From positions 1-40,453 of the forward strand of contig DATKMJ010000036.1 in NCBI GenBank assembly GCA_035541935.1: a stretch of 40,453 nt of DNA. The letters run 5' to 3'. Positions 1 to 40,453 of this stretch are shown here, piece after piece (position 1 is the first letter of the stretch; every line of letters begins with the position of its first letter). Origin of the DNA: Candidatus Binatia bacterium. GTDB lineage: Bacteria; Vulcanimicrobiota; Vulcanimicrobiia; Vulcanimicrobiales; Vulcanimicrobiaceae. The notes below the pieces were generated by a model that saw only the letters and a list, made by a program, of their open reading frames with translations, did no database searches and had not been told where the DNA came from. Made by a program: the position numbers and the translations under genes.

Positions 1-87
1 GACGAGAACGTTTCAAGATGACTTGCTCCTCTCGCGGGGATTCTTCGCCCCGCAGCAGAGAAAGTCATCACATAAGAAGTCGTTCGG

Positions 88-267
88 TTATCCGAGGCCA
101 CCGCTTACAAGGTCGCCGCTCGACCTTGGCTTCTTCTGCGCTTGGGTCTGTCTTTGGGTCGCATCCGTTGGCGCCGGTCCACCGGCCTGTGATCCGCCGC
201 ACCCGGCCAGCAATGCAGCGGCAACGCCGATCGTTACGGCGTGGCGGATCAGCCCCAAGCTGTTCAC
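88..267 (-). CDS. Short orphan lipoprotein (signal-peptide cassette with truncated body)
   Basis: A 59-residue reading frame starting at GTG. A GGGGGAG ribosome-binding site lies just upstream and aligns base for base with the one before the lipoprotein at 1818. Residues 1-23 form a lipoprotein signal peptide ending in the lipobox LLAGC, with Cys23. The mature part is only about 36 polar residues rich in Gln, Pro and Lys (GGSQAGGPAPTDATQ...). The signal peptide matches those of the full-length lipoproteins at 1818, 3343, 4563 and 16945, including Cys at residue 23. It is either a real small lipoprotein or the stump of a longer gene cut after its tether. It follows the HTH-like gene at 328-798 and is probably co-transcribed with it. 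Confidence 0.5.
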   Translation of the reverse strand: MNSLGLIRHAVTIGVAAALLAGCGGSQAGGPAPTDATQRQTQAQKKPRSSGDLVSGGLG

Positions 268-703
268 GTGCTCTTGCTCCCCCGATGCGGAAACGCATCG
301 GCAGCTAGGAACATTCGGCGTGGAGCTTCAGTTCCCGGCCTTGAGCAGTGCGAGCAAGCCGTCCCACTGCCGCGGATGCGGCGCCTTGGCGCCAGGCCGA
401 ATGCGCGAGCAGGCTGCGAGCGATAAGCCCGTCGCCGTCGCGATTTCCGCAAGCGTGAACGCGTCGAGCTTTGGCGCGATCTCGCGCTTAAACCACGCCT
501 CGTCGTGCTGGCCCGGACGCTCGCGCGACCAACCGCGATTGCGGCGATGCCCCTCGCTGATCGCCTCGCCTCGCGCGCGGTTGGCGGCTTTGCTGCGCCG
601 CGGATCGTTGCCCGCGGCGACTTTTGCTGCGAGGGCTTTGCGAGCCGCTTCGATCGCGCGGAGCCCATGCTTACGCCGGGCCTTTGGCATGCACGCCTCG
701 CAG
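190..703. repeat. Direct repeat copy 1 of a ~514 bp HTH/lipoprotein module
   Basis: This segment and 1741-2253 have nearly the same length and align almost without gaps (roughly 80% identical by eye). Each runs, on the minus strand, from the CEAC codons of an HTH-like gene, through its stop codon, a 7-bp hairpin and a GGGGGAG site, to the lipobox codons of a lipoprotein gene. Similarity stops sharply at 703/2253. In copy 1 the zinc-finger N-terminus continues there; in copy 2 a different lipoprotein leader does. Confidence 0.75.
283..300. other. 7-bp palindromic hairpin between HTH gene and lipoprotein start
   Basis: CGATGCG and CGCATCG form a perfect 7-bp stem around a 4-base loop (GAAA on the plus strand). 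It lies between the stop of the HTH-like gene and the ribosome-binding site of the short lipoprotein. An equivalent element sits at 1833-1850. It could be an RNA hairpin that tunes translation of the lipoprotein, or a dyad operator. There is no U-tract, so a terminator is unlikely. Confidence 0.5.
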
Positions 704-798
704 TGCCGGCGCCTGCGCTTGAGCGCCGGCTCGCCGCACGTCGCGCCACGCGATCGGTAAGCTCGGTCGTGCTTCGACGGGCAGCCTGACCCTTCCAA
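328..798 (-). CDS. Small zinc-finger / HTH-like DNA-binding protein (full-length copy)
   Basis: A 156-residue basic protein. Near the N-terminus, Cys residues in TCGEP and HCEAC look like a degenerate zinc knuckle (Cys21, Cys33, Cys36). Then comes an Arg/Lys/Ala-rich helix and a C-terminal HTH-like segment, ATGLSLAACSRIRPGAK, followed by PHPRQW. I recall similar motifs ending in PHPRHW in small actinobacterial proteins, but cannot name the family. A second, N-terminally truncated copy lies at 1878-2252. The listed start is TTG with no clear ribosome-binding site, so the true start is uncertain. It begins 36 bases after the lipoprotein at 835-1818 and precedes the short lipoprotein at 88-267, so the three may form one transcript. 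Confidence 0.55.
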   Translation of the reverse strand: MEGSGCPSKHDRAYRSRGATCGEPALKRRRRHCEACMPKARRKHGLRAIEAARKALAAKVAAGNDPRRSKAANRARGEAISEGHRRNRGWSRERPGQHDEAWFKREIAPKLDAFTLAEIATATGLSLAACSRIRPGAKAPHPRQWDGLLALLKAGN

Positions 799-834
799 GC
801 GGCTAAGGCGCTTAACCGAATCTAAAGTGGATCT

Positions 835-1818
835 TCAGCCTTTTGGTAGTAGGGGGGGCGAATATGCAGTCCCAGCCGGCTCGAAAAGGCCCTTGGTGAT
901 TTTTCGTTTAGATGGCGCAATCGAGCCGGGGGAAAATTCGACTACCACGCTGTCCCCATGGTCTGTCACATACAGATAGCTCTTCGCGTCGACTGTGACC
1001 GCAAGCGGATGGTCAATTCCCTTCGTGATCGCCTGATAAGGCGTACTTTGGCCTGATCGATACTCCTGTATGTTGCTTTCGTTGAAATTCGTTACATAAA
1101 GCGTGTCGGCTGCATCAACCGTAATTCCGACCGGAGAAATCGCGTCGACTGTGATGGTCCTGTTCGGTGATTTGCTGCCCGGAGGGTAGACTACGACGTT
1201 TCCGGGCCCGAAGGTTTCGCTGCCGGAAGTCTGTGTGACGTGGTTCGCAACATACATGTTCCCGGACTGGTCGATCGCAATCCCATCTGGATAGATTATG
1301 CCCTTAGTGATGACCGCGGTGGGCTTTGTCGAGCCTTTCGCGTATTCCGTGACATTCGGGCCGCCGATGTTCGTTACCCAAAGGTTCCCCTTGCTGTCGA
1401 TCGCGCAGAATGCCGGCGTATTGATACCCTTCTTGATGATCTTCGATGGTTTCGTTTGCCCGGCGGGGAACTCCGAAACCCAGCCCAAGCCAGCCGGCTC
1501 GTTTACAACATACAGCGTCCCATCGCCGTCGATGCAATCGCCGAACGGTGCATCCAAGCCGTTGGAAATAACTTCTACTGGATTGGGATCCTTGGCCTTC
1601 GCGTGGTAGACCTTGACGTCGTTGTAGTCGGAGATGTTGCCAACGTACAGTAACGGTGCCGAATGCGTGTGTCGGGTATCCGACGTTGTTGTTGTTGTTC
1701 GGCCTTGAGGCGCTGCGCCCGCCGCGCCGATCAGCGGCTGCGATCCGCCACAGCCCGCGAGCAATGCAGAAGCCGCGCCAATCGTTAGCGCATAGCGGCG
1801 TAGCCCCAACCCTTTCAT
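835..1818 (-). CDS. Beta-propeller-like (NHL/SMP-30 type) lipoprotein
   Basis: A 327-residue surface lipoprotein. The chosen ATG follows GGGGGAGCGAGAG; a longer frame to 1848 would start inside a hairpin. The signal peptide ends in LLAGC (Cys23), followed by the tether GGSQPLIGAAG. The body has about six repeats of ~45 residues with a recurring pattern such as GIAIDQSGNMYVAN, AVTVDAKSYLYVTD and GITVDAADTLYVTN. That is typical of NHL-like or gluconolactonase-type propeller blades. No catalytic metal site is evident, so a binding or structural role outside the cell is more likely than enzymatic activity. It is flanked by the two copies of the HTH-like gene. The function is unknown. Confidence 0.85.
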   Translation of the reverse strand: MKGLGLRRYALTIGAASALLAGCGGSQPLIGAAGAAPQGRTTTTTSDTRHTHSAPLLYVGNISDYNDVKVYHAKAKDPNPVEVISNGLDAPFGDCIDGDGTLYVVNEPAGLGWVSEFPAGQTKPSKIIKKGINTPAFCAIDSKGNLWVTNIGGPNVTEYAKGSTKPTAVITKGIIYPDGIAIDQSGNMYVANHVTQTSGSETFGPGNVVVYPPGSKSPNRTITVDAISPVGITVDAADTLYVTNFNESNIQEYRSGQSTPYQAITKGIDHPLAVTVDAKSYLYVTDHGDSVVVEFSPGSIAPSKRKITKGLFEPAGTAYSPPLLPKG

Positions 1819-1832
1819 ATCTCTCGCTCCCC

Positions 1833-1850
1833 CGATGCGGGAACGCATCG
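1833..1850. other. 7-bp palindromic hairpin, second copy
   Basis: CGATGCG and CGCATCG stem with loop GGAA on the plus strand. It sits between the stop of the truncated HTH-like gene and the GGGGGAG site of the lipoprotein starting at 1818. Stem bases are identical to 283-300 and only the loop differs, which suggests the stem is under selection or the duplication is recent. Confidence 0.5.
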
Positions 1851-1877
1851 GCGCCTAAGGACGTTCGGCGTGGAGCT

Positions 1878-2252
1878 TCAGTTCCCGGCTTCGAGCATTG
1901 CGAGCAAGGCGTCCCACTGCCGCGGATGCGGAACCTTCGCCCCGGCCCGAATACGCGAGCAGGCTGCAAGCGACAAGCCCGTCGCGACCGCAATCTCCTT
2001 GAGCGTAAACGCGTCGAGCTTTGGTGCGATCTCGCGCCTGAACCACACCTCGTCGCGCTGCCCTGGATGCTCGCGTGCCCAGGTGCGATTGCGGCGATGC
2101 CCCTCGCTGATCGCCTCGCCTCGCGCGCGGTTCACGGCGGCGCTGCGGCGTGGATCGTTGCCTGCGGCAGTCTGCGCTGCGAGCGCCTTGCGCGCGGCCT
2201 CGATCGCGCGAAGCCCATGCTCGCGCCGGGCCTTTGGCATGCACGCCTCGCA
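1878..2252 (-). pseudogene. N-terminally truncated copy of the zinc-finger/HTH-like gene
   Basis: From the CEAC codons onward this reads the same protein as 328-702, with substitutions but an intact frame, ending ...RQWDALLAMLEAGN. It keeps the HTH-like motif ATGLSLAACSRIRAGAK. Upstream of 2253 the homology ends abruptly. The open frame continues to 2324 only through out-of-frame lipoprotein codons, so the first zinc-knuckle half is missing. The conserved frame hints that the C-terminal part was under selection until recently, or that it is still translated from an unrecognised start. Confidence 0.55.
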
Positions 2253-2257
2253 TTGTG

Positions 2258-2380
2258 CCGAGGCAGCGATCTGTCCGCGTCGCTCGCGCCCGGCGCGCCG
2301 GTCGGCGGCTGCGACCCGCCGCACCCTGCCAGCAACACCGCAGCCAGGCTAACGCTGAGGGCGTGGTGCTTAGGTTTCAA
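2258..2380 (-). pseudogene. Lipoprotein 5' fragment (signal peptide and tether only)
   Basis: From a TTG at 2380 the frame encodes a signal peptide ending VLLAGC and the tether GGSQPPTGAPGASDADR, very like the other lipoproteins in the window. It then runs out of frame into the truncated HTH-like gene at 2253. The body of this lipoprotein has been lost and replaced by the repeat module. No good ribosome-binding site is seen. It begins 6 bases after the stop of the glycine-rich gene. Confidence 0.55.
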
Positions 2381-2386
2381 AGCGTT

Positions 2387-3343
2387 TCACTGCCAACTAA
2401 AAACGACAAGGCCATTACCTGTGGCGTTCTTCCAGCCCGTCCACATTCGCACTGAGGTTGCAGTTGGCTCGACGTACGATGATCCGCCTCCGCCACCGCC
2501 GCCTGCCGACCCACCTGCGCCGCCGCCTCCGCCTTCGCCGCCACCACCACCGCCGCCGCCGAAGTAACCACCGCCGCCACCGCCGCCTGCGCCGCCCGTG
2601 GCGGAACTGGTGTCCCCGGGGCCTCCGTTACCTCCGTCGCCGCCAGCGCGTCGTCTTCCGGATTTACCGTTTTGCCCGTGACTGCAAGAGTAACAGCTCT
2701 TTTGTCCACCGACGCCGCCCGAGCCGCCGCGATTCTGCGTCGCGCCACCGCCACCGCCTCCGTCGCCGCTGTCGCTGCTGCCCGCGCTGCCTGCGCCGCC
2801 GACGACTCCTCCGCCGGCACCACCCGCGCCCCCGCTGTTTTCGTAGCCGCCCTCTCCGCCGCCGCCCGCCGCGACCAATATGCGATCGCGCGGCTCCGTA
2901 CCACCTTCCCGCACGTCAGAGGCGCCGCCGCCGCCAAAACCGCCCATGCAGCAGCCTGCTGGGTTTCCACCACCGTTGAAACCTCCGACCGCCCAACCGT
3001 TCTGATAATAGCCAGCCCCGCCGACGTACACGTGTAAGGTTTCACCCGCGCGTACCGGTATCACGGCATAAACGCGCGCGCCGCGACCGCTGCGAGTCGT
3101 GTAGTACGGCGACAAGCCGCCCGAGGCACCACGCGCGACAACGGTGATGCTCGTCACGCCCGGAGGTACTTTGAACGATTGCCGCTTGCCGGTAAATTTA
3201 AAGGTGTGGTGGTACGGGAGCGAAGCCCCTAACGGGTTCTCCAGTGGAATCGCACCGCTGCTCAAGGTCCCGCCGCAACCCGCTAACAACGCCGCAGCCG
3301 CGCAACTGCTTAGCGCATAACGACCAAGATCCAAGCTCTTCAT
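2387..3343 (-). CDS. Glycine-rich lipoprotein
   Basis: 318 residues. The ATG at 3343 is preceded by GAGGAG and gives a signal peptide with lipobox LLAGC (Cys23). The chain starts with a beta-rich segment (HHTFKFTGKRQSFKVPPG and TSITVVARGASGG), like the N-terminus of bacterial 'glycine-rich domain' proteins related to the ALK Gly-rich fold. It then becomes extremely glycine-rich to near the C-terminus, with GGGGGG runs, ILVAAGGGG, and the Cys pairs CCMGG and CYSC. It ends with GSSYVEP...GNGLVVFSW, the typical closing strand of that family. It is probably a cell-surface structural or adhesive protein. The opposite strand shows long Arg/Pro-rich frames that are only shadows of the GGN codons. 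Confidence 0.85.
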   Translation of the reverse strand: MKSLDLGRYALSSCAAAALLAGCGGTLSSGAIPLENPLGASLPYHHTFKFTGKRQSFKVPPGVTSITVVARGASGGLSPYYTTRSGRGARVYAVIPVRAGETLHVYVGGAGYYQNGWAVGGFNGGGNPAGCCMGGFGGGGASDVREGGTEPRDRILVAAGGGGEGGYENSGGAGGAGGGVVGGAGSAGSSDSGDGGGGGGATQNRGGSGGVGGQKSCYSCSHGQNGKSGRRRAGGDGGNGGPGDTSSATGGAGGGGGGGYFGGGGGGGGEGGGGGAGGSAGGGGGGGSSYVEPTATSVRMWTGWKNATGNGLVVFSWQ

Positions 3344-3350
3344 CCCGATG

Positions 3351-3412
3351 CTCCTCGCTCCGTGAACGCCACGCAGCCCAGCATCGTTTCGGCTTAGCCC
3401 GGCTGAGCCCCC
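3351..3412 (-). promoter_or_regulatory. Conserved 62-nt leader, copy A
   Basis: In the 5' untranslated region of the glycine-rich lipoprotein, this 62-nt stretch matches 4572-4633 at about 55 of 62 positions without gaps. It runs from GGGGGCTCAGC to the GAGGAG ribosome-binding site. It contains a small hairpin (CGTG-GCGTT-CACG). It matches no riboswitch consensus I know. It could be a structured leader RNA or just part of a duplicated export cassette. Confidence 0.5.
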
Positions 3413-3581
3413 GCGGCAGCCGAGCCGCGGCGCCTTATGGCATTTGATCGGCGACATCGCCGCGCAAGTCGCACCGAAGCCATCGCGCCGGAGTTACAAG
3501 GCCATTTCCGAAAGACGTCGCTGCACAAGGCGGCATTGATAAGCCTCGCGCGCCAAATTACTTAGGGCGACCGCTACGTAG

Positions 3582-3599
3582 CGCAGCCGTGAGGCTGCG
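3582..3599 (-). terminator. Hairpin after lipoprotein gene (possible terminator)
   Basis: CGCAGCC-GTGA-GGCTGCG (plus strand) forms a perfect 7-bp stem with a four-base loop, 4 bases beyond the stop codon of the lipoprotein at 3604-4563. The placement fits a terminator or 3' stabiliser. No U-tract follows on the minus strand, so termination is unproven. The adjacent GCTACGTAGC is also palindromic. Confidence 0.4.
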
Positions 3600-3603
3600 G
3601 CGA

Positions 3604-4563
3604 CTAGCCCCGGCTGATTGTCACGCCCATAGCCTTAGAACCGCGCAACTTAAGGCCCCAACTCGATATGGACTTCCTGTGCGTATCGCCGGCTGGATAT
3701 TTCCAGAAGCCCAGAGCGCGCTGTACCTGTTGCCCCTTTTGGTACATGGAGATCACGGAATCGCCGTCAATCCAAGAGGTTCCCTTGAGCTTCTTGATCT
3801 TCGTGAACGTGGTCGTTCCAACGACCGAAGCTTGGGAGCCCGAAATGGTCAGACGATAGATTTTACCAGATAGATCCTCAACGGTTATGTACTGACCGTC
3901 CCATTGGACTTGGCCTGGATCTTGGACGCTGACGTTCACCGAAATATCCGTAAACTCGCTGGCGCCTTTCGGCAGCTCGGCAAATCCGAAGGGGTGCGAT
4001 GCATTGCCGGCTCCGTCCACAAAGAGATTGCCCTGATTGTCGTAACCGCAGTATTCAATGGTCAACTGCGCGTCTTGGTACAGCGTCGGGGCTCCTTGAG
4101 CATTCTGGAATATGGCGACGCCGTTACTACCGGGACTCGCTTGGTATGCTGCGGCCAGATTCCCGGTGACCGGGTCTACCGAACAACCCTGATCGTTGGA
4201 GGGGTACGGCATAGCAAGCTTTGCGGTCGGCAGCGTGCCACCGTGAGCGTACTCGAAGATGTCGTCTTGCGAGCCGGCTAACACGGGGATAAAAACGTTA
4301 CCACTTGCATCCGCACAGGGCGCTCCAACGGCGTTCAGCGTGGCAACTCCGGCCAGCTTCCCGCCGGGGTATGAAAAGATGCAGGCTCCGCCGCAGACGT
4401 TCGTGACGTAAATAAGGTCGCCGGTTGCTCCGGGCTGACCATGCGAGCGGCTTTGGGGTACGGCGCTTGCGAGGGGCGAACCAGGCGCTCCCCCGCACCC
4501 CGCCAGCAATGCCGCAGCCACGAAGCTTGTTAGCGCATGGCGGCCCAAGTTCCAATATCCCAT
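3604..4563 (-). CDS. Beta-propeller-like lipoprotein
   Basis: 319 residues. The ATG at 4563 follows GAGGAG and yields a signal peptide with lipobox LLAGC (Cys23). The mature chain carries propeller-like repeats with motifs such as LIYVTNVCGGACIFSYPGG, GAPCADASGNVFIP, CGYDNQGNLFVDG and VQWDGQYITVED. The last two also occur in the paralogues at 14606-15622 and 19324-20334, as does ELPKGAS. Cys pairs (VCGGAC) may form disulfides outside the cell. The 62-nt leader at 4572-4633 lies just upstream. There are no catalytic motifs; it is a surface protein of unknown ligand. Confidence 0.85.
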   Translation of the reverse strand: MGYWNLGRHALTSFVAAALLAGCGGAPGSPLASAVPQSRSHGQPGATGDLIYVTNVCGGACIFSYPGGKLAGVATLNAVGAPCADASGNVFIPVLAGSQDDIFEYAHGGTLPTAKLAMPYPSNDQGCSVDPVTGNLAAAYQASPGSNGVAIFQNAQGAPTLYQDAQLTIEYCGYDNQGNLFVDGAGNASHPFGFAELPKGASEFTDISVNVSVQDPGQVQWDGQYITVEDLSGKIYRLTISGSQASVVGTTTFTKIKKLKGTSWIDGDSVISMYQKGQQVQRALGFWKYPAGDTHRKSISSWGLKLRGSKAMGVTISRG

Positions 4564-4571
4564 GATCCTTA

Positions 4572-4633
4572 CTCCTCGGTGCGTGAACGCCACGCAGCCT
4601 AGTATCGTTTCGGCTTGGCCTCGCTGAGCCCCC
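4572..4633 (-). promoter_or_regulatory. Conserved 62-nt leader, copy B
   Basis: Partner of the leader at 3351-3412, directly upstream of the lipoprotein starting at 4563 and ending in its GAGGAG site. Similarity outside this block, both upstream and downstream, is much weaker. That argues for the leader itself being conserved rather than a simple whole-gene duplication. Confidence 0.5.
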
Positions 4634-4761
4634 TCGCTGATTGAAGGCCATGTACCATGGCTCGATATCCACCCCGTGGTAGCGTTGCGACCTTTGATTC
4701 GAACGAGGCCGCTATCGTGGATGTTTCCGATCGTTCGGTCCGCTCGCGGGATGAACGAACG

Positions 4762-5739
4762 TCACGTCGGACTGATTGCGGTTCCCACCGGTGACGAAAT
4801 GCCGCTCGTTATCGCGCCGAGCGGCGAGCCGCCCGGATACGTGTAAATCTCGACGTTGCTGTAGGTGTTGTCGGGCGCAAGAATTGTCGCCGACGATCCC
4901 GACCCCCACAGCGTAAACTCCGCAAGGTATTGCGTCTTGCTCAAGGGGATGGTGTTAAAGATCGTCGCGGTCGAGCCGCTCACGCGCGCCTCATAGATGT
5001 GCGTGGTGCGATCGTAAACGTCGCCGATCAGCAGCTCCGTTCCCGTGGCCAGCACGCCGCTCGGCAAGAACCACGTTCCACCGGCAAGGCTGAGAATCGT
5101 AAACCCTCCCGCGCCCTTGCCGAACTCGCCCAACACCGGATGATACGAACTGTCGTAGGCGGTGACGTAGAGATTGCCCTTGCGGTCGAAGCTGCAGAAG
5201 AGTGGCACGTAGAGCGTTGCATCGGAGTAATCGGTGGGCGGCCCCGACGGCGACGGGTAGATGACTACGTTCCCCGGCTCGGCGCCGCTCGGGTTGGCGG
5301 AGTTGGTGACGGCCAACCGGCCCGTCTTGCGATCGATCGCACAGCTCAGCGGCTGGCCGAACGGATCGGAAATCTGCGCTTTGGGAGTGATCGCACCGTG
5401 GGCGTATTCGTCGATGACCTGGGCCGTCTCGTCGGTGATGAAGACGTCGCCCCGGGCGTCGGTGCACTCGCCCGCCGGCACTTGAAAGCCGAAGAGCTCG
5501 CCGACGAGTGCAAAGTTGGTGCCACCCGTGTTTGCGTAAACGGTAACGCCGCCAACGTCTGAAACGTAGAGCAGCGTCTGACCTTTGGCCGCCGGCGTCA
5601 GCCAGGATTTCCCCGGCGCCGACGCGGCGGGGCCTGCCGTGCGGACGACCGGGGTGAAGCCGCCCGACGTTGGCGGCGAGGAGCACGCGCAAACCGCCAC
5701 GCCAACCGCCGTTGCGGCCGCCAATTGAATAAAGCGCAT
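4762..5739 (-). CDS. Beta-propeller-like lipoprotein
   Basis: 325 residues. The ATG is preceded by a strong AGGAGG. The signal peptide ends in a lipobox around VCAC (Cys19). The body has propeller-type repeats: LLYVSDVGGVTVYANTGG, CTDARGDVFITDET, CAIDRKTGRLAVTN and CSFDRKGNLYVTAYD, with a late FTLWGSGSSATILAPD. The Cys before each aspartate-rich turn is shared with the lipoprotein at 3604-4563, so the two are probably distant paralogues. The signal peptide does not belong to the LGR-AL-LLAGC cassette type. Its function is unknown, probably binding at the cell surface. Confidence 0.85.
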   Translation of the reverse strand: MRFIQLAAATAVGVAVCACSSPPTSGGFTPVVRTAGPAASAPGKSWLTPAAKGQTLLYVSDVGGVTVYANTGGTNFALVGELFGFQVPAGECTDARGDVFITDETAQVIDEYAHGAITPKAQISDPFGQPLSCAIDRKTGRLAVTNSANPSGAEPGNVVIYPSPSGPPTDYSDATLYVPLFCSFDRKGNLYVTAYDSSYHPVLGEFGKGAGGFTILSLAGGTWFLPSGVLATGTELLIGDVYDRTTHIYEARVSGSTATIFNTIPLSKTQYLAEFTLWGSGSSATILAPDNTYSNVEIYTYPGGSPLGAITSGISSPVGTAISPT

Positions 5740-5846
5740 TTAGCCTTCCTCCTTCGAGCGATGGACGATGCTCGAGTCTACCGCGCCCCCGTACGCCGGG
5801 CGTGCGCGAGATTGTAGGAGGGCTCAAAAAGCCCCGCCGGGCGACT

Positions 5847-5866
5847 AAGGAGTCAATGCTCTCCTT
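5847..5866 (-). terminator. Hairpin directly after the oxidoreductase gene
   Basis: AAGGAG-TCAATGCT-CTCCTT forms a 6-bp stem immediately beyond the stop codon at 5868. On the plus strand it is followed by a short T run, on the minus strand it is not. It may terminate readthrough from the plus side or act as a weak 3' hairpin for the gene above. Evidence is modest. Confidence 0.3.
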
Positions 5867-5867
5867 T

Positions 5868-6836
5868 TTAGTCCGCGAGGACGACCACGCGGGGGCGACC
5901 GCGTTCGGCGGCCTTCCACGCTTCGCTCACCTGCGATAATGGAAACGTTCGTATCGGTACGTCGACTGCCCCGTCGGCGATCAACGCAACGTAGCGCGGA
6001 ATTTCGGCGATAATATCGGTCAGCGACGCGGAGCCCGCGCCGCTTCCCGTGATGCGTAGCTTGCGGCTGCGCAGCAGTGCGGCGGGGACCGCCGCGTCCG
6101 GACCCGCGGCTGCGCCGATTTGAACGTACGAGATGTCGGCGCGATCGGTCTCGAGACCGCGTCTTCCGAGCGCTGCGAACGCGCTTTCGGCCGGTGCGCC
6201 CCAGAGAAAATCGAGTACGATATCGGGCGACGACCCGTCGAGAGCCGCAAGAATTGCGGCGCGGTCGCGTTCGCGATCGCCGCTTAACGCTGCGGTAGTG
6301 GCGCCCGCTTTGAGCGCGTCGGACAGGCCACGAGCGTCGCGGCCCGCGCCCACGATGCGCGTTGCGCCGAGGATGCGCGCGTTCTGTACCGCGAGCAGTC
6401 CCGCCATCCCCGTGACGCCCAGAATCAGAACGTTATCGAGTCTGCCGAGCTCCGTGCGGCGCGCCTGGAGCAGCAGCCAGGATGCCATGCCCGGGTTCAC
6501 GCCGCCGGCAACGCGCGCCGGATCGGCGCCTTCCGGCAGCGGTATCCACAAGAGCGACGGAACGGAGATCCGTTGCGCGAGCGTGCCCCACGGCGGTTGC
6601 GGGAAACCCGAGTACGCAAGCGCGCCGTCCGCGTTGCGAACGACGGCATCGACCCCGGGAACGAGCGGCCACTCGTCGCTGCTGCCGTAATGCCGGCCAC
6701 TCGCAAGCCCACGCACGATCGGATGAATGCCCGCCGCGACGAGCTCGACGACGTGCCGGCCCTCCTGCTCTGCCGGATCTGCAAAATCGCCGTAGCGTGC
6801 GCTCTCGCCGGGCGCGTCGACCAACGCCGCTTTCAT
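5868..6836 (-). CDS. Medium-chain dehydrogenase/reductase (zinc-less, quinone-oxidoreductase-like)
   Basis: 322 residues of an MDR-superfamily, presumably NAD(P)H-dependent, cytosolic oxidoreductase. The N-terminal GroES-like part includes VPGVDAVVRNADGALAYSGF. The Rossmann segment ILGVTGMAGLLAVQNARILGA carries the dinucleotide-binding glycines, followed by VGAGRD. The catalytic-zinc Cys/His pattern and the structural-zinc Cys cluster of classical alcohol dehydrogenases are absent. The chain ends with the usual FPLSQVSEAWKAAE...RVVVLAD of quinone-oxidoreductase relatives. I chose the ATG at 6836 over an upstream GTG because the family start is MKAALV. It stands alone between lipoprotein genes; its substrate is unknown. 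Confidence 0.85.
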   Translation of the reverse strand: MKAALVDAPGESARYGDFADPAEQEGRHVVELVAAGIHPIVRGLASGRHYGSSDEWPLVPGVDAVVRNADGALAYSGFPQPPWGTLAQRISVPSLLWIPLPEGADPARVAGGVNPGMASWLLLQARRTELGRLDNVLILGVTGMAGLLAVQNARILGATRIVGAGRDARGLSDALKAGATTAALSGDRERDRAAILAALDGSSPDIVLDFLWGAPAESAFAALGRRGLETDRADISYVQIGAAAGPDAAVPAALLRSRKLRITGSGAGSASLTDIIAEIPRYVALIADGAVDVPIRTFPLSQVSEAWKAAERGRPRVVVLAD

Positions 6837-7157
6837 TTCTCTTAACGATGCGACGCAGGACTGATCGTTGCCGCCCACGGCCCTTCGCTGTCGCGTTTTG
6901 CTGCTCCATGTCCACCCATCGTCACGGCGAAGCGGATCAATCCTGCGAGACTTGCAAAGCGCATCGGCTATCCTTAAATTGGATTCGCCACGCGCAAACG
7001 CAGCCCCCTAAGGAAGCACGGCGATCGTCTCCGCTCAAGGAGGAGTAACGCCACGAATACGGTTGGTCTAGCGGAATACGCCGATTGGAGTTGCCCCGCT
7101 CTCGCGCGTGGTTTTTCATCTCTTTGCTCCTCGCCCCCGCGAACGCCACAGCGCGAC
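6837..7157 (-). pseudogene. Gene-free stretch with traces of a decayed lipoprotein cassette
   Basis: About 320 bases without a convincing gene. On the minus strand near 7110-7150 there is a block resembling the end of the 62-nt leaders (TGGCGTTCGCGG...GAGGAG, then ATGAAAAAC). Nearer 6900-6960 an ATG opens a short frame reading ...LAGLIRFAVT, reminiscent of the LIRHAVTIG of the cassette signal peptide. It then loses the lipobox. I read this as a rotted lipoprotein leader and signal peptide. The evidence is short matches only. Confidence 0.3.
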
Positions 7158-8570
7158 CTATTGTAACTGCTTAGCGACCCACCTCATGACGTCTCTGTCA
7201 CACTCAAGTTTGGTGTGGGAAAGTTTGAACTCCGACGCGACCGCATCGGGGATATCCTTCGACTCGGCCGCAAGCGTTTCGACAACGCCGTCCCACGGAA
7301 GCGTCACGCCCGTTTTACCATCGTCGACCAATATCTTCTTGAACGTCTCCTCCGAGTACGTGCAGCTCCCGATGCCGGGGATGAAGCAGATCCAGTCCGT
7401 CCCTGCGACCTGGACGAAGTGCGGCTTGTTCGACAATCCCTTGTAATCGCTCAGAAGCTTCTTGAGATCGTCCGAGTTCGTCGCCAAGGATGCGACCATG
7501 CCGCTCCCGAGCATCTGGTCGACGACGTCCGGCGGATACTCGAGGTACCAGTCTAGCAGGCCGAGCATCATATCCATGCGCCAGCCGTTCCTTTTCTCCG
7601 CGAGTGGCGTGCCGCGCAACGGCAGCGGACCGCCCAGCGTCACGAGATTTGCAATCTTCGCGCCCGAGCCGAGCTTTGAAAGCGCCGCTAGCGTGACAAC
7701 CGAACCGTAACTGTGCGCCTCGATCGTGAGCGACTTTGGTTGAGCGTTGAGGATCTTCTTGACGAAGGCTGCAAAGAGCGGGCCTTCGGTTTGCGGCGGT
7801 TGAGTGAAATCATAGTCGAATCCTAGAACCTGCTTGAACTTCTCGTAATACGCGATGTCGTTCGGGCACTTGTAGTAATAGCCGGTTGGAAACGCGGTCT
7901 CTACGCTGGAGAAGATTCCATGAATGAGAACGACGGTATCGACGCCCGACTTAATGTCACCGGTCTTCTGCCAGTCGCTTCCAGTCCAATAGCGCGGTCC
8001 GGTCTCGACCTCGTGAAGCTTGTGCCGGTTAGCGACGCCGATCGCCGCGGTTAGGGTCGTCGCGCCGTCCAACAACGCGCTCGGCACGTCGACGGTAACG
8101 CGCGCACGTGCAATATCGAAGTCTCCGAGCTCCGGCCATCGCAGCGAGCTTCCATTCCCGTATCTCGCGATCACGATAAGCTCGCGCGACGCGAGAATCT
8201 CTTCGCTGCGTTCCTGCGGATAGGGAAAAGTCAGGCGTACGCCGCCGGGACCGGCATCGTGCGAGGCGCGCAACGGCGCGGAGAACGACACGCGAAGCGT
8301 TCCGGGCACGATCTCCCATGCATCGTTCGGTGGCGCGACCAAACCGTGCGGATCGTAGGTTACGCGAACCGCGACGCCTGTGCCCAGCGACGGCGAAAGA
8401 ATCGCCGCGCCGGCACCGCTTCGCAAGCCCGTGCCCGAACTCGCAAGATTCGGAGCAAAATTTGCTCCGCTTCCGTCGCTCCCTTTGCCACAACCCGTCG
8501 CAAGGAGCAGTACGGATGCAGCGAGCGTGCCTAGAATGCTAGAGGAAACCTTCGCGAGACGACGGTGCAC
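7158..8570 (-). CDS. Alpha/beta-hydrolase lipoprotein (lipase/esterase-like)
   Basis: About 470 residues. The GTG at 8570 has GGAG seven bases upstream; a TTG at 8591 is an alternative. The signal peptide ends LLATGC. An N-terminal ~190-residue domain with beta-rich, Ig-like or propeptide character (VSFSAPLRASHDAGPGGVRL) precedes the hydrolase. The hydrolase has the oxyanion-hole strand VVLIHGIFSS and the nucleophile elbow IEAHSYGSVV (catalytic Ser about residue 287 from the GTG). A late Asp (PWDGVVE) and His (KLSHTKLEC) complete a plausible triad. Expected activity is hydrolysis of esters or lipids outside the cytoplasm. The stop is followed by the decayed cassette at 6837-7157. Confidence 0.85.
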   Translation of the reverse strand: MHRRLAKVSSSILGTLAASVLLLATGCGKGSDGSGANFAPNLASSGTGLRSGAGAAILSPSLGTGVAVRVTYDPHGLVAPPNDAWEIVPGTLRVSFSAPLRASHDAGPGGVRLTFPYPQERSEEILASRELIVIARYGNGSSLRWPELGDFDIARARVTVDVPSALLDGATTLTAAIGVANRHKLHEVETGPRYWTGSDWQKTGDIKSGVDTVVLIHGIFSSVETAFPTGYYYKCPNDIAYYEKFKQVLGFDYDFTQPPQTEGPLFAAFVKKILNAQPKSLTIEAHSYGSVVTLAALSKLGSGAKIANLVTLGGPLPLRGTPLAEKRNGWRMDMMLGLLDWYLEYPPDVVDQMLGSGMVASLATNSDDLKKLLSDYKGLSNKPHFVQVAGTDWICFIPGIGSCTYSEETFKKILVDDGKTGVTLPWDGVVETLAAESKDIPDAVASEFKLSHTKLECDRDVMRWVAKQLQ

Positions 8571-8625
8571 GGCGTTGCTCCAATCCCTCAAGACGAGTGT
8601 TGATGGGTACTCAACCCGGCGCGCG

Positions 8626-8802
8626 CTAGTGGACGGCGACGCCGAGGACGCTGATGTTCGTGATGATCGGTTTGCTGATTTTCCCTTTTAGCTTGTATGT
8701 CGAAATGCTGTCACCGGCATTGGTCGAACAGCCGGCGAGCCCCGGCAACAGCGCGCCTAGGATAACGGCTGCGCGTGTAACGATAAGCTTGGCAGAGTGC
8801 AT
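8626..8802 (-). CDS. Small lipoprotein
   Basis: 58 residues. CGGAGG stands 5 bases before the ATG at 8802. The signal peptide ends in the lipobox LAGC, and the mature part is about 34 residues (STNAGDSISTYKLKGKISK...) with a C-terminal hydrophobic stretch, ITNISVLGVAV. A longer frame exists to 8940 but lacks a ribosome-binding site. It lies 100 bases after the secreted protein at 8903-9628 and just before the hydrolase, so it may be part of the same transcript. No family recognised. Confidence 0.7.
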   Translation of the reverse strand: MHSAKLIVTRAAVILGALLPGLAGCSTNAGDSISTYKLKGKISKPIITNISVLGVAVH

Positions 8803-8902
8803 AGAGGCCTCCGGAGCGCTCGCAGCGATTTTCGCGAACGAGCCTTCGGGACGCACGTTCTGCAGCCCCGCTAGTGCGCGATGAACGCGCTCGGGCGGCT
8901 CC

Positions 8903-9628
8903 TCAGCGTGGAGCCGGCGAACCGTCCGACCAGAAAGCAACGGGGATGACGAGCGTCACCGGTTCGTAGCGGCGAAACGTTGACGTCGCCGGTGAGAGGA
9001 TGGGCGACCCCTTAAAGCCCGCGGCCCAGGTCGTCACTTGGTCGTAGGCGACGAACGGCATCACGTGCGGGCGCCAAGGGCCCGCAACTCCATCGTTGAG
9101 ATAGCCCTCCTTCGACAGCATAAATGCAAACGACGCCGGCGCCGGGTCCGTGAACCGGTGATCGGCGTAGGCTGCCTCACACTTCTTTGCAATCTCGTCG
9201 CGCGTCTCACCGGCCAGAGCCCACTTCGTCCGAGCAAGGTACTGCGGCAGCACGCTCTGCACGGCCGGGGGATTGAGACAGCTCGGACCGCGCCCCTTCG
9301 GATTCCAAAATTCGGGATCGCCAAACCCCGCCGTCCACATCCGCCCAACGAAGCAGACCCAGCCGTTGGTCCCTTTCACGGCGACCACGTAGCCGCTTTT
9401 GGTGAGCACGAGCGTCTCGGCGCCGGCGGAGATCGATACCGGTCCCGCGCTACGCGCCATCCCGATTTCAGCCGCGCGAGGCATGAGGTATTGCGAGACG
9501 GGCGCCATCGTCGGATACGGATCGTTCGCGGGCGCCTGGCCGTACGCGGAGGCGCTCGAGGCAAGTAGGACGACGAGTACCGCGCAAGCGGCGTTTCTTA
9601 CGGTCGACCTTCGAAAGGCATGCTCCAT
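8903..9628 (-). CDS. Secreted protein of unknown function
   Basis: 241 residues with an N-terminal Sec signal peptide (RRSTVRNAACAVLVVLLASSASA, cleavage after ASA or AYG). The mature part has conserved-looking segments: MPRAAEIGMARSAGP, VLTKSGYVVAVKGTNGWVC, ARTKWALAGET and PVAFWSDGS near the end. Three Cys could form disulfides. It seems to belong to a family of periplasmic proteins without known role, but I cannot name it. There is no clear ribosome-binding site before the ATG. Confidence 0.75.
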   Translation of the reverse strand: MEHAFRRSTVRNAACAVLVVLLASSASAYGQAPANDPYPTMAPVSQYLMPRAAEIGMARSAGPVSISAGAETLVLTKSGYVVAVKGTNGWVCFVGRMWTAGFGDPEFWNPKGRGPSCLNPPAVQSVLPQYLARTKWALAGETRDEIAKKCEAAYADHRFTDPAPASFAFMLSKEGYLNDGVAGPWRPHVMPFVAYDQVTTWAAGFKGSPILSPATSTFRRYEPVTLVIPVAFWSDGSPAPR

Positions 9629-9666
9629 GCACAGCCGTAGCGCAGCGCCACGGCAACGTGTGACGT

Positions 9667-10596
9667 CTAGCCGGGCCCGAGGGCGAGGCCGCTCACTTGA
9701 GCCTGCGGGACGAAGCTGCGCTTCGACGTTCGTTTCCCGGGCGCGTAGACTACAATCCCCTTATACGTGTCGACATACAGGGTTCCGTCGGCCGCGACCG
9801 TGAGCGCGACGATCGTGTCTCGGGTGTGGATTACCCGCGATGGCGCGGTCTCGCCGGACGGGTAGACCGAGATCAAATTCGCTCCTCCCACGTAGAGATT
9901 CCCCGACGCGTCCATGGCGATCAGCCCACCGTAGGCCTTTGTGAGGTTGAGATTGACGAACGTGGACGAACTCGCGTTCAGACGCAGCACGGCCCCCACT
10001 TGCCCTTGCTTGTTCTGTGCGAGCGAGGCAACGCCGACGAGTAGAGCGCCCGTCGAGTCGAAGGCCATGCCCACAGGCGCCGATATCGTTCCGATCGTTG
10101 GCACAACGTACTCGTGTGCGATGCTCTGACTGCCGGGTGGATAAACGTCGATGACGGCCTGACCCTGGCCGTTGACTCCCTGAGCGTAGACGTTCTGCGC
10201 GGAGTCGGCGGCAACGATCGAGCCATAGCGTTGAAGCACGAGCGAGAAAAACGGGCTCTGGCCACCGGGTTCGAACTCCTCGATCGTCTCATACGGGTAA
10301 CTGCGGTTATCGGTAAACGCATATAACACGCCGGTACGATCCACCCACACACCCGTGACCCGCGGCAGGCCGTCGGTGATGTCGCCGACTTCGTGCGGGT
10401 TCTTGCCGGTGGAATAGAGCGGCACACCGCCAAGGATGTTTGCGAGGTAGAGATCTCGCGAACGCGTGGTTGCGCGGTCGGGTGCAGCAAGCCCAACGGC
10501 CGGCGGCGTTCCGCCGAGCGAAGCGCAACCGGCGAGTGCGAATGCGATCGCAGCCAAACCGGGAATCGAGCGCCGAGTGAGGCGGTAGCCTAGCAT
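9667..10596 (-). CDS. Beta-propeller-like lipoprotein
   Basis: 309 residues from the ATG at 10596, which has GGAGG six bases upstream; an in-frame upstream extension to 10662 has no such site. The signal peptide carries two Arg (LTRRS) and ends ALAGC (Cys24). Propeller-like repeats follow: DLYLANILGGVPLYSTG, GVWVDRTGVLYAFTDN, GMAFDSTGALLVGV, AMDASGNLYVGG and TVAADGTLYVDTYKG. Its signal peptide is not of the cassette type. Probable surface-bound protein, ligand unknown. Confidence 0.85.
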   Translation of the reverse strand: MLGYRLTRRSIPGLAAIAFALAGCASLGGTPPAVGLAAPDRATTRSRDLYLANILGGVPLYSTGKNPHEVGDITDGLPRVTGVWVDRTGVLYAFTDNRSYPYETIEEFEPGGQSPFFSLVLQRYGSIVAADSAQNVYAQGVNGQGQAVIDVYPPGSQSIAHEYVVPTIGTISAPVGMAFDSTGALLVGVASLAQNKQGQVGAVLRLNASSSTFVNLNLTKAYGGLIAMDASGNLYVGGANLISVYPSGETAPSRVIHTRDTIVALTVAADGTLYVDTYKGIVVYAPGKRTSKRSFVPQAQVSGLALGPG

Positions 10597-10709
10597 GTGC
10601 AGCCTCCGTAGGGCATCGTAGCCGAAAAAATTACGAGTGGCCTGAGTTTGGGACGAACTCATGAAAAATCTCTGAACGCACCCTCGCGGGTGTGGCGGCC
10701 GGCGGGCGG

Positions 10710-12116
10710 CTACGCGGGCAGTACCGGTTTCTCGTGCGGCAGACCGGCGTCGTCAATGTCGAAATCCGGATCGAAAATCGTGTTCCCTTGCGCTCCGAGG
10801 AATGCGGGCTGCGCTTTGATCCACTCACTCGGCTTTGCCTCGCGAGCGTACTCTAATAGGCGCTCCTCGAGATCGCGGACGACGTCGGGAAATTGTTCGG
10901 CAACGTTATGTTGTTCGCTGGGGTCTTTGACAAGATCGAAGAGCTCCGTCTTCCCGGGGAGCAGCGGAATCTTCACCAGCTTCCAGGCTCCCTTCCGGAT
11001 CGCGCCGCGAAACGGCTCGACGTTGATGAGGATATCGTCATGTGGCGAGGGTCGCCCATCGGCGACGGCTGGCCAGATATCCTTGCCGTCGAATGGATGA
11101 TCTGGGCTTCCGGTGGCGCCTGCGAGAGAGAGAAAGGTGGGCATGAGATCCACCATGTGCAGCGGCTCGGCGACGACTCGCGGAGCAAGCGTTCCGCGCC
11201 AGTTCAGAATCGTCGGTACGCGCACGCCGCCCTCATGGAGCGAGCCTTTCCCGCCACGCAGGGCGCCGTTCGACGCCGGGAGAACGCCGGCCAGTTCGTC
11301 GCCACGTTCTTCGGGGGATCGCGCTCCGGTCGCAAAGAGGCTGCTCGTGGCTCCGCCGTTGTCGCTAGAAAAGACGATGAGCGTGTTGTCGCGCATCTTT
11401 TTCCGTTCGAGCGCGGCAACGATGCGTCCGACTTGGTCGTCGAGCGCCGTGATCATCGCGGCATACGTGCGGCGTTTCTCGTCCGCGAGGCCGCCATACC
11501 GGTCGACGTCGTCTTTTGGGGCTTGGTACGGCGCGTGCGGCGCCAGCGAGGCGAAATAAAGAAAGAGGGGAGTCGAAATATCGCTGTCTTCGATCAGGCG
11601 CACCGCTTCGTTGCCGATCAACGTCGTGAAGTAGCCGTCCTCTTCGAAGAACCGGCCGTTGCGTTGCCAGTCGATCAGCCCGCCGCGCTCCTTTGTGAAG
11701 TAATCCACCTCGCCGACGAGGTTGCCGTAGAAGTGATCGAATCCACGGTTTTGCGGCCAGAATTTCTTATCCGCGTGCCCGAGGTGCCATTTGCCGACCA
11801 TCGCAGTGTAGTAACCGGCGTCCTTTAGCGCTTGCGGAAGCGTTCGCTCGTCGGTCGGAAGGCCGTACGTATGGCTCGGAAAGATCACGAGCGTTTGCAG
11901 CCCGTAGCGAATCGGATAGCGGCCGGTCATCAGCGCGGCGCGCGCCGGCGTGCACACCGGCATTCCATAAAAGGACTCTAAGCGGACGCCGCCTGCCGCA
12001 AGGGCATCGATATTCGGCGTCCGGATGTCGCTGCCGTGAATTCCGAGATCGGCATTGCCGAGATCGTCGGCAAGAATGACGACGATGTTCGGCCGCGCAT
12101 TGTCAATGCTACCCAC
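10710..12116 (-). CDS. Sulfatase (S1 family, Cys-type)
   Basis: 468 residues. The N-terminus IVVILADDLG carries the metal-binding aspartates. Cys55 in CTPAR is the C-x-P-x-R signature whose Cys is converted to formylglycine, and GKWHLG and SSDNGGA supply further active-site residues. The family hydrolyses sulfate esters. No signal peptide is seen, so it is either cytoplasmic or exported with a partner. It starts at GTG three bases after the TAA of the phosphoesterase gene, with GGAG upstream spanning that stop, so translation is coupled. No formylglycine-generating enzyme or anSME lies in the window. Confidence 0.92.
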   Translation of the reverse strand: MGSIDNARPNIVVILADDLGNADLGIHGSDIRTPNIDALAAGGVRLESFYGMPVCTPARAALMTGRYPIRYGLQTLVIFPSHTYGLPTDERTLPQALKDAGYYTAMVGKWHLGHADKKFWPQNRGFDHFYGNLVGEVDYFTKERGGLIDWQRNGRFFEEDGYFTTLIGNEAVRLIEDSDISTPLFLYFASLAPHAPYQAPKDDVDRYGGLADEKRRTYAAMITALDDQVGRIVAALERKKMRDNTLIVFSSDNGGATSSLFATGARSPEERGDELAGVLPASNGALRGGKGSLHEGGVRVPTILNWRGTLAPRVVAEPLHMVDLMPTFLSLAGATGSPDHPFDGKDIWPAVADGRPSPHDDILINVEPFRGAIRKGAWKLVKIPLLPGKTELFDLVKDPSEQHNVAEQFPDVVRDLEERLLEYAREAKPSEWIKAQPAFLGAQGNTIFDPDFDIDDAGLPHEKPVLPA

Positions 12117-12119
12117 TCG

Positions 12120-13787
12120 TTATGCTCCGTTTCTTAGTCCGGGAAATATGTCGAGAGACATATTTCGCATAATCTCATGAGCTTTTGCGCCGGTGATCTC
12201 GGCGTCGTGCGGAATCTCCGGAACGTTCGCGCCCAAACTCTTCTCGAAAGCGAGGATTCCGAAGAAGATCCCCTTGCCGAGGACGGAGAGCGGCAGGTTT
12301 GGCGGAAGCAGCGCCGCGTTGAACGGCGGCACCGCTTGCGGGGTAACCTCCGGCCATTGCTCGGGCGGCCTCGGCGTATCAAGCGAGAGAATCGGCGCAA
12401 TGTCCGCGGCGATCGCGTCGCGCGCGGTCAGCGGCGCTCCAAGCGACCAACGCTCGCGCAACGTTCGTATCACCGATGTGTGCCGGTACTCCTCGGTAAC
12501 GACCCGGCGAGCGGGAATCCACGCCGAGATCGCGATTGCCGGTACTCGCTGCCCGGAGCGGTCGAACGTGAATCCCATCTGGTCCGGCGTCGCCGACGAG
12601 TCGGGCGGCGGAGCCGGCGGCGGCGGCACGTGATCGTACGTGCCGCCCGCTTCGTCGAACGCGACGAGGAGCAGCGTGTTGAGATAGTTCGATCCGCTCG
12701 ACGATGACGAGGTTCGCACGGCGTCATAAATCTGCGCGAGCAACGCCTCGCCGCCGAGCAACGATGACGGCGGATCCCACGGCAAACCATGCAGTAAGGC
12801 CGAGATCGGCGGGTGCATATCGTTGTGCCCGTGCCAGAGATTCGGCTCGATAAACGCGTAGGTGGGGAGCCGCCCGTTCTTCGCGTCCTCCAAAAAGTCT
12901 GCAACGGTGAAGAAGTTCTTCGCAAAGCGGCTGTGCAGACGCGAGGCGTGGATGATGCCCGTCATTGACGCGGGGCTGGGAGCGTCGCAGTAGACGCGCC
13001 ACGTGAGGCCCTTCGATTCCAGGCGCTCGAAGATCGTCTCCGCGTTGTTGTGAACGGGGAACGCGTCGGCCGGCGGAAAGTTGATGATGTATCCGGAGGC
13101 CGTCGCGGCGTGAAAGAACGAGCGGTTCGTAAACGTCTGCGACGGCACTTCGCAGAACCAGTGATCGAAGGTGGCGAATCCTCGCGCGAGCGTCGAAGTG
13201 ACCGGCAGTTGCGCCGGCGTATAGCCCGTCATGATTTGAGCGTACTCGTCGTAGGTCGGCTGGCGGCGCATCTCGGCGGTAAACGCGCTGATGTAATCTG
13301 CGAGAAAACCGTCCATCGTCGGCTGCTGCCCCGCGATCGGGGCATTGAACGGAGCGACCATTTTCGACAACGGCACGAACCGGTTCTTCGGATCCTGTAC
13401 GCCGAAGAGATCGGTGTTGATGTGGGGATACTCTTCGCCTGGATCCGGCTTGGGCGTATTCATGTTCGTCGCGACGCCGTACGGTACGAACTTGCGATCG
13501 GCGCCGTGCTCGGCCCAATCCGGAATGGGATTCTTGAGGTCCTTGCCGAGGACGCCGTCGAACGACTCGACCTCCCCAGGGCCGTAGAGCCGGCCCAACA
13601 CGTTGTCGAACGACCGATTTTCGAACATGACGACGACGACGTGATCGAGCGCATTTCTCCGGTCGGCGAGGAGCTTTGTTCTCTGCGCGTCGGCGAGGCG
13701 CGGCAGCGCGGCACCGACGGCCGCCATGCCAACGCCTTCGGTGAAGCGGCGGCGCGTAATCGTGCCGGACGAACGTGGATCGGCCAC
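12120..13787 (-). CDS. Phosphoesterase family protein (phospholipase C / acid phosphatase type, PF04185)
   Basis: 555 residues from a GTG with GGAGG seven bases upstream; a TTG at 13826 is less likely. A twin-arginine motif, TRRRFTEG, followed by a hydrophobic stretch and ending near LADA, suggests Tat export. The hallmark motifs are VVVVMFENRSFDNVLG near the N-terminus, HGHNDMHPP in the middle and FDEAGGTYDHVPPP late; these bind metal and phosphate in the AcpA/PLC family. It should hydrolyse phosphomonoesters or phospholipid head groups outside the cytoplasm. It is coupled to the sulfatase and diverges from the 2H phosphoesterase gene 75 bases away. Confidence 0.9.
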   Translation of the reverse strand: MADPRSSGTITRRRFTEGVGMAAVGAALPRLADAQRTKLLADRRNALDHVVVVMFENRSFDNVLGRLYGPGEVESFDGVLGKDLKNPIPDWAEHGADRKFVPYGVATNMNTPKPDPGEEYPHINTDLFGVQDPKNRFVPLSKMVAPFNAPIAGQQPTMDGFLADYISAFTAEMRRQPTYDEYAQIMTGYTPAQLPVTSTLARGFATFDHWFCEVPSQTFTNRSFFHAATASGYIINFPPADAFPVHNNAETIFERLESKGLTWRVYCDAPSPASMTGIIHASRLHSRFAKNFFTVADFLEDAKNGRLPTYAFIEPNLWHGHNDMHPPISALLHGLPWDPPSSLLGGEALLAQIYDAVRTSSSSSGSNYLNTLLLVAFDEAGGTYDHVPPPPAPPPDSSATPDQMGFTFDRSGQRVPAIAISAWIPARRVVTEEYRHTSVIRTLRERWSLGAPLTARDAIAADIAPILSLDTPRPPEQWPEVTPQAVPPFNAALLPPNLPLSVLGKGIFFGILAFEKSLGANVPEIPHDAEITGAKAHEIMRNMSLDIFPGLRNGA

Positions 13788-13861
13788 TCTCCAACCTCCA
13801 AGGAATTGCGCTGTTTCCCAACGCAATTGCTCGTTTTTCCGACAGGAGTTACTGTAATCCT

Positions 13862-14500
13862 ATGAGCGACACCACCGCGATCGACATCCTGCTCGAGCCC
13901 GATGCAGCGATGTTGCAGCACGCGCAAGCGGCAAACGCGCGCCTGCTGAAGGTGTTCCCAAAAGGCTACGCCTTGGACGCCGCACATCAACCGCACATCT
14001 CGTGCCTGCAACGCTACGTAAGGACCGACGCACTCGAGAATGTTTTTGCCGCCGTAAGCGGCGTGTTGGCGACCGAGCATCCCGCGGCGTGGAAGTTGAC
14101 GGCGTTTCAGTACTACTACATACCCTGGAAGGGCTTGGGACTGGCCGGCATCGTCATCCGCCCGACGGACGAGCTGCTTGCATATCAACAGAAGTTAATC
14201 GATGCCGTGTCGCCGTTCACCGTGCCGTCCGGAGACGCCGCCGCCTACGTTACGACGCCTGAAGACCCCGACATCGTCGAGCCGGTGATCGAGTACGTCG
14301 CCTCGTTCGTGCCGAGTCACTCGGGAAAGAACTTCAGCCCGCACGTAACGATCGGTCTCGCTCCCCAGGAGTATCTCAAAGGCATGCTCGCCGAGCCGTT
14401 CGATAATTTCACGTTCTCGCCGGCGAGTGTCTCCGTCTACCAGCTCGGGAATTACGGCGTCGCTGCGAAAAAACTTAACGGGTGGACGTTAAGCGACTAA
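13862..14500 (+). CDS. 2H phosphoesterase superfamily protein (2'-5' RNA ligase-like)
   Basis: 212 residues with the two H-x-[ST] motifs of the 2H superfamily: PHISCLQRY near residue 43 and SPHVTIGLA near residue 160. This family acts on 2',3'-cyclic or 2'-5'-linked phosphates, but specificity here is unknown. No signal peptide is seen, so it is probably cytosolic. A purine-rich AGGAG is 13 bases upstream of the ATG, a little far. It diverges from the phosphoesterase gene and precedes the lipoprotein at 14606. Confidence 0.85.
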   Translation: MSDTTAIDILLEPDAAMLQHAQAANARLLKVFPKGYALDAAHQPHISCLQRYVRTDALENVFAAVSGVLATEHPAAWKLTAFQYYYIPWKGLGLAGIVIRPTDELLAYQQKLIDAVSPFTVPSGDAAAYVTTPEDPDIVEPVIEYVASFVPSHSGKNFSPHVTIGLAPQEYLKGMLAEPFDNFTFSPASVSVYQLGNYGVAAKKLNGWTLSD

Positions 14501-14605
14501 CGCCAGAGCAACCGTGCTCCCATTCCGTACGGAGGCGCGGCCCGACTGCCGGTCGAAAGGCCCACCCCGACTCCAGACAAGCTACTTTTAAAGGAGCAAG
14601 TTTTA

Positions 14606-15622
14606 ATGACCACCCCTGCTTTCCTTAGATGCGCCGGCGCAGTCGTCGCGCTCGCAGTCGTTTCAGCGTGCGGTAGCGGCTCGGCGATCGCACCGTCGGC
14701 TCGCGGAATCAGCACGGCGTACTCGGGCAGAACGCTGCTCGTGAATGGGCGCCCGGTAACGGCGGAGAGGCTGAACCCGCTTCCGCGTTACGCAGAGCTC
14801 GTGCCGGAGAAGAAGAAGTCGAAGAACTACGAGTACATCATCAACTACTACGGCACGTATGCCAGCATTTTCAACTATCCGAAAGGCACCTCGATGATCG
14901 GGCAGCTCCAGGGTGCAGGTGGCCAAGGCTGCACGAACGTTCTGTACGGCTACGGGAAGAAGATCATCTGGAACGCCGGGCGTACGAACGATCTGATCTC
15001 CGAATACAGGGTTCCGACCAAGCTGATCAAGACGCTCTCCCTCGACTATACGTTTACGTCTAGTTGCGCCATGAATAGCAGCGGCGACCTCGCGGTCGGG
15101 GTTCTCTTGGGTAACTCGTACGGTCCCGCCGGTCAGGTCGTGATCTTCAAGAACGCGACCGGCACGCCCAAAGTCTACAATACGCCGTTAGCCAGAGAGT
15201 ACTTCGACGGCTACGACCCCAACGGCAATCTCTTTGCCGATGGCTTCGCCGGGACGTACTCCTTCGGGCTCGTCGAGCTTCCGAAGGGTAGCAGCAAGGC
15301 CGTCTCGATCAAGACGAGCAACTCTCCGTCGTTTCCCGGCTCCGTGCAGTGGGACGGCACCTACCTGACGGTCTTCGATCAAGACACGAGCGAGACGTAT
15401 CAGTACACGATCAGTGGAACGAACGCAACGCTGAAGAACACGGTGAAATACTCGGGTGCGAGCGACTGCGCGCAGACGTGGATCGTGAAGGGCCTGATGT
15501 ATTGCGGCGACGCCGGAAACAACCAAGGCGAGGTCTACAACTATCCCGCCGGCGGTTCGCCGGTTGCAACGTTCACCGGCGACTTCGATCTGCCGCTCGG
15601 CGTGGTTGCGGCGAAGAAATAA
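14606..15622 (+). CDS. Propeller-like lipoprotein, paralogue of the 19324-20334 gene
   Basis: 338 residues. AAAGGAG precedes the ATG. The signal peptide ends VVSAC (Cys22). The mature protein opens with GRTLLVNGRPVTAERLNP and PRYAELVPEK, then propeller repeats with YASIFNYPKG, EYFDGYDPNGNLFADG, VQWDGTYLTVFDQ and DCAQTWIVK. The chain aligns end to end with the minus-strand gene at 19324-20334. The VQWDGTYLTV and ELPKGS motifs also recur in the lipoprotein at 3604-4563. There is no enzyme motif; it is a surface protein of unknown role. Confidence 0.88.
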   Translation: MTTPAFLRCAGAVVALAVVSACGSGSAIAPSARGISTAYSGRTLLVNGRPVTAERLNPLPRYAELVPEKKKSKNYEYIINYYGTYASIFNYPKGTSMIGQLQGAGGQGCTNVLYGYGKKIIWNAGRTNDLISEYRVPTKLIKTLSLDYTFTSSCAMNSSGDLAVGVLLGNSYGPAGQVVIFKNATGTPKVYNTPLAREYFDGYDPNGNLFADGFAGTYSFGLVELPKGSSKAVSIKTSNSPSFPGSVQWDGTYLTVFDQDTSETYQYTISGTNATLKNTVKYSGASDCAQTWIVKGLMYCGDAGNNQGEVYNYPAGGSPVATFTGDFDLPLGVVAAKK

Positions 15623-15640
15623 TCCTAGCCGGCGCGGTCG

Positions 15641-16945
15641 TTAGGGGGTTAATGCAAAGATGGTACCGCAGCAATCCCCTTCCGATCTGCCGCCGTACTC
15701 GGTCGTGCCGTAGAGCGTACCGTTAACGTCGAGTAACGGCGCCTCGGGCTCCATGCCATCGGTGCCGCCGGCAAATCCGTGGACCACGCTTTCCGCACCG
15801 GCCGTGCTGATGCTGAAGATAGTTCCGCAGCCGGAGCCTCCAGCGCACGCGGTATTACCGCCGTACGCCGTCGTGCCGTAGAGCGTGCCGTTGACGTCAA
15901 CCAGGCCCGCGTGCGGATTAGCTCCGTCGGAGCCACCCGCAAAGCTATAGAGAACTCTCTCCGTCCCGCTCATCGTGACGCTAAAAACGGTGCCCAACTT
16001 GTGCGCGCCGCCCACGCTCGTCGTGCCGTAGAGCGTGCCGTTGACGTTAACCAATTCCCCCATGGGGTACGCGCCGTCGGGCGCGGCGGTGAAGGGATAC
16101 AACACCTTTTCGACACCGCTTGGAGTGATGCTGTAGACGACGCCGCAGCCGTCGGCGCAGTTCGGGCTTTTCGGACCGCCCAACATCGTCGTGCCGTAAA
16201 GCGTTCCGCTCACGTTGATCAGTCCGCCCTTGGGATTGGCGCCGTCGGGATCGTTTTTGAAACTATGCAGCACGGTATGCGTGCCCGACGTGGTGATGCT
16301 GTAAACGGTACCGCCCCAAGACCGAGTTGCCGGCGCTATGCCGTGATCCTGCCGCCCTTTTACGCCGCCGCCCCACGTCGTGCCGTAGAGCGTACCCTTG
16401 ACGTTGACCAATGGCGCCTCGGGCGAGAAGCCGCCCGATGCCGGTCCAAAGAAATTATAGATCACGTTCTCAGTGCCGCTCGCCGTGATGCTGAAAACGG
16501 TTCCCGCTCCGGTGCCGCCTTTGTAGGTCGTGCCGTACAGCGTCCCCTTTACGGCGGTCAAACCGGCCTCGGGGAACGCTCCTTGCACTCTCGGATAGAA
16601 CGCGTAGAGCGAATGTTCCGCGCCGCTCGTCGTGATGCTGAAAACGGTCCCGCAGCCATACTTTCCGGCGTGGCTCCCGGCGCAGTTCTTGCCGCCGGCC
16701 TCCGTCGTGCCGTACAGCGTCCCGTTCAGCTCAACCAACCCGGCCATCGGATGTGCCCCGCTGGGGTAGCGAGCGAAGACATAGAGCTGCTGGTACGACG
16801 ATGAGGACGAATGCGAAATGCCGCGCGAACTCTGCAGCCCAGTCCCCGGCACCCCGATCGGCGCCTGCGCTCCGCCGCATCCCGCAAGTAAAGCCATGAA
16901 GGCGCAAGCGCTTAGGGCGTTGCGGCCAATATCCAAGCTCTTCAT
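15641..16945 (-). CDS. GloVer-repeat lipoprotein (TIGR03803 type)
   Basis: 434 residues. GGAGG is nine bases before the ATG. The signal peptide is of the cassette type (LLAGC, Cys23) with the tether GGAQAPIGVPG. The body is a series of about eight repeats of ~50 residues built from NGTLYGTTxxGG, GTVFSITxSG and LYSFxxxxDGAxP. This is the Gloeobacter/Verrucomicrobia 'GloVer' tandem repeat. Such repeats are thought to form extended or propeller-like beta structures in exported proteins. It converges on the lipoprotein gene ending at 15622, leaving only 18 bases between them. Confidence 0.92.
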   Translation of the reverse strand: MKSLDIGRNALSACAFMALLAGCGGAQAPIGVPGTGLQSSRGISHSSSSSYQQLYVFARYPSGAHPMAGLVELNGTLYGTTEAGGKNCAGSHAGKYGCGTVFSITTSGAEHSLYAFYPRVQGAFPEAGLTAVKGTLYGTTYKGGTGAGTVFSITASGTENVIYNFFGPASGGFSPEAPLVNVKGTLYGTTWGGGVKGRQDHGIAPATRSWGGTVYSITTSGTHTVLHSFKNDPDGANPKGGLINVSGTLYGTTMLGGPKSPNCADGCGVVYSITPSGVEKVLYPFTAAPDGAYPMGELVNVNGTLYGTTSVGGAHKLGTVFSVTMSGTERVLYSFAGGSDGANPHAGLVDVNGTLYGTTAYGGNTACAGGSGCGTIFSISTAGAESVVHGFAGGTDGMEPEAPLLDVNGTLYGTTEYGGRSEGDCCGTIFALTP

Positions 16946-17036
16946 CGTTGCCGTCCTCCAACGATAGCGACGAGAAAAGACGTTCTTTGCCGCCTCGAAT
17001 ATTCCAGCCGAGCGGGCGGCTCCTAGATAGCGCCCC

Positions 17037-17780
17037 CTAAGGGCATGGCTTCGGTACGACCGGATTGTTCGCGATTTCGACGCTCACGATCTGCGCCGAT
17101 GGGTCTGCGAGCGTGGGGCCCGCGCCGTAGAACGTCTGGTCGAACGGTTCGCTCATGCAGAGCGTCGGCGAGACGTACTGCGGATCGACCGGACCGCCTG
17201 CTCCCATGGAGTCGACGAAGTACCAGTTGCCTTGACTCCCTCCCGGTTGCGTCGTGAAGGCGTTGAAGGTCCATTGGCTCGACGGCGTCGGCGTCGGCGA
17301 GGTTGAAGGCGAGGGCGACGGCGACGCGATGCCGTTGAAGACGGTGCGCTTGACGAGTAGCGAAAACTCCGTTCCGCTTCCGTTGCTGTTGAGGTTATAC
17401 GAAAACAGCTGTGGAGCCGATCCTAGCGGCAGCCATCCCGGTGGCCCTTTGCCCGATTTGGGCGGAACGAACTGCACGAACTGCGCAAAGGAAGTGGCGC
17501 CGTTCCCTCTCGCGATCAGGGCGAAGCTATAGCCGGCCCAGTTCGTTTGAAGCGTGTCCGTCGATGGCGTGATACGACTCCCGCTCGTGTTGAGCACGAA
17601 CATATACTGGTAGCTCGAAAAACTGAACGGCGCCGAGACGTCGAAGAAGAACGCGGTGTAGCCGGGGGGCGCACCGCCCGGACCGAGTCCGGGCGGGTTC
17701 GGCGTAACCTGGCGTCCGCACGCCGCCGAAGCGAGTGCGGTAAGCAACACGAAGACAAACGCGGCTCGCTGCATCTGCAC
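17037..17780 (-). CDS. Lipoprotein with Pro/Ser/Thr linker, unknown function
   Basis: About 247 residues from a GTG with AGGGGG seven bases upstream; an ATG two codons later or one at 17807 are alternatives. The signal peptide ends ASAAC. The chain begins with a Pro/Gly stretch (NPPGLGPGGAPPGYTAFFFD). A globular part with FSYNLNSNGSGTEFSLLVK follows, then a low-complexity linker PSPSPSTSPTPTPSS, then a C-terminal region rich in aromatic residues and ending VVPKPCP. The linker splits two domains, as in many surface-displayed proteins. No family recognised. Confidence 0.75.
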   Translation of the reverse strand: MQMQRAAFVFVLLTALASAACGRQVTPNPPGLGPGGAPPGYTAFFFDVSAPFSFSSYQYMFVLNTSGSRITPSTDTLQTNWAGYSFALIARGNGATSFAQFVQFVPPKSGKGPPGWLPLGSAPQLFSYNLNSNGSGTEFSLLVKRTVFNGIASPSPSPSTSPTPTPSSQWTFNAFTTQPGGSQGNWYFVDSMGAGGPVDPQYVSPTLCMSEPFDQTFYGAGPTLADPSAQIVSVEIANNPVVPKPCP

Positions 17781-17869
17781 GATCACGCCCCCTTGCGTTG
17801 GGAGCATAGCGAAACCGGCTGGGGATCGGCTTGGCGCCGAGGCCCTCTATCCCTCATCGTCCTCGGTGC

Positions 17870-18049
17870 GCGAGCGGGGAGCGGATTGAAGCGGTGGGCG
17901 CGGCGGGCGCGGCTCACGTCGTCGACCGCGCGGTTGACGATGTCGTCGAATCCGTTCGTACCTTCACCGGTGGCCGCGGCGCTGCTGCCGTCTTCGATCC
18001 GATCGGCGCGGTGACGTTTGAGATCAGCCTGCAACTGTTGGCGCCTCGC
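17870..18049 (+). pseudogene. Fragment of an MDR quinone oxidoreductase gene
   Basis: Sixty codons read SGERIEAVGAAGAAHVVDR, then TGGRGAAAVFDPIGAVTF and EISLQLLAPR. In NADPH:quinone oxidoreductases the cofactor-binding part reads very similarly (GADHVVDY...GGRGVDVVFDPVGG...LAPRG). Neither the N-terminal half nor the C-terminal catalytic end is present on either side. It lies in the 380-base gap between the divergent lipoproteins at 17780 and 18165. It is a relic, unrelated in detail to the intact MDR gene at 5868-6836. Confidence 0.6.
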
Positions 18050-18164
18050 GCGCCTCCTGCTGTCTCGATTGCAGAGCGAGCGAGCCTTCCACATCGTGAC
18101 ACCGCGGAGAGGCCCCCGACCGCCCGCCGGAAGAGTCGAAGCGCCGCTCAGCGAAAGAACGGCT

Positions 18165-19322
18165 ATGCCAACTTTTAACAAGCGTGTGCTTATGCTGCTC
18201 GGGGGAGCACTCTTCGCGACGTCGGCCTGCGGTGGAAACGCCGCGGTCCCAACCGGAGTCGCGTCGCAGCTCTCCGCGCCCGCGGCGGGCGCAATCGTTC
18301 CCGAAGACACGACGCCGATTCTCAAGAAACTTACGAAGAATGTCGAGATCGGCTCGACGGTCGATCCGAAGAACGGCGACACGGGGCCGCGCGCGATCGC
18401 GCTGGTCCGATCGACCTTCGGATTGAAGAAGGGGCAGTTGCTCGTCTGTAACTTCGCAGACGCTGCAGGCAACGCGGGGAAAGGCACGACGATCGAGGTG
18501 CTCGATCCGACCCCGGGCTCGAAGCCGGCGACGTTTGTGCAGAGCGCGAAGCTGGCGGGCTGCGACGGCAACGCGATCACTGCGACGAACCAAGTCTACG
18601 GCGCAGGCATGCTCAGCGGCGTCGTTCCGCAGTTCAGCCCGCAAGGCAAGCTCGAGCAGCAGTACGGATCGCCGATCAAGGCGCCGTTCGTTGATGCCGA
18701 TGCGTTCTGCGGTTTGGCGTATGCGCCCGAGGACATCTACGTCGGCGACTCCAAGACCGGCGCGGTCGTCAAACTGTCGTTCCTCCCCGTCAGCAGCGGC
18801 AAAGCGGAGGAGACGGAAGTGATCAGCGGCTTCGCCGTCAATAAGGGCTCCGGCTGGAGCGTCTTGGGCCCGTCGGGAATTCAGTATAACGGCACGAGAG
18901 TCGGCGGCCTTTGCAACGACACGCTCTACATCGTGGACGGCGTTGACAATACGGTTGTCGCGGTTTCGACCGCCAGCAATCTGCTGGAGAAGGATGAGAT
19001 CGTCGTGCAGCCCGGAGGAAAGAAGTTCAAGTGCGCCCACGCCAAAAAGACCTGCGCGACGCTCGTCTATAGCGGCTCTCCGCTCGATGCGCCCGTCGCG
19101 TCGGCGCTACTGCCGAACGGAAACCTCGTCGTTGCGAACACGAAAGGCGGAAACAAGCTCGTAGAGCTGACGCCTACCGGGAAGGTGCTCGATACGAAGA
19201 CCATAGATACGAGCAGCAGCCCGCACGTCTTCGGGCTGCTCGCAACGGGGACGAGCGATACCGATACGGTGCTGTACTATACCGATACCGCGACGAACAC
19301 GCTGCAGGAACTCACGCGATAG
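18165..19322 (+). CDS. Propeller-like lipoprotein, full-length paralogue of the 29878 gene
   Basis: 385 residues from the ATG at 18165, preceded by a weak GAAAGAA; an upstream extension to 18018 overlaps the oxidoreductase relic and is unlikely. The signal peptide ends ATSACGG (Cys22). The body shows propeller-type strands (GTTIEVLDPTPGSKPATF, APEDIYVGDSKTGAVVKL, LYIVDGVDNTVVAVSTA, ALLPNGNLVVANTKGGNK). Six or more Cys suggest disulfides. Its N- and C-terminal parts are matched by the much shorter protein at 29878-30321. It converges with the lipoprotein at 19324, leaving 1 base between the stop codons. Confidence 0.85.
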   Translation: MPTFNKRVLMLLGGALFATSACGGNAAVPTGVASQLSAPAAGAIVPEDTTPILKKLTKNVEIGSTVDPKNGDTGPRAIALVRSTFGLKKGQLLVCNFADAAGNAGKGTTIEVLDPTPGSKPATFVQSAKLAGCDGNAITATNQVYGAGMLSGVVPQFSPQGKLEQQYGSPIKAPFVDADAFCGLAYAPEDIYVGDSKTGAVVKLSFLPVSSGKAEETEVISGFAVNKGSGWSVLGPSGIQYNGTRVGGLCNDTLYIVDGVDNTVVAVSTASNLLEKDEIVVQPGGKKFKCAHAKKTCATLVYSGSPLDAPVASALLPNGNLVVANTKGGNKLVELTPTGKVLDTKTIDTSSSPHVFGLLATGTSDTDTVLYYTDTATNTLQELTR

Positions 19323-19323
19323 G

Positions 19324-20334
19324 TTACTTCTCCGTTGCGACCGTGCCGAGCGGCAGGTCGAAGTTGCCGGTGAAGACCGCGATCGCCGATCCGCCGCCCG
19401 GGTAGTTAAAAACCTCGCCATCGTTGTTGCCTGCGTCCGCGCAGTAGACGATACCCTGCTTGACGATCCAGGTCTGCGCGCAGTCGCTGGACGTCGTGAA
19501 GGTCACGGTGCCGTGCAACGTCGCCGTCGTTCCGCTGACGCTGTACCGATAGAGCGAGTTCGCCGCCTGATCGAAGACGGTGAGGTACGTCCCGTCCCAC
19601 TGCACCGATCCGGGGAACTTCACACTGTTACTCGTCGTGATCTTCTCGAACGAGCCGGCCCCCTTCGGAAGCTCGACGAGTTGAAAGTTATCCGCGCTGT
19701 TCCAACCATCGGCAAAAAGGTTCCCGGCGACGTCGTAGCCGTCGAAGTACTCCTGAATCAGCGGCGTGCTCATCGCCTTGCCCGTCCCGGTTGCGTTTCT
19801 GTAAATCACGACGTCGCCCGCTCCCGTTCCGGACAGGATCCCGACGGCAAGATCGCCGCTGAGATCCATCGCGCAGCTCGACGGCATGCCGGATGAGTCG
19901 GAGAGCGATCTGATCGGCTTCTTCGGTACCTCGTAGAGCGTGATCTGAGAGTCGCTTTCGATATTCCAGAATGTCTTTTTCCCGTAGCCGTATAGAGCGT
20001 CGGTGCAGCTCTGTCCGCCGATGCCGGCGATCGAACCGATTTGCTGAGTGCTCTTCGGATAATCGAAAATGCTGGCGTACGTATCGTAGTAGCTGTTGAT
20101 GTACTCGTAATACTTCGACTTCGCGAGGGCGTCGGGAACGAGCCCGGCGTAGCGGGGCATCGGATTCAGATGCGCGGCGGTCACCAGCCTGCCTTTCACC
20201 GAGAGGGTCTTGCCGACGTACCGGACGTCGATCGCTGCGGTTGAGGGCGCTGCCGTGGATCCGCCGGCGCAGGCCGAGAGCAGCGCGAGCGCCGCCAAAG
20301 CGCCGGCGAGTCTAGTCGTTTGTGGCGTACCAAT
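19324..20334 (-). CDS. Propeller-like lipoprotein with apparent ATT start
   Basis: 336 residues if started at ATT (20334). The first ATG/GTG/TTG in frame is a TTG at 20298, which would leave only nine uncharged residues before the lipobox Cys. From ATT the protein aligns without gap to the paralogue at 14606: position 1 matches its Met and the lipobox SAC falls at Cys22 in both, with Arg8 conserved. The body shares YASIFDYPKS, EYFDGYDVAGNLFADG, VQWDGTYLTVFDQ and DCAQTWIVK with the paralogue. It overlaps the end of the DUF899 gene by 23 bases, so translation may be coupled. Confidence 0.82.
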   Translation of the reverse strand: MGTPQTTRLAGALAALALLSACAGGSTAAPSTAAIDVRYVGKTLSVKGRLVTAAHLNPMPRYAGLVPDALAKSKYYEYINSYYDTYASIFDYPKSTQQIGSIAGIGGQSCTDALYGYGKKTFWNIESDSQITLYEVPKKPIRSLSDSSGMPSSCAMDLSGDLAVGILSGTGAGDVVIYRNATGTGKAMSTPLIQEYFDGYDVAGNLFADGWNSADNFQLVELPKGAGSFEKITTSNSVKFPGSVQWDGTYLTVFDQAANSLYRYSVSGTTATLHGTVTFTTSSDCAQTWIVKQGIVYCADAGNNDGEVFNYPGGGSAIAVFTGNFDLPLGTVATEK

Positions 20335-20956
20335 CTCCCCGGCCGGACGGCAACAGATCGAAGAGATGCCAGACGGGGCAGAGCAGATCTATGCCGCGCT
20401 CGCGATCCTCGAGCATCGGATGCGCGGTGTAGACGTGGTGAATCCCCGCGCCGTCCTTCGCGAAAACGACGATCGTCGAGTCCGGATTGCCGTCGGCGTC
20501 TTCCGCGGCGATATCGCGCGCGAAGGCTGCGCCGTCATCCGAGAGGAGGCGAAGGCGGTCCCACCCGCGCCTGGCGCCCCACGACTCGAGCACGTCGAAC
20601 GGCGCCCGCGAAGCGACGACGAAATTCGCCCGCCGTGCGACGTGCGGCGCGACCCCGTTAAAGCCGTCGATCCACAGCGAGCACATCGGGCAGAACTCGT
20701 CGTCCTTAGCATGGTACATGAGATGGTAGAGAATCAGGTACGGCTTGTCGGGTTCAAAGAGGTCGGCGAGCGAGACGCGTTTGTAGTCTTCGACGAACGT
20801 GTAGTCCGGGAGGGTCGGACCGAGCGGCAATGAGCGTCTCATTGCCGCCACGGTTTCGATCCGATCGCGCAGGTCGATCTCCGCCTTACGCAGCCGTTCG
20901 CGCGAGCGGCGATACTCCTCGCTCGCGCCGGGCATCAGAAGGCTCGAGTCGGGCAT
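20312..20956 (-). CDS. DUF899 family thioredoxin-like protein
   Basis: 214 residues. The segment RRSLPLGPTLPDYTF, followed by LILYHLMY, FCPMCSLWIDGFNG and WHLFDLLPSGRGDW, is characteristic of DUF899, a thioredoxin-fold family. CPMC sits where a redox pair could be. The family role is not established. No signal peptide. The ATG is separated from the TGA of the upstream sulfatase by one base (TGAGATG), so the two are coupled. It overlaps the lipoprotein downstream. Confidence 0.88.
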   Translation of the reverse strand: MPDSSLLMPGASEEYRRSRERLRKAEIDLRDRIETVAAMRRSLPLGPTLPDYTFVEDYKRVSLADLFEPDKPYLILYHLMYHAKDDEFCPMCSLWIDGFNGVAPHVARRANFVVASRAPFDVLESWGARRGWDRLRLLSDDGAAFARDIAAEDADGNPDSTIVVFAKDGAGIHHVYTAHPMLEDRERGIDLLCPVWHLFDLLPSGRGDWYATND

Positions 20957-20957
20957 C

Positions 20958-22478
20958 TCAGGAGCCTGAGTGCGCGGCCATTGCCTTTTCGATCTTTTCC
21001 TTGACCTCTTCGAGGTTGAACGAAGCCCCCTCTTGCATCGGCGGGAACTCCATCGCCGTCTCCGCGAGTTTTCCGACGACCTGCTGCACGAGGACGAAGC
21101 GCCAGAACTCGTAGGCGAACCAGTTGTAAAATGCGAGCGATCCGGTGAGGCCGGTTCGCTCGAACGGATCGAGGCGCAGATTGACGAGGATCGGCCAGTC
21201 TACCTTTACGGTGCCGCCGAGCCAGCCGCCGGGCTGATCGATGAAGCGATACTTGTAGTCGTTGACGCGCACCGCCCCAAGCGTCCCCTCTGCGAAGTAA
21301 AAGAACTCGTGCCGCGCCGACGGTCCCTTTCCGGTGATCAGCGCCATTTGATCGTAGCCGTCGAGATGCACCTTGTAGGTGCGGTCGCCGAGTTGCTTGC
21401 CCTTCTTGAGCTCTTCGACGATGTTCGGATTTCCCGCGGCGGAGACGAACGTCGGGAACCAGTCGAGGCTGGCGAAGATGCCGTTCTCGACCTTGCCCGC
21501 CGGAACGTTGCCGGGCCATCGCACGATGCACGGCGAGCGGAATCCGCCTTCAGTTACCGTTCCCTTGCCGCCGGCAAAGGGTGTCTGACCGCCGTCGGGC
21601 CAGGTGAAGTTTTCGGCGCCGTTATCGGTCGTGAACATGAGGATCGTGTTCTCCTCGAGCCCGTCGTCCTTGAGTTTCTTCATGACGGCGCCGACGATAT
21701 CGTCGAGTTGCGCCATGCCTGCCTCGTAGACGCTCCATCCGTTCTCGGGAGTGCGCATCTTCTCGTACTTATCAGAGAGATGGGTGACGACGTGCATCCG
21801 CGTCGGATTGAGCCAGACGAAGAACGGCTTGTTCGCCGCTTTCGCCTTATCTATGAAGGCCAGCGCATTGCTGAGGATCTCGTCGTCAACGGTCTCCATC
21901 CGGTCCGGGTAGAGGGTGCCGCAATCCTCGATCCGCTGCTTGCCGACCTTCCCCCATCGCGGGTCGACGGTCGGGTCGTCTTTGTCGGTCGCCCAGCAAT
22001 GCAGCATATTTCGCGGACCGAGTTTATCTTTTAGCTCGGGCGGATAATTTCGATGCGACGGGTCTTCCATCGCGTCGAGATGGTAGAGATAGCCGAAAAA
22101 CTCATCAAAACCGTGGAGCGTCGGCAGATATTGGTTGAGATCGCCCAGGTGATTCTTGCCGAACTGACCCGTCGCGTAGCCCATCGAACGCAGAGCGGTC
22201 GCGATCGTCGGTGCCGCATCCGGCATCCCGACTTTCGCGCCGGCTTGGCCGACGGTCGTCAGGCCGGTGCGTCTGGGAATCTCTCCGGTGATGAAGGCGG
22301 CGCGACCGGCCGTGCAACTCGCCTCGGCATAGTAATCGGTGAATAGCATCCCCTCGGACGCCAAGCGATCGAGGTTCGGCGTTCTGCCGGCCATGATGCC
22401 CCGATGATAGGCGCCGATATTGAACCAGCCGATATCGTCGCCCATGATCGTAATGATGTTGGGCTGGGAACTTGCCAT
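20958..22478 (-). CDS. Arylsulfatase (S1 family, C-x-A-x-R type)
   Basis: 506 residues. It has GDDIGWFNIG near the N-terminus, the formylglycine signature CTAGR at Cys55 (the C-x-A-x-R variant), GKNHLGD and FTTDNGAENFTWPDGG for metal and sulfate binding, and SLDWFPTFVSAAGNP further on. Family activity is hydrolysis of sulfate esters, calcium dependent. No export signal is visible. The gene follows the membrane protein at 22561 by 82 bases and is coupled to DUF899. Its sequence differs much from the sulfatase at 10710, so this is not a recent duplication. Confidence 0.92.
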   Translation of the reverse strand: MASSQPNIITIMGDDIGWFNIGAYHRGIMAGRTPNLDRLASEGMLFTDYYAEASCTAGRAAFITGEIPRRTGLTTVGQAGAKVGMPDAAPTIATALRSMGYATGQFGKNHLGDLNQYLPTLHGFDEFFGYLYHLDAMEDPSHRNYPPELKDKLGPRNMLHCWATDKDDPTVDPRWGKVGKQRIEDCGTLYPDRMETVDDEILSNALAFIDKAKAANKPFFVWLNPTRMHVVTHLSDKYEKMRTPENGWSVYEAGMAQLDDIVGAVMKKLKDDGLEENTILMFTTDNGAENFTWPDGGQTPFAGGKGTVTEGGFRSPCIVRWPGNVPAGKVENGIFASLDWFPTFVSAAGNPNIVEELKKGKQLGDRTYKVHLDGYDQMALITGKGPSARHEFFYFAEGTLGAVRVNDYKYRFIDQPGGWLGGTVKVDWPILVNLRLDPFERTGLTGSLAFYNWFAYEFWRFVLVQQVVGKLAETAMEFPPMQEGASFNLEEVKEKIEKAMAAHSGS

Positions 22479-22560
22479 CTTGAATGGTTCCTTTTCTTAA
22501 GACTTTTAACGGTTGCTGTTGCGAGCCAGGGAGAGTTGGGCAGCCGTGCCGGGCGTCCTT

Positions 22561-23742
22561 CTAAAATAAGATTCCGGCAAGGCGTTTGAGGATCTCCGAG
22601 AGCGGCATCGCCGTGAGCAGCAAGGGAGCCACCGGCAACAGGGTGACGATCGCAAACGCGATGATGATCTGTGGCGTGATCGCCACGTTGCGCATGGACT
22701 GAACGATGTCGTAGCTGCCGCCCATGTCGGCGAGAGATTGAATATCGGCGCTGCCGACCAAGACTTCGCCGGAGTCGCTTCCGCGCACCCATTTCTCGGC
22801 GAAGTCGCGCGCGTAGGCCGATGCCAGCGCGCCATAGTCCGCAATCCCTTGGCGCTTGGCGCGAACGAGCGATCGGGTGAAGACGAGAAGCGGTGCGAGG
22901 CAGAGGCAGATGACGAAGATCGGCATGGCGACGATCTCTGCCTTCAACGTTTGAATCGGCGTGCCGCGAACGATCACGCGGGCCGAGAGCCAGCCCGCAA
23001 GCAACACCCCGTGCGCCATCGCAAAGATCGTTAACGTCTGAACTCCGGTGATCAGGAAGCCGAGTCCGCCCATGCGATCGGGATGCGTCGGCAACAATTG
23101 CAGTCTCAGCCGCGAAACGCGCACGAGGAAGCGCGCCCAGACGAAGAGCCGGTAATACCAGCGGAGCAAGACGAACTGGAAGATCGGCAGGCTCACGTAC
23201 AGGTCGTAGGCTCCGGCGGCCGAGCCCGACTTCCACGACGTCGCATTTTGCGCAAACTGGGAGCGCAAGACCGTCGCATCCACGGCATAGATGATCGCGA
23301 TGAGGAGCAGGTCGGCGATGACCGAGTCACCGAGCCGGAACGCCGAGTCAACGTCGCGCTGGAAGCGCTCCATCGAGCCCTCGGGAATCAACCGGCGCTC
23401 CACGAACTGGGCGATCGTCGGGAGCACGCGCACCTCCGACACCAAGCCTCCAAGCAGCAGCAGCGGTAAGGCGCCCAGCAAGCGGATGTGCGTGGAAAGA
23501 TCGAGCGCAAACGGCGCCGTGATGCTTCCCGGCATCAGCGTTCCGGCGATCGCGGTCAAAACAAAGAGTGGAAGCCAGGCGATGAGGGGCAGTATCAGAA
23601 CGTCGGCCAGTTTGAGCCGCCGCAGATCCGCATCGTTCACGCCGGCGTGGCGGAGAAATCGAAAGACCAAGCCGCCGGTGAGCGGCGCTGCGCTCTCCGG
23701 CAGCACGATGCCGGCACTCTTACCGACCAGCGTTGTGGTCAC
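22561..23742 (-). CDS. Multi-pass membrane protein of unknown function
   Basis: 393 residues with about six hydrophobic segments. They lie around LILPLIAWLPLFVLTAIAG, LLGALPLLLLGGL, DLLLIAIIYAV, IFAMAHGVLLAGWL, IFVICLCLAPLLVF and IIIAFAIVTLLPVAPLLL. A conserved-looking LPTHPDRMGGLGFL sits in a loop. I recall uncharacterised bacterial membrane proteins with a similar THPD-GGLGFL motif, but no function. The start is GTG without a clear ribosome-binding site. It probably begins the operon that continues into the sulfatase and DUF899 genes. Confidence 0.8.
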   Translation of the reverse strand: MTTTLVGKSAGIVLPESAAPLTGGLVFRFLRHAGVNDADLRRLKLADVLILPLIAWLPLFVLTAIAGTLMPGSITAPFALDLSTHIRLLGALPLLLLGGLVSEVRVLPTIAQFVERRLIPEGSMERFQRDVDSAFRLGDSVIADLLLIAIIYAVDATVLRSQFAQNATSWKSGSAAGAYDLYVSLPIFQFVLLRWYYRLFVWARFLVRVSRLRLQLLPTHPDRMGGLGFLITGVQTLTIFAMAHGVLLAGWLSARVIVRGTPIQTLKAEIVAMPIFVICLCLAPLLVFTRSLVRAKRQGIADYGALASAYARDFAEKWVRGSDSGEVLVGSADIQSLADMGGSYDIVQSMRNVAITPQIIIAFAIVTLLPVAPLLLTAMPLSEILKRLAGILF

Positions 23743-23784
23743 AGGCTCAGACTTTCTTCATCAGCCCGGGCTACACTCTGCCCC

Positions 23785-24201
23785 ATGCGATTTTCGATTC
23801 GGATTCTCGCTGCCGTCGCTGCGGCTATGGGGACAGCCATTCCGGCCGGCGCCGCCACGACGAGCTACACCGGCAGCTGGCCGGTAACCGTCACCCGGTC
23901 GCAACACAGCAACGGAACGTACTGCCTCACGCTGACCGACGGCGGCAGCGATGGCTGGCCGCACAGCGGCCTCGCCAAGCTCGCGATCGGCAGCCAAAAG
24001 TTTCCGTACGGCACGTTCCAGGTGATCAACCACACCCTCGTAGCGACGATCGAAGCACAGGGGTACGGTCAGAACGCGGGCTTGGTGTTCATCGCCTCCG
24101 CCGGCCACGGTACGATCGGCAAGGGCGTCTTCGAAGACGTCTACGGCGGAGAAGATTTTGACTCGGGGCCGTTAGAGTTCGGTAGTAACGGCGGCTGCTG
24201 A
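23785..24201 (+). CDS. Small secreted protein of unknown function
   Basis: 138 residues. The signal peptide MRFSIRILAAVAAAMGTAI is followed by PAGAA, cleaved after GAA or AGA. The mature part is beta-rich with TYCLTLTDGGSDGWPHSG and LVFIASAGHGTIGKGVFED. It has two Cys and ends in SNGGC, which may form a disulfide. No clear ribosome-binding site is present before the ATG. It is divergent from the membrane protein at 23742 and converges on the HAD gene, leaving 8 bases. No family recognised. Confidence 0.7.
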   Translation: MRFSIRILAAVAAAMGTAIPAGAATTSYTGSWPVTVTRSQHSNGTYCLTLTDGGSDGWPHSGLAKLAIGSQKFPYGTFQVINHTLVATIEAQGYGQNAGLVFIASAGHGTIGKGVFEDVYGGEDFDSGPLEFGSNGGC

Positions 24202-24209
24202 AAGCCTCG

Positions 24210-25247
24210 TTAATCCCGTTGCTCGAAGGCAAAGATTCGCTTCCAGTCGTCCTGCATGCTAACGACGAACCATCCTTTCGATTGCGCTTCGTCGTAGAGC
24301 GCTTGCGTGAACGTGCCGACCTTCGTGTTGGGGAGTTTCCGTGCCGGCCCGTAGGCGTACTCGCGCTTCGGATCGTCGTGGAGGACGAGCATCATCAGAC
24401 GCGGCCCCGCGCCCGCGCCGGTCCACTCGAGCATCTGTCGGTCGCCGGTCGAGTTGCCGAACGCCATTCTCGGGCGGGTTCCAGTGAATAGGTAGATGTC
24501 TTCGGGCTTGCCCGACATGTTGTCGTTCAACTCGAACGTGGGCTTGCGGATCAATACGCCCTGACCTTTCTCGTTGTACGTATACTCGGTCTCGAGCGCC
24601 GAACCGATGACGTGCTCCGGAGGCACGCCGTAGACGCGCGCGGCGTACGAGCGCACGAAATCCTGTCCGCCGCCGGTCACGATGTAGTTCGCGAAGCCGT
24701 TCCCGCGCAAGAGCGCCATCACTTCCAGCATCGGTTGGTAGACGAGGTCGGTGTAGAGCCGGTTCCAGCGAGGATGTCGCGATACGGCGAGCCACGTGGT
24801 CGCCGCCGTGTGAAACGCCTCGACGTCCATTCCCGCGTGCGTCGCGACGACGATCGCCTCGAGATCCTTCTGCGTCATTTGCGCCATAGCGGCTCTGTTT
24901 CCGGACAACACGGTGCTGAATGGCGGCGTCGTCCTCCACTGCGGATGCTGCGGCGCCAACGCGACGACGCGGTCGAACGCGAAGACCATCTGCGTATAGA
25001 TCGGATGCTCTACCCAGAGCGTGCCGTCCTGATCGAAGCTCGCCATGCGCTGCCCCGGCGGCACGTACCCCTGGCTGGTCGGATCGGTCATCACGTGCAC
25101 GAAGTCGAGGATCGCGTGCTTCGCCGGCCCGTCGTTCCACGACGGCAGCGGATCTATCGAACTCTGTCCGTATGCGACGCGGGGATCGAGTAGCGGCGCC
25201 GCCGACACCGCAGCCGACGCCAGAGAGAGAAACGCGCGTCTGTCGAT
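24210..25247 (-). CDS. HAD-family phosphatase, Tat-exported, apparent ATC start
   Basis: About 345 residues from an ATC at 25247, or 332 from the GTG at 25208. From ATC the N-terminus reads DRRAFLSLASAAVSAA, a good twin-arginine signal peptide followed by VAYGQ. The GTG start would cut the RR away. HAD motif I is ASFDQDGTLW, motif II NYIVTGGGQDF, and motif IV GNSTGDRQMLEW, as in phosphoserine-phosphatase-like enzymes. So it is a phosphatase acting outside the cytoplasm with unknown substrate. It overlaps the stop region of the secreted protein at 25253; AAGGG lies about nine bases upstream of ATC. Confidence 0.85.
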   Translation of the reverse strand: MDRRAFLSLASAAVSAAPLLDPRVAYGQSSIDPLPSWNDGPAKHAILDFVHVMTDPTSQGYVPPGQRMASFDQDGTLWVEHPIYTQMVFAFDRVVALAPQHPQWRTTPPFSTVLSGNRAAMAQMTQKDLEAIVVATHAGMDVEAFHTAATTWLAVSRHPRWNRLYTDLVYQPMLEVMALLRGNGFANYIVTGGGQDFVRSYAARVYGVPPEHVIGSALETEYTYNEKGQGVLIRKPTFELNDNMSGKPEDIYLFTGTRPRMAFGNSTGDRQMLEWTGAGAGPRLMMLVLHDDPKREYAYGPARKLPNTKVGTFTQALYDEAQSKGWFVVSMQDDWKRIFAFEQRD

Positions 25248-25252
25248 AGTCC

Positions 25253-25675
25253 CTAGCCCTTATTGCACATCGGCGGGGCCGGCGCCGTCTCGTGCGTGTG
25301 GACGGTCACCTTCCACTTCTTCGAACCGGCCGGTCCCTTCGAGTTGACGGTGATCGTCTGAGGGATCGGCAGCGGGAAGTCCGGGCTGACGATCGTGCAC
25401 GTGAACGCGGCGGTGGCCTTGCACGGCGACGACGGCGCCATCTGTTCGACGTAGAACGTGCGGGTCGAATGCAGCGAGATCGGCGTGGATCGAATCCGCG
25501 CGGAGTAGCAAGATTGCGGCAGCGTCACCGAGGCTTCGACGTTGAAGTGCGATTCGGCGGCGCCGGCGGTCACGCTGTTCGCGGTCGCCGGCTCCCACGC
25601 CGGGGTTGCGGCGGAGACCGGCGGGGCGAGCGCGACCAGTAGCGCGATCGTCGCCGAGAGACCGAAGTAGCGCAT
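25253..25675 (-). CDS. Small secreted protein of unknown function
   Basis: 140 residues with a strong GAGGAGG seven bases before the ATG. The signal peptide RYFGLSATIALLVALAPPVSA is cleaved after VSA. The mature part has two likely beta strands (FNVEASVTLPQSCY and KKWKVTVHTHET), with four Cys that could form two disulfides (QSCY, SPCK, FTCT, PMCN). It ends in a Pro-rich tail. It shares its transcript with the HAD phosphatase just downstream. No family recognised. Confidence 0.72.
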   Translation of the reverse strand: MRYFGLSATIALLVALAPPVSAATPAWEPATANSVTAGAAESHFNVEASVTLPQSCYSARIRSTPISLHSTRTFYVEQMAPSSPCKATAAFTCTIVSPDFPLPIPQTITVNSKGPAGSKKWKVTVHTHETAPAPPMCNKG

Positions 25676-25751
25676 GAGTGAACCTCCTCGTTTTATCGAA
25701 AAATTGCTGCGGCAGAGGTACGCTGCCGTGCGACCAATCCCTTGCCCGGCA

Positions 25752-26582
25752 TCATCGGGTGGAGCGATCGTAGAGCGGCACCAGGATCGCGCCGGCGATG
25801 ATGTAGACGAGAACGACGGGCAAGATCGCCTTCGTTGCGCCGTTTGCCTGCGCGAGCACGAGCGCGGGCACCGGAAATCGCGCGGCGAGCATCGCCGCCA
25901 GCGTCACGCGCGTATCGCGTCCCGGGCCGCCGAGCAGATGCCCGACGACGATCGCGATTGCCACGAACGCGGCGACGATCGCGATCGAGGCGATGCCGAA
26001 ACGCCAGATGACCGGCACCGCCACGACGAGGATCAGGAGCACGAGCACGGCCAGCGCGACGTTCGCGGCAACGCCGACCGGCTTCGCGAGCGCGTCGGCT
26101 ACGGCCGGCAGATACCGCCGCGTCACCAGACCGAGCAGCATCGGCCCGGCGAAGAAGAGGGCGCTACGGCCGAGCATCTGCCCCCACGTCAGGTTCAAGT
26201 CTTGCGAGACGAGGCCGAGCCGCTCGACGATGGCGATCGTCGCGGGAATCGTCACCACCGCGATGAGGAACGCGATCGCTTGCCACGCGAGGCCGACGTC
26301 GAGGTTGCCTCGCTTTTTCAACTGTCGCGTCGCAGGCGGAGCGGGCGGAGCCATCGACATGAGCGCGAGACCCGACCAGAGCGCACCCGGCAGCATGAGA
26401 ACTCCGAGCAGGATCGCGAGCGCCGGCATGACGACGAACGTGGCGAGGAAGTACCGAAAGCCGAGGGCCGGTTTGAGCGCGCGGAACTGCGGGCCGCCGG
26501 TCTCGATGCCGATCGAGAACGTAACGAGCGGCTGCGTGATCAGCACCATGATGCCGATCGTGGCGATCAACATTTGCGTCAT
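25752..26582 (-). CDS. BASS / bile-acid:sodium symporter-like membrane protein
   Basis: 276 residues from an ATG that overlaps the previous gene's TGA (ATGA). About nine hydrophobic helices follow (MLIATIGIMVLITQPLV, FLATFVVMPALAILLGV, LWSGLALMSMAPPAPPA, QAIAFLIAVVTIPATIAIV, ALAVLVLLILVVAVPVIW and others). The MAPPAPPA turn and the overall layout resemble the BASS/SBF transporter superfamily. A longer frame running to 27224 is a shadow of the DoxX-like gene in another phase. It is co-translated with that gene. The solute is unknown. Confidence 0.78.
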   Translation of the reverse strand: MTQMLIATIGIMVLITQPLVTFSIGIETGGPQFRALKPALGFRYFLATFVVMPALAILLGVLMLPGALWSGLALMSMAPPAPPATRQLKKRGNLDVGLAWQAIAFLIAVVTIPATIAIVERLGLVSQDLNLTWGQMLGRSALFFAGPMLLGLVTRRYLPAVADALAKPVGVAANVALAVLVLLILVVAVPVIWRFGIASIAIVAAFVAIAIVVGHLLGGPGRDTRVTLAAMLAARFPVPALVLAQANGATKAILPVVLVYIIAGAILVPLYDRSTR

Positions 26583-27337
26583 TCCGGCATCGCATCTGAG
26601 ACGAGTTGGGTCGCACCCGCGATGAGAAAAGTCAGCGCGAGCTCGGACCAGTTGAAATGCTCGCTGGGGTGGGCGAAGACCAGCGGAACCCACACGAGCA
26701 GCCCAAAGATCGCGATCATCAGCGACATGAGGCGAGAGGCGAGCCGCGCTTGATAGTTGGCGAGCAGCGCCACGGCGGTAAGACCGAACGCGATCGTGGT
26801 CACCGTCGCCCAGAACGTCGGATTCGGCGGAAGCCAGCTCGGCACGAGTTTGGCGGTGGCGCCCAGATAGATCGCTTGCGCGAGCGTGAACGTTACCGTG
26901 CAGGCTCCGAGTCCGAGGCGCGTCGCGAGGCGCAGCGCGGGCGATGGCGGCCAGAGGGTGCCGGCATACGCGGCGAGCGCACCGCAGAGCAGCGATAATT
27001 GTTCGAAGAAGCCGTCGTATGCGTCGAACGCCGTCGGCCCCGCGACGATTGCAGGAAGGCAGACGATCGAGAACAGGGAGTAGACGCCGCCGAGGATGAC
27101 CGCTGCGGCGCGCGCCGAGCGGCCGAAGAGCAATCCGGCCCCGCCGACGATTTGTGCGGCCATCAGCGCGTTGCCCACGACGGTACCGAAGGGCACGCGC
27201 CAGAACTGATGGAGGCTCTGCCACGTGAACGCGTCGTGCCAGCGAAGCGCGATAATGCCGAAGAATATGGCCGATAGACCGAAGAGCAGCCGTCCGTATG
27301 AGATTACGAGGCGAGGCGGAGGCAGTTCCCGAACCAT
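26579..27337 (-). CDS. DoxX-like membrane protein
   Basis: 252 residues from the ATG at 27337. The earlier in-frame starts overlap the divergent solute-binding gene and are rejected. Seven or so hydrophobic segments are seen: LLFGLSAIFFGIIAL, VGNALMAAQIVGGAGLLFG, AAVILGGVYSLFSIVCLPAIV, LSLLCGALAAYAGTL, ATVTTIAFGLTAVALLA and LMIAIFGLLVWVPLVF. FGIIALRWHD near the start and the short loops resemble DoxX/DoxD-like proteins. The role is not clear; some relatives take part in redox or thiosulfate metabolism. It overlaps the BASS-like gene by 4 bases and diverges from the substrate-binding protein. Confidence 0.72.
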   Translation of the reverse strand: MVRELPPPRLVISYGRLLFGLSAIFFGIIALRWHDAFTWQSLHQFWRVPFGTVVGNALMAAQIVGGAGLLFGRSARAAAVILGGVYSLFSIVCLPAIVAGPTAFDAYDGFFEQLSLLCGALAAYAGTLWPPSPALRLATRLGLGACTVTFTLAQAIYLGATAKLVPSWLPPNPTFWATVTTIAFGLTAVALLANYQARLASRLMSLMIAIFGLLVWVPLVFAHPSEHFNWSELALTFLIAGATQLVSDAMPE

Positions 27338-27371
27338 CCGTGCCACTTCAAAGGAGGAGGAAAGAGAGCCT

Positions 27372-28955
27372 CTGCGCGCGGCCGCCGTTCTGCTGCTCGC
27401 CGCCCTCGTCGCGTGCACGCGCGGCGGCGGCGCGGCGTCGGGCCCTCCGCACGTCCTGCGCATCGCGTACGCGGGCGATCCGGCCTCGCTCGTTCCGCTC
27501 GTCGCCATTGACCAAGAGATCGTCGCCCTCGATACGCTCTTCTGCGAGACCCTCGTCGGCCTCGATGGCGATAACCGCGACGTTCCGATTCTCGTCACGA
27601 GAGTCCCGTCGCGGCGGAACGGCGACATCTCGCCGGACGGCATGCGCATCACCTATCATCTGCGCCCGGACGCCCGTTTTGCGGACGGCGTTCCGTTGAC
27701 GTCCGCCGACGTCGCCTTCACGTACGAGGCGATCTTCGATCCCCACAATCGAGCGACGTCGGTCGAGCCGTATCGGCGGATCGCCTCTCTCCGGACGCCC
27801 GATGCGCACACCGTCGTGATCCGGCTGCGCGCTCCGTGGAACGCCGCGGTCCGCGTGCTCTTCGCAGAGGCCGATTACGTCTACGGGATTCTCCCAAAGC
27901 ACGCGTTCGCCGGAACCGCGGTCATCGGCACGCCGTGGGAGAACGCGCCGTTCGGTACCGGTCCGTTTCGCGTGAAGAGCTGGCTGCGCGGCGACCGCAT
28001 CGTCTTGGAGCGCAATACCTACTACCGGCCGCGGCCGAAACTCGACGAAATCGTGCTCCAGATCGTCCCGAATTTAAATTCGAACTTCGTCGCCCTCCAG
28101 TCGGGCGCCGTCGATGTCGGCACGCTGACCGCGGAGAATGCCGCGCTGGCGGGGCGCATACCCGGCGTGCGCGTGGCGCGCTTTGCCGAGAATGCGACCC
28201 GGCTGCTCTACCTGCAGACGCAGGCCGGGCCGACGCGCGAACTGGGCGTGCGTAAAGCGATCTCGCAGGCGCTGAATTATGCGGCGCTGGCCGGCGCGTG
28301 GCGGAATCAGTATCCCGCGGCAACCTCGTTTCTGCCGCCGCCGATCGTGCGGTGGCAAAGACCCGCGATTCCCGCCTACCGCTACGACCCGGCTGCCGCC
28401 GCGCGCGCATTCGACGCCGCCGGCTGGAGACTGCAACGCGGCATCCGATTCAAGAACGGGACGCAGCTCGGCGGCGTGATCGGCGTGAACTCGGAGGATC
28501 CGATCAACGTTCGAATCGCGACGCTCGTGCAGGCACAGCTCGCCGCGGCCGGGATGCCGATGCAGATCAAGGCGAATCCCACGCGAATATGGTTCAGTCC
28601 CGATGGCCTGCTGCGTAACGGCCAGGCGACGATCGCGGGCGAGACGTGGGTGGGAGGCAGCGATCCCGAGCAATCCTTGAATCTCCGCTGCGTGCAGGCC
28701 GTCAAAGGCGACGAGAACCACTCGTTCTACTGCTCGCCGCGGTTCGAAGCGCTATTCGACGACCAAACGAGAACCCCGAGTCGAGCGCGCCGCGACCGCG
28801 ATTTCGCGGCGATCGAACGGCTCGTCTACGATGACGTTCCGGTGATTCCGCTCTACTACGAAGAGCGGCTAATCGGGCTGCGCGATCGGGTCAGCGGATA
28901 CCGGCTGAACATGCTCTGGATTCCGGTGGGCGTCGCGTCCTGGGACGCGCGGTAG
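27372..28955 (+). CDS. Family 5 extracellular solute-binding lipoprotein (peptide/nickel ABC type), apparent CTG start
   Basis: 527 residues. An AGGAGGAGG stretch at 27352-27360 is followed by no ATG, GTG or TTG before the lipobox. Starting at CTG (27372) gives RAAAVLLLAALVAC, a good lipoprotein signal peptide. The mature protein has the SBP_bac_5 pattern: LRIAYAGDPASLVPL, RPDARFADGVPLTSADVAFT, FGTGPFRVKSWLRGDRI and VRKAISQALNYAALA. It should bind a peptide or similar ligand at the membrane for an ABC importer. No permease or ATPase gene is nearby, so it is an orphan or works with distant partners. It diverges from the DoxX-like gene. Confidence 0.88.
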   Translation: MRAAAVLLLAALVACTRGGGAASGPPHVLRIAYAGDPASLVPLVAIDQEIVALDTLFCETLVGLDGDNRDVPILVTRVPSRRNGDISPDGMRITYHLRPDARFADGVPLTSADVAFTYEAIFDPHNRATSVEPYRRIASLRTPDAHTVVIRLRAPWNAAVRVLFAEADYVYGILPKHAFAGTAVIGTPWENAPFGTGPFRVKSWLRGDRIVLERNTYYRPRPKLDEIVLQIVPNLNSNFVALQSGAVDVGTLTAENAALAGRIPGVRVARFAENATRLLYLQTQAGPTRELGVRKAISQALNYAALAGAWRNQYPAATSFLPPPIVRWQRPAIPAYRYDPAAAARAFDAAGWRLQRGIRFKNGTQLGGVIGVNSEDPINVRIATLVQAQLAAAGMPMQIKANPTRIWFSPDGLLRNGQATIAGETWVGGSDPEQSLNLRCVQAVKGDENHSFYCSPRFEALFDDQTRTPSRARRDRDFAAIERLVYDDVPVIPLYYEERLIGLRDRVSGYRLNMLWIPVGVASWDAR

Positions 28956-28971
28956 CGCCTCGAGAATGCAA

Positions 28972-29001
28972 AAACGGCTTCGCGACGCCGCGAAGCCGTT
29001 T
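28972..29001. terminator. Bidirectional intrinsic terminator between convergent genes
   Basis: AAACGGCTTCGCG-ACGC-CGCGAAGCCGTTT forms a perfect 13-bp stem around a 4-base loop. On the minus strand it runs into TTTTT, which is a good terminator for the gene at 29021-29353. On the plus strand only TTTCT follows, enough for partial termination of the solute-binding gene. Confidence 0.85.
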
Positions 29002-29020
29002 CTCCACCGAAGGAGATGCG

Positions 29021-29353
29021 TTAGCTGCCGATGACCAGAGCGTTGCTCCAGGTCTTGTGCGGAGCCTTGAAACTCGCGTGGAACGTACCGGTGACCGTTG
29101 CCGACGAGCCGTTCGTGTGCGACTGGTTCGTCTTGTCAATGACGTTGATGCACTTGCTGTCGCAGAGTTGGAAGCCGGAGAACTTGCCCATCGCCGTGTC
29201 TTTCGACATGAAGTTTTGCACGGTACCCGCGACCGTGACGGTCTGTCCGTCGTAGGTCGAGGGGGTCGCGACGATCGCCGACGGTGCCAGCGTCGCTGCA
29301 ACGGCGGCGATCGGCAACACCGCGAGCAGCGCGGCTAGGAATAAACGAGACAT
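29021..29353 (-). CDS. Small secreted OB-fold-like protein
   Basis: 110 residues; AGGAGG is eight bases before the ATG. The signal peptide SRLFLAALLAVLPIAAVAA is cleaved after VAA or AVA. The mature part (PSTYDGQTVTVAGTVQNF, then FSGFQLCDSKCINVIDKT, then SSATVTGTF) resembles small periplasmic OB-fold domains that carry a T-x-x-G pattern. CDSKC may hold a disulfide. The function is unknown. It is the last gene of the minus-strand run ending at the terminator. Confidence 0.75.
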   Translation of the reverse strand: MSRLFLAALLAVLPIAAVAATLAPSAIVATPSTYDGQTVTVAGTVQNFMSKDTAMGKFSGFQLCDSKCINVIDKTNQSHTNGSSATVTGTFHASFKAPHKTWSNALVIGS

Positions 29354-29446
29354 GAATGATTCCTCCTGATGCGTCTTTTGTAGCACTATGTCTTTCGCTA
29401 CGGTCGCGCTAGTTGGCGGAGCGCTCGCGGATTCCTCGGTGCCGCC

Positions 29447-29866
29447 TTACGACGCGCTTAAACCGCTCGATGCGGTGCCGGCCACGAAGAGGCCGACGAG
29501 AAAAGCGAGCACGAGGGCAACGATCAGCCAGCGGTTGCGCAGGCCCGTCTGCGCCATGTACCAACCGCTCGCGACGCCGAGCGCCCCGGAGATGACGAGC
29601 AGCGCGAATGCGAGGTTCAGCCGGCCGGCGAAGGCGGAGGTATCCGGTTGCATGGTTGCGTTAGCGGCGAGAATCCGATCCACCCAAATCCAGACCGCGC
29701 TCACGAAGACCACCATGAACGCGCCGGCGCCGAAGGATATCCACCCTCGGCGCTGTTGACTCTCGAGCGTTTTCAGGCGCGTGCCGCACTTCGAGCACTT
29801 CTCGACGGCGTCCGTCAGCGCGTTACAGCGGGCGCAGACCATCGGAGATGCGGTACCCATCTCCAC
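29447..29866 (-). CDS. Zinc-ribbon membrane protein
   Basis: 139 residues from a GTG with GAGGA six bases upstream. The N-terminus carries two CxxC pairs (CARC and CSKC), a zinc ribbon. Three hydrophobic helices follow (GWISFGAGAFMVVFVSAVWIW, LALLVISGALGVASG and LIVALVLAFLVGLFVAG). This is a common layout for small bacterial proteins with a cytoplasmic zinc ribbon of unknown role. It starts 11 bases after the stop of the truncated gene at 29878 and probably shares its transcript. Confidence 0.75.
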   Translation of the reverse strand: MEMGTASPMVCARCNALTDAVEKCSKCGTRLKTLESQQRRGWISFGAGAFMVVFVSAVWIWVDRILAANATMQPDTSAFAGRLNLAFALLVISGALGVASGWYMAQTGLRNRWLIVALVLAFLVGLFVAGTASSGLSAS

Positions 29867-29877
29867 GGTTTTTCCTC

Positions 29878-30321
29878 TTACCGTTCGAGTACCTGTACGT
29901 CGTTGTCGTTGTCGTCGTTGAAGTAGACCTTGGTATCGGCGTTGCTCTTGCCGGTTGCGACGATGCCGAAGAGCGCGCCGGCCGGTCCCGTATCTACGTT
30001 GCGTACGTCGAGCAGCTTGCCGGCGGCCGAGATCTCGATCATGATGTTCTTTCCGTCCGGATCGAGCGTGTTGCCCACGACGAGGTTACCGTTGGGGAGC
30101 AGTGCCGACTTGGCGTTGAAGTCACAGATGACGAGATCGCCTTTCGTCAAGGTGCCGTCGGTAACGGGAGCGATCGAAAGGCCGTAAGGATTCTGCGCGC
30201 CGTTATCGGGATCGACGGCCGATCCGATGACGACCTGCCTCTTGAGGCCCTTGAGCACGGAGGCGTCCGGCGATAGATCGCCGAGCATCTGCGCCATTCG
30301 TGGCGCGGGCGCCGGCGGCAC
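29878..30321 (-). CDS. Internally deleted, leaderless paralogue of the 18165 lipoprotein
   Basis: 147 residues from a GTG with GGGGAG seven bases upstream. The first ~70 residues (VVIGSAVDPDNG, then KGDLVICDFNAK) match residues ~55-98 of the protein at 18165, and the rest (SALLPNGNLVVGNT, then ISAAGKLLDVRNVDT, then GIVATGKSNADTKVYFNDD) matches its last 73 residues. About 214 residues between are missing, with the frame intact. There is no signal peptide; the N-terminus is Pro-rich. So this is either a compact functional derivative kept in the cytoplasm or a decaying copy. It is followed by the zinc-ribbon membrane gene. Confidence 0.6.
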   Translation of the reverse strand: MPPAPAPRMAQMLGDLSPDASVLKGLKRQVVIGSAVDPDNGAQNPYGLSIAPVTDGTLTKGDLVICDFNAKSALLPNGNLVVGNTLDPDGKNIMIEISAAGKLLDVRNVDTGPAGALFGIVATGKSNADTKVYFNDDNDNDVQVLER

Positions 30322-30361
30322 AGGTACTCTCCCCGCCGGCGTTACAACACGTTTGCGTTTT

Positions 30362-31621
30362 TTATGGCGTGAACTCGAAGATCGTTCCTTGCCCAAACGT
30401 TCCGCCCGCAACGGTGCTTCCGTAGAACGTGCCGTTTGCGAGCGTCAATCCGTAGTAAGAGTACGCCCCGTCGCCGGCGCCGCCGAAGCGATGGAGCACG
30501 CTCTCCTTTCCGGATTTCGGGTTCACTTCGAAGATCGTTCCGCAATCGCAGCTGTCTCCGCCGGCCGACGTCGTTCCGTAGAGATCGCCGTTTGGGCCAA
30601 AGGCGAGCGTGCTCGTCGTTGAGCCCCCGTCACTGCCGCCTCGGAAGCTATAGAGCACGCGCTCGCGATACTTGTTCTTCGCCCGCAGGCTCAGGACGAA
30701 GACGCTCCCCAGCCCGTTCTTGCCGCCGTCGTACGTCGTGCCGTAGAGATTGCCCGCGTCGTCGGCGATCAAGCCGCCGTAAGGAAACCCCGCGTCGGGT
30801 GTGCCTTTGAACGCGTAAATCGTCGTGAGCTTCCAGCGCTTCTTCGAGCTCGGTGAGAGTTTGAAGACCGTGCCGGCGCTATGCGCGCCGCCGAGTTCGG
30901 TGACGCCGTAAAGGTTGCCGGAGGCGTCGATCCATAGCGATCCGAGCGACCCGACGCCGCCGTCCTTCCCGCCCGTAAACGCGTGAATGACGCGCTCGTT
31001 CCAGTGGGTGCCGGAGTGCGAGACTTCGTAGACGATGCCTTCCGAATATTTGCCGCCGTCGGGCGTGGTGCCGAACACGTTGCCGCTGCGATCGTAGACG
31101 ATGCCGCCGCCCGGGCCGAATCCATCGTTGCCCGCGGTGAAACTGTGGAGCACGTTCTCCATTTTCGGAGTCAACTGAAAGACGAGCCCGCAACCGTCGC
31201 TCGCGCACGCTCCGCCCGAGCCTCCGGCGACGGTCGTCCCGTCGAGGCTCCCGCTCGGATCGAAAGTCACGCCGCCGTGCGGGTTCTTTCCGAGGGAATA
31301 GCAGTCGAAGTTGAAGAGCACCGTCTCTTGCCACGGCGGGCTCGGCTGCGGCGCGAGTTTGAAGATGGTGCCGCAGGTCGCATCGCCGCCGATCACGGTC
31401 GTGCCGTAGAGATTCCCGCCGGCGTCGATCGCAAGGGCGGTCGCGGCGTTGCCGCCGTCGCTCCCGCCCGTGAAACTGTAGAGCACCTGCTCCATGCCGG
31501 TCGCGACGCGGCCGTATCGGGCGCCAACGGGCGCACCGATCGTCGAGCGCGCGTCGCCGCAGCCCGCCAAAAATGAGGCGATCGCGCAGATCGCCAGGGC
31601 GTCGCGGAGAGCGGGGTTCAT
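30362..31621 (-). CDS. GloVer-repeat lipoprotein (TIGR03803 type)
   Basis: 419 residues. The signal peptide ends FLAGC (Cys21). Repeats of about 50 residues follow: LYSFTGGSDGGNAATAL, GGNLYGTTVIGGDATC, GTIFKLAP and the like, with ASGNLYGVTELGGAHSAG in the middle. The pattern is the same as in 15641-16945, but the two are not closely related in sequence. Many repeats carry Gly-Asp turns and some contain Cys pairs. It starts 4 bases after the stop of the coiled-coil membrane gene; the ribosome-binding site is weak. Probably an extracellular beta-structured protein. Confidence 0.9.
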   Translation of the reverse strand: MNPALRDALAICAIASFLAGCGDARSTIGAPVGARYGRVATGMEQVLYSFTGGSDGGNAATALAIDAGGNLYGTTVIGGDATCGTIFKLAPQPSPPWQETVLFNFDCYSLGKNPHGGVTFDPSGSLDGTTVAGGSGGACASDGCGLVFQLTPKMENVLHSFTAGNDGFGPGGGIVYDRSGNVFGTTPDGGKYSEGIVYEVSHSGTHWNERVIHAFTGGKDGGVGSLGSLWIDASGNLYGVTELGGAHSAGTVFKLSPSSKKRWKLTTIYAFKGTPDAGFPYGGLIADDAGNLYGTTYDGGKNGLGSVFVLSLRAKNKYRERVLYSFRGGSDGGSTTSTLAFGPNGDLYGTTSAGGDSCDCGTIFEVNPKSGKESVLHRFGGAGDGAYSYYGLTLANGTFYGSTVAGGTFGQGTIFEFTP

Positions 31622-31625
31622 GGGG

Positions 31626-32441
31626 TTAGCGTTTACGGCGAAGGATCGAGATTATCCGGGTCGTGAGCCTGGTGAAGAGGCCCGAAGCGTCGTCGGATGC
31701 CGCGGTCCCGGGTTCGGGCTGCACGCGTTCCGCGCCGACCTTCAGTTCGCTGAGGTGGCGCTCGAGTTCCATCATGATCTCGGGGCTCGTCGCTGAGGGC
31801 AAGACGTTCTCGTCGAGGTGGCTCAACACGTAGCCGAGATCGAAGCCCTCGGAGACGATCGGGCCGTACGCCATCTCGATGACGCCGCGCACGGAGTCCT
31901 TGTCGACGTTGATGTCCTGCGCGGCGTTGGTGAGTAGGCGCAGTCGCATCGCGGCCGTGTTGAAGATAGACTGCCGCGAATCCGAGGGAAGGCGCTCGTT
32001 GCGCCGGTGGAAGTAAAAGCCGAGAAGGAGCGCATCGCCGACGCGATCGCGATCGACGGCGCCGGTGAAGTCGATCTTGGCCTGCAGGCTCGCGGCATGG
32101 AGGCGGCATTCGCGCAGCTCGGATTGCAGGGCGCGGAACTGTTCGAAGTCGAGGCGGCGCTCCTCTTGATGACGCTGGCGCTCGCTCTCGCGTTCCTCGG
32201 CGGCGCGCTTTCGCTCCGGGGAGGCGACGTAGGTTTCGTCGATCCAGAAGACGATGAGGCCGACGAGGCCGCCGCCGACGACCAGGCCGAGGTCGTGAGC
32301 GGCTTGCGGAATCGGGCGAAACCAGCCGATCGCCTCGACCGCGCCAATGACGAAGAGGCCCGTCACAAAGCCTAAGTAGACGGGGACATGAAACCGCCAG
32401 CCGGCCCTTCTAAGGCCGGATGGCTCCTCGTCAGTTACCAT
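31626..32441 (-). CDS. Membrane protein with coiled coil, unknown function
   Basis: 271 residues; GGAGG lies nine bases before the ATG. Two hydrophobic helices near the N-terminus (HVPVYLGFVTGLFVIGAV and LGLVVGGGLVGLIVFWI) are followed by a charged coiled coil rich in Glu and Arg (ERKRAAEERESERQRHQ). A globular C-terminal part includes LLLGFYFHRRNERL and AMRLRLLTNAAQDINVD. It ends in a basic tail, ILRRKR. The layout suggests a membrane-anchored cytoplasmic sensor or scaffold. No domain recognised. Its downstream neighbour is the GloVer lipoprotein. Confidence 0.75.
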   Translation of the reverse strand: MVTDEEPSGLRRAGWRFHVPVYLGFVTGLFVIGAVEAIGWFRPIPQAAHDLGLVVGGGLVGLIVFWIDETYVASPERKRAAEERESERQRHQEERRLDFEQFRALQSELRECRLHAASLQAKIDFTGAVDRDRVGDALLLGFYFHRRNERLPSDSRQSIFNTAAMRLRLLTNAAQDINVDKDSVRGVIEMAYGPIVSEGFDLGYVLSHLDENVLPSATSPEIMMELERHLSELKVGAERVQPEPGTAASDDASGLFTRLTTRIISILRRKR

Positions 32442-32531
32442 CGATAAGCGCCTCCGCTTGCTTGGCGCTTCGACAGGGGGGGCGGTCTGCTCCCGCTTTT
32501 TGGCCGCCTCGGCGGGGACCCGTGCCGCCCC

Positions 32532-32804
32532 CTAGTGGTAGAAGTAGGGGTCGAGCACCGTTACGGGGGTCACCGAGTCGACAGGCAAGCCGTTCTTTGC
32601 TGCCGCCGCGCGGATCGCGGCCTCGTCGGGGCCGTCGTAGATGCAGAACGTCTTCTTCTTGTCGGCGGTCACGTAGGAGTGGACCCAGGTAACGCCGTCG
32701 GCAGCGTTTGCGAGGCAGACCTTCTCGGCGATCGCCGCCCCTTCGTCGGTTGCCGGCAGGTCGAGCCCGTCGGGAAAGATTCGCTCGACTAAAAAACGCG
32801 GCAT
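32532..32804 (-). CDS. DUF4242 family protein
   Basis: 90 residues from the ATG at 32804 with GGAG nine bases upstream; a longer frame to 32831 has no such site. PRFLVERIFPDGLDLP, GVTWVHSYVTADKKKTFC, IYDGPDEAAIRAAA and NGLPVDSVTPVTVLDPYFY make up the DUF4242 pattern end to end. Some relatives bind nickel and form ferredoxin-like dimers, but their role is not settled. No signal peptide. It sits alone between the DNA hairpin at 32846 and the coiled-coil gene. Confidence 0.9.
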   Translation of the reverse strand: MPRFLVERIFPDGLDLPATDEGAAIAEKVCLANAADGVTWVHSYVTADKKKTFCIYDGPDEAAIRAAAAKNGLPVDSVTPVTVLDPYFYH

Positions 32805-32845
32805 ATCGCGTATCTCCGTTGGAAATGGCATCCGGTTGAAGAGAG

Positions 32846-32871
32846 ATGGGCCGCCGGTGAGGGCGGCCCAT
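32846..32871 (-). terminator. GC-rich hairpin after the secreted HEYGE gene
   Basis: ATGGGCCGCC and GGCGGCCCAT form a perfect 10-bp stem around a 6-base loop. It lies 44 bases after the stop of the 32915-33877 gene and before the DUF4242 gene. No U-tract follows on the minus strand. It is the likeliest terminator or attenuator between the two genes. Confidence 0.55.
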
Positions 32872-32914
32872 GTTGTCTGGGTGCCGGCGGCCGGAGCCGC
32901 TCGGCGTTACGCGG

Positions 32915-33877
32915 TTACGGGTAGGACTGAACGCAGGACTGCGTCGCGTTGCTGAACATCGGCTGCGAGGTGTAGGACTTCTTACCGAACGGATCGTTCT
33001 GGATGTCCTGCCACGCGCAGATGTCGCCGATCTCGCCTTCCGAGCCGTTGTACCAGCCGCTCGGCGGGTTCGGGTCGGTGACGGATTCGCCGTACTCGTG
33101 ACCTTCGACGATCGTTACGCCTTCATCGGTCGCACTCTCGTCGCTCGGCGGGGTGGTGAAGTTCGCGCCGCAGCTCGAGCCCGCATCGGGCATATACGGC
33201 AGGTTCGTGTACGAGACGAGTTTGCCGCTGCTGAAGGTCGCGCTATGGTACGCGCACCACTGGGTGCCGAAGCCGGTCGAGCTGTGGCCGTGCGGGGTCG
33301 CAACGACGTACGAACCGTTGGGGTCGTAGCCAAACTTCGCGACGCCGTTAAGCGCCTCGGCCGCCACCTGAGCGTCGCTCGGGTGAGCCGGAACGGCGTT
33401 CGTGTTGTCCATCCAGACGCCGCCGAGCTGCTTCTTCGGGTTGGTGATATACGTGGTCGTGCTGCTCACGATCTCGTAGTACTGGGTGTAGATGTTGTTG
33501 TGTCCGCTGCCGCCCATGTTCTTGGCATAGCTCTTGAGCAGCTTCGCCACTTTGTCGGCATCGCCGTAGGTCTTGTAACCCCAGAAGATGATATACGCTT
33601 TGGGGGCGACCAGCACGGGGCCGTTGCCATAGTTCAGAAGGATATCCGGGTTAACTTTAGCTTGTTTGCTCGCCGCTTCGCGCGTGGCGAAGTAGTGCGG
33701 CGTGTGGTAGAGCACGCCGTCCTGCTGGATCCAGTCCGGACCCATCGGAACGTGACTCTGCAATTGCTGCGGGGCCGTTGACCCCATCGACGGCGTTACG
33801 CCCGAGTTGGCGCAGCCAACCATTGCGAGCGTTGCCGCACATCCGAGAACCGCGGCAAGTCGCGAGTGCCTATACAT
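32915..33877 (-). CDS. Lipoprotein with an HEYGE metalloprotease-like motif
   Basis: 320 residues. The ATG follows AGAGG by ten bases. The signal peptide ends LAMVGC. The mature protein has VLVAPKAYIIFWGYKTYGD, YYEIVSSTTTYITNPKKQLGG, ATPHGHSSTGFGTQWCAYH and CGANFTTP. It then has VEGHEYGESVTDPNPPSGW, which looks like a variant of a zinc-protease helix (HExxE in place of HExxH), and EIGDICAWQD, which may supply a third ligand. I recall similar secreted proteins with HExxEAVTDP in other bacteria. Protease activity is inference. A structured leader lies upstream. Confidence 0.75.
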   Translation of the reverse strand: MYRHSRLAAVLGCAATLAMVGCANSGVTPSMGSTAPQQLQSHVPMGPDWIQQDGVLYHTPHYFATREAASKQAKVNPDILLNYGNGPVLVAPKAYIIFWGYKTYGDADKVAKLLKSYAKNMGGSGHNNIYTQYYEIVSSTTTYITNPKKQLGGVWMDNTNAVPAHPSDAQVAAEALNGVAKFGYDPNGSYVVATPHGHSSTGFGTQWCAYHSATFSSGKLVSYTNLPYMPDAGSSCGANFTTPPSDESATDEGVTIVEGHEYGESVTDPNPPSGWYNGSEGEIGDICAWQDIQNDPFGKKSYTSQPMFSNATQSCVQSYP

Positions 33878-33923
33878 ACAGCGTGAACCTCTTTTATAAG
33901 AGTAGCTAGGGGATAGCTAGCAG

Positions 33924-34006
33924 GGAAAGTTTTGCCTTTCCGCAGGGTTGGGGGACCTCCCTGCGCCAGGCGTGAGCGCAAGAGGAGCAAGCCTGCCCAC
34001 GCCTGG
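33924..34006 (-). promoter_or_regulatory. Candidate structured leader RNA before the HEYGE gene
   Basis: Three nested or adjacent stems lie between the DPH-domain gene and the start at 33877. One is CCAGGCGTG with CACGCCTGG (33966-34006, 9 bp with a 23-base loop). The second is CGCAGGG with CCCTGCG (33941-33965), the third GGAAAG with CTTTCC (33924-33941). A TAGCTA-rich repeat follows at 33903-33920. The outer stem could instead be the terminator of the gene ending at 34028. It matches no riboswitch consensus I recall. Confidence 0.45.
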
Positions 34007-34027
34007 CCTCCACGATGCGGTTCGCGC

Positions 34028-34894
34028 TTACTCTGATGCCGGTTGCGGCCAACCGACCGGCGGCGGCTCGATAATCGGCGGCTGACCGATCGGATATGGG
34101 CCGATGATCGGACCGCCGGAGATCGGCCCGCCGCCGATCGGCCCCGAACTCGACGGCGGCCCGTTGACGAGCGCGCCGCCGAGATCGACGTCGTGCGCAG
34201 TGACGTCGACGTTGACGCCCTTGCCTTGCGGATTCAACGTCGCCTCGATGCGGCCGCCCGAGCCGTTCTGCGCGGTGACGACGAGCGAGCCGTTCTGATC
34301 GAGCGTCGCCGACGCGCCGTCGCCGAGTTGCACGGTCTGGCCGCGCGCGATCGAGATCTGACGTCCGTAGCTCGTGATCGAGGCTGCGCCGTCGTTGTTC
34401 ATCGTGACGGTCGTCGCGCCGTTATTCAGCGCGACCGTCGCCGATTGGTTCCACGTAACGCCCTTGCCGTTCGGCTGCGTAACCTGCGTAGAGAGTCGAA
34501 ACCCGCCGGCGAACGAGTCGGAGTCGAGCAGGTCGGGCTGCGACGACATGTTGTTCCACTTCTGCCCGTTGAACGAGAGGTGTGGATCGCCGTCGCTGGA
34601 GCCCGAAGCGTTCTGGAAGAAGCGCTCGTTTGCGCTGCCGCTCCCGTTGCCGCACCCGTAACCCATGAGCGATTGCAGCACCTGCATGAGCTGCTGCAAG
34701 ACGCCCATGAGCGGGCCGAAGAGGCCTTGCAGGGATCCCGAGTCGTTGGAAGCCGGCGGCGCGAATCGGGAGATTCCGTCGCCGGCGGCGGCCGCGGTGC
34801 TCCCTCGAACGAGAGCCCCCTCGGATTCGGCGTTTCCGGCGGGCGAGGCCAGCGAATTGGGTGTGAGCGAACTTTCGAGCGGCTGAACGTACAT
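34028..34894 (-). CDS. DPH-motif protein with Gly/Pro-rich tail (DUF1521/vWD-like)
   Basis: 288 residues; GGAGG is six bases before the ATG at 34894, so the longer frame to 35299 over prfB is rejected. The N-terminal ~90 residues are Ser/Ala-rich with a short helix LFGPLMGVLQQLMQVLQSLM and CGNGSGS. DGDPHLSFNGQKWN opens a beta-rich domain with repeated strands (ATVALNNGATTVTMNNDG, QTVQLGDGASATLDQNG and IEATLNPQGKGVNVDVTA). This resembles bacterial DPH/DUF1521 or von-Willebrand-D-like modules. The tail is Gly/Pro-rich (GPIGGGPISGGPIIGPYP). There is no signal peptide; export by another route is possible. Confidence 0.75.
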   Translation of the reverse strand: MYVQPLESSLTPNSLASPAGNAESEGALVRGSTAAAAGDGISRFAPPASNDSGSLQGLFGPLMGVLQQLMQVLQSLMGYGCGNGSGSANERFFQNASGSSDGDPHLSFNGQKWNNMSSQPDLLDSDSFAGGFRLSTQVTQPNGKGVTWNQSATVALNNGATTVTMNNDGAASITSYGRQISIARGQTVQLGDGASATLDQNGSLVVTAQNGSGGRIEATLNPQGKGVNVDVTAHDVDLGGALVNGPPSSSGPIGGGPISGGPIIGPYPIGQPPIIEPPPVGWPQPASE

Positions 34895-34991
34895 GAAAAA
34901 CCTCCGTCGCGTAAGTGTTGCCGTTTGAATCACGACGAGTGCGAGCCGCGACAAGGGACGCGGACGCTCGAAAGAAAAGCGACTCACCGCA

Positions 34992-36102
34992 ATGAGCGAG
35001 ACGCAAGTAACGGCGATTTCCCGCCTCGAGGAGCGCCTCGAGACGCTCAAGGAGCGTCTTTGACGACGCACTGACGCGCCGTCGGATAACCGAGCTAGAC
35101 GAACGCTCGCGGTCGCAGGAGTTCTGGAGCGATCCCGACTCGGCACAACGCGTGATGAAGGATCTGGCCGAGTTGCGCGAGCGAGCTGCAGCGCTCGACG
35201 CCGTCGCCGACTCGTTGCGCGAAGGGCGCGAGCTGCTGGGGCTCTTCGAGGGCGATTCGGCGGCCGAGGCCGAGGCCGATCGCTCGATTGCGACGGCATC
35301 GGCGGCGCTCGAACGGCTCGAGATGGCCGCGAGCTTCAGCGGCGAGTTCGACTCTCATAACGCGATCGTCAGCATCTTCGCCGGCGCCGGCGGCGTCGAC
35401 GCCGCCGATTGGACCCAGATGCTCGCGCGCATGTATCTTCGCTGGGCCGAATCGAAGGGGTTCTCGACGCAGATCGTCGACGAGTCGCCGGCGGAGGAGG
35501 CGGGTCTGAAGTCGGTGACGTTCTTCGTTCGCGGGCGCAACGCATACGGGCTGCTCGAGAGCGAGCGCGGCGTGCACCGGCTCGTTCGGCTATCGCCGTT
35601 CGACGCGGCGCATCGCCGCCACACGTCGTTTGCCGCGGTGGACGTTATCCCGGAAGTCGAGGCGGGAGAGAACGCCGACGTAGAACTCAAGCCTGACGAT
35701 CTGCGAATCGAAACGTTCAAATCCGGCGGCGCGGGCGGCCAGTACGTGAACAAGACCGAGTCGGCGGTGCGCGTGATCCACCTGCCGACCGGGCTCATCG
35801 TCGCGTCGCAGCAGGAGCGTTCGCAAGCGCAGAACCGCGACGTGGCGCTCGGCATTTTGCGCGCGAAGCTCGTCGCTCGCATCGCCGAGGAGCGCGATCG
35901 TAAACTCGAGGATCTTCGGGGCGAACGGCAGGCAAACGAGTGGGGATCGCAGATCCGCTCGTACGTTCTCCAGCCGTATCAGCTCGTCAAGGACCACCGC
36001 ACCGGCGTCGAGACCGGCAACGTCGCCGAAGTGCTCGACGGGGGGATCGACACGTTCGTCTGGCCCTACCTCCAGCAGCGCCGCGTTCGATCTCAGGAAT
36101 AA
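34992..36102 (+). CDS. prfB: Peptide chain release factor 2, programmed +1 frameshift
   Basis: RF2 ends translation at UGA and UAA stop codons. The ATG at 34992 opens a 23-codon stretch (MSETQVTAISRLEERLETL...) that ends in CTT TGA. Reading continues in the +1 frame from GAC at 35062 to give about 369 residues, close to the usual 365. Signature elements are the SPF tripeptide near residue 201 in LVRLSPFDAAHRRH, which reads the stop codon, and the GGQ motif near residue 248 in GGAGGQYVNKTES, which drives peptide release. Without the frameshift only a 23-residue peptide results. It is followed directly by the DUF2079 gene. Confidence 0.97.
35051..35064 (+). promoter_or_regulatory. prfB programmed frameshift site
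   Basis: The sequence CTC AAG GAG CGT CTT TGA C is the textbook RF2 autoregulation site. An internal Shine-Dalgarno-like AAGGAG sits three bases before CTT, the slippery Leu codon precedes the in-frame TGA, and C follows it. When RF2 is scarce the ribosome shifts +1 and makes full-length RF2. Confidence 0.95.
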
Positions 36103-37494
36103 GTGCGCGACAGATTCCTCTGGGCGGGATGCCTGATCTACGCGCTGCTCTTCGCGTGGCTCGGCTCGATCAAGTACGACGCGCACCGCAACCTCGTGGA
36201 CTTCGGCATCTTCGCGCAGACCGCGGCGAGCGCGTTCGGCTGTTTCTGCAATCCGATCGAGGGCAGCCACTGGGCGTTTCACTTCTCGCCGATTCTCTAT
36301 CCGGTTGCCGTTGCGGTCGCGCTCGTTCGCACGCCGATCACCCTCGTCGCGCTCCAGGCGATCGCCGGCGCGCTCGTGGCGCCTCCGATCTACGCGCTGG
36401 TTCGCTCGCGAAGCGGCGTTGCGATCGCGCGTCTCAGCGCGGTCGTCGTCTGGCTCTACCCGCCGCTCGCAGGACTGATCTTCGGCGACTTTCACGAGAA
36501 CGGCTTCGCGCCGGCTGCGGTCGCGTGGACGCTCTATGCCTTCGACGCCGGGCTGCTGGGCTGGACCGTCGCCTGCGCGATCGTCACGCTCTCAATAAAG
36601 GAAGATCAAGCGATCTTTCTCGCGATCGCCGGAGCGTTGGGCGCCTGGAACTTCCGCGGCACGCGTCGCGGTCGCTTAGCGGCGGGAGTCGCGGTCGCGA
36701 GCGCGCTCGTGCTCGTCGCGTTCTTCGGGTTCGTTCAACCGCATGCGGCATCTGCCGCGTCAACTTCGTGGCAGCCGTCGCGCTTCTACGGCTGGGGCCC
36801 GGTAAGCGCGCGCGAGCTCGCAGCCGGCATCGGCGAGCGAGCCGGCTTTCTGCTGCTCGCGTTCGCGCCGCTGCTCTTCATGCCGCTCGGCTCGAGCGCG
36901 ATCGCGCTGGCGGTCGCGCCGCTCGGCGAAGTGCTGCTCTCGCGCATGCCGACGACGTTCACGCTCGGCACGCACTACGCCGGCGCCTGGATCGGATACG
37001 TTCTCGTACCGTTCGCGCTGACGATACGCCGCCTGGACGCGCGCCGCGCGCGTGCGCTCCTGCTCTGGTGCATCGCCCTCTGCGTCGTCGAGCTCGCGGT
37101 CGCCGATCCGCTCCACCCCGGTATCAACCTTCGTTGGGAGCAGCCGCGCGACGCCGCGCTCGATCGCTTCTTAAAAGAGTTGCCGCCCAGCGCGGCGGTC
37201 GCGACGCAGGAAGAGGCCTACACGCATCTCGCGCTCGCCGATCCGTACGCATCGCTGCTGCCGGAGTCACCGGCGGTCGAGGAGCGCGCCTGCTTCGTCG
37301 TAATAGACCGCAAGTTTCCGGATTCTCCTCGCCTGCAAGAGTACGGCGACGCGTTGCGGCGCTTGGTGGACGACGGCCGCTACGCGCTGGTGACCGAGCG
37401 CGAAGGGATCGAGCTCTATCGCAGCACGAGCAGATGCGCGAGCGCCTCGGCGGCGCGCGTCGGCCAATCGCCGTCCGCTCGCACGACGCGGTGA
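36103..37494 (+). CDS. DUF2079 family membrane protein
   Basis: 463 residues. The GTG follows the prfB stop with no gap. Ten or so hydrophobic helices are present. NLVDFGIFAQTAASAFGCFCN and EGSHWAFHFSPILYP match the family's conserved first periplasmic loop, and FGDFHENGFAPAAVAWTLYAF the next. The family belongs to the GT-C-like superfamily of polytopic glycosyltransferases, though its activity is not shown. The soluble C-terminus (LDRFLKELPPSAAVATQEEA) looks like a donor- or lipid-carrier-proximal domain. The last 79 bases overlap the convergent gene at 37416. Confidence 0.88.
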   Translation: MRDRFLWAGCLIYALLFAWLGSIKYDAHRNLVDFGIFAQTAASAFGCFCNPIEGSHWAFHFSPILYPVAVAVALVRTPITLVALQAIAGALVAPPIYALVRSRSGVAIARLSAVVVWLYPPLAGLIFGDFHENGFAPAAVAWTLYAFDAGLLGWTVACAIVTLSIKEDQAIFLAIAGALGAWNFRGTRRGRLAAGVAVASALVLVAFFGFVQPHAASAASTSWQPSRFYGWGPVSARELAAGIGERAGFLLLAFAPLLFMPLGSSAIALAVAPLGEVLLSRMPTTFTLGTHYAGAWIGYVLVPFALTIRRLDARRARALLLWCIALCVVELAVADPLHPGINLRWEQPRDAALDRFLKELPPSAAVATQEEAYTHLALADPYASLLPESPAVEERACFVVIDRKFPDSPRLQEYGDALRRLVDDGRYALVTEREGIELYRSTSRCASASAARVGQSPSARTTR

Positions 37495-38393
37495 GGGGCG
37501 GCCCAGGGCGACCAGCGCGCGACCTGCAGCGCGTACGAACGTTGCCCGGGAAAGACGGCGACGACCGGCGTTCCAATCGTGCCCGCGACGTGCAACGCGC
37601 CGGAGTCGGGCGTCACGATCGCGGGAGCGGCGCCGATCGCAGCCTTCCAAGCTTCGATCTCGGCGAACCGGCTAACCGCTAAACCGGTGGCATCGGCGAC
37701 GCGCTGCGCGTAAGACGCTTCATTCGCGGCGGAGAGCAGGTGCGGCTCGCCGGTCGCCGCGACGCGGCGGATCATCTCGACGACCTGCTCGAACGGGATG
37801 CCGAGCCGTTCCCACTTGTCGGTGATCTGAATGGCGACGCGCTCGTCGGGTTCCGGTTCGCGTTCGAGCACGAGCGGTCGCAGCACGCTCGCATCCCGGG
37901 TCGGCGATTCGTCGCCGACGAGATCGCTGCCGAGACGAAAGAGCACCTCGCACTCGTGCGGCGCGCGGCGATCCAAACCCGCGCTGCGGTAGATCGTGCG
38001 ACGCACGAGGCGCCGCGACCAGATCGTTTTGAACGGCTTGCCCCACGGGTCGGCAAAGCCGACGCTCTTCGGCGCGCCGATCGCGCCGGCAAGACGATAG
38101 CCGGCGGGATCCTCGGTTGCGACCAAGACGCAGCCATAGTTCCGCTCGCGCAGCTCGCGGCCGAGCCGTTCGATCTCCGTAAGGTTCGACGTCGCGCTCG
38201 AGCGCAACGCGACGGCGCGCGCGACGATCGCTCGCGCCGCGCGGCTGGAGAAGACGCCGGCGCTCGCTTCGCTCAAGAGCACGTCGGCTGCGATCGAACG
38301 CCGCTGCAACGCCGCGAGCAGCGGCGTGAGGGCGAGTGCGTCGCCGATGGCGTCGAGGCGGATGATGAGCACCGACGGGGAAACTTCCGGCAT
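37416..38393 (-). CDS. Glycosyltransferase family 9 (heptosyltransferase-like)
   Basis: 325 residues from an ATG with GGAAAG seven bases upstream; the longer frame to 38759 is rejected. LIIRLDAIGDALALTPLLAAL is the classic N-terminal phosphate/nucleotide-sugar-contacting segment of GT9 enzymes. GIPFEQVVEMIRR and TPDSGALHVAGTIGTPVVAVF form the C-terminal acceptor-binding part. The enzyme should add heptose or a related sugar to a lipopolysaccharide or glycan core on the inner face of the membrane. Its 3' end overlaps the DUF2079 gene by 79 bases tail to tail. It diverges from the YbjQ-family gene by 57 bases. Confidence 0.9.
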   Translation of the reverse strand: MPEVSPSVLIIRLDAIGDALALTPLLAALQRRSIAADVLLSEASAGVFSSRAARAIVARAVALRSSATSNLTEIERLGRELRERNYGCVLVATEDPAGYRLAGAIGAPKSVGFADPWGKPFKTIWSRRLVRRTIYRSAGLDRRAPHECEVLFRLGSDLVGDESPTRDASVLRPLVLEREPEPDERVAIQITDKWERLGIPFEQVVEMIRRVAATGEPHLLSAANEASYAQRVADATGLAVSRFAEIEAWKAAIGAAPAIVTPDSGALHVAGTIGTPVVAVFPGQRSYALQVARWSPWAAPHRVVRADGDWPTRAAEALAHLLVLR

Positions 38394-38450
38394 GCCGGTT
38401 CTTTCCGCCCGGGAATTCCAAGTCGCCTGCCGGAGCCTCTCTCGACCGCG

Positions 38451-38786
38451 ATGATCGCTCGCGACGACGTCGTGACTTTCGACCGTCTCGACGGCTATCG
38501 CACCGTGCGCAGCTTCGGGCACGTCTCGGGCAGCGCGTCGCGCCCCCGCAACCGGCTGCGCTCGACCTTTCGCAGCCTCGGCATGTTGATCGGACTTGCC
38601 GGAACGGAGTTTTTGAGCGACGCCGAGCAGCTGCGGACCGAGGCGCTCGACGCGCTGCGGCGCGGCGCCGATGCAATGGGCGCCAACGCGGTGATCGGTC
38701 TGCAATTCTTCGTCTCCGAGCGGAGCGATGGTTCGTGCGAGGTCGTCGCGTACGGGCAAGCGGTGACGGTGTGCAAGAGCGGCTGA
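38451..38786 (+). CDS. YbjQ/UPF0145 family protein
   Basis: 111 residues. VVTFDRLDGYRTVRSFGHVSG, RTEALDALRRGADAMGANAVIGLQF and VVAYGQAVTV match the YbjQ (heavy-metal-binding-like) family pattern of strands and one helix. The family has no settled function. No signal peptide. It overlaps the glycosylase gene by 16 bases, so it is part of the same operon. The ATG has no near ribosome-binding site, GGAG being 14 bases away. Confidence 0.88.
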   Translation: MIARDDVVTFDRLDGYRTVRSFGHVSGSASRPRNRLRSTFRSLGMLIGLAGTEFLSDAEQLRTEALDALRRGADAMGANAVIGLQFFVSERSDGSCEVVAYGQAVTVCKSG

Positions 38787-39436
38787 GCCGCCTCGCCGAG
38801 GGATCGCTCGCGGCGAACGCGTGCCGTAAGTGCACGATCGGATACGAACGGCGTAACAACGTGTACGGCGAAGGCGATCCGTGCGCGCGCGTCATGGTTG
38901 TCGGCGAGGGTCCGGGCGAGACCGAGGACGAGTTGGGCCGCCCGTTCGTCGGGCGGGCGGGACAGTTGCTCGATCGGATGCTTGGCGCGATCGGATTGGC
39001 GAGGTCGGAAGTCTACATCTGCAACACGGTGAAGTGCCGGCCGACGGTGCCGGGCCCGAACGGACCGCGCAACCGCGCTCCCGATCAAGAAGAGATGGAC
39101 AACTGCCGGCCGTTTCTGGACGAGCAGATCGAGATCGTCTCGCCGGAGATCGTTCTCGCGCTCGGCGCGCCGGCCGCAAAATTGTTTCTCGGCCGCGACT
39201 TTCAAATCACGCGCATGCGCGGCCGTTGGTACGTCGGGCCGAACGGCATCCCGCTGATGGTCACGTTCCATCCCGCGTATATTCTGCGGCAGACCGGCGG
39301 CGAGATCGAAGCCGTGAAGCGTTTGGTATGGGAAGATCTCAAGGCGGTGCGCGCAAAACTCGACGAGCCTGCGGTCGCGGCCGCGCAGGCCGACCCGGAG
39401 ATCGCGAAGCAGGTGAGTCTCTTTGACGCCGGTTGA
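38771..39436 (+). CDS. Type-4 uracil-DNA glycosylase (Fe-S)
   Basis: 221 residues from a GTG inside the end of the YbjQ-family gene; an earlier start at 38735 is less likely. Cys18 and Cys21 in CRKC, with Cys in VKCRP and DNCRPF, hold the 4Fe-4S cluster. VMVVGEGPGETEDELGRPFVG is the uracil-binding motif and VTFHPAYILR the catalytic/DNA-binding motif. The enzyme removes uracil from DNA in base-excision repair. It is overlapped by rlmN by 14 bases, so the three genes are coupled. Confidence 0.95.
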   Translation: MQERLSRLAEGSLAANACRKCTIGYERRNNVYGEGDPCARVMVVGEGPGETEDELGRPFVGRAGQLLDRMLGAIGLARSEVYICNTVKCRPTVPGPNGPRNRAPDQEEMDNCRPFLDEQIEIVSPEIVLALGAPAAKLFLGRDFQITRMRGRWYVGPNGIPLMVTFHPAYILRQTGGEIEAVKRLVWEDLKAVRAKLDEPAVAAAQADPEIAKQVSLFDAG

Positions 39437-40453
39437 CGCCTGGCTGAGCGACGTCGTCGCGCGCGCGGGTTTTGCAAGCATCGACGAGTTCGTGCTCGAG
39501 TACGGGTTGAAGCCCTATCGCCTGCGCCAACTTTACCACGCCGCAACGAAGGAGCTGCTCGCCGGAGTCGACGACGTGACGACCCTGCCGAAGGAGCTGC
39601 GTTCGTCGCTCGTCGCCCGCGGCGTAACCTTTACCGCAATCGAACCGATGACGATTCGACGCTCGCGCGACGGCCAGACGACGAAGGCTCTCTTTCGTCT
39701 GCGCGACGGCAAGGAAGTCGAAGCCGTGCTGATGGAGCATCACGGCGACCGCACGACGCTCTGCATCTCCTCGCAGGCCGGCTGCGCCTTCGCCTGTACG
39801 TTCTGCGCGACGGGGCAGGGCGGATTCAACCGCAACCTCTCCGCCGGCGAGATCTTCGATCAGGCGTGGTTCTTCGCGCGCCGCCTTGCGGCGGAAAAGA
39901 AGCGGATCACGAACGTCGTCTTCATGGGGATGGGCGAGCCGTTCCACAACTACGACGCGGTGATGGGAGCGGTCGCGCTGCTCAACGATCCGAACGGGTT
40001 CGGCCTCGGGCACCGTCACATCACGATCTCGACCGTCGGGCTCGCGGACAAGATCGACGCGTTTGCCGAGGAGCAGCTCCAGGTCAACCTGGCGATCTCG
40101 CTCCACGCGCCGACCGACGAACTTCGATCGCAGCTCATGCCCGTCAACCGCCGATTTCCGATTCCCGATCTGATGGCGGCGATCGAGCGATACGTCGGCA
40201 AGACGCGGCGCAAGGTATTCTTCGAGTACGTGATGCTCGCCGGCATCAACGATGACGACGCCAGCGCGAACGCACTCGCGGCGTTGATGCGCGACCGGCT
40301 CTATCACGTCAACCTGATCCCCTACAACACGACGCCGGACGGTTCGTATCGCGCCACGTCCGATGCTCGAATCTGGGAGTTCGCCGCGATCCTCGACGCC
40401 GCGCGCGTCGCCGTCACCGTGCGTCAGAACATGGGCCGCGACATCGCCGCCGC
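39423..40453 (+). CDS. rlmN: Dual-specificity 23S rRNA / tRNA methyltransferase RlmN (C-terminus cut by window end)
   Basis: A radical-SAM enzyme that methylates C2 of A2503 in 23S rRNA, and A37 in some tRNAs. The TTG at 39423 overlaps the glycosylase gene, with AGGTGAG upstream. The N-terminal YRLRQLYHAATKELL is followed by the Fe-S triad CAFACTFC (Cys121, 125, 128), FMGMGEPFHNY, HITISTVGL, ISLHAPTD, PVNRRFP, LIPYNTTP and NMGRDIAAA. The last precedes the catalytic Cys, which falls beyond the window. About 343 codons are seen, close to full length. Confidence 0.95.
   Translation, partial: MTPVDAWLSDVVARAGFASIDEFVLEYGLKPYRLRQLYHAATKELLAGVDDVTTLPKELRSSLVARGVTFTAIEPMTIRRSRDGQTTKALFRLRDGKEVEAVLMEHHGDRTTLCISSQAGCAFACTFCATGQGGFNRNLSAGEIFDQAWFFARRLAAEKKRITNVVFMGMGEPFHNYDAVMGAVALLNDPNGFGLGHRHITISTVGLADKIDAFAEEQLQVNLAISLHAPTDELRSQLMPVNRRFPIPDLMAAIERYVGKTRRKVFFEYVMLAGINDDDASANALAALMRDRLYHVNLIPYNTTPDGSYRATSDARIWEFAAILDAARVAVTVRQNMGRDIAA

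Follow-up and report, generated by a model that had tools for sequence, protein, structure and literature searches.

One module of probable promoter, signal peptide and tether before unrelated lipoprotein bodies in a genus of Candidatus Eremiobacterota

How do genes that encode unlike proteins come to open with almost the same lipoprotein signal peptide? The question is raised by a 40,453-nt stretch of DNA (hereafter, the window), which is contig 36 of a 2.41-Mb metagenome-assembled genome (99% complete) and carries seven such N-termini (hereafter, cassettes). An earlier note on this DNA had favored recombination that swaps a 5' cassette over simple gene duplication, and this largely holds, given four direct swap pairs and the unlinked histories of cassettes and bodies. 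In the reading that we prefer, with a probability of about 0.8, a homologous promoter-signal peptide-tether module was multiplied in one Eremiobacterota genus and recombined repeatedly onto unrelated or distantly related bodies.

Homologous lipoprotein signal peptides open the genes that start at 267, 1818, 3343, 4563 and 16945 (genes are named by these positions; Table 1). They are near-identical, and each of the five has its lipobox Cys as residue 23, just as first described; the 267 gene starts with GTG. Two looser relatives, 2380 (Cys20) and 31621 (Cys21), are still recognizable. The cassette N-terminus, with the genus consensus MKSLGLSRYALSICVAAALLAGCGGSQPPIGAPGAMPQSSAI, has an N-terminal positive residue, a hydrophobic stretch and the lipobox [LVI][AST][GA]C, features by which the proteins are predicted Sec/signal peptidase II (SPII) lipoproteins that would be lipidated at the Cys and anchored in the membrane. 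The tether CGGSQxxIG, thought to be shared by several of these genes, was found in 1818, 16945 and 2380, shortened in 267 and loosely in 31621; 3343 and 4563 carry CGGT and CGGA, respectively, and diverge thereafter.

The bodies behind this one cassette are indeed unlike according to Pfam and NCBIfam models. The 1818 body is of the NHL/SGL type, and the glycine-rich ALK/LTK assignment of 3343 (PF12810) is marginal and low-complexity, at 26.6 bits against a gathering score of 24.5. The propeller body of 4563 has no Pfam match, the GloVer bodies of 16945 and 31621 are 36% alike (235 and 214 bits against a cut-off of 44), and 267 has almost no body. The bodies of the neighbors 4563 and 5739 are homologous from just after the tether, and their signal peptides are unrelated.

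Table 1 Features of the window.
Feature	Positions	Strand	Remark
Promoter motif CGAATGTTCCTAGCTGCCGATGCGTTT of 267 gene	291..317	-	putative
Cassette stub, 59 aa	88..267	-	signal peptide, CGGSQ, 32 aa more
Promoter motif CGAACGTCCTTAGGCGCCGATGCGTTC of 1818 gene	1841..1867	-	putative; 0 mismatches; top site of genome
Cassette lipoprotein, NHL/SGL-type propeller body	835..1818	-	
Tether DNA of 1818 gene	1705..1752	-	from Cys codon on
Body-less cassette fused to 5'-truncated HTH copy	2252..2380	-	
Promoter GAAAC-N17-CGTT of 3343 gene, type-2 leader	3365..3390	-	putative; coordinates read from sequence
Cassette lipoprotein, ALK/LTK-type glycine-rich body	2387..3343	-	
Promoter GAAAC-N17-CGTT of 4563 gene, type-2 leader	4586..4611	-	putative; coordinates read from sequence
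Cassette lipoprotein, propeller body	3604..4563	-	family 'propB'
5739 gene, body homologous to 4563	4762..5739	-	32%, E=5e-25; signal peptide unlike cassette
Doubtful remnant, leader-like stretch	6837..7157	-	without lipobox
Cassette lipoprotein with GloVer repeats	15641..16945	-	TIGR03803
Weaker promoter-like site GAAC-N18-CGTT of 16945 gene	16960..16985	-	read from sequence
Divergent cassette lipoprotein with GloVer repeats	30362..31621	-	TIGR03803

At the DNA level, the homology of the module extends upstream of the genes. The DNA upstream of 267 and 1818 is 82% alike over 220 nt, taking in the end of a duplicated HTH gene, and a near-identical leader and signal peptide precede a stub in one gene and an NHL body in the other. 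On contig 67 of the same genome, two genes with a GloVer body (L008) and a propB body (L010) carry this block without the HTH gene, and the part common to both runs from CCGGGAACTGA to the CGGSQ codons (138-140 nt). A second leader type is shared by 3343 and 4563 (88% over 65 nt, 78% over 147 nt) and, across five genomes, precedes four or more body types. Three stretches had been taken for leftovers of truncated cassettes. The one at 88-267 has an intact promoter motif and a stub, and that at 2258-2380 is a cassette that lost its body and runs into the truncated HTH copy; at 6837-7157 a leader-like stretch is present (83% over 23 nt) and the lipobox is missing, making this case weak.

The cassette is expanded in the host genus of Candidatus Eremiobacterota, as judged from profile matches (E≤0.001). 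About 6-120 cassette N-termini were detected in 17 of 18 genomes (the window's genome has 20, G003 98 and G016 120), against 0-1 in the family's other genera and as many as 8 in a single, more distant genome. Among 47 loci of named genomes with the cassette N-terminus, all but 3 belong to Candidatus Eremiobacterota records, many of them 'palsa' isolates. The matches are strewn over the 2.79-Mb contig of G010 and many contigs of G000, with no single allelic site; many cassette genes are clustered, and many other lipoproteins of these genomes have no cassette. Every genome is a metagenome assembly, in which repeated cassettes invite misjoins; the cassette/body pattern is also present in the assemblies G010 (5 contigs) and G013 (9 contigs).

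We catalogued 154 distinct cassette genes from clusters of five relatives and from the named loci, a non-random sample gathered by cassette similarity and from clusters. A wider catalogue (n=177), which adds genes with an early LSSC match, left the conclusions unchanged, and the lipobox Cys is residue 23 in 100 of its genes. The catalogued bodies comprise propellers (propB and NHL_A), GloVer, glycine-rich and small domains and stubs, as well as a kumamolisin-like protein (E=7.5e-11), a 7-bladed lactonase and a DUF642 protein.

Two of the genes had been described as sharing a 62-nt untranslated leader. The sharing stands, but the leader more likely holds a promoter whose transcripts would have a very short 5' UTR. 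The pattern GAAC-N17-CGTT occurs in 23 upstream regions, compared with about 0.1 expected from shuffled sequences, is found in all main body families and mostly begins 46-51 nt upstream of the start codon. When GAAAC is also allowed, the spacing is 17 in 41 genes, and any other spacing from 10 to 24 is seen in at most 5. The motif is specific to these genes: a genome-wide pattern search of G000, G010 and G013 returned 12 sites at ≤1 mismatch, all 12 before such lipoproteins and 12-23 nt ahead of the start codon. About a quarter to 40% of the catalogued genes have the motif, and 38 of the 93 without it closely follow another ORF. An AAC-containing -35, a CGTT-like -10 and a spacing of 16-17 agree with the layout of ECF promoters, including EcfG-type sites of the form GGAAC-N16-CGTT (PMC7083833). 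We infer a predicted class of ECF-sigma-like promoters that would be active and would regulate the cassette genes in common. With the leader read as a promoter, the moving unit becomes promoter, signal peptide and tether.

The cassette and the body behind it vary independently in the catalogued DNA. Cassette DNA identity is 0.527 between body families and 0.523 within them (n=154); at n=177 the values are 0.57-0.59 and 0.59-0.60, and in this rerun single-linkage clustering merged propB and NHL_A, making the 'different family' counts more conservative. Agreement between cassette and body histories had been set beforehand as a refutation, and the histories disagree: Mantel correlations in four families range from -0.11 to 0.12 (p 0.19-0.82). 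On a tree of 64 propB bodies, 62 of them labelled (18 with the cassette and 44 with other N-termini), the cassette label needs 16 changes compared with 15.8 when shuffled, which is random scatter, and at least 4 changes are forced by strongly supported branches alone. Three other candidates were rejected. Concerted evolution inside genomes is countered by a cassette identity within genomes barely above that between genomes; the HTH gene as cassette carrier is countered by L008 and L010 and by HTH genes found alone; and a shared 3' hairpin, considered as a general partner of the cassette, is missing from the window's genome and in G003 follows other genes too.

Exchange is seen directly in four gene pairs whose body DNA is 89-96% identical and whose N-termini are different. 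These are L154+2982/L139-13815, L135+4040/L133-8724 and L124+1166/L128 (the latter two each within one genome), and L140-11586/L132, in which the partner's signal peptide is unlike the cassette. The body matches are 95.9% over 941 nt, 92% over 909 nt, 91.7% over 1008 nt and 88.9% over 906 nt. As read from these alignments, the homology starts at or after the tether and, in three of the four pairs, stops within a few nt of the stop codon, with unrelated DNA directly beyond. The idea of a moving 5' cassette is modified accordingly, as what turns up in new surroundings in the clean pairs is the body, running from the tether to roughly the stop codon.

Plain duplication from one lipoprotein gene, with bodies diverged past recognition and the N-terminus held by selection, would explain that some genes inside a body family are true paralogues and that weak similarity links the propB and NHL_A bodies. 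It is very unlikely, as the glycine-rich, GloVer, kumamolisin, DUF642 and propeller bodies are separate families, propB bodies with and without the cassette are intermixed on the tree, and the bodies that are 89-96% identical behind different N-termini refute it unless the swap pairs are assembly errors. Convergence through the codon or amino-acid bias of lipoprotein signal peptides is scarcely credible, even with hydrophobic, Ala/Leu-rich signal peptides throughout and a genome of 64% G+C. Identical cassette residues use the same codon in 50% of cases compared with the 32% expected from the same residue in other cassette columns, and synonymous codon sharing exceeds two controls, which excludes codon bias, the other refutation set in advance, as the source of the similarity. 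Adjoining identical residues hold different fixed codons (GGC then GGA; CAG vs CAA), and these genomes encode many other lipoproteins without the cassette. With shared sequence also reaching into non-coding DNA, the silent-site and non-coding similarity together refute convergence.

The alternatives to parts of the recombined-module reading concern the tether and the leader. Silent-site conservation of the tether DNA, TGCGGCGGATCGCAGCCGCCGATCGGCGCGCCGGGCGCGATGCCGCAA, is 0.76 compared with 0.37 expected, is equal within and between genomes and far exceeds what these genes show in their signal peptides (0.42 vs 0.28); the tether contains the palindrome CGCCGATCGGCG. A role at the DNA level, for example in recombination, is possible. 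That the tether DNA is a dedicated recombination site or hotspot, which would give the genus an active body-exchange system outside any known pathogen/prophage setting, is improbable. Also improbable is a dedicated exchange system in which the bodies are moved by a site-specific recombinase that acts on the tether DNA or by a device akin to an integron; the silent-site conservation, the palindrome and swap edges close to the tether and stop codon would suit it, but each cassette in the swap pairs keeps its own tether, with the break 3' of that tether, and no recombinase came up in a non-systematic look. Moreover, the tether alignment has no conserved fold (RNAalifold gave three pairs only, and we rejected a conserved RNA structure) or significant folding excess over GC-matched synonymous sequences, 11% of which fold as low. 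Tether copies outside lipoproteins are few, and those without a lipobox are mostly short and degenerate, so that a mobile palindromic element was also rejected. The conserved leader might alternatively be an RNA hairpin with a regulatory role or an operator for a repressor instead of a promoter, as the halves of GAACG...CGTTC make up a hyphenated inverted repeat and ahead of the Shine-Dalgarno site lie local hairpins, among them GATGCG-TTCC-CGCATC. We consider this unlikely, given a spacing fixed at 17, much as in ECF promoters, and motif halves that do not covary: GAAAC occurs opposite CGTTC, and the base following CGTT varies (C 43, A 8, T 6, G 4; n=61) when the G of GAAC is nearly fixed. 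In addition, no sigma-70-type promoter was found above chance in the first 7.3 kb.

In the preferred reading, the module would run from an ECF-sigma-like promoter (GA(A)AC-N17-CGTT) through a Shine-Dalgarno site and a Sec/SPII signal peptide to a short Gly/Pro-rich tether, with recombination breakpoints close to the stop codon on one side and, on the other, at the tether or immediately after it. The simplest route, which we assume, would be ordinary homologous or short-homology recombination among repeated, often clustered cassettes. A body placed behind the module would likely be co-expressed with the others and, once exported, be held in the cell envelope by a lipid anchor. In these soil-metagenome bacteria one short module seems to stand before dozens of unrelated surface-type proteins, suggesting a simple way for bacteria to bring new proteins under a regulon and an export route that are already in place, and the cassette may serve as a sequence tag that marks the whole surface lipoprotein set of a poorly understood phylum.

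A literature search of limited scope found no description of such cassettes in Candidatus Eremiobacterota, and several known systems invite comparison. PARCELs are palindromic coding repeats that recombination has spread among genes for surface lipoproteins (PMC2996958), but they are tandem 25-residue domains, whereas a cassette has one tether, a short linker that follows the Cys of the lipid anchor. The YSIRK/GXXS signal peptides of staphylococci and streptococci are common to several surface proteins and direct the location of export (PMC5962339); they are a protein motif of Gram-positive cell-wall proteins, and a common promoter module is not claimed for them. In the Vpma/Vsp (and Vsa) lipoproteins of Mycoplasma, the 5' untranslated region and signal peptide are conserved and the mature parts are largely unrelated (PMC2268961). 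There, the recombinase Xer1 inverts DNA and brings silent genes to one active promoter, whereas many cassette genes each have a promoter motif of their own and a single expression site was not seen. The Erp (OspE/OspF/Elp) or 'upstream homology box' genes of Borrelia burgdorferi conserve the promoter, leader peptide and first mature residues before unrelated mature parts of many independent origins that were assembled by recombination (PMC10016077, PMC6719511, PMC12018966). Both of these promoter-plus-leader examples were found in bacteria associated with hosts and are usually explained by immune escape; the abundance of the module in an uncultured genus from soil and permafrost metagenomes, with as many as about 120 copies per genome, suggests a different driving force. 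Erp genes sit at a single site of the cp32 prophages, with 12 of them in strain B31, whereas the cassette genes are chromosomal, both scattered and clustered, belong to another phylum and have an ECF-like promoter motif and mostly propeller-type bodies. With one promoter/leader module before unrelated mature parts in each, the cassette system resembles Erp in mechanism and is not a member of the Erp family; the likeness is one of layout, and no sequence homology is claimed.

The tether DNA of the cassette genes (e.g. window 1705-1752), encoding the short linker from the lipobox Cys onward, was more conserved at silent sites than the signal peptide DNA, and contains the palindrome CGCCGATCGGCG. 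The two tether copies without a lipobox at locus L142 of a related genome are probably degenerate cassettes. In the putative promoter region, a conserved GGAACTGA element was found ~18 nt 5' of the -35 box of L034-3631, L153+2991, L168+3000 and other genes, where it creates a second, overlapping GAAC-N17-CGTT, possibly forming a tandem promoter.

Coordinates of features in the window and in related genomes
Feature	Location	Strand	Remark
Small zinc-ribbon/HTH-like protein gene, copy 1	window 328-789	minus	directly 5' of 267 gene
Small zinc-ribbon/HTH-like protein gene, copy 2	window 1881-2258	minus	directly 5' of 1818 gene
Sulfatase gene (PF00884) adjoining phosphoesterase-family gene (PF04185)	window 10710-13826	minus	
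Tether DNA without lipobox, LAPNGGSQPPIG	L142 15350		G010; stops soon after
Tether DNA without lipobox, LAPNGGSQPPIG	L142 16334		G010; stops soon after
GC-rich hairpin	L130 2687-2766	minus	

In the relatives, many cassette genes, as well as some other genes, have the GC-rich hairpin CTGCACGGCTTCGCGAAAGCGGGGCCGTG 1-50 nt 3' of their stop codon. Besides the L130 copy, it was detected at 17 more places in the related genome G003, and at none in the window's own genome.

The two window copies of the HTH-like gene shared 86% identity (300 nt aligned), and their proteins had no match in Pfam. A third copy is located at a contig edge (C50); the family has several copies in relatives, also in another genus.

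Genes 4563 and 5739 lie side by side (window 3604-5739), with different signal peptides and homologous propeller bodies. This pair is the cassette finding mirrored, as the body is common and the signal peptide differs. In the related genome G013, the C-terminal part of an McrBC component (PF10117) is joined to a cassette (L133+11207), a fusion that is probably a chimera by accident.
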